This document shows positions 1 through 64,000 of a DNA stretch of 64,000 bases, piece by piece (positions within the stretch are counted from its first letter, which is position 1; each line of letters opens with the position of its first letter). The stretch is taken from positions 247,577-311,576 of the forward strand of contig NZ_JAMXMV010000011.1 of assembly GCF_024055715.1 (NCBI RefSeq), read 5' to 3'. The notes under the pieces were generated by a model. That model was not told the origin of the DNA and did not search any database. It worked only from the letters and a program-made list of their open reading frames with translations. A program made the position numbers and the translations under genes. The DNA is from Actinoallomurus soli (GTDB lineage Bacteria > Actinomycetota > Actinomycetes > Streptosporangiales > Streptosporangiaceae).

Positions 1-3000
1 CAGTCCAGGATCGCCCGGTACTCCAGCACCCGCGTGTTCGCGCCGTGGGTGAGCACGACCGGGCCATGAGCGCCACCCTGCTCCCGGATGTGCTCCACCA
101 GAGCGTGGTGCGCCCTGGAGGCGTCGTATTTCGGGCGCGGGCCGGGCTGGGGATGGGTGGGGTCCGGGCGGTACACGGCCGCGCCGGCCAGCAGCGGGGC
201 CAGGTCGAAACGCGGGGCGCTACCCAGCGCCGCCCAGGCCGTCGGGTCCACCCGATCGCGCAGCGCCTGCCGGGCCTGCTGCTCGTTGGCGGCCAGCTCC
301 GCGAGCAGCTCCTCGTACTGCGCCTCGAACATCTCCACGTAGACGTCACCGGTGACCGGGTCGCTGCGGACCGGCGCGCCGACGGGCTTGGCCTTGTTGG
401 GGCGGAGGAGGTGGTGGCGCGTCTTCTGCGCCTCGAGCCAGAACTGCCCGCGCAGGCGTACCAGCAGCGTCGAGCCGTACTCCTTGACGTCCTGCTCACG
501 CCGGTAGTTCTCGGTACCGGCACTGCTCTGGTTCGCCGACGTGACCCGGCTGTCCCCGTGACTCACCGTCCAGGAGTGGTCCGGGCGGTGCGGCGGCGCC
601 TCGGTGCCCGGCGGCGCGGGGGGCTGCGGGTTGATCGTGTCGGTGCCGTTGACGGCGTACTCGGCGGTGCCGCGCATCTGGTCGCTGCTGTTGCTGGCGG
701 TGGTGCCGCTCTGGTGCTTGATGTAGCGGCCCACGCCGGTGCCGTCCACCATCCGCATGATCACCTGCGCGTCGAACAGCTCGGCTCGCAGCGTCACCTG
801 TGCGCGCAGGTCGGAGTCGCCGGCCCGGAACAGGTTGGAGGGCAGCCGGTACCCGTCGGTTCCGATGGCCTCGAGCAGGTGGTTGATCAGGTGCGACCGC
901 GACAGCAGGAACGGCAGTGACTGGAAGGACCGAACGCCCGGGTCGCCCGCCTGGGCCCCGAGCGCCTTCTCGTACCAGCGCGGCCCCAGCAGCTGGTCCA
1001 GCAGCTTCCGCGCGGCGGGCAGCAGGCCGTCCGCGGTCACGCCGACGACGGCCAGGTTGCGGTTCAGCTTCGGCAGCGGGAGCAGGTTCCGCAACTGCTC
1101 CGGGCCGTGCAGGGTGCCCGCCTCGGCGAGGGCGTGCGGGATCTGCAGGTCCAGTAGTCCGTCGACGGTCGTCCGGGAGGTCGCGTCGTGGTTCGTCCAC
1201 GTCTCGAACCGGCTGAGGAGCAGGTTGTTCAGGGGACGGCCGGACATGTCGAGCCGGTCGATCTCCACGATCAGCCGCATGGGGACCCGTACGGCGTAGT
1301 GGTTCGCCCAGTCGTACCCGGTCATCTCACTGACCGCGTTCTCCGCCCGGGTCGTGCTCCGGTGGTGCCCTTCGCCCGTCTTGAGGTCGACCGGGCCGCT
1401 GGCGTTGGTACCGCCGGCCGTGAACTTCGGCAGCACGAGGGCCTGCGACCCGTCCCGCGATTTCGACTGGGCGGTGCCGGTGTAGTTGTGCCAGTAATTC
1501 GCGAGACCGGTGTTCCACCGGTAGTCGTACACCTCCGGCGCGCCGATGCGCTCGGCCCGCAGCCTGACCCTGACGACGTCGGTCAGCACCGGGCCGACGG
1601 GGTTGGCCAGGTGGAAGCTGAAGCCGTTCCGCGAGGGCAGCTCCTCCCACAGCATCTGGTCGCGGCCCTCGGCCAGGATCGCCTGCAGCAGGTCCGTCCC
1701 GCCCTGCATCCGGCCGATCCGGCGGCCCTTGCCGTCCCACAGGAGCGGGTCGGACCCCAGCAGCCCCGGAGCGGCCGCCTCGATCTGCTGCCGGACGATC
1801 TGCTCGGTCGTCCGGCCGTCGTCATGGGTCCAGCGGTGGACGCCGTGGTGGCCGAGGAAGGAGCCGCCCGGGTCGGTCCTGGTGAGGTACTCCGGCAGCG
1901 TCATCCGGTCGAACGGCAGGCGCGGGTGCGACAGCTTCTGGCGGAACGTCGCGTTGAACCGGTCGCGGATCTCCAGGTTCATGACCGGTACGGCGCCGAC
2001 GGTGTGCAGCTCGGCCAGGATGCCCACGAGCGGCGCGCGGTTCACCGGCAGGCCGGTGGGCGGCTCGGGGACCTCGGCGTGCCAGCGCATCAGCAGGCCC
2101 GCCACGACGTCACCGCTCAGCCGCAGTCTCCCGTCGAGCCAGCTCCGCATCACCTCGCCCAGCCGCCGGTCGGACAGCGGCTCCCGGCCCTCGGCGTACG
2201 CGACGACGTCCGCGGGCATGTCGGGGACGGCGAACGGGTCGTGCGGCGCGCCGAGCGACCGCCCGAAGGCGGTGTTGAACCGGTCCCGGACCTTCTCGTC
2301 CAGGATCGGGGCCGCGCCCATCTCGTGCAGGCGGATGAGCGTGTTGATGAGCTTCCCGCGCTGGACCCTCGGTGCGTCCTTCGGGAGGGCCGGCCGTTCG
2401 CCGGTCCAGCGCATCAAGATCTTCGCCGCGAGGTCACCGCTGAGCTTCAGCCTGCCGATGTGCCAGCGGAGCATCGCGTCCCGGAGCTGGCCGTCGGAGA
2501 TCGGCAGGTGACCGTCGGCGTACTGCGCCAGGGCCTCCGGCTCGGGCAGCGCGAACTCCACCATGCGGGGTCCGACCGTCTGGGTGCGCTGCGCGCTGCT
2601 GCTCGGCAGGAACTTGGCGTGCTTCTCCAGACGGCTCCGCACATCGAAGGACACCGTGCTCCGGAAGAAGTACACCCGGTTGAAATCGAGCTGAAGGAGC
2701 TCCTTGCCACCCGTGCGGCCGCTCGTGCGGGACCGGTTGAACTGCCAGTGCCGGTTGAGATCGCTCTCCCCGGTCAGGTGCGCCGGCCCCGCGTCCCCGC
2801 CGAGCGCCACGTCGAGCTGGTCCCAGCTCCACCCGTGGGAGCTCGTGTCGGACGCGCGGCCCTCCATCAGCTGGAGCTTGATGATGCCGGTGACCGCCTT
2901 GTGAGCGCTGGCCCCCACGAAGGTGCTGCGGCCCAGGCCGCCGCGGATGTCGATCGCGCCGAGCCGGTCGCGGGTCAGACGCGACTCGAACGCGTTCTCG

Positions 3001-6000
3001 GTCGTGTACTGGCCGCCGAGGATCTCCTTGAAGTACGACCGCATGGAGTCCGTGCCGGCGAAGGTGTCCCGCAGCGAGGACGCCGTCCCGGCCGGATCGG
3101 TCAGGTGACCGAGCGCCTGCACCGCGCCACGGACGCCGGTGGTGTCGAGGAACGTGACGACGCCCTGCTCGAGCGCGCTCGCCGGTGTCGGGCGGCTCGA
3201 GGTGGGACCGTCCTTCTCGATGGTCGGCAGCGTGAAGACGCGGGCGGTCTCGCCGGGGAGGTGTACGGACGGCGGGTTACGCCGGCCCGCGAGGACCCGC
3301 CCCTGCCTGCCCGAGTGCTGGAGCTCGAACTTGATCTCCAGATCCCGCGACACCTCGAACTCATGGGTCGGGCCATCGAACTCCATCAGCTGCGGCAGGT
3401 TCGTCAGGACGCTCAGCGCGTCGCTCGCACCCGCGATCCGCTGATATTCCAGCCCCGTGATGGCGCCCTTGAGCACCTGGTAGAGGCCGCGCACCTTGAC
3501 ACCGAGTGCGATCTTGCGCGAGTGGGAGACGGACATGCCGGCGCTGCTCATGCCCATCACCAGGTTGACGATCCGAAGGTCCTCCGCGGCGCCGAGGTAG
3601 CGCGGCGCGGTGCCGTTCGCCCGGGCGGTAATGGTGATCCTCATGGAGTCGATGTCCCAGTCGACTCCCAGGCCGCCACGCCGCTTCTTCAGCGTGAAGA
3701 CCATCCCGTCCTGGTGGATCTGGTCGAAGTGCGAGCTCAAGCCCCGGTCGGAGGCGAACTTCTCGATCTGCCGCCGGATGTCCGCGAGGCTGTCGAGCTT
3801 GTTGCCGTGCCCGAACCGGGAGTAGTCCGCGAACGGATGGTCGTCCTTGGCGGGCAGGAACCCGTACTGCCGCGCCGTCGTCTTGACCGCGTCCTGCACC
3901 CGCCGGATCGTGTCGTCGGACCAGAAGGGCAGGCCCGTGCCGAGCCCCTTGCCCTGCGCGAGCGCCGGCGGCGGCGCCGGATGCTTCGCCGGGTCCGCCG
4001 GCATCTCCTGCTTGCCGAGGCGGCGGATGTCGCCCTCGGCGTACGGCCGGGTGCCGCCCGTCTGCGCGCCCTTCAGCGCCTCTGCGTCGACCGGCAGACC
4101 GTGCTCGTACGCCATCGGCTCCGGGATCCGGAGGACCGCCTCGCTGTCGATCGCCGGAGTGGTCGCGGTCTGGGCGCTGCCGCGGACGCTGACCGTGACC
4201 CGGTGCCGGAACGACATCGCGTACGCGCCGGTGTAACCGACGTAGCGCGGCACCACGACGTACAGCCCGACCTTGCCCGCCGAGATGGAGTCCACGTTCG
4301 ACGACGTGTACGACAGGTTGAAGGACACGCCCATGCCGGCGTCGTGGTTGTGGAACGGCTGCAGGCCGAAGTCGACGCTGGGAAGTGTCAGGGTGCTGCT
4401 GTTCGTGATGCTGTGGCCGCCGCTGGAGCCGGAGATCAGGGTCCGTACGTTCTCGACGTTGGAGTCCTTGCTGGTGGTGCCGACCCGCTCCGTGCCGTCC
4501 AGGATCTCGATCCGGTCCGACACCGTGGCCACCGGCCGCCCGTACTCGTTGTGCAGGTCGAACTGGTACCCCGTGTCGGCGTTGTTGACTGCGGCGTCCA
4601 GGTGCATGTTCACCTGCCACAGCTTCTGGAGCAGCTCCTTGTGGATCTGGCTGCCCACCGGAATCTCCAGGCCGCGCCGCCGCAACTGCGCGACCGTCGC
4701 GTCGAAGACCTTGGGCAGGTTCGACAGACCGGCCGCGAAGAAGAACGCCGGCAGCCGCCCCGCCTTGACCCCGTCGCCGACCGCGGTGACCTGGGCCGGC
4801 GCGGTTCCGAGATAGTTGTCGGGGAACCAGAGGAGCAGTTTCTCGTCGGTCGGGTCGTCGACCCGGTGCACCGGGAGCGTGTCCCAGTCCCCGCCGGACC
4901 CCTTGCGGACCTGGAACGACCAGTGCCCGGTGTAGGCGAGCAGCGTATGACCACCGCCGGCGACCTCGACGTGACCGCCCTCCGCGTCGGCGATATGGGT
5001 CAGCGACCGGTTGGACTGGTTCGCGGTGCCGGACAGCGACGCGCCCACCCGGACGACCTGCAGCGCGAAGGGCGTCGCACCGATCCCGAACGACAGCGAG
5101 ATCGCCCCGCGCGTCGCACCCGTCTGCCCGGAGACGCTCTGGGTGTGCGCACCGGTCGCGAACACCGAATTCACCGTGCCACCGGCCGTGTGCTCACCCT
5201 CCACCGGCGGCAGCTCCGACACCGTCCGCGTCGAACCACCCGGGTTCTCCACCTTCTGCGGATCGGTCGCGTCAAGCCGGACCAGCACCTCGGCGTCACC
5301 CATCGGCACCTGCAGGCCGTGGAGCAGATGCGGGAAGTTCGCCAGCAGCCGCTGCGGGAGGAGGTCGACGTCCTCCTGCGTGTACCGCGCCCCGATCCGG
5401 TCCAGCTCCTGCCGGATACGGGCGACGACCGTCAGGATCTGCGGCAGATCCTCGCGCGGGATGCCGAGCCGGGCGATCGCCGGATGCACGTCGACCGGTG
5501 TCAGCTCCGGCGGCCCTGACGGCTCCGGCGGCGTCACGGGCGCTCCCGGAGGCGCGGGCGGCGTCTCCGGCTCGGTCTCCGTGCTGCTCGGATGGAACGG
5601 CAGGGGATCCCGCTCTGCGGGGGGCGCCGTCGCGCGCTCGCCCGGCGTGAGCAGGCCCGGGGTGATCGGCAGGCCCTCCCGGTCCCCCGGCATGAACATC
5701 CGGAACCACGCGTCCTGGACGGGTTCCTCCGTCCCGTCGGCGCCGGAGGGACGCGAGACCAGGTCACCGGTCCGCCGGTCGAACACCGCGTCGTACGGGG
5801 TGGCCACCACTGGCGCGTTCAACGCCCGCGCCACGGGCTCGGCGACACTCGCGCCGTTGGTCATCGCCAGCAGCGGATGCAGGCCCGGTGACAGCCTCTC
5901 GATGGTCCTCGCCATCGCGTACGCCTGGGTCCCCCGCTCGCGGACCGGAACCAGGCCGTCCTGGGCGTCACCGATGACGAGGACCATCCCCTCGGGGACG

Positions 6001-8458
6001 ACCTCGCTCAGGAGGGCGAGCGTCTCGGTGTCCTGCGGTACGGCGGGCTCGCCCCGGCCGGGCAGCCACAGTGCCACGATCCGGCCACCGGCCTGACCCC
6101 ACCTGGTGTTCGCGAACATCGTGGCGGTCGCCTGCTCGCGCAGGACGAGGTCGCGCGCGAGGTCCTCGCCGGCGGTGTGACCGGAACGGGCGATCTCAGC
6201 GGCGATCAGCTCCCGCCAGGCCCGCGGCGCCCGGTCCAGGGACGAACCGCCGAGCGCCGACCGTACGATCGCATCGGTCTCCCGCCGGAACTGCTCCTGC
6301 CGGACGTCGGACAGCAGGCCAAGGGTCGCGCGAGCCCGGCTCGGATCGAGCCGGGCGGCGTCCGTGATCTCGTCGAGGAGGCGGGAGTACGGGAGGCGCG
6401 GCCGGCCGAGGATGTCGGCCGCGAGGTCGGCGGCGGCCCGGTGACCGGCCCAGGCGATCTCCGCCTCCGTCACCAGGAGGACGCGCTGGAGTCCCGGCGC
6501 ATCGATCCGCTCGTCGTTCGGGGCGAGCCCGGTGAGCGCCCGGACGATGTCCCGCGCCTCGTGACGGATCTGCGCGTAGTCGGCCTCGGGGTTGTTCCGC
6601 AGCATGCCGACCGTGGTCCGGGCGGCGTTCTCCCGTGCCTCGTCGATGAGGACCCGCGGCACGAGCGGCTCGTCGAGATCGTGCATCACGCTGCGGGCGA
6701 GCGCCTCGCCGGCGTCCGCGCCCGAACGGGCGATCTCGGCCGCCACCAGCAGCCCCGCCTGATCGACCCGCGACACGTCCCCGCCGGGGTCCTCCACCGA
6801 CGGGACCCGGCCGCTCAGGTCGCCCACGAACGTCGCGGCCTGCCCCATCACCTCGGCGCGGCGCTGCTCCGTCAGCCCGGCCAGGACCTGCCGCGCCCGG
6901 CCGAGCGGCGTCGAAGGCACGATCTCCCCGTGGACCAGCGCCTGCCGGGTGCGCTCACGATGCGCGGCGACCAAGGTCCGGGCGAGGTCCTCACCGGCCG
7001 CCGAACCCGACCGGGCGATCTCGGCCGCGACGCGCAACCCGGCCCAGTCCGCCCACACCACCCGGCCGCCGGGATCCCGGAGGGACGGCACCCGGCCGCT
7101 GAGATCGCCGACGAACAGCGCGGCCTGTTCCATCACCTCGGCGCGCCGCTCCTCCGTCAGCCCCGCCAGGACCTCCCGGGCCCGGCCGAGCGCCGTCGTC
7201 GGCGTGGACGGAGTGACGGACTCGGGGGATACCGGGGTGGTCGCGGTCGTGATCGTTCGCCCAGGCGCGGTCTCTTCGGCCGCCGGAACGGTGACCGGCG
7301 TCTCGGGCTCGTTCCTCGTCTGCTCGGCCGCCGGAACGGTGACCGCCTGTCCGGGTTCATCCGTGACCTGCCCGGTCGTGGTGGCCGTGGCCGTCGCGGG
7401 CTCTTCTACCGTCCGCCCGGTCTCCGGGAGGGCGACCGGGGCCGACGGCTCCTCCGTGGTGCGCTGTGGCGCGGGCGGCCGCTCGGTCACGGAGGCGTCC
7501 GGTTCCGTCACCGTCGCCGGCGGGGACGCCGACCGCGCCGGCTGCTGGAGCATCGTGACGGTGCCGTCGCCGGAACGGGTCTCCAGCAGTCCGCCGGCGC
7601 CGCCCCTGCCCGACGGCCCGCGGCCGCCCTCCTCGGTCCGCGCGTCGGTGACCTCTCCGAGGGTGACGATCCGAGGCCTGGAAGGAAGCACGCGGGGCCG
7701 GACCGTCGACGGCCCGCGTTCCGCCCGCAACCGCTGAGACTCGGCGCGAATGCCGTTGTCCAGGCCCGGAATGCCCGCGCCCCTGCCGTCACCCGCGCCC
7801 AGCACGTGACCGGAGCCCGCGAACGGGCCCTGCGGCGCCCGGGGCGACCGGGTGATCAGCGGGTCCGTGAAGATCCTGGCCAGGCTCGTGAGGGCATCAT
7901 CGTCGTCGTCACCGCCGAGTCTGCGGCCGGGTGAGGAGAACACGCCGGGCCTCGCGGCCTGCTCCGGCCCGTACAGGTCGGCGAATGTCATCGCGTTGCC
8001 GGCCCCGTACCCCCGTCGGCCCCCCGCCGCCGAGCGTGCGGTTCCTTCGGACGGCTCCTCCGCACGTGCCGGAACGACGACCTGCCCAGTGCCCAGCCGG
8101 TATCCACGAGCGGCGAGCGGGTCTCTCGGCCGGGCCGCCGGCGAAGTCACAGGGGAGGCGGTGAGCGTGTCCCGGTGCGCGAGCGCCCACGCCGCACGAG
8201 CACCCCTCTCGAAGCCGGGAATCCCCGTGCCTTCGCCCTGGCCCAGCCGGCGTCCGGCGAACCGGGGCTCACCGGACTCGTCGGTCCAGCTCAGCAGCGT
8301 TTCCCGGCCCGCGTCCACGGGGACGGGGGGCTGCCCGGAATTACTGCTGCCGACCCCGCCGACCGGCCCCTCGGACACCGAGGCGAAGCCGGCCGGTATC
8401 CCGTACCCCCCGACGTCGCCGAACGATCCCAGACCGCCGGGTGCCGCCGCGTTGCCGG
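1..8458 (-). repeat. Giant protein: large internal repeat, copy B (continues off the left edge)
   Basis: Second copy of the unit at 11254-19908, in the same frame and orientation. Identity is patchy: about 680 bp at 4740-5420 matches 15990-16670 with roughly one difference, and about 355 bp at 4016-4370 matches 15266-15620 with about two, while flanking parts differ at every few codons and the Pro-rich linkers are unalignable. The start is marked by the SEGPVG...WTDESGEPRF block near 8200-8458. The frame is still open at base 1. Confidence 0.88.
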
Positions 8459-11400
8459 ACATCCCGCCTCGCAGCCGGATGGGCCTGCCGATGCGGAGGA
8501 TCTCCTCCAGCGTCTCTCCACCGGCCAGCTGTCCGGTCCAGTAGATCTGCGCGATGGTCTCGCCGGTCTGCCGCAGCGTGAGCTTCCCTCGAGGGTTCAG
8601 CTGCTGGTGCAGCTCAGGTAGCCGCCCCCGCAGCTCGGCCGCGTCCTCCGCATCGATCTGCGCACGAAGCTCCGTGAGCTCGTGCAGAACGTCCGTCCAC
8701 AGCGCCTGCTCGTCGAGCCGGTCGAGCCACGGCGCTTCCCCACCCTGCGGCTCGGCCTGAGGGAGGGCCGACGCTCGCCGAACGGCTTGCGCGTACGCCG
8801 AAGCGTCCTCCGGAATCCACGGCGCGGCGTAGCCGTGGTCGCCGGTCAGGCCCGGGATGCCTCCCGCGGCGTCCGAGCCGCCGCGCAGCCGGGGCATCTT
8901 CGCCAGGTCCCCGTCGAAGGCGATCCAGTGCGCGAGGTCGTTCGCCAGGCCCCTCGGGTCCGTCGGACCGGGCGGCAGCTCGGGATCGCGCAGCGCCTCC
9001 TCGACCCGGGCACGATCCACCGGGCCGCCCCGGTAGCCGAGGGTCCGCAGGACCGCGTTGACCTCGATGACGTGGAAGTCCGACACCTCGGTCCGCTGCC
9101 GCAGACTCCGGTACGGCGCCGAAGGCCGGGCATCACCATCGGTGCGAGGCCGCGAGACGATGAGCGTGTGCCGGCCGTCGTCGAGCGGCGCCAGGCCGAT
9201 ACGGGAACGCGCCTCGCGTGGGGCTTCCGCGTCGGCCAGCAGGACGCGATACCTGGTCTCGCCCGCCGCGTTCTCGACGACCGCCACCGCCCCCATACGG
9301 GCCGGCCCGATGAACCAGATCCACGTCCCGGACGGCAGATCGTCCGGCAGCCGGTCCACCTCCTCGGCCACCCGGTCGGGACGTTCCTCGAGCGCCCGCA
9401 GGACGTCGTCCTCCAGGGTCCGGACGCCGAACCCCGACTGGAACCGCACCACCGCGCCCAGCCCGGAGCGTGCGACGTCCTGAACGGTCAGGGCCCGGTC
9501 CGGCGCGCCGTTGGTGAGCCAGAAGATCGGCAAGAAGCCCGCGAGCGGGCCCATCCGCGTCCAGCCCGGGACCTCCGCGTCGGCCGGCCCGACCCCGTGG
9601 TGGCCCTGCTCGTTCCGGTAGACGTGCGCGTCGTCCGGTAGGTCGCCGCGCCGCGCGGTGTCCAGGCTCACGATGGGCGGCCGGCGGGTGTCCGTCAGCT
9701 CGGCGATGCTCGCACTCCGGTCGACGAGCCGGTTCTCGAACGCGAGCACAGCTTGGTCGAGCGTCGGCCGTGACCGGGCCTCCGTCCGCCGCGCGACCTG
9801 CCCGGCCAGATCGGGGCCGAGGTGGTCCACGACGGAGGCGAGCGCGAGGTCGCGCACCGAGGTGAAGGACCTGGCCTGCGGCCGCGTCCCGTCCAGCCCG
9901 GCAGGCGGGGCGAGCAGCAGGCCGTCTAGGCCGAGGTCCAGGGAGTACAACCGCCCGGCGTTCTCCGGGGGCCGGACCGGGAGCCCGGACACCGCCTCGA
10001 ACCACCGGATCTCGCCCTCGTCGGCGACCACGGTGAACCGTTCGGCGGTGCCGTCCGCACGGGTGACGACGGCCAGGGAGACCGCGCCGTCCCCGGCCGC
10101 CGACAGCGTGTCGTGCAGCCCCTGGACCGCCTGCTCGATCGACGGCGCCTGCCGCTGCCGGTACGCCAGGTTCACCCGGCGCCGGTCCAGGGCGGACTCC
10201 GACGCGGTGAGGCGGTCCACGGCCTCCTGCACCTCATCCGCCGTCCAGCGCGCCGCGTCGCCGGCCCCGGTGTCCCGCCCGCTGACCCGAAGGTCGGCGA
10301 GGACCTCGTCCGTCTCCTGGAGCCCGCGACGCGCGTCTGCCAGGAGCGACGTCAGGTGGGCCGTCGACTCCTCGTGCAGCTCCAGCAGCTCCTGCTGCTC
10401 GGTCTGCCGGGCCTCCAGGTCCACGATCCGGTTCCGCAGGTCGTTCAGCGCGGTCCGGTCCGGGGACAGGTCCAGGATGAGCCGCGTCCGCTGCGTGTAC
10501 AGGTCGTCGAGGGCACGCCGGAGGTCATCGAGCTCCCGCTCGATCCGGGTCGTCTCCGCGGCGGCCGCAGCGTGCTCCGCCTCGATCCGGGCGACGATGC
10601 CCCGCCACGCGGCGGCGGCCTGGACGGTGCGGCCGAACAGGCCGGGCAGCGCCTCGTGCGCCGCGCCCAACCGGTCGAGGCGCTCGCCGGCCTCGGCCAG
10701 CACCGCCTGCTCGAAGGTCCGCTGCTGCGACCAGGAGGTGCGGTAAAGCCGGGCGAGGTCGATCGGGTCGAGCCCGTGGTCGGCGGCGACCTGCCGGGTC
10801 TCCTCGCTCCACAGCCCGGCGTTCGACGCCTGGTCGGCGGTCAGCGTCAGGTCGTCGAAGGCGGCCGGGTCGAAGGCGTACAACCGGCCGCTCGGGTCGG
10901 CCCAGTGGCTGCGCACCGTGCCGTCCGGCTGCGTGACGTCCAGCCGGACGTGCGTGCTCAGCTCCCGGGCGACGTCACGGGCCAGGTGGACCGGATCGAG
11001 CGCGAGCAGCGCCGCCTCCGGCGGCAGCTCGGCGGGGGCACCGAGAGGGTTGTCCGGGCGCAACTCGTGGACCCGGTTGACCTCGTTGATGATCGCGGTG
11101 ATCTCGTCGTCGAGGGATCCGGTCAGACCGTCGAACAGCCGGGCGTCCGGCCGGGCACGCCGCTCCTCATAGACGCCAGGGTCGGCCGGTGACGGCAGGT
11201 AGGGATCCTCCGCGCGTGCGGCGGCCAGATCGGCGCGGATCGTCCGCGCGGCCCAGTCCAGGATCGCCCGGTACTGCAGCACCCGCGTGTTCGCGCCGTG
11301 GGTGAGCACGAGCGGGCCGCGGCCACCGCCCTGCTCCCGGATGTGGCTCACCAGGGCGTGGTGGGCCTGGGAGGCGGCGTACTTCGGCCGCGGTCCCGGC

Positions 11401-14400
11401 TGCGGGTGGGTCGGGTCCGGGCGGTACACCGCCGCGTCGGCCAGCAGCGGGGCCAGGTCGAAGCGGGGCGCGGTGCTCAGGCCGGCCCAAGCCTGCGGGT
11501 CGACACGGTCGCGCAGCGCCTGCCGGGCCTGCTGCTCGTTGGCGGCCAGCTCCGCGAGCAGCTCCTGGTACTGCGCCTCGAACATCTCCACATAGACGTC
11601 ACCGGTGACCGGGTCGCTGCGGACCGGCGCGCCGACGGGCTTCGGCTTGTCGGGCGTGAGGAGGTGGTGGCGCATCTTCTGCGCCTCCAGCCAGAACTGC
11701 CCGCGCAGGCGGACCAGCAGCTTTGAACCGTACTCCTTGACGTCCTGCTCACGGCGGTAGTTCTCGGTACCGGCGCTGTTCTGGTTGGCGGACGTGACGC
11801 GGCTGCCGCCGTGGTTCAGCGCCCACGAGTCGTCCGGGCGGTGCGGCGGCACCTGGGTGCCGGGCGGCGCGGGGGGCTGCGGGTTGATCGTGTCGGTGCC
11901 GCCGAGGCCGTAGTCGCCGGTGGCGCGCGTCAGGTCGCTGCTGTTGTTCGCGGTCGTCCCGCTCTGGTGCTTGATGTAGCGGCCGACGCCGCTGCCGTCC
12001 ACCATCCGCATGACGACCTGCGCGTCGAACAGCTCCCCCCGCAGCGACATCTGCGCGCGCAGGTCGGAGTCGCCGGCCCGGAACAGGTCCGGGGGCAGCC
12101 GGTACGTGCCACCGCCGGTGGCCTCCAGCACGTGGTTGACCAGGTGCGACCGCGACAGCAGGAACGGCAGCGACTGGAAGGACCGTACGCCCGGGTCGCC
12201 GGCCTCGGCACCGAGCGCCTTCTCGTACCAGCGCGGCCCCAGCAGCTGGTCCAGCAGCTTCCGCGCGGCGGGCAGCAGGCCGTCCGCCGTCACGCCGACG
12301 ACGGCCAGGTTGCGATTCAGCTTGGGCAACGGCAGGACGTTGCGCAGCTGCTGCGGGCCGTTCAGCGTGCCCGCCTCGGCGAGGGCGTGCGGGAGCTGGA
12401 TGTCCAGCGTCCCGTCCACGGTGGTCCGGGAGGTCGCGCTGTGGTGCGTCCACTTGTCCAGGGCGCCGAGGAGCAGGTTGTCCAGGGGGCGGCCGGCCAT
12501 GTCGAGCCGGTCGACCTCCACGATCAGCCGCTGGCGGATCCGTAGGCCGTAGTGGTTCGCCCAGTCGTAGTCGGTCATCTCGCTGACCGCGTTCTCCGCG
12601 CGGGTCGTGCCGCGGTGGTGCCCTTCGGCCACCTTGATGTCGGCCGAGCCGCTGGCGTTGGTGCCGCCGGCGCTGAACTTGGGCAGGACGAGGGCCTGCG
12701 ACCCGTCCCGGGACCGGGACTGGGCGGTGCCGATGTAGCCGTGCGAGTAGACCGCGAGGCCGGTGTTCCACCGGTAGTCGTACACCTCCGGCATGGCGAT
12801 GCGCTCGGCCCGCAGCCTGACCCTGACGACGTCGGTCAGCACCGGGCCGACGGGGTTCACCAGGTAGAAGGTGAAGCCGTTCTGGGAGGGCAGCTCCTCC
12901 CAGAGCATCTGGTCGCGTCCCTCCGCCAGGACCGACTGGAGCAGGTCCACACCGCCCTGCATACGGCCGATCCGGCGGCCCTTGCCGTCCCACAGCGACG
13001 GGTCGGCGCCCAGCAGGCCCGGCGCCACCCGGTCGATCTGCTGCCGGACGATCTGCTCGGTCGTCCGGCCGTCGTCGTGCGTCCAGCGGTCGACGCCGTG
13101 GTGGCCGAGGAAGAACCCGCCCGGGTCCGTCCGGGTCAGGTACTCCGGCAGCGTCATCCGGTCGAACGGCAGGCGCGGGTGCGACAGCTTCTGGCGGAAC
13201 GTCGCGTTGAACGAGTCGCGGATTCCCAGAGACGTGATCGGCACCGCGCCGACCGTGTGCAGCTCGGCCAGGATGCCCACGAGCGGCGCCCGGTTCACCG
13301 GCAGGCCGGTGGGCGGCTCGGGGACCTCGGCGTGCCAGCGCATCAGCAGGCCCGCCACCACATCACCGCTCAGCCGCAGATTCCCGTCGAGCCAGCCCCG
13401 CAACACCTCGCCCAGCCGCCGGTCGGACAGCGGCTCCCGGCCCTCGGCGTACGCGACCACGTCCGCGGGCATGTCGGGCACGGCGAACGGGTCGTGCGGT
13501 GCGCCGAGCGACCGCCCGAAGGCGGTGTTGAACCGGTCCCGGACCTTCTCGTCCAGGACCGGGGCCGCGCCCATCTCGTGGAGCCGGACCAGCGTGCGGA
13601 CCAGCTTGTCGCGTTTGACTCGCGTGTCCTTCGGGAGGGTGGGCACCTCGCTCTGCCAGCGCATCAAGATCTTCGCCGCGAGATTCCCGCTGAGCTTGAG
13701 CCGGCCGATGTGCCAGCGGAGCATGGCGTCCCGGAGCTGGCGATCGGAGATCGGCAGGTGACCGTCGGCGTACTGCGCCAGAGCCTCCGGCTCGGGCAGG
13801 GCGAACTCAACCAGGTTCGGACCCACGGTCTCACTGTGGTGCGCCCGACCGCTGGGCAGGAACTTGGCGTGCTTCTCCAGACGGCTCCGCACATCGAAGG
13901 ACACCGTGCTCCGGAAGTAGTACACCCGGTTGAAATCGAGCTGCAGAAGCTCCTTGCCGCCCGTACGGCCGCTGCTACGGGACCGGTTGAACTGCCAGTG
14001 CCGGTTGAGATCGCTCTCCCCGGTCAGATGCGCCGGCCCCACGTCGCCGCCGAGCGCGACGTCGAGCTGGTCCCACGTCCACCCGTGCGAGCTCGTGCCG
14101 GTGGCGCGCCCCTCCATCAGCTGGAGCTTGATGATGCCGGTGACCGCCTTGTGAGCGCTGGCACCCGCGAAACTGGTGGGTCCGAGATCGCCGCGGATGT
14201 CGATCGCGCCGAGCCGGTCACGGGTCAGACGCGACTCGAACGCGTTCTCGGTCGTGTACTGACCGCCGAGGATCTCCTTGAAGTACGACCGCATGGACTC
14301 GGTGCCGGCGAAGGTGTCCCGCAGCGAGGACGCCGTTCCCGCCGGATCGGTCAGGTGACCGAGTCCCTGGACCGCCTTACGGACGCCGGTGGTGTCGAGG

Positions 14401-17400
14401 AAGGTCACGACGCCCTGCTCCAGCACGCGCGCCGGCGTCGGACCGCTCGACGTGGGGCCGCCCTCCTCGGAGACCGGCAGCACGAACACCCGGGCGGTCT
14501 CTCCCGGCAGCGAGATCGGCGGCGGGTTACGCCGGCCCGCGCGGACCCGCCCCTGCCTGCCCGAGTGCTGGAGCTCGAACTTGATCTCCAGATCCCGCGA
14601 CACCTCGAACTCGTGCGTCGGCCCGTCGAACTCCATGAGCTGCGGCAGGTTGGTCAGGACGCTCAGCGCGTCACTCGCACCGGCACTCCGCTGGTACTCC
14701 AAGCCCATGACGGCGCTCTTGAGCACCTGGTAGAGGCCCCGCACCTTGACACCCAGCGCGATCTTCCGCGAGTGGGAGACGGACATGCCCGCGCTGCTCA
14801 TGCCCATCACCAGATTGACGATCCGGTAGTCCTCCGCGCTGCCGAGGTATTTCGGGGCGCTGCCGTTCCCGCGCGCCGTGACCGTGATCTTCATCGAGTC
14901 GACGTCCCAGTCGACCCCCAGGCCGCCACGCCGCTTCTTCAGCGTGAAGACCATGCCATCCTGGTGGATCTGGTCGAAGTGCGAGCTCAAACCCCGGTCG
15001 GAGGCGAACTTCTCGATCTGCCGCCGGATGTCGGCGAGGCTGTCGAGCTTGTTCCCGTGGCCGAACCGGGAGTAGTCGGCGAACGGATGGTCGGCCCGTG
15101 CGGGCAGGAACCCGTGCGCGCGCGCCACCGTCTTGATCGCGTTCTGGACCCGCTGGATGGTGCCCTCGGACCAGAAGGGCAGGCCCGTCCCGACGCCCTT
15201 GGCGTCCTTCAGCCACGGCGGCGGCGCCGGGTGATCGGCCGGGTCCGCCGGCACCTCGCGCTTGCCGAGGCGGCGGATGTCGCCCTCGGCGTACGGCCGG
15301 GTGCCGCCCGTCTGCGCACCCTTCAGCGCCTCCGCGTCGACCGGCAGACCGTGCTCGTACGCCATCGGCTCCGGGATCCGGAGGACCGCCTCGCTGTCGA
15401 TCGCCGGAGTGGTCGCGGTCTGGGCGCTGCCGCGGACGCTGACCGTGACCCGGTGCCGGAACGACATCGCGTACGCGCCGGTGTAACCGACGTAGCGCGG
15501 CACCACGACGTACAGCCCGACCTTGCCCGCCGAGATGGAGTCCACGTTCGACGACGTGTACGACAGGTTGAAGGACACGCCCATGCCGGCGTCGTGGTTG
15601 TGGAACGGCTGCAGGCCGAAGTCGAGGCTCGGGAACGTCAGCGTGCTGCTGTTCGTGATGCTGTGGCCGCCGCTGGAGCCGGAGATCAGGGTCCGGACGT
15701 TCTCGATGTTGGAGTCTTTGCTGGTGGTGCCGACCCGAGCCGCGCCGGCCAGCAGCTCGGACCGGACCGACACCGTCGCGACCGGCCGCCCGTACTCGTT
15801 GTGCAGGTCGAACTGGTACCCGCCGTCGGCGTTGTTGACGGCCGCGTCCAGATGCATGTTGAGGTTCCACAGCTTCTGGAGCAGCTCCTTGTGGATCTGG
15901 CCGCCCGCCGGCATCTCCAGGCCGTGCCGCCGCAGCTCCGCCACCGTCGCGTCGAACACCCTGGGAAGGTTCGACAGGCCGGAGGCGAAGAAGAACGCCG
16001 GCAGCCGCCCCGCCTTGACCCCGTCGCCGACCGCGGTGACCTGGGCCGGCGCGGTTCCGAGATAGTTGTCGGGGAACCAGAGGAGCAGTTTCTCGTCGGT
16101 CGGGTCGTCGACCCGGTGCACCGGGAGCGTGTCCCAGTCCCCGCCGGACCCCTTGCGGACCTGGAACGACCAGTGCCCGGTGTAGGCGAGCAGCGTATGA
16201 CCACCGCCGGCGACCTCGACGTGACCGCCCTCCGCGTCGGCGATATGGGTCAGCGACCGGTTGGACTGGTTCGCGGTGCCGGACAGCGACGCGCCCACCC
16301 GGACGACCTGCAGCGCGAAGGGCGTCGCACCGATCCCGAACGACAGCGAGATCGCCCCGCGCGTCGCACCCGTCTGCCCGGAGACGCTCTGGGTGTGCGC
16401 ACCGGTCGCGAACACCGAATTCACCGTGCCACCGGCCGTGTGCTCACCCTCGACCGGCGGCAGCTCCGACACCGTCCGCGTCGAACCACCCGGGTTCTCC
16501 ACCTTCTGCGGATCGGTCGCGTCAAGCCGGACCAGCACCTCGGCGTCACCCATCGGCACCTGCAGGCCGTGGAGCAGATGCGGGAAGTTCGCCAGCAGCC
16601 GCTGCGGGAGGAGGTCGACGTCCTCCTGCGTGTACCGCGCCCCGATCCGGTCCAGCTCCTGCCGGATGCGAGCGACGACCGTCACGATCTGCGGCAGATC
16701 CTCGCGCGGAACACCGGCCCGGACGACCATCGGGTCCACGGCGACCGGGGCCGTCTCCGCCGACGGCGCCGACACCGGCTCCGGCGACTCCGGCGGTTCC
16801 GTCGACGCGGGTGCTCCCGGAGGAGCCGGCGGCGCCTCGCTCTCGGCCTCGACTTCGGCGTCCGGGGGGAACGGCAGGGGATCCGGTTCCGACTCCACCC
16901 GGGGCTCCGTGACGGCGCGGGACTCCGTCGCGAGCTCGCCGCCGCTCGACGTGAGCAGCCCCGAGGTGAGCGGCAGGCCCTCCCGGTCTCCCGGGATGAA
17001 CATCCGGAACCACGCGTCCCGGCCGGGTTCGTCCGACCCGGTGTCCCCGGAGGGGCGGGAGAGCAGGTCGCCGGTCCGCCGGTCGAGCACCGCCTCGTAC
17101 GGGGTCGCCACCACCGGCCCGTTCAGTGCCCGCGACACGGGCTCGGCGACGCTCGCGCCGTTGGTCATCGCCAGGAGCGGGTGCAGGCCGGGCGCCAGGC
17201 TCTCGACGACCTTCGCCATCGCGTAGGCCTTGAGGTCCTGCTCGCGGGCCGTGGCCCGGCCGTCCTGGGCGTCACCGATGATGAGGACCATCCCCTCGGG
17301 AACGACCTCGCTGAGCCGGGCGAGCGTCTCGGGGGCCCGTGGCAGGGCGGGCTCGGCCCGGCCGGGCAGCCACAGCGCCACCGTCCGGTCCCCGGCCTTG

Positions 17401-20400
17401 CCCCACTGGGTCTTGGCGACCATCTCGGCCGCCGCCTCCTCGCGCGACACGAGGTCGCGCGCGAGGTCCTCGCCGGCGGTGTGACCGGAACGGGCGATCT
17501 CAGCGGCGACCAGCTCCCGCCAGATGCGCGGTGCCCGTTCCAGGGACGAACCGCCGAGCGCCGTGCGGACGATGGCGTCGGTCTCCCGCCGGAGCTGCTC
17601 CTGGCGGACACTGGACAGCAGGCCGAGCGTCGCGCGGGCCCGGCCCAGGTCGAAGCGGGCGGCACTGGCCATCTCGTCGAGGAAGCGCGACTCGGGGAGG
17701 CGCGGCCGGCCGAGGACGTCGGCCGCGAGGTCGGCGGCGGCCCGGTGACCGGCCCAGGCGATCTCCGCCTCCGTCACCAGCAGAAGCCGGTGGAGGCCAC
17801 GCGCCTCCGCGCTCTCGTCGTCCAGGGTGAGCCCGGTGAGTTGCCGGATGATGCCCCTGGCCTCGTGGCGGATCCGCGGGTGGTCCTCCTCCGCCAGGTC
17901 CCGCAGCGAGTCGATCGTGGTCCGGGCGACATTCTCCCGGGCCTCGTCGATGAAGGCCCTCGGTACGAGCGGCTCGTCGAGGTCGTGCATCAGGCTCCGG
18001 GCGAGCGCCTCACCGGCCTCCGTGTCCCGGCGGGCGATCTCGGCCGCCACCAGCAGCCCCGCCTGGTCCACCCGCGTGGCCTCGTCACCGGGGTCCTGCA
18101 GCGAGGGCACCCGGCCGCTCAGGTCGCCCACGAACATCGCGGCCTGCCCCATCACCTCGGCGCGGCGCTGCTCCGGCAGCCCGGCCAGGACCTGCCGCGC
18201 CCGGCCGAGCGGGGTCGAGGGCACGATCTCCCCCGCGCCGACCGCCCGCCGGGCCCGTTGGCGCTGCGCGGCGACCAGGTCGCGGGCGAGGTGCTCACCG
18301 GCCTCCGAACCCGACCGGGCGATCTCGGCCGCGACGCGCAGCCCGGCCCAGTCCTCCCAGTGCACCCGGCCGCCGGGGTCCTGCGGCGAGGGCACCCGGC
18401 CGCTCAGGTCGCCCACGAACATCGCGGCCTGCGCCATGACCTCGGCGCGGCGCTGCTCCGGCAGCCCGGCCAGGACCTGCCGCGCCCGGCCGAGCGCGGT
18501 GGTGGGCGCGGGCGAGGTGACGGGCTCCGGATGCGCCGGGGTCGTCTCGGTCCCCCGCTCCACGTCCGGGGTGACCGCGGGAGCGGTGACGGCCTCCTCG
18601 GCCGCGGGAGGAGCGACCGTCTCCTCGTGCGCGGGAGGCGTGAGCGTCTCCTCGTGCGCGGGAGGCGTGAGCGTCTCCTCGGGCGCGGGAGCGGTGACCG
18701 TCTCCTCGTGCGCCGGAGGGGTGACCGTCTCCTCGGGCGCGGTCCTCTCGGCCGGCGGGACGGTGGCCGGCGGTCCGGCCTCGTTCCCGGCCTGCTCGGT
18801 CGCCGGAACGGTGACCGAGGGGTCGGTCTCGTCGCCGGTCTCCTGAGGCGCGGATGGGCGCTCGGTCACGGAGGCGTCCGCCTCGGTGACCGAGGAGGAC
18901 GCCGGCCGCACCGGCTGCTGGAGCATCGTGACGGTGCCGTCACCGGAGCGCGATTCGAGCAGCCCGCCGGTGCCGCCCGCCGACGGCGCGCGGCCGCCGC
19001 CCTCGGTCCGCGTGTCGGTGACCTGTCCGAGGGTGACGACCTTGGCCCTGGAGAACGGCTCGGGGGGCCGCACCCTCGCAGGCCCGCGTTCCTGCCGCAG
19101 CCGCCGGGACTCGGCACGGACGTCGTTGTCCAGCCCCGGGATGCCCGCGCCCCTGCCGTCACCCCGGCCGAGCACGTGGCCGGTGCCCGCGAACGGATCC
19201 CTCGGCCGGGGCGGCTCGGCGACCACCGGATCGGTGAAGATCTTGTTCAGGCCCGCGAGGTGAACGTTCGCGTCGTCGTTCCCGCCGAGTCTCCGGCCGG
19301 GTGAGGAGAATGCGCCGGTCTCCGGCGTCTGCTCGCGCGTGTACAGGTCGGCGAACGTCATGGCGTTGCCGGCCCCGTAGCCCTTGCGGGTCCCGGCCGC
19401 CGGGCGCGCGGTCGTGCCGGACGACTCGCCCTCGTGGACCGGCGTGGCCTCGCCGGACCGGACCTCCTCATGCGCCGTCAGGCCCTCACCGGGCGACTCG
19501 ACGTCGCGGGCGGGCACGACCCGGCCGGTGCGCAGCCGGTATCCCGGGCCCGCCAGCGGGTTCTTCGGCCCGGCCTGCCGCGGGCTCTCGTCCGAGGCGG
19601 TGAGCGTGTCCCGGTGCGCGGCCGCCCACGCCGCACGGGCGCCCCTCGCGAACCCGGGGATCCCCGCGCCCTCGCCCGCACCCAGCTCACCGCGGAAGAA
19701 CCGGTGCCCGCCGGCCGGGTCGGTCCAGCTCACCAGCGGTCCCCGGCCGATCTCGGCGGGTACCTGGGGCGACGACGAAAGACCACCGTCGTCGGTGGGG
19801 ATGGGGGGCGGCGCGAGCCCACCGTCGCCGACCGGCCCCTCGGACCCCGAGGGGATTCCGACCGGCGGCCCGTACGTCCCCACACCGCCGGGTGCGGCGC
19901 CGCCCGTGTTGAAGTAGGGCGCGTCCGGATACTCCGACGCCGGTACGTCCCAGGTCAGCGTCTCCTGTGCGGGGAACTCCTCCGTACGGCCGTCGGGGTG
20001 GACGACCCGCCAGACGCTGGGCCGGCCGTCGGCCTGCGGCGCGAGGTGGAAGTGCCCCGACGCCGTCACCGCGACGGCGTGGGTCACCCGGTGCATGACC
20101 ATGCCGGTCTCGTGGGCCGTCGAGCCGAGATCGTCCTGGCCCGTCCGCACGGGCGTGCAGACCAGGATCACGTTGTCGGTGTAGCCCAGGCTCGCGAACC
20201 ACCGCGCCGCCGCCTTGATGAGGTCCGCGCGCCGCGCCAGGTCGACGCCGTGGCCCGCGGTGAACGCGGTCCCCGCCGTGTTCGTGAGCGGCAGGGTGAA
20301 CCGCGCTCCCCGCAGCCGCCCCTCCGACCAGCGCCAGACGATGCCGGTCATCTCGCGCAGCCCGCCGTAGAACGGCGCGCGCAGGGACCAGTCGAACGAC

Positions 20401-23400
20401 GGGAAGAGGTGCACCCCGACGAGGTCCCCACCGGAGTCCGTGAAGCGCCGCCCCGGCGCCTCGCCCTGCACGGCGGTGAAGATCCGCCTGCGCGAGGCCG
20501 GCGACCACGGCGCCCGCGTCGTCAGGTCCCGCTCGCCGGCGCCTTGGGCCGGGGCGGGAGCCGGTTCGTCGTACTCCAGCAGGTGAGGCGGTGTCAGGTC
20601 GGCGAGCAGCTCCCGGTCGCCGGTGCGCTCGCGCGGGCGGAACTCCTCGTCGAACCAGGCGTACAGGTCCGCCGCCTCGCCGGCCAGCACCTCCTTGGGC
20701 ACCCTGGAGCGGAGGTCACCGCCGAGCCCCGCCCAGCGCCATGCCCGCAGCACGTCGAACAGCGGCTGCGACGTGGCCGTGCCCCAGGAGATCGCCGCCT
20801 GGAGGAACAACCGTTGGTGGTCCGGTCCAAAACCGAGACGCCCGTACACGCGCAGCAGCCACTCGGTCTGGTCGGGCGGCAGCAGATGCACCTGGTAGCC
20901 GCGAACGTCGCGCATCTCGGTGCGCCACTCGTCGCTCCGCTGCTCCCGGGAGTGCGGGACGTCCTGCCACAGCTCGGTCAGGGCCGCGTGATGGTAGTGG
21001 ACCGCCTCGTACATCCCGGTCATGACGTCCTGGAGGTTCCACTCCGAGTCCTCGCCGAGCAGCCGCTCCAGCTCCGCGCCCGAGGCCACGCGGAATCCGC
21101 GGGCGGCGGCGTCGGCCCCCATGCGGCGGGCGAGCGTGACGTACAGGCGGCGGGCGGCGTCGCTAGCGGCGTGGAACACCTCCAGATCCGACCCCAGCAC
21201 CCGCCCGGAGGCACGCTCGTAGACGTTGCGCGCCGGGGCCCACGCGGGAGAGTCGTAGACATGCCCGAGCCTGACCGGCGGTTCGGGGAGGTTGTCGGCG
21301 TCCTCCGGACGCGTCAGATCCGCCGGGAGGTGATCGGTGGTCGCGGGCCGGGCCTGCGGGGCGCTCGTCCACTGCGGCCAGTCGTGCGGCGGAGCCGACA
21401 CCGGTGCGGGCTCTTCCAGCGCCGCCGTCTCGGACGGCACGGTCGCCTCGCCCGGCGTCGCGGACAGGGAGGTACGGGCGAGCGCCTCGGCGAGTTCGTC
21501 CACCGAGGGCTCCCGGCCGTCCTCCTCCGGCGGGAACAGTCTCCGGGCCAGCTCCTCGTACCGCTCGCCGAGCAGGTCACGGAGCGACCCGTCGAGGTCG
21601 GCGTAGCGCGTGAGAGTGCCGCGCCTCGGGCTGGCGCCGCCGAGCTCGGTCCCCAGCCGGAGTGCCGCCTCCTCGGCCGGTGTGCCCGCGCTCCGTAGCT
21701 CCTCCAGGACGCGTGCCGCGTGCCGGGCGTACCGGAGTTCCCGCATCGCCACGGCGTGCTCGACGAGAGTCCCGGTCCGCTCGCGCATGTTCGCGTCGGC
21801 CTGTGCCAGATTGCGCGCGTTGTAGTGCAGGGGATGCGACTCGGCGTGCGCCTCCGTGATCACCGCGACGGCCCGGCCGATCGGATTCGAGAGCCCCGCG
21901 GAGAACCACCAGGAGGCCGGGGCCTTGTCGAACTCCTCCCACAGGGCCCTCTGAACGTCGTCCAGCGCGCCGGTCAGGAAGAGATTGCGGTCGTTGCCGG
22001 GTTCGACGCCGATGGCGGCGAGCCACTCGCCGGCGGTCAGCGGCCCGCGACCGAGCGCCGTGTCCAGGACCATCCACTGCGGACGGCCCTCCGCGTCATG
22101 GGCCCACACCACCGCGGCGATGTGGTACTGCCAGGGAACCCGCGCCGGGTCGAGGGAGCCCGGCAGGTCACCGGAGCTCAGCCCCAGCCCCCACCCGTCG
22201 GTGCCGGCGGCGGTGACCGCGATCTTGCCGACGGGCGCGCCCCACTGCAGGAGCCGCAGCGTGATCAGATGGGCCCGGATGAAGCAGCCGTCGGCGACGT
22301 GGTCGTTCGGCATCCGGACGGCGCCGAGCTCGTGGTGCTGGAAGCTCAGCTCGCTCAGCAGGTCGTACCACCGCGCGACCTGCGCGTACGACACCGGGTC
22401 GGGCCGGGTCTCACCGAACAGGTTGTGGGCGGCGGCCAGCGGCCAGATCTCGTTCCAGCGGTGCCAGGGAACGCCGTCGTGCTCCCGGTCCCACAGGTCG
22501 TTCAGATGCCGCTCGATGGACGCGCCGTAGCGGGCCTGATAGGCCTCCTGAACGGCCCACGCCTGGGGCAGGTCCTCCCCGAGGAGACGCAGCAGGGCGA
22601 ACGCGCCCTCCGCGTCCTCATGCTCCACCAGCACCGTGTGCAGGTTCTCGGCGAAGGCCTGGACCTGCGGCAGTGCGGACGGCGCCGCCTTCGGCGCGAC
22701 CGCGACCGGACCGGGCGGCGGAGCTCCCAAAGTGAACTCCGAGACCAGGCCGATCATCCGGAGGACGTCCTCGACCAGCGTCTCCGGCGCGCGCCCCTCC
22801 GCGACCGCGTCGTCCATCGCCTCGGCCAGTGAGGCTCCCTCGGTTCGCGCCTGGAACGCGGCGTCCAGGGACTCGGCCGTCCGGCCGTCCGCGAGCGAGC
22901 GGCGCAGGCGAAGCTGCTCCACCACCGCGGACTGGTCGACCGGGTCGCCGCTCAGCAGCGAGACGAGGCGATCGGCGTACTCTCCCTCGGACGGGCCGGT
23001 CGAGGCGACGGGCCCGGTCCGGGCCGGCTCGGTGGCGGGCGGGGCGGAGAGCGGTGCGCCGTGGTCCGCGAGCGGGATCCAGACGGCCGGGCCTTCCTCC
23101 GCTCCCGCCGGTGTCAGGTGGATGCCCGACGGCCCGCCGACGAGCGTGTACGGCGTGACCTCGAAGCCCGGTGTGCCGAGGACGTCGCGCAGCTGGTCCT
23201 CGTTGGCCACCTGGCCGACCCATCCGCTGTCGCCCCGCAGCAACGCGCCCGTCGGAGCGTGGAAGAAGTCGTCGCCGAACCGGAGCCAGCCGTCCGGAGA
23301 GAGCATCCGGCCGTCCGGGAGCCGGATCCGGCCCGTGTCGCCGACCTCGTAACGGAGCGGCGCGGACCGGGACTCGAGCACACGCTCGTACGTGAACCAC

Positions 23401-26400
23401 CGCTCCGCGGACTTGCCCCTGCCCGCCGGGGCCGGGGCGGGCACTTCGGTGAGACCACCCTCACGTGGCCCCTCGACCGTGAACTCCCGGCCGATCGGCC
23501 AGCCCGCCCGCAGCGGATCGACCCCGGTGTCCCGCGACCCGCCGCGGAGACCGCCCGCCGGCCCGCCGAACCGGCCATCGGGCGCGAACCCGGTCCGTGA
23601 GAGGAGGCGCGGCTTGCCCAACTTCTCGTGAAGGAGCAGGTGGGGAGCCTGCAACGCCATCTTCGCCCGCGCGTCGGTGATACCGGTGAGGGGGGTGAAC
23701 GCGGCCTGGATCCATTCGTAGAAGTCCCCGGCCTCGCTGTTCAGCGCCCACCGCGCCCTCACGGTGCCGAATCCGGCGCGCTCCCAGGCGAGCACGATGT
23801 CGTACAGCGGTTCCCCCAGCGGCACCCGCCAGGCGATCATCGCCGCGAGGATCCCCCGGCCGAGATCGGACTCCGGCATCGAACCCGGGTGGGCGGACAC
23901 CAGACTCCGGTACGCGGAGAACAGCTTTTCGACGTGGCCGAGCGGCGCGTCGCCCAGACGGTAGCCGCGCACCTGCTGCATCTGCGCGCGCCACGACGCT
24001 TCACGGGGCGCGGACCCCTCGGCGAGGTTCGGCGGAGCCTGCCGTTGCACCGCGGCGGCGAAGGCGGCCATCGTCTCGGGCACGCGCCAGTCCGGGGCGA
24101 TCAGGAGGGCTTCGAGTTCCGCCCGCGAGCCGACCGGTCGCCCTTCCGTCGCGAACCACGACGCGGTGTCCTCCCCCCGCGTGGCCGACAGGTCCCCGCT
24201 CAGCATCCGTACGGCGCTGCGAGCGGCGCTGTACGCGGCCGCGCGCCCCGCCAGGATCGAGGCCAGGGCCTTCTCGTGGCCTTCGCGCAGAACGGCCCAG
24301 CCCGCGTGGCGATAGGCCACGCCGAAGAGGACGGGTGGTGGGGAGGTCAGCGGGTCCGCGGGTGGTGGGGCGGTCAGCGGGTCGGCGGGCGGGCGGGGCT
24401 GCTGCGACGACGCCGGGCCCGCCTCACTCTGACGGGCGTGTCCGGCCGGCGGCTGGAGGCCGGTCGGCCGGCCGGCCATCGCACCCGGCGCTTCCGCAGG
24501 CCCGGCCGCCCCGGGTCGAGGGCCGCCACCGGCCCGAGCGACCGTCCACGCCGGCAGCGCGGACACGACCTTGAAACCGACCGGGGGGAGGAAGCGGTAC
24601 AGCTCCTCCACCGTGGTCTTCTGCAGGTACCCCGGGACGGTCCCCTGCCGGAGGTTCGGCCGCCCGGGCTCGCCTTCCGGGTAGACCCAATGGCTCAGGA
24701 CCTCCTGGCGGCCCTGGGCGTCGCGGGTGCCGAGCGCCAGCGCGACGTGAGTCAGAGGGCCGTACACCACGAGATGCCCGGCCGGGACCTCCGGCGTCAT
24801 CAGGCCGGTCCGGGGATCGACCTGATGCGTCGTGAGATCGCCGGCGATCATCGACCGCGCGAACGCCTCGGCGTACGCGTAGTCCGCCTCCCACATCGCG
24901 CGGGAAGGCGACACCACGGCCGCCTGCGTACGGAAGACCTCGGCCGTCACCCGGGTGGCCTCCTGGTGGATCCCCACCAGCCAGGCCTTGTCGACGGCCC
25001 CGGACCGGTGGGCCGTGAACAGCAACGCCTCCCAGCAGTTCATCGCGCTCTGCGCCGACGGCATGGGGCCCTCATCGCGGAGCCATTTGGCGAAGTCGTT
25101 CGCGCCGCGCGGCGTCGTCGTGGCGAGCGCGAAGCCGTCCTTCGCGGAGAACGACGAGGACACCCACTTGTAGAAGCCGACGGATATCAGCCCGGCCTGC
25201 AGGACGCGGTGCGTCCAGAACCGCACGACCGCCGGATCGAACGCGTAGGCGTTCGCCGCCGGACCACGCGAAGCCTGACCCCGCTCCTCTTCCGTCACAC
25301 CGGCGGTGATCCGTCCGGCCCGGACCGGCGGTGACCATCCGGCCTGTGACCTCGCGCCCCGCTCGGGCGCCGTCTCGGATCCCCGCGTGCGCCGGGCCGG
25401 GGGCCGGGGCCCGTCGTCCTCATCGGCGGGCCGCTTCGATCCCGAACCGCCCGGTGCGGAGGGGGCGGGGTACGACGAGCCGGCGTCCCGATCGCCGAGG
25501 ACCTCGTAGATCGAGGAGGCCGCGACGGTGTCCGCGGCGCCGCTCTGCTCGGTGGTCACCACCATCGCGAAGGCCGGCGCGCCGGACGCCTTCAGCGGGT
25601 GGTCCACGAGAAGGGCGGTGGCGTCCACCGCCTCGATGATCTCCAGGTACCGCGCGGGCATCTCCTGGGCGGGGTCGAACGGGCCGCCCGCCATGAGCCC
25701 GTCGTACCCGACCGCCGAACGCGGCTCCGTACGCCGGACCCCGTCGCTTCCCACGACGGTCAGCGTCGCCAGGCGGCGGAACAACGACTCCGCGTCCAGG
25801 TTCTCGTCCGGCAGCCCACCGCCGTGCGACGACTCATGCGCGAGCACGATCAGGAGGTCCCGCATGCCCCAGTGCCGGGCGTCCGGACGCGTCAGCTTCA
25901 GGTCCGGCGCGTCCGCGGTGCGTCCGGGGCGTATCTCGACGGCCTCGCCGTGACCGGGGTCGACGACCAGCTTCACCGCCATGAACAGCTGGTCACCCGA
26001 CCGCGGAAGCCTGTATCCCCGGTTCACGTGCTTGTCGTACAGACGGTTCAAAGACGCCTGCAGAGCCCGGACGTCGGCCTCGGTCACCCCGAACATGGGC
26101 TTGACCGGCAGCGTGACGACGCGGACGCGGACCCAGGTGCCGTTCTCCGCCTGGATGCGCTGCACGTTGACCCGGATCAGCGTCTCCCACGAGGAGGTCT
26201 TCCCGGCCTTGCCCGCGAAGAAGCTCACCTTCGGGTCGTAGCGCTCGGTCGCGACCTTGGCCACCGGCGCGTCGAACCGCCGATCCAGCCACTGCTCCGG
26301 ACTCGCCGGCCGCTCGACCTTCGCGCCCGGCTCCCGCACCGGATTCGGTGTGCCGTTCCGGGGGTCGGCGTTCGTACGGGTCACCGGCCACGCCGGCGCC

Positions 26401-29400
26401 GCGGAGGTCACGGTCGCGGGGTGGCCGGAGAGGGACAGCGCCTCCTGGATCTCCTCCACCGTGGTCCGCTGCAGGAACCCCGGACCGGACGGCACGGTCG
26501 TCGGCCGCCCCGGCCTGCTCTCGGGGAAGTTCCAGTTGCTCAGGACCTCCTGGCGTCCCTCGGCGTCCCGGGTCCCCAGCGCCATCGCGGCGTGGTTCAT
26601 GTCGCCGAACACCACGAGACGGCCCGGCGGGATGTCCGGGGTGGTCAGCCCGGTCCGGGGATCGACGTCGTGACGGGTGAAGTCACCGGACGTCATCGAA
26701 CTCTGCAGCGTGCCGAAGTACGTCTCATCCAGCGCGTCCGCCAACGCACCGCGATCCGTCTCACCGGCCCGCCGTGCCCGGTAGACCACCCCGATCGCCG
26801 CCCGCGCCGCCTGGTCGTGGATCCCCTCCAGCCAGGCCCGGTCGACCGCGCCGGTCCAGTAGGCCGTGTGAAGGAACACCTCCCAGCAGTTCATCGCGCT
26901 CTGCGACGACAGGACCGGCCCCTTACCGCGCAGCCACCGGGCGAAGTCGTTCGTGCGGCCCTCCCACTCCATGAGGAGCGCGAAGGCGTCTTCCGAGTCG
27001 GGCCCCGATCGCGTCCACTCATAGAGGCCGGCCGACTGCAGCGTGGCCTCCAGGACCCGCTGTCTCCAGTCCAGGTCCGTGGCCGGGATGAGCGGATAGA
27101 GGTCCTCGTCCGCGACGCTCTCGGCGGGCCGCAGGTCCACCGGAGCGGACGGACCGGCGTGGGTCTCCCCGCCCGCGCCCCGGCCGCGCAGCTCCCGGGC
27201 GTGCTCGTCGGGGAACCTTCCCTCGTAGGCCACGGACGTGCGGAGTTCGTCCTCGCCGAAGGGGGCCAGGTGCTGGTACCGGTCCCAGCCGTCCACGTAG
27301 TCCAGCTTCGGGTCGTGGCCCGATATCTCGTTCAGGGCGAGCTGGAAGCCGCGCATCACCTCGTGGAAGCTGTGGTGCTTCTGCTGCAGCATCGCGCCGA
27401 TCAGCGCCGCGCGCAGGAGCCCGAGGTCGATCGTCACGCCCCGCCAGCGGCGGGGCATCCGGAAGAGGTTGTGCGCGAACAGGTACGCGGAGCCCGACGT
27501 GCCGGTCATGACCAGCCCTCCGCCGGCCTCCGACCGCTGCTGGAAATCGCTCTTCATCAGCAGCTCGTGGTTGCGCGAGGCGGGGATCCAGGGGAGGGAC
27601 TCGCCTTCTCCGACGAACGACCGTTCGGCGTCGCTGAGCGGCGGCCGTACCTGTGACGCGGGCTGATCGGTGCTCAGGAGCTCTCTCATCGCGGCCGTGA
27701 TGGCGGCCGCCTTGGCATCGGGATCCAGGTTCGAGGTCTGGATCTCGGCGAGCCGTCTCTCGTACTCCACGCGGGCCGGGGTGTCGACCCGGTCGGCGCG
27801 CTCGGTGACGATGTCGGGATGCTGCAGGTTGTCGCCCCTCAGCAGGTCCGGGATCAGGCCCTTGCTCACCCCGTTGAACAGGAACGTCACCCGTTCGCGC
27901 AGGTTGCCCGAGTCGACCACCTCCTGCAGCCGCTCTGGGGACAACCCCACGGCGCCGGCCAGCCAGATGTCGTCGGAGCCGTACTCCGCCCGGCGGTCCT
28001 CCTTCGTGCGATTCCAGATGTCCTTGACGATCTTGCCGAGCTCCTCGTTGACCAGAGGATGCTCCGACAGGTAGGCCGCCAGGCGCTGCTCGTACCGGAG
28101 CGCCTCCTCGAGGTACCGGATCCGGGCCAGGATCGGTCTCGGGGCGTCCTCGGGAACGAAGCGCTCTCCGCTCGACGACGGGTAGAGGTCCTCCTCCGAG
28201 ACGCTCGCGGCCGGCCGCAGGTCGCCGGGGGCGGACGGCGGCGCGTAGGACGACAGACCCTCCATACCGTCGTCGCCGGTGTACTGCTCGCGCAGCCAGG
28301 CGTACGCCGCCCGGACCGCCTCGAGGTCCTCGGGGGTCGGGTTGTGCAGCCGCTCCGCGTACGGGTACAGCGACCGCAGTTTCCCGGCGAAGTGCTCGTA
28401 CTGCTGTTCCGACTCCGTCGCCGTCTTGTACCGCTTGCCCGCCGAGCGCACCTCCCACACCGCCTGCCGGAGGGTCCGCCCGCCGTCGGTGTCGAACTCG
28501 TCGAAGACGTTCATCTCGGTGAGGTCGTCCAGACCGACCCGCCGTGCGCCCGGTACCAGGCCGGCGAGCAGGAAGTCTCTGAGGACGCCGCTCTCCTCGT
28601 TCCGCAGCGGAAGGTCCAGCAGGTCGCTCTCCTCGAGGGCCTGGTTCAGATCTCCGTCGCGGGCGCGTATCCGCGTCGACGATTCCGTCAGGAAGTTCAC
28701 GTGGTCGGCCTGCAGGAACCGCTGGACCGGGCCGGGGAGGTCGGCGAGGAGGTCGTACGGCTCATGCCGCGGCAAGGCGGCGGCGTGAACCTTGTCCAGG
28801 CCCGGCGTCACGTAGCCGCTGCCGTACATGGCGGCCGGGAGGTAGAGCGCGGCCGCGTGGTGGCGAAGCTCCTGCACCGCGCGGTCCGGGGTGTCCAGCA
28901 AGGTGTACGCGTGGGTCAGGTCGGCCGGGACGTGGCCCAGTGCCGTCCACGCGATGAACCGTGCCGCCACCTGGTCGGCGAAGTCCAGGGCGTCGGCCAG
29001 ATGACCACGGGTGACCTCGCTGTAGAGCTCGCTCTGGAAGGTGTTGTCGAGGACGTCCCGCAGGAAGGGATGGCCGACCGCAGGCACCACGCCGAAGTTG
29101 TCGTGGTCATGGCCGCCCCGCGGCGGGGCGTCGACCGGCCGGGGACCGATCAGCCAGCCCTGCCCCTCCTCGGTCAGCGACCAGCCCCTCGGCAGGTGGC
29201 CCTGCAGCGGGCTGAGGTCCTCCCGGCCGGGCCGCCCCGGGACCTTCTCCAGCTCGGTCTCGAGGCCTCGGGCCACGGGGAACATCTCGCTGGACTCGGC
29301 GTAGTCCTCGAATGGGTGGACCTTCATCACGCCGAAGATGGGTTCGGTGATTCCGACCTGCACGCTCTCCGCAGACTCGACCGGGTTCTCCGGATCCGCG

Positions 29401-32400
29401 GCGTTCAGCGCCGCGACCGCGTTCTCCTCCTCGAGGTAGTACTCACCCTCCGGCCCCAGGAAGACATCCCACACATCGAGCGTGAGAATGGCGCCGTGCG
29501 GACCGGTCGCCAGGGTCACGCCGCCGTAGTCGTTCGGATCCTCGACGTCGGGGTGCTTGAGGATGTACGGGAACTCCCGCTCCTTGCCACCCCCCTCTCC
29601 GTGCAGCCCGGACACACGCCCGTCGACGACGAGTTGCGCGATCGCCTCACCGGCCCGCCGGAGCGGACGCTTCAGCGTCGAATCGAGCTCCTCGTACAGC
29701 ACGGGCAACCGCTCCCGCAACTCCTTCGCGGCATCGCCCGTGACCTCCGAATGATTGCGCGCCAGCTCCCTGCGCACCTCCTGCCACAACACCTGCAGCT
29801 CATGCCGGTCCAGCCCCGCCGCCCCATCGGCGGGCCAGAGCCCGGCGGTCTCCTCCGTCCGCTCGGCGACGGCGGAGACCGGGTGTTCCGGCTCCGACTC
29901 GGTATCGGTGCTGAGGACCGACTCTGTATCGATGCTGAGGACCGACTCTGTATCGATGCTGAAGATCGATTCGGTGTCGGTGCTGAGGACCGACTCGGTA
30001 TCGATGCTGACGGTCGACTGCTCTTCGGCGAGGGCCTCAGCGCGGCCGGTGTCGAACAGGCCCGCGGTGGTCTCGTCCTCCGAGGAGACCGTTGCGCGGT
30101 CGACCGGCGCCCACCACAGGCGGTACTCGTCGAAGAAGTCCTCGCGGAAGGACGCGGCGGTCCGGTCCACCCACTCGGTGTCGTCGAGGTCGTGGCCCTC
30201 CCCGACGGTCTGGAACGACCGGCCCGCGGTCCGGAGCGCGGCCGGGACGGTGGCCTCGAAGGCGAGGTGGGCGGGGAGCTCGGTTGTGAGGCGCTCGACC
30301 CTCCGATCCCAGGAGGCGGTCCGCTCGGTCAGGTCCTCCGGTGTCTCGGCGCCGCCGAAGATCTCGTCGTAGGCGTCCGTCATCCGGTCGGTCAGGCCCG
30401 TACGGGTCCGGCCGGCGTCGTCCTCGGACAGCGCCGTCTCGGGGTGGTCCTGCCGCCACTGCCCGTAGGCCGAGGCGAAGACCTCCGCGGCCTTCGCGGC
30501 AACACCCTGCTTGGCCGTCTCGCGCGCGAACAGGGTGTGCAGCCGGGGCGTGCCGGTGGTCTCGCCGTACCAGGACCGCCACTGTTCGAGCCGCTCGGCC
30601 TGCGTTCCGCTCTGCTCGCCGGTGAACAGTGCGCCGAACCGGTCGTTCACGGACCGGGCGATGGACTGCTCCGCCGACCGCCGCACGCCGCCGGGCGGTT
30701 CGCCGCCGAACTCGACGCCGAACCGCTGCCGGAACGCCTCGAGCGCCTCCGGCGGCGCGGTCCGCCACGCCTCGATCGCGGTGTTCACGTCGGCGAGGGT
30801 GCGGGTCAGCGCGCTCTCGCGGGCGGTCTGCCGGGCCAGCGCCGACGGCACGGACGCGGCCACCGTGGCGAACCTCGCCTGCCAGCGCTGCCGCATCTCG
30901 GCGGTGACCTCGGTGCCGGGCGGGAAGATCTCCTCGTACGCGGTGTCGAGCTCCCGCCACCCGTCGAACACGACCTGGGTGCGGCCGGGCTCCGACGGCA
31001 CGGCGTCCTCGGGGGCGAAAGCGGCGAGCAGGTCCCGGTCGGGCTCGGACAGGGTGTCCCGGAAGGACTCGGCGGCGGAGAAGACGAGCTCGGTGAACCG
31101 CTCCTGCTCGGACGCGTGACCGGCGCGCCGGTCGAAGGACTCCCACAGGCCGCCGCCGATCAGCTCCCGCAGGCGGCGTTCGGCCGTGCGCCGGATCTCC
31201 GGCAGGGCGGCGCGGATACCGGAGACACCGGTGAGGAGCTCATCGACGGCGCTCTCCCACTTCTCCTGGAAGTCCGCGCGCTGCCCCTCGCGTACGGATT
31301 CGGCCACGGTCTCGGTCAGCGCGATGGGCAGGGCGTCGTCCGCGTCCCCCAGGCGCCGGCCGCGGTCCTCGTACCAGCTCTGGAAGGCCCGCTCGTACGC
31401 GTCCCGGCCGGCCTGCAGGGCGACCTGCCGGGCGGCCTCCCGGTCCAGCTCGTCCGTCAGGCCGTCCAGGATCTCCTGGCGCTCTTCGTCACCGGCGAGG
31501 ATGCGACGTTCGAACGTCTTCAGGGCCCGGTCGCGGATCGCGTCGAGTCGCTCACCGGCCGTCTCGCGGGCGCCCTCCGGGACCCACGCATCGAAGATCT
31601 CATCGAACGCCTGCCGGTCGGCGGCGGTGGCCGCCTGCCCGGCGGTCTCGGCGTCGTGCCGGCGGAAAGTCGCCTCGAGGTTCTCGTACAGGCGCGCCTG
31701 CGCGGTGTGCCACGCGGGGGTGCGCCAGTCGCCGGGTTCGGCGTAGGACGGCTCGGCGACGGGCGTCCACCCGGGCTCCTCCGCGTCCTGTGCGGCGGAG
31801 GCGGCCAGGTACTCGTCGATGAAGGGGGTGCTCAGGTCGTCGACACGGCGGCGGAGGTCCTCGATGTTGCGGCGGACCCAGTTCGCCGTGGCTCCGGACC
31901 GGAGCGTCACCTTGCCGTCGCTCTGCGCATCGAGGAAGCGGGTGAACTCCCGCTGCGCGACGTCGCGGCGCTCGGCGATCTCGTGCAGCGCGTCGAGCTG
32001 CCGGGCGTGGTCGGACGCCAGCCGGGCCTGCGTGGCCGGGTCGAGCGTCCGGCCGCCCACGAAGTCGGTGATCCGCCTGGCGATCTCGGCCTGCTCCCGC
32101 CGATACCAGGACGTCACCTCCGGCGTCCACCCCTCGTGGGGCGGACGTTCGGTGATCAGCGTCTGGGCCTGAGGTTCCGGCGCCACCTCGCCCTGCGAAG
32201 TTTCGCCGCCCAGGGGCGCGGTGCCCTGTTCGTCCTGGGGCGTCGGCGTGGTCTGGGACGACCGCTCGAGCAACTGCTGCCGCCGGTAGGCGGTGGCCGC
32301 GGCGTCGTACCGTCCGCGGAAGTCCTCCACCAATCGGGTCCGCGCGTCCTCCGTCGGGGCGGGGCCCTCGGTCATCGCCTGGACGAACTCGTCTCGCACC

Positions 32401-35400
32401 GCGGTGGCCTGGGGGCTGTGGTGGAAGGCGGGGTCGACGATGCGCACCGCCGGCCGCGAGTAGGAGACGACCTCCCACGCGAACACGTGCCGCGCGTCGG
32501 CGACCGCCCGCGCCTCGTCCAGCCGCCGGACGAGCTCGCCCTTCAGCCCGCTGCGGCTTCCCGGGTCCGTGGCGGCCCACTCGTGGACGAACCACTCGCG
32601 CGCGCTCTGGACCTGTTCGATCGCCCCGATCGTGAAGCCGCGGTTCGGCTGCTCGTCGAGCACCGCGTCGAACGCCCGGTGCGCCTCGTCGCGCTGCTCG
32701 ATCTCGGTGCGCAGGCGGGCGAGTTCCTCGGCGGCCCGGGCCTCGGCCGCGAGCCTCGCCGGACTCGGCGCCGACGGGGTCTCCCGGACCTCCGGCGGCG
32801 CCTCCCGCACCTCCAGAGGCGCGTCCTCGAGAAGGACCTGGGCCTGCTCGAGGACCTCGACCGGCGTCTCGGCCTCGTCCGGGACCTCCTCGAAGTGCGC
32901 CCGCCGGTCCACCGGCGGCTCCGGGTCCGTGGACGCGGACCTCACCTCCGAACCCGTGGGCGCGGACCTCGCCTCCGAGCCGGCGGGCGCGGACTCCGTC
33001 TCCGGCATGAGCCCGGCGCGCCGCTCGTACTCCTCGAGCGGGGTACGGGTCAGCTCCAGCCGCCGGAGGTCCAGGGTCCACTCCGGGTTCTGGCTCCAGT
33101 CCCGGTAGACCTGCTCTTTGGCCTCGACCTGCTCGCGGAGGGCGGCGAGGCCCTCGCGTGCCTCGGCCAGCACCGAGGCACGCCCCTCCTCGCCGTCGGC
33201 CGCGTCCATCTCGGTGCGGAGGCGGCTCCGGAGCGCCTCCTGGCCGGCGCGGTAGTCGGCGAACGCGTGCGGGGACCGCAGATCCGGGCGGCCCTCATCG
33301 AACACCCGGTCCAGATTCTCCAGCGCGTTGGCCCTGCGGGTCATGTCGGCGAACATGTCCAGCAGCCGCTGCCGGTCCCGGGCGTTCTCCTCCGCGGCCT
33401 GCTCGCGCAGCCGGGCCAGCCGCGGCGCGTCGGTCTCGGCCTGGAACGCCTCCCAGCTCTCCCGGAGCGTGACGCCGAAGACGTCGCCCTGGGATCGTTC
33501 CAGCTCCAGCCAGTCCGCCACGTTCCGATCGGCCGGGCCGAGGTGCTCGTGGATGAGCATCGCCGAGTCGGTACGAAAGTCGTTCTTGAACTCCTCGAAC
33601 CTCTCCTCGCTCATCGCGTGGCGCCGCTGCGCCCGGCCGGTGAGCTCGCTCGCCTCGGCGGTCAGCTCGTTGAACCGGCCGGCCGCCTCGCCGAGCAGGT
33701 CCTCCGCCCTCGCCTCGAATCGCAGGCGCTCGTTCAGCGAGTAGAGGTAGGGCAGGAAGTGGTCGTGGTAGAACGCCTCCTCCCGGCTGATCAGCTCCTC
33801 GCGGGACCAGAGGCCCTCCCCGGGGCGGCCGACCACCGACTTGTACGCGTCGGTCATGGCGGTACGGAAGTCCGCGCCGACCCGCTGGACGTGCGTGTCC
33901 GACCGGCCGGTGCCCTCCAGCGCCCGGTCCACCCGGCGCAGCATCGCCGCCCGGCCCGCCTGCTCGTCGAGCCGCGCGGGCAGTTCGGCGGCCAGGCGCT
34001 CGAACGCGGTGGTCAGCCGGCGGGTGTGCTGCTCCCAGTCGCGGGCGCCCGGCTCCCCGGCGGAACGGCCGCCGAGGAGCCGGGTGCTCTCGGCCCGCAG
34101 GTCGGTCCGGAACTCCGCCAGGACCGCGCCGTAGTCCACGCCGTCGATCTCGGCGCGAGGGCGGTCCGACATCTCCCGCCAGGAGAACTCCCGGTCACCC
34201 AGCTCGTCTTCGGCGCGGGCCAGAAGGGCGTCCTCGGCCATTTCGGCGCGGATCCGGGCGGTGAAGAGCTCGTTCAGTTCGCGCACCGCCGGTCCGAGTT
34301 CCGTTGTGCGCCGTTCGAACTCCTCGACGGGGAGGGTGCGCGTCTCCCGGCCTCCGGGCAGGGTCCGCGTGTAGGCCTCGAAGTACGCGTGGTACTCGGC
34401 CCGCAGGTCCCGGGCGCGGTCGGACGCGGGATCCAGGCCCGTCTCCCCCGTCAGGCGGCGGAACTCGAAGTTCGCCTCGTACTCGAGCTCGAGCCGGGTC
34501 GCCAGCCCGCGGGCCAGCTCGCCGGTACGCGCGGCGGCCCGGTCCGCGAAGTCGTACAGGGCGTCCTCGCGGTGCGCCCCGCCGCGCAGGCCCACGTTCT
34601 CGGCGATGCGGCGGACCTCGGCCTCGTTCGCCTCGAGGAACCGCGTCAGCGCCCGCGCCTCCTCATCCGGCGAGAGCCGGTCCCGGTCGACGACCGCGTC
34701 GAAGGCCTCCTCGGCGCTCACCCGCGCCGAACGCACGGCGGCCTCCAGCTCGAGCTCGTCGTGCAGACCGTCGGTCAGCTCCTGGAACGACCGTTCGAAC
34801 CGATCCCGCGTCAGCTCGCCGCGCAGGTGACGGTCGAACAGCGGCTTCCACCGCGCGTCGAACCGGTCCCGTACGTCGAAGGTCCACGGCCGCGTCCGGT
34901 CGGCGTCGAGCCGCGCCTGCTCGCGGATCATCCGGTCGGTCACCTCGGGGAGGGACAGGTCGTGCCGCAGGCCGTACAGCCGGGACTCCAGCACGCCGGC
35001 CAGGCGCTCCTCGAAGGACCGCGTCTCGTCCGCCGGAGCCTGGTTGTGCTCGGCACGGGCCGTGCGGTACGCATCGGCGACCGTCTCGACGAGATCGTCC
35101 GGCACGCCGGCCTTCCGCGCCCAGCCCTCCGGCTCGGACAGCGGGTCCCGCCGGAGCAGCAGTTCGGCCACCTCGTGCGGCGACGCGGAGTACTCGTTGT
35201 CCCCGAGCACCGGCTCCAGCTTGGCGATGAGCCGCTGCTGCAGCGTCGGTGGTCTGTCGACGAGCTCCTGCTCTCCGCCGACCATGGTCTTGGGGGGCTT
35301 CGCTCGCGCCCTGTCGTCCTCGGCCAGAGCGGCCCGGTAGGCCTCGGTGATCGGGCGGGTGAGCCGGTCGGGGAAGCCCGCCTCGCGGAGCCGGATCGCC

Positions 35401-38273: not shown

Positions 38274-38282
38274 GGTGGGTGA

Positions 38283-38645
38283 CTACTCCCTGCCGCCGAA
38301 GGAACCCGGCGTCCGCCAGCCGCCCCCGGACTTGGCGTCGTGCACGGCCGTGAGCGCACGGCCCTGCTGGTTCACGACGCTCTTCTGGTTCGCCCGCAGC
38401 GCCATCGGAACGGCCAGCAGCATCCGGCTGGCCGCCTCGGTGCCCGTCGCGATCTCGTCGACGAGCCTGATCGCCGCCTCCGTGGCCGGAGCTCCGAAGG
38501 CCTTGTCGTTGCCGAGCACGTCGAAGTTGACGCCGTTACGGAACCGCGCGGCCAGGTTGAACACGTAATTGCCGAGTTCCTCCATGGCCTCGACGGCCGC
38601 TTGGGCCTTCGCCGGGTCGGCCGTGTACTTGCCCGTCTCACCCAT
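38283..38645 (-). CDS. Small helical T7SS-associated protein (120 aa)
   Basis: A 120-residue, mostly alpha-helical protein with the size and heptad-like Ala/Leu pattern of Esx/EspC-type T7SS partners but no Trp-x-Gly turn. Its ATG (38643-38645) overlaps the TGA of the YbaB-like gene upstream by 8 nt, so translation is coupled. Its stop lies 9 nt before the GTG of the giant gene, which suggests it serves the giant protein, for example as a secretion partner or chaperone; this role is inferred from position only. No signal peptide or membrane segment is visible. Confidence 0.85.
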   Translation of the reverse strand: MGETGKYTADPAKAQAAVEAMEELGNYVFNLAARFRNGVNFDVLGNDKAFGAPATEAAIRLVDEIATGTEAASRMLLAVPMALRANQKSVVNQQGRALTAVHDAKSGGGWRTPGSFGGRE

Positions 38646-39114
38646 CGTTGCCGTCCTCCACTATCTCGTCGCGCAGTTTCGCGGACGGCCGGGCGCCACG
38701 CCCGGACGCGCCGGTGCCCCGTCCGCGCCGTCCGGCCGCCAGGGCGGACCCGAAGATCTCCTCAAAGTCGATCTTAAAGCCGGGAAGGCCGTCAATGTCC
38801 GGTTCCGACGGAGTCAACGCGGAGAAGGTGTCGATCACCCGCCGGGCCATGGTCGCCCGGCCCTTGTTCGCGGCCTCGACGATCGAAGCGGCCAACTGCG
38901 CCGCCTCCATCGTCCGGAACTTCTCATCCAGGAACTTGACCCGCTGCAGCTCGCCCTGCGGGCCGACGGTCACCTCGACGGAACGGTCCTTGGACCGCGC
39001 GGTCGACGACGAACTGCTGAGGTCGGCCCGTGCCCGGGCCACCGCCGCCCTGGTCGACTCGAGACGCGCCCTCGCCTCCGCGATGCGCTGCTCCATCGAC
39101 TCTTCGGTCTCCAT
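38638..39114 (-). CDS. YbaB/EbfC-family nucleoid-associated-like protein
   Basis: 158 aa from ATG 39112-39114, preceded by GGAGGAGAAGG. An N-terminal coiled helix (about residues 1-45) is followed by VEVTVGPQGELQRVKF, the strand-turn-strand core of the YbaB/EbfC fold, then a second helix and an acidic/basic tail. YbaB proteins bind DNA as dimers, but relatives are common in actinobacterial type VII loci and may act as chaperone-like partners instead. Translationally coupled to the next small gene, upstream of the giant gene. The longer in-frame extension to 39243 has no ribosome site and was rejected. Confidence 0.8.
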   Translation of the reverse strand: METEESMEQRIAEARARLESTRAAVARARADLSSSSSTARSKDRSVEVTVGPQGELQRVKFLDEKFRTMEAAQLAASIVEAANKGRATMARRVIDTFSALTPSEPDIDGLPGFKIDFEEIFGSALAAGRRGRGTGASGRGARPSAKLRDEIVEDGNDG

Positions 39115-39176
39115 CGTCCCTTCTCCTCCCTGTGCCGGTTCGCCGCCGGACACGATCCGGCGGCGAACCGTCGTTC

Positions 39177-42100
39177 TCAGCCGATGACGGCCGGCGCGCC
39201 GCCTTCGTCCGTGCCCCAGACGTCCTCTTCCTCCGGCACCCACGCCTCGCGCTCGCGATCACCGCTCTCCGTCTGACGGCGGTCCTCGCCCCCGTACGGG
39301 TTGTAGCCGGAGCTGGTGGGAGTGAAGTTCGCCCCCGGCACCGCCTCCTCGTAGCCGCGGCTCCTGCGCGCGCGCCGGCCGAGGGAGCCGCCGTCCGTGG
39401 GGACGATCTCCTCGTCCTCGTAGACCTGGCGGACCCGCTCGCCGCTGCCGTTCTTCTCACCGCCGCCCATGCCCATGCCGCCCATGCCGCCCATGCCACC
39501 GCCCATCATCGGCGGGTACCCGCTCTGCCCGCCGGCGGGCAGGCCGCCGGTCGTGGTCCCGTCGAGGCGCGTGGCGGGCGGCAGCACTCCGCCGGACTGG
39601 CCGACCGGGAAGACGGCAGGGGTCGTGGCCTGGCCACCGAGCGCCGTCGAGGGAGATCCCAGAAGGCCTCCGGAACTCGGCAGGTCGTGCAGGGCCGGCT
39701 CGTAGTAGCTCGCCGCCCCGTTGCCGAGGGAGCTCTGCAGGCGCGAAGCGTACGGAAGCGACGTGCCCTCGTGGTCGAGCGGGGTCGTGATGGTCTCGCC
39801 GTTCGGCTCGTGGGTGACCGCGCTGCCCGTCTTGGGGTCGACCGTGGTGTAGCTGCCGTCCGGGTAGTGGGTCGTGACGGTCCCGTCGGGGTTGACCGTC
39901 GTCTGACTGCCGTCCGGGTTGGTCAGCATGTGACCGTGGGTCAGCTGCTCGTGGGTGGTCGTCCCGTTCGGGTGGATCGTCGTCTCCAGGCCCGTGTGCG
40001 GGTTGATGGTCGTCGAGCTGCCGTCGCTGTAGTCGGTGGTGATGGTGCCGTCGGGGTTCAGGCTCGAGTGGCTCTGGATCTGGCCGGGCTGGAGGTGTTC
40101 CAGGCCGGTCTGTGAGTTGAGGCCTGTCGGGTTGTCATTCCCGTAGACGGTGGTGAGGCTGCCGTCGGGGTTCTGCACCACGTGGCCGGTGAGCTGCGAG
40201 GGCTGGAGCTGGGACGAGCCCGGCTGCACGAACTCCTGCTTGCCCGGGAGCGCGTAATTCTGGTTCCCCGGCTGGACGAACTCCTTGGCGATGTCCTGCT
40301 GCTGCTTCTGCTGCTGCGCGTACTGCTGCTGCTGCTGTTTCTGCTGCTCTTCGTACTGCTTCTGCTGCTGGTCGAACTGCTTCTGAGCCTGGTCCTGTTG
40401 CTGCTTCTGCAGCTCCTCCTGCTTCTTCTCCTGCTCCTGCTGCTGCTTCTGCTGCTCCGCGTACTGCTGCTTGGCCTCTTCCTGCTGCTGTTTCTGCAGT
40501 TCCTCCTGCTTGGCCTCCTGGGCCTTCTGGTCCGCCTGCTGCTGCTGGTACTGCTTCCTGGCCTCGTCCTGCTGCTGCTTCTGCAGCTCCTCCTGCTTGG
40601 CCTCCTGGGCCTTCTGGTCCGCCTGCTGCTGCTCGTACTGCTTCTTCGCCTCGTCCTGCTGTTCCTTCTGCTGCTGTTGCTGCTGCGCGTACTGCTGCTT
40701 GGCCTCCTCCTGCTGCTGCTTCTGCAGCTCCTCCTGCTTCTTCTCCTGCTCGTCCTGCTTCTGCTGGTCCTCCTTCCGCATTTGAAGCTGCATCGCCATC
40801 TGCTGGTCGTACTGCTTCTTGGCCTCGTCCTGCTGCTGCTTCTGCAGCTCCTCCTGCTTGGCCTCCTGGGCCTTCTGGTCCGCCTGCTGCTGCTCGTACT
40901 GCTTCTTCGCCTCGTCCTGCTGTTCCTTCTGCTGTTGCTGCTGCTCCTCGTACTGCTTCTTGGCCTCGTCCTGCTGCTGCTGGTACTGCTGGCGCTGCTC
41001 GTTCTCGATGTCCTGCTGGTGCTTCAGGTCCTCCTCGCGCTGCTTCTTGGCCTCGTCCTCCAGCTCCTGCTGGTGCTTCAGGTCCTCCTCGCGCTGCTTC
41101 TTGGCCTCGTCCTCCAGCTCCTGCTGGTGCTTCTTGTCCTCGTCGCGCTGCTTGTTCTGCTCGTCCTCCAGCTCCTTCTGGTGCTTCAGGTCCTCATTGC
41201 GCCACTCCTCCTGCTTCTTCTCCCAGTCCTCCTCCTTCTTCTTGTTCTCCTCGTTCTCCTTGTCCTGCTTGTCCTGCTCCGCCGCAGCCTTGTCGGCCTG
41301 ATAGTCCGCGGCGAGGTTGACGTTGGCGGTGGTGAGTTTGGGGATGTCGTCGGGAATATGGGTCCAGGAGTTGTTGATGGCGCGCAGCGCCTCTTGGGCG
41401 GCATTTCCCAAGTAGTCGTTGACGGAGGTCTGCCAACGACTGATCGCCTCTTCGCCGATCGCCTTCCAGGTCGTCAGGGCGTTCAGCGGCCCGAAATTCT
41501 TCCCACCCGCGGTCGTCGCATCCCCGCTCCAGCCGCCCTCATCGACCTGGTTCCAGGAGTCGTACGACTCATAGCCGTAGCTCTCGTGCCAGCGAACCTT
41601 GGTGATGTTGTTCAGCCAGATCTGGTCGGTGACGTCGAACAGGATGTCGTACAGCCAGCGAAGCGGGTTCCCCAGCCGGAGCGCCCAATCGCTCCAGACC
41701 CAGTAGAGGTTCTCGATCGCCTTCTGGAAGCCCGACTTGGCGGTCATCAGGTCCGCGGCGACCTTGGAGATGCCGAAACCACCGACCGAGAGGGCGTCCG
41801 TGTAACTCTGATAGTTGACACCCAGCTGGTGGATGATGTCCCAGAAGACGCCGGCCGCCTGTCCGCGCCAGGCCGCGTCCTCCGATCCCAGCGCGTCCTC
41901 CCACTGCTGGATCGTGGCCCTGGAGTTGTAGAAGAAGAGCGCGGCCCGGTTGAAAGCCATCGCGGCCTTGTCGAAGGACTTCAGGTCGACGGCGTCGTCG
42001 TCGAGGACGGACACGTCGTTGAAGGAGAAGCCCTGCGTGGTGTGCGGGTCGTACATCAGCTTCTCGAGCGCGAGACCACCGCCGTAGCTGTACTGCGCGA

Positions 42101-42569
42101 GTGGCGCGGAGTCCCATCCCTCGAAGCCGCTCGGCATGAGGTGCGAGTCCTTACCGAACTTCCCGCCATAAGAGACACCGCCGTGCGGGATCTCGTGGTT
42201 GTAGGTGCCGAGCAGGGTGATGCGCGCCCTGCGCATGTGCACTTCCGTCCCCGTGGCCAGGGTGCTGACCGCCGAGTCGTCGGTCGGGCCGTAGAAGGGG
42301 ACGACGAAGTCGGTGTCGTTGATCCGCCAGCCGGAGTTCCGAGCGCGCCAGGCCATGTCATGGATGGCCTCCGCCTCCGCGTTCGTCGGCGAGGCGCCCG
42401 AGGTGTCGATCTCCACCTTCATCAGCGGGATGTCATCGTTGCCGTAAAGGGTCTTGAAGATCTCGCCGCGCTTGACGGGCGGTTTGTAGCCGGTGAGCAG
42501 CGTGACGGCGTCGTACCAATGATCGTTCGCCGAAGAGGCTGGAGGCTTGTCTCCTGCGGGGTCCGCCAT
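39177..42569 (-). CDS. AAWKG-type T7SS-associated protein with giant Gln/Glu coiled coil
   Basis: 1,130 aa; ATG 42567-42569 has GGAGAG 6 nt upstream. Residues 1-400 form a Trp-rich N-domain containing EDAAWRGQA (about residue 233), the signature for which the actinobacterial 'AAWKG family' is named, resembling a large WXG100 helix-turn. Residues about 430-760 are an uninterrupted Gln/Glu/Lys/Asp coiled coil built from repeated EAKKQYEQQQ and KQEELQKQQQ blocks. Residues about 790-960 carry repeats with NPDG and DGSxTTV turns, like beta-roll repeats. The end is Gly/Met-rich, then acidic, closing with EEEDVWGTDEGG. There is no signal peptide; export by the T7SS encoded alongside is likely. It is probably secreted or a structural partner of the giant effector. 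Confidence 0.8.
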   Translation of the reverse strand: MADPAGDKPPASSANDHWYDAVTLLTGYKPPVKRGEIFKTLYGNDDIPLMKVEIDTSGASPTNAEAEAIHDMAWRARNSGWRINDTDFVVPFYGPTDDSAVSTLATGTEVHMRRARITLLGTYNHEIPHGGVSYGGKFGKDSHLMPSGFEGWDSAPLAQYSYGGGLALEKLMYDPHTTQGFSFNDVSVLDDDAVDLKSFDKAAMAFNRAALFFYNSRATIQQWEDALGSEDAAWRGQAAGVFWDIIHQLGVNYQSYTDALSVGGFGISKVAADLMTAKSGFQKAIENLYWVWSDWALRLGNPLRWLYDILFDVTDQIWLNNITKVRWHESYGYESYDSWNQVDEGGWSGDATTAGGKNFGPLNALTTWKAIGEEAISRWQTSVNDYLGNAAQEALRAINNSWTHIPDDIPKLTTANVNLAADYQADKAAAEQDKQDKENEENKKKEEDWEKKQEEWRNEDLKHQKELEDEQNKQRDEDKKHQQELEDEAKKQREEDLKHQQELEDEAKKQREEDLKHQQDIENEQRQQYQQQQDEAKKQYEEQQQQQKEQQDEAKKQYEQQQADQKAQEAKQEELQKQQQDEAKKQYDQQMAMQLQMRKEDQQKQDEQEKKQEELQKQQQEEAKQQYAQQQQQQKEQQDEAKKQYEQQQADQKAQEAKQEELQKQQQDEARKQYQQQQADQKAQEAKQEELQKQQQEEAKQQYAEQQKQQQEQEKKQEELQKQQQDQAQKQFDQQQKQYEEQQKQQQQQYAQQQKQQQDIAKEFVQPGNQNYALPGKQEFVQPGSSQLQPSQLTGHVVQNPDGSLTTVYGNDNPTGLNSQTGLEHLQPGQIQSHSSLNPDGTITTDYSDGSSTTINPHTGLETTIHPNGTTTHEQLTHGHMLTNPDGSQTTVNPDGTVTTHYPDGSYTTVDPKTGSAVTHEPNGETITTPLDHEGTSLPYASRLQSSLGNGAASYYEPALHDLPSSGGLLGSPSTALGGQATTPAVFPVGQSGGVLPPATRLDGTTTGGLPAGGQSGYPPMMGGGMGGMGGMGMGGGEKNGSGERVRQVYEDEEIVPTDGGSLGRRARRSRGYEEAVPGANFTPTSSGYNPYGGEDRRQTESGDREREAWVPEEEDVWGTDEGGAPAVIG
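41022..41183 (-). repeat. Three tandem 54-nt repeats in the coiled coil
   Basis: Units 41022-41075 and 41076-41129 are nearly identical and 41130-41183 is a variant; each encodes an 18-residue coiled-coil block rich in Lys, Gln, Glu and Asp. Longer blocks from the same gene repeat again at about 40611-40672 and 40873-40935. These repeats are prone to unequal crossover, so coil length probably varies between strains. Confidence 0.85.
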
Positions 42570-42624
42570 GTCTGCTCTCCATCAAAGGCTTGGCGTCGGA
42601 AGAAGGGGAAGGACTCAGCGCGGT

Positions 42625-43089
42625 TCAGGTGGACTGGGTGCCGCCAGCCGAATTGAAGTCATTGGGCACCGTGCCCAGGGCATCCAGGAAGGCCTTACCG
42701 TCGATCTTGTCCAGCGAGCCGTGCTGGGCGTCCATCAGCTTCTTGATCGTGGTGTTGAGGTACGTGTGCAGATCGGTGAAGAGCTTGATCTGCTGCGCGT
42801 AGATGTCGGAGATGGACTGCGCCGACGTGGTGATCTTGTCGACGAGGGCCTTGCCGCTGGTCGCCGAGTCCTTGGCCAGGGCACCGATCGCCAGCGGCGC
42901 GTGCAGCCGGTAGAAATCGTTGTCCGCGGTGCTCTCGCCCTTGCCCAGCAGGAAGTCGATCGGCGGCGTGCCCTGGGTGTCGGTCTTGTGCGCGATCTTG
43001 TCGAGGGAGTCGCTGAAGTTCGTGATGTCGTTGTCGACGAACTTCTGCAGCGAGTCCTTGTCCAGCGCCAGCTTCTTCTGATCTGCCAT
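42625..43089 (-). CDS. Helical T7SS-associated protein (154 aa)
   Basis: 154 aa from ATG 43087-43089, with GCGGAG just upstream. The protein is entirely helical: an N-terminal Lys/Asp-rich helix, a Gly-Lys-Gly turn near residue 50, then two long amphipathic helices (AQQIKLFTDLHTYLNTTIKK) typical of Esx-like hairpins but longer. It lacks Trp-x-Gly. It lies between the Esx pair and the AAWKG gene, separated from the former by a strong hairpin. It may be a secreted partner in the EspB/EspC manner; no precise family is recognised. Longer in-frame extensions upstream were rejected because they read through the hairpin. Confidence 0.85.
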   Translation of the reverse strand: MADQKKLALDKDSLQKFVDNDITNFSDSLDKIAHKTDTQGTPPIDFLLGKGESTADNDFYRLHAPLAIGALAKDSATSGKALVDKITTSAQSISDIYAQQIKLFTDLHTYLNTTIKKLMDAQHGSLDKIDGKAFLDALGTVPNDFNSAGGTQST

Positions 43090-43170
43090 GGCTCCGCTGT
43101 TCCGAGGTCTGTCGGTTCCACTGCCGGCCGGTCCGGTTCGCGGCCGGGGATTTCGGCGTTCGCCTGCCGG

Positions 43171-43209
43171 CCGCCTCCGGCCGCCCGCGTGGCGGGCGGC
43201 CGGAGGCGG
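43171..43209 (-). terminator. 18-bp stem-loop after the Esx pair
   Basis: Arms 43171-43188 and 43192-43209 are perfectly complementary (18 bp, all but two pairs G:C) with a 3-nt loop. It begins 5 nt after the stop of the second esx gene on the minus strand and has no T-run. It could be a terminator or, more likely given the following co-directional genes, an mRNA-stabilising or processing hairpin that leaves more Esx transcript than downstream transcript. Confidence 0.75.
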
Positions 43210-43213
43210 GCGG

Positions 43214-43537
43214 TCAACCGCCGATGCGCACCTCGGACCACATCTGGCTGAGGCTGTTCTCGTTGTACTTGTAGCTGCCGGAGATCTCGTCGAGCAGCTG
43301 CGAGTGGCTGGTGAGGATCTGCTCCATGGCCTTGATCGCGTTGTCCCAGGCCTGCTGCTTCTGGTTGTAGACCTGGGCGTCGTCACCGATCCACTGCTTC
43401 TTCAGCTCGGCGAGCTCCATCTCCATGTTGGAGATCGTCTGCGCGATGGCCTGGGTCTGGGAGACCAGGTCGTCGGCGGCGTTGCCCATGTGGTTGTAGT
43501 CGACGTAGATGAAACCGTCGGTGAAGTCCTCGCTCAT
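43214..43537 (-). CDS. WXG100-family Esx protein
   Basis: 107 aa, ATG preceded by GAGGA. Two helices joined by QWIGDDA, the Trp-x-Gly turn of the WXG100 family, at about residues 48-51, with a C-terminal YKYNE that fits the YxxxD/E export signal. Length and hairpin layout are those of EsxA/EsxB. It would pair with the neighbouring Esx protein and be exported through EccC/EccD. The two esx genes are 48 nt apart. Confidence 0.93.
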   Translation of the reverse strand: MSEDFTDGFIYVDYNHMGNAADDLVSQTQAIAQTISNMEMELAELKKQWIGDDAQVYNQKQQAWDNAIKAMEQILTSHSQLLDEISGSYKYNENSLSQMWSEVRIGG

Positions 43538-43585
43538 CGGTGTCCTCGTTTCGCGTCAGAAGGAAAGAGCCGGGTCGATCTGGGG

Positions 43586-43921
43586 TCAGCCGTGCAGGGC
43601 GTTGAAGACGGCCTGGGCCTGCTGGTAGCCCTGGTTGATCGACTCGTTGCTGGAGCCCTGCTGCTGGTGCTGCGAGGTGAGGGTCTGGTTCAGCTTGTCG
43701 ACCATGTCCTGCAGGTTCTTGAGGATGACGTCCGCCTGCTGCTCCCAGGAGTTGACGAGGTCCTGGAACGCCTGGCCGTCCGAGCCCTTGTAGCCGGCCG
43801 CCAGGTTGAAGCGGGTGGACTCGACGTCCTGCTTGATCTTGGTGATTCCGGTGTACGCCATCTCCAGGGCCTGAATGCCGTTCTTGGTCGCCCTGACCTC
43901 TGACTGCTGCATGCCTGCCAT
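43586..43921 (-). CDS. WXG100-family Esx protein with Tyr in place of Trp
   Basis: 111 aa from ATG 43919-43921 with GAGAGG upstream; an internal ATG three codons on is an alternative start. The helix-turn-helix layout matches EsxB-like proteins, but the turn reads GYKGSDGQAF, i.e. Tyr-Lys-Gly rather than Trp-x-Gly. The C-terminus lacks a clear YxxxD/E signal, so it probably depends on its partner (43214-43537) for export. It lies downstream of eccB and upstream of the second esx. Confidence 0.9.
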   Translation of the reverse strand: MAGMQQSEVRATKNGIQALEMAYTGITKIKQDVESTRFNLAAGYKGSDGQAFQDLVNSWEQQADVILKNLQDMVDKLNQTLTSQHQQQGSSNESINQGYQQAQAVFNALHG

Positions 43922-44070
43922 GCCGCGCCTGCCTCTCTGGTTCGGTGCTCACGGGAAACCGAGAGCGAGATCGTGCGTCGAGGTTCGCTCGGTCAGCACC
44001 GCCATCGGCGCGCGCCGCCAACCGGTTCGCGTCTCCTTCCGTACTCCGTGGTAGTAACCCCGACTTGCCG
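43922..44070. other. 149-bp gap between eccB and the esx genes
   Basis: The gap is larger than others in the operon and could carry an extra promoter for the highly expressed esx genes. On the minus strand there is a TTGACG overlapping the eccB stop (about 44069-44074) but no convincing -10 at the right spacing, so no promoter is called. Confidence 0.4.
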
Positions 44071-45651
44071 TCAACTTGTCGTCGCCTTGCCCGGACCGGT
44101 CTTCGCCGACTTGCCCGCCGCGCCGTTCGCCGGCGCCTTGCCCGCCCCTGGGGTCGCCGCCTTGTCCGCCTGACCGGACTTCGCCGCCTTGCCCGGGCCC
44201 GGCGCCGCCTCGCCCGGAGCCGCGCAGGGCGGCGCGGTGCTCGAGGAGACGCCCGCCTGCGCGGCCGCCGTGCTGAGGTCCGGTCCGGTGGGCAGCATGT
44301 TCAGCAGCGGCGACGGCAGGGCCACCGCCTGGTCGCTGGAGTATCCGAGCGCCGCCAGGTCGGAGGCGGAGGCCACCCGGTACTTGGTGGCGGTGTCGGT
44401 CACGAGGTAGGTCGTGCCGCCGACCGTGCCGCCCGCCGCCGGGAGGACCCGCACCAGCGCGCCGCCGCCGGGTCGCACGGTGATCCGGTCGACGGGCGTG
44501 CAGGCGGATGTGGTCGCCGCCTGGGCGGGGATGCCGAGCGAGGCCGGGTCCTGCAGCGCGACGCTGACCCGGGGCCCCACGGCGGTCGGCTGAATCCGGG
44601 CGCAGGCGTTCTGGTCCGGCTGAAGGTCGACCAGGTGCGGCGGCGTCTCGGGCAGCGCGCCCGCGGCGGTCGTGTCCGGCGCCATCCGTCCGTTCATGGC
44701 GTCGGGGGCGAGGGCGGTCGCGTCGGGCGTCCTGCCGCCGTACGCCTTGGCGCGTACGGCGGGATCGGCCAGGATCAGGGCGGCGACGGTCGTGGTGACC
44801 TCCGTCAGGCCGTTCTGGCGCAGTTGGTAGTACCGCGGCTTCGACCCCAGCACCCCGACCTTGAAGACCTGCCCGATGCGGGTCGCGTGCCCGTCCAGCG
44901 ACGGCCCCGCACCGCCCATGCCGGGCACGACCGGGGCGGCCAGGTCAGGTCCGGCCGGGAGCGCGTCGACGAACGCGGCCGACACCGGGGTCGGGGTCCG
45001 GCCCCCGTAGCCGAGGGCCGTCGCCGCTCCGCCCTTCGGGTCGAGCCGCAGCCGGCTGCCCTGCCACACCAGGTAGACGTGCGCGTCGGGCGCGGTGACC
45101 AGCAGTCCCTGACCGGCCGTCAGCGCGCCGTCGCCGGCGTCCCCCACTCCGATGGCGAGGGTCGTGACCGGCGCCGTGGAGCCCGCCCCGGTGCCGGAGC
45201 AGACCGCCCACGCCCCCTCGGCCAGGGCGCCGGTCGACGGCAGCGCGTCGGGCGCGCCGATGATGCCCACCGGCTGACCGTGCGGCGTCCCGGCCAGCGA
45301 CTTGGTCCGGACGTGGTGCGCGGTCAGCCTGGAACCGCCGATCAGCCGCGCCGACGCGTAGTTCTGGACCGGGCGCAGCCGCCCGTCCACGTAGAGATAG
45401 GACGCGCCGGTCTCCTGGTCGATGATCAGGCTTTCCGCGTTCTGCCAGGAGGCCGACCGGCCGGGCGAGATCAGGCCCCAGACGAACGCCCCGCCGCACA
45501 GCAGCACGGCGATCACGATGCCGATGATCACCCCCCGGTTCGTACGGCCCTGGGGGCTCTCGGGCGCGTCGGGATCCGCCCGGAGCATCCCCGACGTGAT
45601 GCGGCCCATGACGAACATGTGGGCGTGGACCTGGTCGCGGCGGGACTGCAT
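44071..45651 (-). CDS. eccB: Type VII secretion core protein EccB
   Basis: 526 aa; ATG 45649-45651 preceded by GGAAGAGG. A cytoplasmic N-terminus (about 40 residues, starting MQSRRDQVHAHMFVMGR, very typical of EccB) precedes a single membrane helix (about residues 40-62), then a large extracytoplasmic domain with repeated folds and paired Cys residues. EccB is part of the EccBCD membrane core complex on the outer side of the membrane. The last 60 residues are a low-complexity Ala/Gly/Lys/Pro tail, longer than usual. The gene lies 33 nt downstream of eccD. Confidence 0.95.
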   Translation of the reverse strand: MQSRRDQVHAHMFVMGRITSGMLRADPDAPESPQGRTNRGVIIGIVIAVLLCGGAFVWGLISPGRSASWQNAESLIIDQETGASYLYVDGRLRPVQNYASARLIGGSRLTAHHVRTKSLAGTPHGQPVGIIGAPDALPSTGALAEGAWAVCSGTGAGSTAPVTTLAIGVGDAGDGALTAGQGLLVTAPDAHVYLVWQGSRLRLDPKGGAATALGYGGRTPTPVSAAFVDALPAGPDLAAPVVPGMGGAGPSLDGHATRIGQVFKVGVLGSKPRYYQLRQNGLTEVTTTVAALILADPAVRAKAYGGRTPDATALAPDAMNGRMAPDTTAAGALPETPPHLVDLQPDQNACARIQPTAVGPRVSVALQDPASLGIPAQAATTSACTPVDRITVRPGGGALVRVLPAAGGTVGGTTYLVTDTATKYRVASASDLAALGYSSDQAVALPSPLLNMLPTGPDLSTAAAQAGVSSSTAPPCAAPGEAAPGPGKAAKSGQADKAATPGAGKAPANGAAGKSAKTGPGKATTS

Positions 45652-45684
45652 CGTCGCCTCTTCCGTCGTGCTCTCGTGTCCTGG

Positions 45685-47091
45685 TCAGCCGATGGCGCGC
45701 AACTCGCCGTACACGCCGAGGACCCACAGGGTCAGCGGCAGCATGGCGATCGCGACCAGGCTCTGCAGGAGTTCGGCGCCGCGGCCCCAGTACGGCACCA
45801 TCCGGCGGCCGGGCACCGTCCACCCGGCGATCAGGAGGCTCGCGGTGACCGCCATCAGCGCCACCGCGATGATCACCCGGCCGGTCGGTCCGCTCCTGGC
45901 GACCTCGACGGCGACGATCGTGACCGCTCCCCACACTCCCGGCAGGGCCAGGAACAGGCGCTGCCAGACGTTGCCGAGGCCGCGGCTGTGCAGCACCAGC
46001 AGCAGGGACAGCGCGGACGCGAATACGAGCTGGGCCAGGTCCTGGTGGTGGGCCACCGCGGTCAGGCAGGCGGTGCAGGCCAGCCCGACCGTGCCGTACA
46101 TCCCCGTCATCCAGCCGTCCGCCAGGACCGCGCGGGCGGCCACGGCCTTCGGCGAGCGCGGTTCGATGCCGTCCTGGAGCTGCTCGGGGGTGGTCGGCAG
46201 CGGCGGCATGCGCAACCCGGACAGCCGGAACGACATGGCCGGCACGAACGCGCCGAACACGACCGCGAGCAGGGCGACCACCGCGGCCGCCTCCTCCGGC
46301 GGGAGTCCCGCGACCATCATGAGGGCCCCCGCGAGGGCGCCGCCGAAGGCCAGCACGGTCGCGCCGACGAACAACGACGTGTACGCCGCCACCAGGGCCA
46401 GCGCGAGCACGGCGCCGCCCGCCTCGGCCGCGGACGCGGCGAGCAGCCGGGCGCCCACCACCTCGAAGCCGTCCGGTCCGGACAGCCTGCCTCCGGGCAG
46501 CAGCCACCCGGCCAGGATGAGGTACGGGCCGGCCATGACGCCCAGGAGCGCGGCCGTCGCGGCGTCGCCCACCGCGCGGCTCGCCGCCGCCGCCCCGGCG
46601 AGCAGCAGGAGCGCGCCGGCGCCGGCGGCCACGATCCGCTGCTCGGTCGGTCCGCTCGGCAGTGCGAGCACCGCCAGTACGGCGATCATCACGAACACCG
46701 CCAGGCCGCGCAGCAGCCGCCGGCTCGCCTGCGGACTCCACCCCCACTTGCTGTCCTTCATCGTGGTGGAGATGCCGTCCACCAGGTCGTCCAGCCGTAC
46801 CTCGGGTAGCGCCTCGGTGCGAGGCCGCAGGTAGAGGGTGTCGCCGTCATGCAGGTCGAGGGACTCGAGGGTGGCGTCCTCGTCGAGCGGCGGTCCGCCC
46901 AGGCGCTGCAGCACCCAGCCCTCGTGTTCGATCCCGCTCTCGCCGAGATCGTCCCCGCCGTAACCGAGCACGGCGGGGAGCAGGTCCGCGACCGGGACGT
47001 CGGCCGGTACGGCCAGGTCGATGGTCTTGGCGGGGGCGCGTACCGTCAGTCGGCACAGGTCCGCCGCCGAGCTCTTGCTCATGGGGCTCAC
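45685..47091 (-). CDS. eccD: Type VII secretion channel protein EccD
   Basis: 468 aa from GTG 47089-47091, chosen because GGAAAG lies 5 nt upstream; an in-frame ATG three codons later (47080-47082) is possible, and the longer frame to 47190 has no ribosome site. Residues about 10-95 form the ubiquitin-like (YukD) domain seen in EccD (LRLTVRAP style strand, GDTLYLRP near the end). From about residue 115 there are about eleven hydrophobic helices. EccD forms the membrane pore of the T7SS. First gene of the minus-strand operon, divergent from eccC. Confidence 0.93.
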   Translation of the reverse strand: MSPMSKSSAADLCRLTVRAPAKTIDLAVPADVPVADLLPAVLGYGGDDLGESGIEHEGWVLQRLGGPPLDEDATLESLDLHDGDTLYLRPRTEALPEVRLDDLVDGISTTMKDSKWGWSPQASRRLLRGLAVFVMIAVLAVLALPSGPTEQRIVAAGAGALLLLAGAAAASRAVGDAATAALLGVMAGPYLILAGWLLPGGRLSGPDGFEVVGARLLAASAAEAGGAVLALALVAAYTSLFVGATVLAFGGALAGALMMVAGLPPEEAAAVVALLAVVFGAFVPAMSFRLSGLRMPPLPTTPEQLQDGIEPRSPKAVAARAVLADGWMTGMYGTVGLACTACLTAVAHHQDLAQLVFASALSLLLVLHSRGLGNVWQRLFLALPGVWGAVTIVAVEVARSGPTGRVIIAVALMAVTASLLIAGWTVPGRRMVPYWGRGAELLQSLVAIAMLPLTLWVLGVYGELRAIG

Positions 47092-47424
47092 TCGTTCTTT
47101 CCACGGACGCCCGTCGCCGTCGCCGAGCGGCGGCCGGGCGCGTGAATGGGTTGTTACTCCACGTCGGTCCGTCTGGGCAGTGCTCTCCACTCGGGCATAC
47201 GCAGGAGATCGCCTCCTGGTTCACCCGAATATCCGATTGCCCGTACGAACGTGGCGTACGTCCCTGAATCGGGACGCAGAGGGCATCTCACCTGTACGAT
47301 TCGCGGTGACGCAACCGGCCCGCTCCGCGAGGTCCTCTCCGCGGCTCTCCACTCCGCCGAGCGCGCCCGGCGACTCCCGTCCGCCGGCGCGGCGCTTCGT
47401 CGTACCACGCCAGGAGGCCGTTCG
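47092..47424. promoter_or_regulatory. Divergent eccD/eccC intergenic region
   Basis: 333 bp with no convincing gene; it must hold the promoters of both the eccD operon and eccC. Two CGTACG palindromes, at 47242-47247 and 47255-47260 (13 bp apart), are a possible operator. No textbook -35/-10 pair stands out, so promoter positions are not called. The eccC frame stays open upstream to 47146 but without conservation. Confidence 0.5.
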
Positions 47425-50400
47425 TTGAGTTTCGTGCTGTTCCGCAGGCCGATGCGCCGGCGTCCGCCCGAGATGCCCGAAGGGGAGCTCACCCTTCAGG
47501 AACCGCCCACGATGCCCGAGACCGTGCCCGACAACTCCGCCGTCTGGACGTACCTGCCCATGGCGCTGATGTCGGTGGCCATGGTGATGATGTACATGAC
47601 GCGCGGCAGCGGGGCCAAGAACAGCTTCCTGCCGCTCGCCCTCGGCCTGATGGTCCTCGCCGCCGGAGGCATGATGGTCGGGCAGGGCATGCGCAAGAGC
47701 GGTGAGCGCAAGCAGAAGCTCAAGGGCGCCCGCCGCGACTACCTGCGCTACCTCTCCCAGACCCGGCGCAAGGTGCGCACGGCCGTCCACGACCAGCAGC
47801 GCGCCCTGGCCTGGCGGCATCCGGCACCGCAGACGCTGTGGTCCATGGTCGGCACGACCCGGATGTGGGAGCGCCGGCCCTCGGACCCCGACTTCGCCGA
47901 GACGCGACTGGCGGTCGGCGACCAGAAGCTGGGCCTGCGCCTGTCGCCGACGACCACCAAACCGGTCCAGGACCTCGAGCCGCTCACCGCGCACGCGCTC
48001 CGCGGCTTCATCCGGGCGTACTCCACCGTGCCCGACCAGCCCACCGCCGTCTACCTGCAGTCCTGGGCCCGCGTGCTGTTCCGGGGCGACGAGGCACAGA
48101 TCCGCGGAGCCGTCCGCGCCATGGTCGCCCAGCTCGCCGTCTTCCACTCGCCGGACGACCTGTGGATCGCGCTCTGCGTCGCCCCGGACCGCCTGGCGGA
48201 GTGGGAGTGGGTCAAGTGGCTGCCGCACAACCTGAACCCCCACGACAGCGACGCCGCCGGCCAGGTTCGCATGATCGCCTCGGACTTCCCGGAGCTGGAG
48301 GGCATGCTCGGCGCGGAGTTCTGGGAGCGGCCGACGTACGACCCGGAGGCCATGCCGGGCCGGGAGGAGCCCTACGCGGCGCTCATCGTGGACGGGGGCA
48401 CCATCCCCGCCGGGCACGCGCTGGACGGCCCGGGCATGCGCAACGTCGTCGTGCTCGACATGTCCGGCGCGCTGACGTGGCGGCCCGGCCGCACCACCCT
48501 CCGCCTCGACGTGGGCGACGGCGAGATCCGGCTCGTCCGCACCGACCGGGAGCGCAAGGAGCAGCTGACCGTGCTCGGCCGGCCCGACGCCCTGGGCGTG
48601 CCGACCGCGACCGCGCTCGCCCGGCGGCTCGCGCCGTACCGGCTCGGCGTCGGGTCCGAGCGGACCGAGCCGCTGTCGGCCACCACGGACCTGGCCACGC
48701 TCCTGGGCATCCCCGACCTGTACCGGCACGATCCCCACTCCCTCTGGCGCAAGCGCACCGCCGCGGAACGCCTGAAGGTGCCGATCGCGGTCGGTGCCGA
48801 CGGCAAGCCGGTGGAGCTGGACATCAAGGAGTCCGCCCAGGGCGGCACCGGCCCGCACGGCATGCTGATCGGCGCCACCGGCTCGGGCAAGAGCGAGCTG
48901 CTGCGCACCCTTGTGCTCGCGATGGCGCTGACCAACTCCTCCGAGACGCTGAACTTCGTCCTGGTGGACTTCAAGGGCGGTGCGACCTTCCTCGGCCTGG
49001 ACGAGCTGCCGCACGTCTCCGCGGTCATCACGAACCTGGCCGACGAGGCCGCCCTCGTCGCCCGCATGCGGGACGCGCTGCACGGCGAGCTCATGCGCCG
49101 CCAGGAACTGCTGCGCGCCGCGGGCAACTACGTGTCCGCGCTGGAGTACGAGAAGGCCCGGGCGGCCGGAACACCGCTGGAGCCGCTGCCCAGCCTCTTC
49201 GTCGTCGTCGACGAGTTCAGCGAGCTGCTCGCCGCGCACCGCGACTTCATGGAGCTGTTCGTCATGATCGGCCGTTTGGGCCGAAGCCTGGGCGTGCATC
49301 TGCTGCTCGCCTCCCAGCGGCTTGACGAGGGCCGCATGCACCAGCTCGAGAGCCACCTGTCCTACCGCATCGGCCTGCGGACGTTCTCGGCCATGGAGAG
49401 CCGCGGCGTGCTGGGCGTGCCCGACGCCCACCAGCTGCCGCCCCAACCCGGCGCCGGTTTCCTCAAGACGGGCGTCGAGGCGCTCACCCGGTTCCGCGCG
49501 GCGTACTCCTCCGGTCCCTACCGGGGGCGCGGCAAGGCCGACCAGGCGCGGGTGGCGAGCCAGGTGGTCCCCTGGTCCGCCTCCCGCATCGCCCAGATCC
49601 AGCCCGTCCCGGTCCAGGAGACCCCGGAGGAGCCCGAGGAGACCGCCGAGACCCTTCTGTCGGTGGCCGTCGACCGGCTGCGCGACGCCGGGCCGCCGGC
49701 CCACCAGGTGTGGCTGCCGCCGCTCGACCTGCCGCCCACCCTCGACCAGATCCTCCCGCCGCTCGCGCCCGACGACGTGTTCGGCCTGACGACCGTCGAC
49801 TGGGAGCGGCGTGGCGGGCTCACCGTGCCGCTGGGCATCGTCGACCGGCCCTTCGAGCAGATCCGCGACCTGCTGGTCGTCGACCTGTCCGGGGCCGGCG
49901 GGCACGTCGCCATCGCCGGCGGCCCGCAGAGCGGCAAGAGCACGCTCGTCCGCACCCTGATCACCGCGCTCGCCCTCACCCACACCCCCCGCGAAGTGCA
50001 GTTCTACTGCCTCGACTTCGGCGGTGGCACGCTCGCCGGTCTCACCGGCCTGCCACATGTCGCCGGGGTCGCCAGCCGCCTGGACCACGAGCGAGTCGGC
50101 CGTACCGTCGCGGAGGTCACCGCGCTGCTCGCCGACCGCGAGCAGTTCTTCCTCTTCAACGGCATCGACTCCATGGCGACCTACCGGCGCCGCCGGGCGG
50201 CCGGGGAGTTCGCCGACCAGCCGCACGGGGACGTGTTCCTCGTCGTGGACGGCTGGTCGACGGTGCGCCAGGACTTCGACCGGTACATCCAGACGTTCGC
50301 CGCGATCGCGGCGCGCGGCCTCAGCTTCGGCATCCACCTGATCGTCACCACCGCGCGGTGGGTGGAGCTCACGGCGGCCGTGCGCGACCAGGCCGCCACC

Positions 50401-51372
50401 CACCTGGAGCTGCGGATGGGCGACCCGATGGACTCGGAGGTCGACACCCGGAGCGCGGCGAGCGTGCCGCGCGTCCCCGGACGCGGCATCACCCGCGACA
50501 CCAAGTTGCACTACCTCACGGCGCTGCCGCGCATCGACTCGGTGGAGAGCGCCGACGACCTCGCCGACGGCGTCGCGGGCCTGGTCGCCGCGGTGCGCGA
50601 GAGCTGGGCGGGCCCCGCCGCGCCTCCGGTGCGGATGCTGCCGGCCCAGCTCAGCGTGCGGGAACTGCCGGCGCCCGAGGGCGACTTCCGGGTGCCGATC
50701 GGCCTGGAGGAAGAACGGCTCTCCCCCGTGGTGCACGATTTCGCCGAGACCCCGCACCTGGTGGTCGTCGGCGACACCGAGAGCGGCAAGACGAACCTGC
50801 TGCGCCTGGTCGCCCACGCCGTGACCGAGCGGTACACGCCCGCGGAGGCGCGCATCATGGTGGTCGACTACCGCCGTGAGCTGGTCGAGGCGGTCCCCGA
50901 GGAGTACCGCCTCGGGCACGCGGTCAGCATCGACGCGCTGCGCGAGCTGGTCATGGGGGCGGGCCAGGCGATCAAGGGCCGCCTGCCGGGGCCGGACATC
51001 ACTCCGTCCCGGATGAAGCTGTGCGACTGGTGGAGCGGCCCCCGGCTGTTCATCCTGGTCGACGACTACGACATGGTCGGGGCCGGCCCGATGCAGCATC
51101 CGTTCGACCCGATCATCGACCACCTCGCCCTCGGCTGGGAGGTCGGGCTGCACGTGGTCGTCGCCCGGGCCGCCGCGGGCGCCGGCCGCGGGATGGGCGA
51201 GATGATGATGCGCCGGCTGCAGGAGGTCAACACGCCGTCCCTGCTGATGTCCTGCCCGCCGGACGAGGGATACCTGTTCGGCAACGTCAAGGGCCGCATC
51301 CTGCCGCCCGGCCGGGCGATCCGGATCGCCCGGCGCAAGGCCGTGCAGATCCAGACCGCCCTGCTCGACTGA
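47425..51372 (+). CDS. eccC: Type VII secretion ATPase EccC (fused, three ATPase domains)
   Basis: 1,315 aa from TTG 47425-47427, with AGGAGG at 47412-47417 (7-nt spacing) and an N-terminus reading FVLFRRPMRRRPPEMPEGEL, typical of EccC. Two membrane helices lie at about residues 35-55 and 62-85. Three FtsK/SpoIIIE-type ATPase domains follow with intact Walker A motifs GATGSGKS (about residue 483), GGPQSGKS (about 832) and GDTESGKT (about 1116) and Walker B strands VLVDFKGG, YCLDFGGG and MVVDYRRE. The length equals fused EccC proteins, unlike EccCa/EccCb splits. It recognises Esx substrates and drives export through EccB/EccD. Convergent with the sigma-factor gene. Confidence 0.97.
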   Translation: MSFVLFRRPMRRRPPEMPEGELTLQEPPTMPETVPDNSAVWTYLPMALMSVAMVMMYMTRGSGAKNSFLPLALGLMVLAAGGMMVGQGMRKSGERKQKLKGARRDYLRYLSQTRRKVRTAVHDQQRALAWRHPAPQTLWSMVGTTRMWERRPSDPDFAETRLAVGDQKLGLRLSPTTTKPVQDLEPLTAHALRGFIRAYSTVPDQPTAVYLQSWARVLFRGDEAQIRGAVRAMVAQLAVFHSPDDLWIALCVAPDRLAEWEWVKWLPHNLNPHDSDAAGQVRMIASDFPELEGMLGAEFWERPTYDPEAMPGREEPYAALIVDGGTIPAGHALDGPGMRNVVVLDMSGALTWRPGRTTLRLDVGDGEIRLVRTDRERKEQLTVLGRPDALGVPTATALARRLAPYRLGVGSERTEPLSATTDLATLLGIPDLYRHDPHSLWRKRTAAERLKVPIAVGADGKPVELDIKESAQGGTGPHGMLIGATGSGKSELLRTLVLAMALTNSSETLNFVLVDFKGGATFLGLDELPHVSAVITNLADEAALVARMRDALHGELMRRQELLRAAGNYVSALEYEKARAAGTPLEPLPSLFVVVDEFSELLAAHRDFMELFVMIGRLGRSLGVHLLLASQRLDEGRMHQLESHLSYRIGLRTFSAMESRGVLGVPDAHQLPPQPGAGFLKTGVEALTRFRAAYSSGPYRGRGKADQARVASQVVPWSASRIAQIQPVPVQETPEEPEETAETLLSVAVDRLRDAGPPAHQVWLPPLDLPPTLDQILPPLAPDDVFGLTTVDWERRGGLTVPLGIVDRPFEQIRDLLVVDLSGAGGHVAIAGGPQSGKSTLVRTLITALALTHTPREVQFYCLDFGGGTLAGLTGLPHVAGVASRLDHERVGRTVAEVTALLADREQFFLFNGIDSMATYRRRRAAGEFADQPHGDVFLVVDGWSTVRQDFDRYIQTFAAIAARGLSFGIHLIVTTARWVELTAAVRDQAATHLELRMGDPMDSEVDTRSAASVPRVPGRGITRDTKLHYLTALPRIDSVESADDLADGVAGLVAAVRESWAGPAAPPVRMLPAQLSVRELPAPEGDFRVPIGLEEERLSPVVHDFAETPHLVVVGDTESGKTNLLRLVAHAVTERYTPAEARIMVVDYRRELVEAVPEEYRLGHAVSIDALRELVMGAGQAIKGRLPGPDITPSRMKLCDWWSGPRLFILVDDYDMVGAGPMQHPFDPIIDHLALGWEVGLHVVVARAAAGAGRGMGEMMMRRLQEVNTPSLLMSCPPDEGYLFGNVKGRILPPGRAIRIARRKAVQIQTALLD

Positions 51373-51390
51373 GGGGCGCGGAAGAGAGAA

Positions 51391-51508
51391 CGGCGCCGCT
51401 CGGGTCCCGCGGAAGAAGGAGCGGCGCCGCTCGGCCCGGCACCGGCCATCGCGAGGGCCTGGGTACCGGTGGTCCCCGGGGGCCGGGGACCCGGGCGGCG
51501 CCGCTCGG
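51391..51508. repeat. Three copies of CGGCGCCGCTCGG after eccC
   Basis: The 13-mer CGGCGCCGCTCGG occurs at about 51391, 51422 and 51496 in the short gap between the convergent eccC and sigma genes. The middle copy sits in the palindrome GAGCGGCGCCGCTC. This may be part of a transcription stop or simply local duplication. Confidence 0.6.
51471..51491. terminator. Hairpin between convergent eccC and sigma genes
   Basis: Nine-bp perfect stem (51471-51479 with 51483-51491, GGTCCCCGG paired to CCGGGGACC) and a 3-nt loop, between two convergent stop codons. No T-run, as is usual for high-GC actinobacteria. Probable bidirectional terminator. Confidence 0.55.
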
Positions 51509-51534
51509 TTCGTGTGACGGCGCGGGCGCGTCGC

Positions 51535-52146
51535 TCAGTCCATGACGGCGCGGGCGCGCAGGGACGCCCGCAGCGCGCGCATCGCGTAGTGGGCGCGGGA
51601 CTTGACCGTCCCCGGCGCGAGGCCGAGCGCGGTTGCCGTCTGCTCCACGCTGCAGCCGAGGTAGTAGGTGTAGATGAGGACCTCGCGCTGCTGCTCGGTG
51701 AGCTCGGTCATGGACTCGAGCACCGCCCGCAGCGTGACGACCCGCTCGGCCGGGTCCGGCACGGCCCGTTCCTCGGGCTGGTCGTCGCCGACCTCGTTCG
51801 GCCTGGCCTGCCGGGCGCGGTAGTGATCGATCACGAGCCGGTGCGCGACGGTGAACAGCCAGGTGCGGATCCGGTCCGTCGTCGGGTCGAGGATCCCGCG
51901 GTGCTGCCAGGCCCGTACGGCGGTCTCCTGGACGATGTCCTCGGCGCGGTGCCGGTCGCCGTCGCACAGCCGGAGGGTGAAGTTGAGCAGGACGGTGCCG
52001 TGCCGCTCGTACAGGGTGCGCGAGAAGGCGTCGTCGTGCGACGGCTCGGGCTGCGGAGCCGGACCACGCGGAACGTCATGCCGTCGCGGCATGACGAATT
52101 TCCGGACCATCCTCGGTGGCCGGTCCAGCACTCGGCTGTGCGTCAT
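51535..52146 (-). CDS. ECF-type sigma-70 factor
   Basis: 203 aa from ATG 52144-52146 (GAGG 9 nt upstream); ATG 52092 with GGAAA upstream is an alternative giving 185 aa, and ATG 52167 is also open. Sigma region 2 lies at FSRTLYERHG through WLFTVAHRLVIDHYRARQAR, and region 4 contains LTEQQREVLIYTYYLGCSVEQTATALGL with the helix-turn-helix VKSRAHYAMR. There is no anti-sigma gene next door in the window. Placed between eccC and the mycosin gene, it may control the secretion locus; no matching promoter motif was identified. Confidence 0.9.
   Translation of the reverse strand: MTHSRVLDRPPRMVRKFVMPRRHDVPRGPAPQPEPSHDDAFSRTLYERHGTVLLNFTLRLCDGDRHRAEDIVQETAVRAWQHRGILDPTTDRIRTWLFTVAHRLVIDHYRARQARPNEVGDDQPEERAVPDPAERVVTLRAVLESMTELTEQQREVLIYTYYLGCSVEQTATALGLAPGTVKSRAHYAMRALRASLRARAVMD
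52074..52096. promoter_or_regulatory. Perfect 10-bp inverted repeat at the sigma gene 5' end
   Basis: CGTCATGCCG, a 3-nt spacer, then CGGCATGACG. It overlaps the alternative start codon at 52090-52092, so it would be an operator if translation starts there, or coding sequence if it starts upstream. Perfect 10+10 bp symmetry makes chance less likely. Confidence 0.4.
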
Positions 52147-52188
52147 GTAGGGCGACCTCATTCTCACGATTCGTCATTCCGGAGACGG

Positions 52189-52237
52189 CCACGGCTTGAC
52201 CTCGGCCATTGATGAAGCCTCAACGATCAAGCCGTGG
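52189..52237. terminator. 11-bp inverted repeat between mycosin and sigma genes
   Basis: CCACGGCTTGA at 52189-52199 pairs perfectly with TCAAGCCGTGG at 52227-52237; the loop is 27 nt. It follows the mycosin stop (52286) on the minus strand and precedes the sigma start, so it could be a terminator for the former or an operator for the latter. Confidence 0.45.
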
Positions 52238-52285
52238 TCTTGGCGAGTCCTTGCCGCCGACTTGCCGACATTGACACCGGCGGAG

Positions 52286-53509
52286 TCAGACCGGATCACC
52301 ACCGGCCGGCCGCCAGCCCCGGGCCCGGCCGAGCGGGACGATCACCGCCGCGCAGGCGACGATGGCGACGATCCCGCCCCCGACCGAGGCGACGACCAGC
52401 GCGCGGGTACGCGCGGCGTGCGAGGTCCGGCCCGGCATCCGCATGGGAGCGGCGGATGCCGGCCGCGCGGTCGCCGGGGACGACACCGCGGCCACGGCGG
52501 CGTACGGGTCGAGGACGGGCTTCGCCGCGGGGTAGGCGGAGGTGACCAGACGGTTCGCGACCTCGGCCGCCGTCAGCCGGGGCTGGTACGCGCGCACGAG
52601 GGCGGCGGTACCCGCGACGAACGCCGCGGCCAGCGAGGAGCCGGAGCCGATGTAGTTCCCGGCGCCCTTGGGGCCGATGCCCACGACGGCGTCGCCGGGC
52701 GCGGCCAGGTCGGCGGCGAAGACGTTCGGCGCGTTCTGCGGGCGTGAGCCGTCCTGCCCGTAGTCCTCGACCGCGACCACCTGCGGGATGAAGGCGGGGA
52801 AGTAGGGGCGCGCGGGCGGTGCCGAGGCCACGCCTCCGGCGGTGGTGGCCACGGCGTCCGGCGCCGCGGGCGCGACCACGACGGCGTCCTTGCGGGTGGC
52901 GTAGAGGACCGCGTTCGTCAGCTCCTGCCTGCCCGTCGTCAGGGCGGCGCCGACGTAGACGACGCGGGCCCCGCGGTCGACGGCGGTGCGGATGCCCGCC
53001 GCCACCGCTCCGGGTGAGGGAGTGCCGGTCCCGCTGGTGCCGCGCACGGCGAGGATCCGCGCCTGCGGCGCGATCCCGCCGCCGGTCGCGTCCTCGCCAC
53101 GGCCCGCGATCAGGCCGGCCGCGAAGGAGCCGTGCCCGACGCAGTCGTTGCCGGCGTCCGCGACCGCGGTGACCCGGCCGGCCAGCGCGGGGGCGCTCAC
53201 GCCCACGCCGGTGTCGACGACACCGACGGTGACTCCGGCGCCCTGGCTGAGCTCACGGACCCGGTCCAGGCCGAGCGCGCCCGCGGTCCACGGCCGGGCG
53301 TGGGCGGCGGTGGGGGACGCCCCGGTGCACGGCCGGCCGGGCGCGAGCGCCGACGGTATGGCGGGCAGGCTGACGGGGCCGGGTGCGGCACCGGGGGGCC
53401 GTTCGTACGCCGTGGCCGCCGCGGCTCCGGGAAGGGCGGAGACGGAGAGCGAGGCCATGGCGGCGGCCACCGACGCCACGGCGCACAGGCGCCGGGGGAC
53501 ACGTCGCAT
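52286..53509 (-). CDS. mycP: Mycosin-like subtilase (type VII secretion protease)
   Basis: 407 aa. Signal peptide about residues 1-32, C-terminal membrane helix (GGGIVAIVACAAVIVPLG) near residue 375: the topology of mycosins, which sit outside the membrane and stabilise or process the T7SS. The catalytic Asp (VGVVDTGVG), His (DCVGHGSFAAG) and Ser (GSGSSLAAAFVAG) are present. The oxyanion-hole Asn normally found in a VVVAAAGN-like strand is missing; here the strand reads VVVAPAAPD. GTSxAAP is altered to GSSLAAA. It may therefore be weakly active or structural. Upstream region is shared with the divergent beta-helix/AAA+ gene. Confidence 0.9.
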   Translation of the reverse strand: MRRVPRRLCAVASVAAAMASLSVSALPGAAAATAYERPPGAAPGPVSLPAIPSALAPGRPCTGASPTAAHARPWTAGALGLDRVRELSQGAGVTVGVVDTGVGVSAPALAGRVTAVADAGNDCVGHGSFAAGLIAGRGEDATGGGIAPQARILAVRGTSGTGTPSPGAVAAGIRTAVDRGARVVYVGAALTTGRQELTNAVLYATRKDAVVVAPAAPDAVATTAGGVASAPPARPYFPAFIPQVVAVEDYGQDGSRPQNAPNVFAADLAAPGDAVVGIGPKGAGNYIGSGSSLAAAFVAGTAALVRAYQPRLTAAEVANRLVTSAYPAAKPVLDPYAAVAAVSSPATARPASAAPMRMPGRTSHAARTRALVVASVGGGIVAIVACAAVIVPLGRARGWRPAGGDPV

Positions 53510-53665
53510 GCGCTCAGCGTAGAGTTGCGATCTTGTCGTTCTCTTGTCGTCCAGGAAAAGTGTCGCCGCTGGTCAGAGCCCTTCCCGGCAAGGGTGCCAA
53601 GCGGTCCACGCGAACGGCATGATGGTTGTCTCGTCGGCATTCGGACCGACTTAGGAGGGTTCAGC
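53510..53665. promoter_or_regulatory. Divergent mycosin / beta-helix-AAA+ promoter region
   Basis: 156 bp between two divergent genes, so it should contain both promoters. I see no convincing -35/-10 pair. The only clear signal is the AGGAGG ribosome site at 53653-53658. Confidence 0.5.
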
Positions 53666-56600
53666 GTGTCTCGGCAGTTGCTCACGGTCTCCCCGGAAGA
53701 GCCGGGCGCTTTCCGGACAATCGAGGAGGCGCTGGCGGCGGCACGTACCGGATCGGTGATCCGTATCAAGCCCGGCCGGTACCCCGAGAGCCTCTTCATC
53801 CGGACCCGCGTCACGATCGTGGCCGACGGGGACCGCGGCAGCGTGGAGATCTGCCCGCGCAGCGGCACCGCGGTGATGCTCGTGGCGGACGCCGTGATGC
53901 TCACGGACCTCACGCTGCGCGGTGGCGGCGACGACGTGCCGGTGGTGGACGCGGCGCGCGGACAGGTCGCCATGGAGGGCTGCACCGTGGCCGGTTCCGG
54001 CTGGACGGCGGTGCTGTCCCGCAACTCCGGCTCGCTCGCGATGCGCGGCTGCCGGATCACCAACCCCGTGGGCGCCGGCGTCGTCGACACCTCGGAGACG
54101 CCCAGCGTCATCGAGGACTGCCTCATCGAGAACCTCGGCACCTCCGCCGTCGTGCTGGGCGAGAAGTCCCGGTCCGCGATCCGGAACTGCCGGCTGCGGG
54201 ACGCCCGCGGCAACGGCCTGCTGACCAACGGCGAGGCCCAGGGCACGATCGAGGACTGCGAGATCTCCACCACGTCCAAGCCGGCCATCGCCCTCGAGGG
54301 CGACAGCGCCACCCGCGTCGCGCGGACCAGCGTCCGCGACTGCGCGACCGGCGTGTACGTGACCAGCGGGTCGCGTCCGACGCTGGAAGAGGTCTCGGTC
54401 AGCGACATCACCGCCGGTCCGGGCATCGTGCTGGCCGACGGCGCGGACCCGCTGCTGCGGCGCTGCCGGACGGCCCGTACCAAGGGCAGCGGGCTGTCCG
54501 TCACCGAGCGCTCCCGCGGCACCTTCGAGAACTGTGAGTTCGCCGGCTCGACGGCGCCCGGCATCCACGTGGCCGGGTCCAGTTCGCCGACGCTGAACGC
54601 CGCGACGGTGCGCGACTGCGCCGACGCGTCCGCGTCCGTGCTGCTGGCGGAGGACTCCGTCCCGGAGTTCGACCGGCTGGAGGTCGTGGACGCCGCCGGC
54701 ACCGCCGTCGCGATCCGGTCGGGCGCCAACCCGCTCGTACGCAACGCCACGATCAGCGCGCCCGGCGGGACCGGGGTGGAGGTCACCGAGGACGGGCGCG
54801 GACGGCTGGAGCACTGCGTCGTCGAGCGGTCCGGCGGCGCCGCGGTGCGCATCGCGAGCGGCGCGAACGTCACCTTCCGCGACTGCGAGTTCCGCTCCCC
54901 CGGCGACGCCGGGGTCTCCGTCGACTCCGGGGGGATGGGCGCGCTCCAGGACTGCGCGGTCGCCGAGAGCGACGCCTCCGGCGTCGTCGTCCGCGAGGGC
55001 GGCGACCTCACCCTGACCCGGGCCCGGATCAGCGGCTCCGGCGCCCACGGCGTGCTCCTGTCGACCGGCGCGCGGGCCACGCTCGCCTCCTGCGAGCTGA
55101 CCGGGAGCGTCGGCGACGGCGTCCGGGTGGACACCGCGGAGACCGTCTCCGTCACCGGCTGCGCCGTGCGCGACAACCGCGGCGCCGGCCTGCGGCAGTC
55201 CCGGCCCGGACGGCTGACCGTGCGGGACCTGGACAGCTCGGGCAACGGCGTTCCCGACTCCTGGGGCGAGGAGGCCGGCGGGGAGACCGCCGGCGCGGCG
55301 GCGGAGGGCAGGGACACCCGCACTCCCGCGGCCGGCGGGCCGCTGGAGGAGCTGGAGTCCCTCATCGGCCTGGAGGGCGTCAAGCGCCAGGTACGCGCGC
55401 TCGTCAACCTGAACCAGCTGTCGCAGCGCAGGGCCCGGCTCGGCATGCCGGTCCCCCCGATGAGCCGGCACCTGATCTTCGCGGGCCCGCCGGGCACCGG
55501 CAAGACCACGGTCGCGCGACTGTACGGCGGGATCCTGGCCGACCTCGGCCTGCTGCCCTCCGGGCACCTCGTGGAGGTCTCCCGCGCCGACCTGGTCGCC
55601 CAGTACGTCGGCGCGACGGCCATCAAGACGACGGAGGCGTTCAACGAGGCGCTCGGCGGCGTCCTGTTCATCGACGAGGCGTACACCCTGGTCACCGAGG
55701 GCAGGGGCGGCTCCCACGACTTCGGCCGGGAGGCCATCGACACCCTCGTGAAGCTGATGGAGGACCACCGCGACGAGGTCGTCGTGGTGGCGGCAGGCTA
55801 CACCGCCGAGATGCAGTCGTTCCTGTCCGCCAACCCGGGCATGGCCTCGCGGTTCAGCCGGACCATCGAGTTCACCAACTACTCGGTCGACGAGCTCGTC
55901 ACGATCACCGAGAAGCTCTGCGAGAGCCACCGCTACGAGCTGCACCCGACCACCCGCCAGGCGCTCGCCACGCACTACGAGCGGATGCCGCGCGACGCCA
56001 CCTTCGGCAACGGCCGTACCGCCCGTCTGGTCTTCGAGGAGATGATCGAGCGGCAGGCGTTCCGGCTCGCGTCCATGACCGACCCGGCCGAAAGCGACCT
56101 CACCCTGTTGATGCCGGAGGACGTCAGCGACGCCGCGGTCGAGGACGGCGCGGCGGGCGCGGAGCGCGAGACGCTGCTGGCGCGGCTGCAGGACATGGTC
56201 GGCCTGAACGGGGTGAAGCGCGAGGTGAAGGACATCGTCGACCTCCTCGCGACGGCCAAGCAGCGGGAGGCCGCCGGGCTGCCCGTGCCCCGGCTCAGCC
56301 GGCACCTCGTCTTCACCGGCTCGCCCGGTACCGGCAAGACCACCGTCGCCCGGCTCTACGCCGAGCTGCTGCACAGCCTCGGCGTCCTGCCGCGCGGCCA
56401 GCTCGTCGAGGTGGCGCGCGCCGACCTCGTCGGCCGCTACGTCGGCCACACCGCGCAGCTCACGAAGGAGGTCTTCCAGCGCGCGCTGGGCGGTGTGATG
56501 TTCATCGACGAGGCGTACACCCTCACTCCCGAGGGAGCGTCCAACGACTTCGGCCGTGAGGCGGTGGAGACCCTGCTCAAGCTCATGGAGGACCACCGTG

Positions 56601-56983
56601 ACGAGGTCGTCGTCATCGTCGCCGGCTACACCGAGGAGATGCAGCGCTTCCTGAGTTCCAACCCCGGTCTCGCCTCCCGGTTCTCGCGGCAGGTGGAGTT
56701 CGAGGACTACAGCACCGACGAGCTCGTCGAGATCATGCGGAACCAGGCCGCGGCCGGAGGGTACGAGTGCGCTCCGGAGACGCTCTCGGCGCTGCGCGGA
56801 CACCTCGACACCCTGCCGCGGGACCGGACCTTCGGCAACGCGCGGCTCGTGCGGCAGCTCCTGGAGACGATGATCACCCACCAGGCTCGGCGGCTCGGCG
56901 GGATGCGGTCGCCCGGCGTGGCGGACCTGCGCCTCCTGCTGCCCGAGGACCTGCCGCCCGCGAACACCCCCAGCGCGCGCTGA
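53666..56983 (+). CDS. Right-handed beta-helix protein fused to two EccA-like AAA+ ATPases
   Basis: 1,105 aa from GTG 53666-53668, with AGGAGG 7 nt upstream; the open frame back to 53132 overlaps mycosin and was rejected. Residues about 15-540 are parallel beta-helix repeats (short turns of about 22 residues with G-V-x-V and x-DC motifs) as in pectate-lyase-like proteins. Then come two CbxX/CfqX-type AAA+ modules: Walker A GPPGTGKT (residues 607-614) with VLFIDEAYTL, and GSPGTGKT (885-892) with VMFIDEAYTL. EccA of mycobacterial ESX systems has TPR repeats before one such AAA+ module; here the TPR part is replaced by a beta-helix and the ATPase is doubled. It is cytoplasmic (no signal peptide). 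Probable substrate-handling ATPase for this T7SS. Confidence 0.92.
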   Translation: MSRQLLTVSPEEPGAFRTIEEALAAARTGSVIRIKPGRYPESLFIRTRVTIVADGDRGSVEICPRSGTAVMLVADAVMLTDLTLRGGGDDVPVVDAARGQVAMEGCTVAGSGWTAVLSRNSGSLAMRGCRITNPVGAGVVDTSETPSVIEDCLIENLGTSAVVLGEKSRSAIRNCRLRDARGNGLLTNGEAQGTIEDCEISTTSKPAIALEGDSATRVARTSVRDCATGVYVTSGSRPTLEEVSVSDITAGPGIVLADGADPLLRRCRTARTKGSGLSVTERSRGTFENCEFAGSTAPGIHVAGSSSPTLNAATVRDCADASASVLLAEDSVPEFDRLEVVDAAGTAVAIRSGANPLVRNATISAPGGTGVEVTEDGRGRLEHCVVERSGGAAVRIASGANVTFRDCEFRSPGDAGVSVDSGGMGALQDCAVAESDASGVVVREGGDLTLTRARISGSGAHGVLLSTGARATLASCELTGSVGDGVRVDTAETVSVTGCAVRDNRGAGLRQSRPGRLTVRDLDSSGNGVPDSWGEEAGGETAGAAAEGRDTRTPAAGGPLEELESLIGLEGVKRQVRALVNLNQLSQRRARLGMPVPPMSRHLIFAGPPGTGKTTVARLYGGILADLGLLPSGHLVEVSRADLVAQYVGATAIKTTEAFNEALGGVLFIDEAYTLVTEGRGGSHDFGREAIDTLVKLMEDHRDEVVVVAAGYTAEMQSFLSANPGMASRFSRTIEFTNYSVDELVTITEKLCESHRYELHPTTRQALATHYERMPRDATFGNGRTARLVFEEMIERQAFRLASMTDPAESDLTLLMPEDVSDAAVEDGAAGAERETLLARLQDMVGLNGVKREVKDIVDLLATAKQREAAGLPVPRLSRHLVFTGSPGTGKTTVARLYAELLHSLGVLPRGQLVEVARADLVGRYVGHTAQLTKEVFQRALGGVMFIDEAYTLTPEGASNDFGREAVETLLKLMEDHRDEVVVIVAGYTEEMQRFLSSNPGLASRFSRQVEFEDYSTDELVEIMRNQAAAGGYECAPETLSALRGHLDTLPRDRTFGNARLVRQLLETMITHQARRLGGMRSPGVADLRLLLPEDLPPANTPSAR

Positions 56984-56988
56984 TCCGG

Positions 56989-57023
56989 CCCGCTCTGACC
57001 GCCCGGCCGCCGGTCAGAGCGGG
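56989..57023. terminator. Bidirectional terminator, 13-bp stem
   Basis: CCCGCTCTGACCG (56989-57001) pairs perfectly with CGGTCAGAGCGGG (57011-57023) across a 9-nt loop. It lies between two convergent genes and includes the stop of the hemerythrin gene. Confidence 0.8.
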
Positions 57024-57577
57024 TAGGCGCCGGTGCGCAGGTAGGCCCGGACCCGTTCGACCAGGGTCGTGCCGGAGGCGACGATCCGGTCCCGAAGGGA
57101 GGAGTCCGGGTCCGCGAGGTACCTCCGGATCGACGCCTTCTCCTTCGCCTCCACCGCCTTCCGCCCGAGGTCGACGAGTTCCTCCTCGCTCAGGTGCCTG
57201 GCCAGGAGGGGGAACAGCCGGTCCTCTTCCGCCTGCGTATGCGGGTGCGACTCGGCCTCCAGCCGTGACAGGTGGAAGGAGAACTCCGCAGCGTTGAGAT
57301 CCGGTCGGCCCAGGTCCCGCAGGATCCGCTCGATCTGTTCGTGCCCGGCGATCTCCTGCTCGACGATCAGCCGCCCCTGGGGCAGGCGGGCGCGGGCCAC
57401 CGGGTACACGTAGGTCTCTTCGGCGACGGCGTGCCGGACCATCTCCGCGATCATCAATTCGGCCACCGAACGCCGCAGCCGGTCGAAGTCGGCCAGATAA
57501 CCCAGCTCGGCCAGCAGTTGCTGAAAATCACGATGGTCCTCGGTCAGGACACTGATCAGATTCTCGGATCGGTTCAT
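57014..57577 (-). CDS. Hemerythrin-like HHE-domain protein
   Basis: 187 aa from ATG 57575-57577 (MNRSENLISVL); an upstream ATG at 57616 adds 13 residues without a better ribosome site. The helical bundle carries the metal-ligand pattern of hemerythrin HHE domains: His in EDHRDF, His-Ala-Val-Ala-Glu-Glu, His in AGHEQI and ESHPHTQAEED. Such proteins bind di-iron and respond to oxygen or NO in the cytoplasm. A C-terminal helical extension of about 50 residues is uncharacterised. Confidence 0.85.
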   Translation of the reverse strand: MNRSENLISVLTEDHRDFQQLLAELGYLADFDRLRRSVAELMIAEMVRHAVAEETYVYPVARARLPQGRLIVEQEIAGHEQIERILRDLGRPDLNAAEFSFHLSRLEAESHPHTQAEEDRLFPLLARHLSEEELVDLGRKAVEAKEKASIRRYLADPDSSLRDRIVASGTTLVERVRAYLRTGAYPL

Positions 57578-57795
57578 CTCCGGTCGCCTCGGGAGCCGTT
57601 CCTCATGACCGCTCACCGGCGCCCCTGCCCCTGTCGCGGGCGGCGAAACGTCCTTCCCGGCGCGTCACCCACCGAAGACCAGGGACACTTTCGGATGACA
57701 TGCGTTTTCTGCTCGTGAGCGAGGGAACCGGACGCAGTGAGCGGCACAGGAGACCGGTTCCTTCGCACGCGGCCGCGCACCGAGGTGAGAAGAAC
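57578..57795. promoter_or_regulatory. Divergent hemerythrin / beta-helix region with inverted repeat
   Basis: 218 bp. GGAACCGG at 57724-57731 and CCGGTTCC at 57754-57761 form a spaced inverted repeat with centres 30 bp apart, about three helical turns, a possible operator for the plus-strand gene starting at 57796. Promoter elements are not clear. Confidence 0.4.
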
Positions 57796-59535
57796 ATGTC
57801 AGGTCCAGATCCGTCCGCCGGCAGCGGCCACCCCGGGACCTTCTTCCCCTGGGCGGATCCGTTCGTCTACAACGCCCGCGAGCACGGCCTGGTCGGTGAC
57901 GGCGTCACCAACGACCAGCCGGCGCTCCAGGCGCTGGTCGACACCCTCGGGGCGGCCTGCGCCGACGACGACCAGCCCCGGACGATCTACTGCCCCTCGG
58001 GGAGGTACTCGATCCGGGACGCTGCCACCGCCTGGCGGAGCGGAATCTCCCTGATCGGGGCGGGCCGGTCCGCGACGCGGTTCCTGCTGGCCAACCCCGG
58101 TGACCGGACCGCCTGTACCCCGCTGGCCTGGTTCACCATCGAGCGGCACGGCGCGAGCCGGAAGCGCCACATCGCCGACTGCACCTTCGCGTGCTTCGAG
58201 ATCGACGGCTCCGGCGTGGAACTGGAGGAGTACGCCCCCTACTCCAAGGGGCTGGGGCTCCAGTACGTGCTGCGCGGCACCTTCCGCGACCTGTACATCC
58301 ACGATGTCCCCAGCACCGGATTCGGCTGCGACTTCCTGCAGGACACCCTCGTCGAGAACGTCCTGACCGTCCACTGCGGGCGGCTCGACCCCGGAGAGTC
58401 GATGGGCGGCGCCGGCATCGGGATCGGCCTCGGCGGCTGGGGCACCATCGAACGCTGCACCATCTCGGCCTGCACCGCGGTGGACAACGGCACCAACGGG
58501 ATCTTCGTGGAACTGCAGGACGCCCACTGGGCCCCCACCCGCGGCATCCGCATCGTCGGCTGCCACACCGAGGGCAACCGGTTCGGCATCTCCGACTGGG
58601 GCGCGGACGGGCTGGTCGTGTCCGGCTGCACGATGCTCGCCAACCGCCAGGCCGGCTATGACGTGTCCGCCCTCGGCCCCTCCGGAGTCGCCGGACGCGG
58701 CGGCGTCGTCACCGGCTGCGTCATCGAGGACAACATCACCGACGGCGTGGCGATCGGCAACACGCCGGGCCCGTACACCTTCGCCGCCAACCGGATCAGC
58801 CGCAACGGCCGCTACGGGTACTGGCAGCACAACCTGGACAGCGGCCGGCAGGCGGTGGCCGCCGACGTGATCATCGACGGCAATGAGTTCTGGGGCAACG
58901 GCCTGGACGGCATCACCGTCGACTCGCCTCTCGTCGACCCCACCGTCACCAGCAACAGGTTCCGCAACAACGGCCGGCGGTGCGAGCACGAATACGACGG
59001 CGCCGGGGAGAACGTGTCCTACACGCCCCTGTCCGTGGTCGACACCGCGGCGGACTGGCGGCCCAACGGGCACAAGGGCAAGTGCGTCACCGTCGCTGAT
59101 CAGGAGGCGCTGGTGGTGGGCAACAGCCGTACGGAGCTCAAGCTCGCGCCGAGACATCCCGGGTCGCCCACCGCGTGGGCCGACGGCCCTCCGCCGTCGG
59201 GCACGCGGTACCGGCTGCCGGGCGCACCCGGCGTCAGGGCGGGCATCAGGCTGGCCGCCGACACCGAGAGCGCGACCATCTGCGGGAACCGTGCCTGGGA
59301 CAGCCAGCCGGACAAGACACAGACCCACGGCCTGGTCATCACGGACTCCGGCGACTGCCACGCCGGGTTCGTGCACGACAACGACCTCCTGGGCAACGCC
59401 GAGGGCACCAGCCGCTTCGACACCGTCCCGTCCGAGGGGTGCTGGTACCAGAATCCCGGACTCGACGACTCCGGCCGTCCCGGCTCCCCGCCCGCTCCTG
59501 AGAAAGGTCCCCGAGATGAGTCCCCGGACCCGTGA
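57796..59535 (+). CDS. Right-handed beta-helix / pectate-lyase-like protein
   Basis: 579 aa from ATG 57796-57798 preceded by GAGGTGAGAAG. The start of the fold shows VGDGVTNDQPALQALV, the hallmark of the Pectate_lyase_3 group (phage-tail-like and polysaccharide-active beta-helices). Beta-helix turns with GCH, DGLVVSGC and NRFGISDW follow to about residue 400, then a second beta section. There is no signal peptide. The substrate is not evident. Its 3' end overlaps the phosphatase gene by 20 nt, so the two are co-translated and probably work together. Confidence 0.82.
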   Translation: MSGPDPSAGSGHPGTFFPWADPFVYNAREHGLVGDGVTNDQPALQALVDTLGAACADDDQPRTIYCPSGRYSIRDAATAWRSGISLIGAGRSATRFLLANPGDRTACTPLAWFTIERHGASRKRHIADCTFACFEIDGSGVELEEYAPYSKGLGLQYVLRGTFRDLYIHDVPSTGFGCDFLQDTLVENVLTVHCGRLDPGESMGGAGIGIGLGGWGTIERCTISACTAVDNGTNGIFVELQDAHWAPTRGIRIVGCHTEGNRFGISDWGADGLVVSGCTMLANRQAGYDVSALGPSGVAGRGGVVTGCVIEDNITDGVAIGNTPGPYTFAANRISRNGRYGYWQHNLDSGRQAVAADVIIDGNEFWGNGLDGITVDSPLVDPTVTSNRFRNNGRRCEHEYDGAGENVSYTPLSVVDTAADWRPNGHKGKCVTVADQEALVVGNSRTELKLAPRHPGSPTAWADGPPPSGTRYRLPGAPGVRAGIRLAADTESATICGNRAWDSQPDKTQTHGLVITDSGDCHAGFVHDNDLLGNAEGTSRFDTVPSEGCWYQNPGLDDSGRPGSPPAPEKGPRDESPDP

Positions 59536-60736
59536 GAAGAGGTTCGGGCTGAGCGAGGTTCTCGCGGCGGCGGAGAACGCCGAGCCGGTGGCGTCCGTCG
59601 ACGTGGTCGCGGGCAGCCTGTGTGAACGGTTCGGGGCGCGTGCGGTGTCGTTCCTCCTCGTCGATCTGATCGGGCAGGGACTGGTGCGGCTGACCCACGA
59701 GGTCCAATGCGGTGGGGACGCCGAACGTGTCGCCCTTCGGGACAGCGACTATGAAACCGTCCTGCGCACCCAGCGGCCGCGCCGGCTGCCGGCCGACGAC
59801 GGCGGACAGCGGGTGATCACGCCGGTGACCAACCGCGGCGACGCCATCGGCGTGCTGGAGCTGACCTTGCCCGACGCCGGTGAGGAGGTGCTGCGGCAGG
59901 TCATAGAGGCGGCGCACGCGCTGGCGTACATCATCGTCACCGACCGGCGCTTCACCGACCTGTACGAGTGGGGTCAGCGCACCACCCCGATGAGCCTGGC
60001 GGCCGAGATCCAGCACCGGCTCCTGCCGTCCGCGGCCTGCTGCGAAGCGGCCGAGTTCACCCTGGCCTGCGCTCTCGTTCCCGTCGACGACATCGGCGGG
60101 GACACGTACGACTACACGCTCGACCGTGACGCCGTTCACCTGTCCGTCACCGATGCCATGGGGCACGAGGTGGACTCCGCGATCCTGGCCACTCTCCTGG
60201 TCAACGCGCTGCGCAGGGCACGCCGTGCCGGATGCGGCCTGGCGGAACAGGCACAGCAGGCCCACCAGGCCCTGCTGGACCACGGCCGCAGCGGGTTCGC
60301 CACCGGCCAGCTGCTGCGCATCGGCCTCGACGGCGGCCGCGCGCGGATCGTCAACGCCGGACACCCCTGGCCGATGCGCCTGCGCGACGGTGTCCCCCAG
60401 GAGGTGCCGCTGGCCGTCGACCTGCCGTTCGGGCTGTTCTCCCCGACCGCCTACACCGTCCAGGACCTCGACCTGCGCCCCGGTGACCGCCTGCTCCTCT
60501 ACACCGACGGCATGCGGGAGCGCTCCGGGGGGATGGACCTGGCCGCGATCCTTCTCGACAGCCGCGACCTGCACCCCCGGGAGGCCGTTCGGGTCCTGAC
60601 CGGCGCGCTCATGGACGCGTGCCACGGCGACCCCGCCGACGACGCCACCGTGCTGTGCCTGGACTGGTACGGCGCGCGGCCGGCGAGCCGCCGCACGACC
60701 GGCGGCGCCGACCCCGCCGCCGCGTCCTCGCCGTAG
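59516..60736 (+). CDS. SpoIIE/PP2C-type serine phosphatase with N-terminal sensor
   Basis: 406 aa from ATG 59516-59518 (AAGG 9 nt upstream). Residues about 15-160 look like a GAF-type sensory domain. The phosphatase domain contains VDDIGGDTYDY, VTDAMGHEVDSA, VNAGHPWPM, YTDGMRE and DPADDATVLCL, i.e. the metal-binding Asp and Gly motifs of PP2C/SpoIIE enzymes. Such proteins dephosphorylate anti-anti-sigma factors (RsbU role). No RsbV/RsbW partner is visible here. It overlaps the beta-helix gene. Confidence 0.93.
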   Translation: MSPRTREKRFGLSEVLAAAENAEPVASVDVVAGSLCERFGARAVSFLLVDLIGQGLVRLTHEVQCGGDAERVALRDSDYETVLRTQRPRRLPADDGGQRVITPVTNRGDAIGVLELTLPDAGEEVLRQVIEAAHALAYIIVTDRRFTDLYEWGQRTTPMSLAAEIQHRLLPSAACCEAAEFTLACALVPVDDIGGDTYDYTLDRDAVHLSVTDAMGHEVDSAILATLLVNALRRARRAGCGLAEQAQQAHQALLDHGRSGFATGQLLRIGLDGGRARIVNAGHPWPMRLRDGVPQEVPLAVDLPFGLFSPTAYTVQDLDLRPGDRLLLYTDGMRERSGGMDLAAILLDSRDLHPREAVRVLTGALMDACHGDPADDATVLCLDWYGARPASRRTTGGADPAAASSP

Positions 60737-60780
60737 AGGCCCGGCGCTTGAGCGGTGCGACACGGGGAAATGGACAGAGG

Positions 60781-62031
60781 GTGACGCGGGCGGACACCGA
60801 TGTGCTCATCATCGGAGCCGGGATGGCGGGGCTGGCGGCCGCCCGGCGCCTGCACCGCGACGGGGTCGACTTCCTGATGCTGGAGGCCGGTGACCGCGTC
60901 GGCGGCCGGGTGGTCACCGACGCGGCCGGCGGGTTCCTGCTGGACCGCGGTTTCCAGATCGTCAACACGGCGTACCCACGGCTGACCGCCCTGGTCGACC
61001 CGGACGCTCTGGACATGGGATGGTTCCGCGCCGGGGTGCTGGTCCGCCACGGGGACCGGCTGGAACGCTACGCGCACCCGCTGCGCGATCCCCGGGGCGT
61101 GCCGGGCATGCTGCGATCGGCCGTCGGCGGCATCGGCACCGTCGCCGACCGGGTGCGCCTGGCCGCGATCATCGCCCGGTACGCCGCCCTGCCCCCGGCG
61201 CGGCTGCTGGGGGAACCCGAGACCACCACCGCCCGGGTGATGGGCGGACTCTCCCCGGCGATGCTCGACGGTCTCGTCCGCCCGTACCTGTCCGGGGTCC
61301 TCGCCGACCCCGGCCTGGGCACCTCCAGCCACGCCCTGGCGATGATCGTCCGGTCGTTCGTCCACGGCCGCATCGGCCTGCCCCGCGCGGGAGTGGGCGC
61401 GGTGCCGGCGGCGATCGCGGCGCCGCTGCCGGCCGACCGGATCCGGCTGCGCGCACCGGTGGAGCGGCTGCGGGGCACGGTCGCGCACACCCCGTCCGGG
61501 CCGGTACGGGCACGTGCGGTGCTGGTCGCCGCCGACCCGGTCACCGCCGCCCGGCTGCTGCCCGAACTCCCCGCGCCGGGCATGCACGCGCTGACCACCG
61601 TCTACCACGCCGCCCCCGAACCGCCGCTCGACGAGGCGACGCTCGTCCTGGACGGTGACGGCGCCGGCCGGCCCGGCGGTCCGGTCATCGCGAACACCAT
61701 CGTGGTCAGCAACGCCGTGCCCACCTACGCCCCGCCCGGCCGGCACCTGGTCGCCACCACGGTCGCCGCGCCCGACGCCGACCACGACGCGATCAGGACC
61801 GAACTGGCGCGGGTCTACGGCACGGCAACCGGGGAGTGGGAGCACCTGGCGACCGTACGGATCCCGCAGGCGCTGCCCGACGCCTCACCGCCGCTGGGCC
61901 GGCTGCGCCGGCCGGTGGCGCTCGGCGACGGCCGTTACGTCGCCGGCGACCACCGCGACAGCCCGTCCGCGCAGGGAGCGCTGGCCAGTGGCTGGCGCGC
62001 CGCCGGCGCGATCATCGCCCGCCGGGGCTGA
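60781..62031 (+). CDS. FAD-dependent amine-oxidase/phytoene-desaturase-like oxidoreductase
   Basis: 416 aa from GTG 60781-60783; 44 nt after the phosphatase stop. The N-terminus DVLIIGAGMAGLAAARRL is a Rossmann FAD-binding GxGxxG, followed by EAGDRVGGRV, which binds the FAD and is typical of amine oxidases, protoporphyrinogen oxidases and carotenoid desaturases. The C-terminal YVAGDH is the second FAD motif. Substrate unknown. A start at an upstream in-frame CTG-type codon is possible but lacks a ribosome site. Confidence 0.88.
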   Translation: MTRADTDVLIIGAGMAGLAAARRLHRDGVDFLMLEAGDRVGGRVVTDAAGGFLLDRGFQIVNTAYPRLTALVDPDALDMGWFRAGVLVRHGDRLERYAHPLRDPRGVPGMLRSAVGGIGTVADRVRLAAIIARYAALPPARLLGEPETTTARVMGGLSPAMLDGLVRPYLSGVLADPGLGTSSHALAMIVRSFVHGRIGLPRAGVGAVPAAIAAPLPADRIRLRAPVERLRGTVAHTPSGPVRARAVLVAADPVTAARLLPELPAPGMHALTTVYHAAPEPPLDEATLVLDGDGAGRPGGPVIANTIVVSNAVPTYAPPGRHLVATTVAAPDADHDAIRTELARVYGTATGEWEHLATVRIPQALPDASPPLGRLRRPVALGDGRYVAGDHRDSPSAQGALASGWRAAGAIIARRG

Positions 62032-63867
<1,836 letters not shown>

Positions 63868-63881
63868 TCCCGGCAAGACGT

Positions 63882-63902
63882 GGGGGGGGGGCCCCCCCCC
63901 CC
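63882..63902. other. G10-C11 homopolymer palindrome
   Basis: Ten G at 63882-63891 run directly into eleven C at 63892-63902, between the cellulase and a convergent gene. It could form a stem-loop and act as a terminator, but long homopolymers of this kind are also a common sequencing or assembly error. Confidence 0.6.
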
Positions 63903-63912
63903 GGCGGGTGGG

Positions 63913-64000
63913 TCAGAATCCGATGGCCTCGCGGAGCAGCAGGACGGTGCCGCGCCCGGGGTGGGGTTCCGCGTTGAGGACGAGGAGGCGGTTGAGGGCG
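63913..64000 (-). CDS. Unidentified protein, C-terminal 28 residues (5' part outside window)
   Basis: The frame ends at TGA (63913-63915) and is open to the right edge, giving a C-terminus reading RLLVLNAEPHPGRGTVLLLR and ending EAIGF. Too little is present to recognise a family. It is convergent with the cellulase gene. Confidence 0.6.
   Translation of the reverse strand, partial: ALNRLLVLNAEPHPGRGTVLLLREAIGF

Follow-up and report, generated by a model that had tools for sequence, protein, structure and literature searches.

The window analyzed here, the whole 64,000-nucleotide stretch of Actinoallomurus soli DNA, is the right end of its contig (positions 247577-311576 of 311,576) in a genome of 9.42 Mb, and has a GC content of 72%. 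It contains a type VII secretion (T7SS, ESX) locus and a giant gene. The gene order on the minus strand is EccD, EccB, two WXG100 genes, a gene matching NF033533, an AAWKG gene (NF038047), a YbaB gene, a gene for a 120-aa protein, the giant gene and a gene matching NF033532. The features of the locus are as follows.

52286..53509, minus strand: subtilase, mycosin-like (TIGR03921, 176 bits, below the cut-off of 279)
47146..51372, plus strand: EccC ATPase, divergent, beside EccD (Pfam PF01580, E 6.5e-90)
45685..47190, minus strand: EccD (Pfam PF19053 and PF08817)
44071..45651, minus strand: EccB (Pfam PF05108)
43586..43921, minus strand: WXG100 (Esx) protein (Pfam PF06013)
43214..43537, minus strand: WXG100 (Esx) protein (Pfam PF06013)
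42625..43092, minus strand: T7SS-associated protein lone7_assoc_B (NCBIfam NF033533, E 1e-34)
39177..42569, minus strand: AAWKG family protein, Gln/Glu/Lys-rich over a long stretch (NCBIfam NF038047, E 1.4e-45)
38638..39120, minus strand: YbaB/EbfC family protein (Pfam PF02575)
38283..38645, minus strand: 120-aa Cys-free protein, directly upstream of the giant
1..38273, minus strand: giant open reading frame, visible part (residues 1-12757 of 21,281), running on past the window to a stop at -25572

The start codon of the giant lies 9 bases after the stop of the upstream 120-aa gene. The preliminary description had coupled the giant to genes for Esx proteins and EccB, EccC and EccD. The coupling holds for Esx, EccB and EccD, whereas EccC adjoins them on the plus strand. 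The AAWKG protein is 1,130 aa long and Cys-free, and each of the four relatives probed has it upstream of the giant. Beside the ESX locus, positions 53132-56983 of the plus strand encode one protein with a right-handed beta-helix and two AAA domains (EccA-like). No immunity gene was recognized among the scanned neighbors, a scan that on the downstream side covered d1166 and d465, by NCBIfam only.

The giant is one protein, encoded by a single uninterrupted frame under selection. An open minus-strand frame of at least 12,757 codons had been claimed, and the frame indeed runs from GTG 38273 to the left edge of the window, 12,757 codons, with no stop. Leftward extension and full translation place the stop at window positions -25572..-25570 (contig 222004-222006), 25.6 kb left of the window edge, yielding a protein of 21,281 aa with a mass of 2,304,457 Da (2.304 MDa) and a pI of 5.35. 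A random frame of the same composition is expected to contain approximately 349 stops. GC by codon position is coding-like in 21 of 21 blocks of 1,000 codons (GC2 0.48-0.59, GC3 0.86-0.95). The dN/dS is 0.31-0.64 between internal copies of the gene (four segments) and 0.45-0.75 between the gene and its nearest relative (five segments). Long spurious frames occur in GC-rich genomes, and the window itself holds an antisense frame of 3,541 codons. Nevertheless, that the giant frame arose by chance or through an assembly artefact has next to no likelihood and is rejected with high confidence, on the basis of codon-position GC, a dN/dS below 1, conserved synteny, frames of more than 15,000 codons in five genomes (one on a 7.8-Mb contig) and recognized domains in one and the same frame at its start, middle and end. 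The expectation that the protein would rank with the largest of bacteria is fair at 21,281 aa, but record size is ruled out by an Omnitrophota giant of 39,678 aa, as given in the portion of PMC10066038 used here.

The N-terminal part of the giant, up to the repeated core, contains the following features, all on the minus strand.

37821..38192: WXG100_2 domain, residues 28-151 (Pfam PF25547, 28.9 bits, cut-off 27)
35274..37253: linker, Pro/Ser/Thr/Gly-rich and then charged, residues ~341-1000 (composition, sequence)
29970..35273: residues 1001-2768, conserved and rich in Ala, Glu and Arg, in part related to Streptomyces P0016
26304..27236: papain-like module (NCW, Cys3796 ... His), residues ~3680-3990 (motif only)
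25344..26273: residues ~4001-4310, putative zinc metallopeptidase by its HESSH motif alone (at 4146; homologous stretches exist)
24465..25457: second NCW module (Cys4413), residues 4273-4603, 44% identical to the first (self-comparison, motif)
22014..22322: protein glutaminase Gln_deamidase_2, residues 5318-5420, Cys5330 (Pfam PF18626, E 2.2e-11)
19896..20516: His-Gly ... Cys6039 module, 20% identical to a weakly lonely_Cys-matching (NF012197) module of a relative

The WXG100-superfamily domain at the N-terminus, a feature of T7SS substrates, scores above cut-off, and two hydrophobic segments (118-142 and 167-201) come after it. The CpnT-like character that the preliminary description gave to this N-domain (CpnT being the tuberculosis necrotizing toxin carrier) is putative beyond the WXG100_2 family match. 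The T7SS export signal YxxxD/E may sit on a partner protein; by eye, YGDPD is found near residue 201 of the giant and YGDPN in the nearest relative. The preliminary description had predicted several enzyme-like modules, and these are borne out. Two Gln_deamidase_2 domains and one Scabin-like ADP-ribosyltransferase domain score above cut-off in Pfam, and the other modules are recognized by motif only. The Scabin-like domain lies near the C-terminus, at residues 20241-20354 (PF22596, E 1.4e-21), and is followed by the second glutaminase domain at residues 20727-20825. Five of the six motif positions named earlier (about 3800, 4150, 4410, 5330 and 6040) correspond to Cys3796, HESSH4146, Cys4413, Cys5330 and Cys6039, whereas nothing beyond the conserved N-domain was found at 230. 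The NCW module at ~3680-3990 matched no Pfam or NCBIfam family at E<=1, and the Cys6039 module itself had no library match. Matches to SMC in the giant look like coiled-coil noise.

A stalk would be compatible with the Pro-rich linker and the long Ala/Glu/Arg-rich region, and according to the part of PMC11573180 considered, giant prokaryotic proteins fall mainly into two functional groups, one of which is surface proteins. It is quite improbable that the giant is a cell-surface adhesin or coat kept on the producer, with enzyme-like domains that remodel the cell wall or matrix rather than attack, given that the chain carries enzymes of effector type (a Scabin-like ADP-ribosyltransferase domain and two glutaminase domains) and that Pfam scans of it revealed no adhesin, peptidoglycan-binding or sortase family.

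Self-comparison revealed a large core present in three copies, the third of which (residues 13646-16028) is mostly 41-45% identical. The features of the first two copies, on the minus strand, are as follows.

8832..19898: core repeat copy 1, residues 6126-9814 (self-comparison)
11634..16706: residues 7190-8880, the beta-rich core within copy 1, its long strands falling into six groups (two AlphaFold models, structure searches)
9984..10289: Gln_amidase-fold domain without Cys, residues 9329-9430 (Pfam)
1..8447: core repeat copy 2, residues 9943-13563, continuing past the window edge (self-comparison)

Copies 1 and 2 are 67% identical over the first ~1,180 columns and 85-87% identical over the rest. 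Copy 2 also contains a Gln_amidase-fold stretch without Cys, at residues 13090-13177 (weak match, E 0.015). Both stretches are probably inactive as deamidases because they lack Cys.

The core is predicted to fold into barrel-like sheets. All 50 of the VIA matches listed for core model 1 are outer-membrane beta-barrels, with Z up to 12.3. Strand groups A and B are Ser/Thr/Gly-rich and charge-poor, a composition typical of membrane-inserting hairpins; groups C-F are not charge-poor. In Foldseek, microsomal triglyceride transfer protein ranks first for core model 2 and lipovitellin ranks fifth for core model 1, and TM-scores for the core models are low. The Foldseek comparison with MACPF/perforin gave E 1.1e-4 and a TM of 0.07, and no MACPF family was found in Pfam scans of the giant. 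The predicted fold has likenesses to parts of outer-membrane autotransporter and BamA barrels and of perforin-family pores. Unlike in the structural comparison, no such barrel or perforin was matched when four stretches of the giant (residues 1-5000, 4700-9699, 12759-17758 and 19426-21281) were searched by sequence against solved structures; the C-terminal stretch gave the only matches, all to the Scabin/Pierisin group. As an actinomycete, the host is not expected to have an outer membrane. It is possible, if somewhat unlikely, that the giant is a T7SS-exported multi-toxin in which the core forms no membrane channel and instead shields or displays the enzymes as a structural shell or a sheet that binds lipid. 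The lipid-transfer matches, the low TM-scores and the composition of groups C-F favor such a role, whereas the outer-membrane barrels among the VIA matches and the hairpin-like composition of groups A and B argue for membrane insertion.

The giant is nearly devoid of cysteine. It contains 6 Cys in 21,281 residues, compared to 0.84% in 19 neighboring proteins (90/10,733), a deficit beyond chance (binomial log10 P about -67). Two of the six lie in the Pfam glutaminase domains and, by our own reading, the other four lie in motifs resembling thiol-enzyme nucleophiles, including Cys16148, which we take to sit in an OTU-like motif. The giants of five genomes together contain 36 Cys in 97,795 residues (relatives counted stop to stop). 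When grouped by eye, 32 of these are in catalytic-looking contexts, and four fit no recognized motif (3957, 4421 and 14843 in G007; 11096 in G006). Ten Cys-centered segments other than the glutaminases were scanned. Three matched thiol-enzyme families of Pfam, all below cut-off (Gln_amidase, E 2.4e-4 and 1.2e-3; Peptidase_C2, E 1.2e-4), one matched NF012197 below cut-off and six matched neither. Profiles A5 and A6 of the Cys modules had no matches, and A4 returned two weak rows, a viral L protein (E 0.2) and an OTU protein (E 0.72). The labels OTU-, caspase- and papain-like are therefore motif-based readings.

The exclusion of Cys from exported proteins of Gram-positive bacteria is a published idea. 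With approximately one Cys per thiol-enzyme-like module and almost none elsewhere in nearly 98,000 residues, the giants provide a clean natural experiment on it. Cys is also absent from both Esx proteins of the locus and from five further T7SS-associated proteins encoded there. Lack of Cys alone is no proof of export, since an amine oxidase near the locus is Cys-free as well.

A search of 60 genomes with the first 340 residues of the giant matched eight, comprising the host and the seven other members of the genus in the sample, and none of the remaining 52; the ~340 N-terminal residues are thus found in all eight genus members searched. The relatives include Actinoallomurus purpureus KCTC 19541 (G007), A. 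iriomotensis NBRC 103681 (G002), A. spadix (G004), "Actinomadura sp. DC4" (G005) and two metagenome-assembled genomes (G003 and G001). The DC4 record (L042, NZ_JAUEQY010000011.1) groups with Actinoallomurus genomes, possibly a naming matter. Four relatives have complete frames of 16,792, 25,518, 15,442 and 18,762 codons (stop to stop), the 15,442-codon frame being the one on the 7.8-Mb contig. In the three others, frame lengths and positions indicate that the frames of 4,054, 3,581 and 1,365 codons each end at the end of a short contig. Probes from the ESX locus were found around the giant in G007 (15/15), G002 (14/15), G006 (14/15) and G005 (15/15). Because the neighbor genes recur around it, the giant is a fixed member of the ESX locus in five genomes, at the same spot of the T7SS cluster, its length in the relatives ranging from ~15,400 to 25,500 codons. 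On the far side of EccC, the mycosin and EccA-like genes have other positions in some of the relatives.

The chain itself is far less constant than its surroundings. EccC of A. purpureus is 92% identical to that of the host, and 93% of residues 1-2768 of the giant are alignable between the two at a median identity of 67%. Only 6% of residues 2769-6126, none of 16029-17500, 13% of 19451-21281 and 50% of the whole are alignable. Coverage is 74, 68 and 71% against the more distant G002, G006 and G005, at a median identity of ~51%. The alignments indicate replacement of the middle and C-terminal part between near relatives and retention of the N-terminus and neighbors, the pattern that polymorphic toxins are expected to show.

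Zhang et al. reported in 2012 (PMC3482391) on actinobacterial giants that combine several toxin domains, the longest being SACTE_5178 with 13,652 aa; the parts of that paper used here name OTU, caspase-like and lethal-factor-like metallopeptidases and a pierisin-like ADP-ribosyltransferase class. The giant is likewise actinobacterial and longer than 10,000 aa (21,281), and carries several different toxin-type peptidase and ADP-ribosyltransferase domains in one chain, which would place it in this class, its toxicity being putative. SACTE_5178 is exceeded 1.6-fold in length by the giant and 1.9-fold by its largest relative, whose frame counts 25,518 codons from stop to stop. In those parts of PMC3482391, no triplicated beta core, genus-wide T7SS synteny or Cys pattern of this kind was found described. 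New relative to that account are the larger size, the synteny in five genomes of a genus and the recurrent core, predicted to be barrel-like.

A second likeness is to "lonely Cys" systems (NF012197, NF033532, NF033533), whose associated families are matched strongly by the neighbor genes of the giant. Streptomyces P0016, named "lonely Cys domain-containing" by NCBI, aligns with residues 1011-1618 (33%), 4915-5101 (47%) and pieces of 17401-19540 (24-31%). A named-homologue search with residues 1-2768 matched one of 442 candidates (lengths ~5,500-17,500 aa). The Cys module of a relative matches NF012197 (E 8.8e-10, 37.7 bits, cut-off 200). Unlike lonely Cys proteins, the giant itself had no NF012197 match in the parts scanned (residues 1-9699 at E<=0.1, others at E<=1, excluding ~9,700-12,758) and carries several kinds of thiol modules. 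In the literature searched, neither the phrase "lonely Cys" nor Actinoallomurus together with type VII secretion was found. The giant also shares the PF22596 domain with Scabin/Pierisin-type ADP-ribosyltransferases, but in this 2.3-MDa protein the domain makes up one small module, with a glutaminase after it.

Given the locus, N-domain and enzyme-like modules, candidate giant T7SS effector, as proposed in the preliminary description, is a reasonable label. We tentatively favor, while regarding it as slightly less than probable, the reading that the giant is a polymorphic toxin with several effectors that is exported and whose core repeats, beta-rich and predicted to be barrel-like, carry enzyme modules across the target membrane. 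The N-domain, perhaps with the small upstream proteins, would direct export via EccC, EccB and EccD, and the Ala/Glu/Arg-rich region 1001-2768 may act as a stalk. The core copies would insert into or thread through the target membrane. The thiol modules, putative metallopeptidase and glutaminases may release effectors or be effectors themselves, and the two enzymes near the C-terminus, an ADP-ribosyltransferase and the second glutaminase, would be the main cargo. The enzyme repertoire and the lack of a recognized immunity gene among the scanned neighbors weakly suggest a non-kin or eukaryotic target. A more specific version, which we consider unlikely, is a single-chain delivery machine: a T7SS-exported 2.3-MDa protein in a bacterium without an outer membrane that uses several outer-membrane-like beta-barrels of its own as pores for the neighboring enzymes, with modules and barrels gained, lost and swapped between species around a fixed N-terminus and fixed neighbors. 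If made and exported, the giant would test the size of chain that a type VII system can pass.

A conserved beta-core common to the Actinoallomurus and Streptomyces giants would be a candidate for the delivery device of this actinobacterial toxin class, for which we know of no entry route. The core is rare outside Actinoallomurus in the samples scanned. It matched three of 396 genomes of the phylum (the host, G302 and one weak 59-residue match), seven of 150 genomes of the family (the host, four of the same genus and two weak) and two of 246 genomes of the genus g49; these counts are lower bounds, with 3-9 candidates scored per genome. G302, from another actinomycete genus (g49, probably Streptomyces), has core-bearing frames of 19,630 and 12,384 codons (L048 and L045). 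Two further core-bearing frames, of 12,342 and 8,920 codons, are present in the host genome (G000:C33:624338-625768 and G000:C13:101046-102521).
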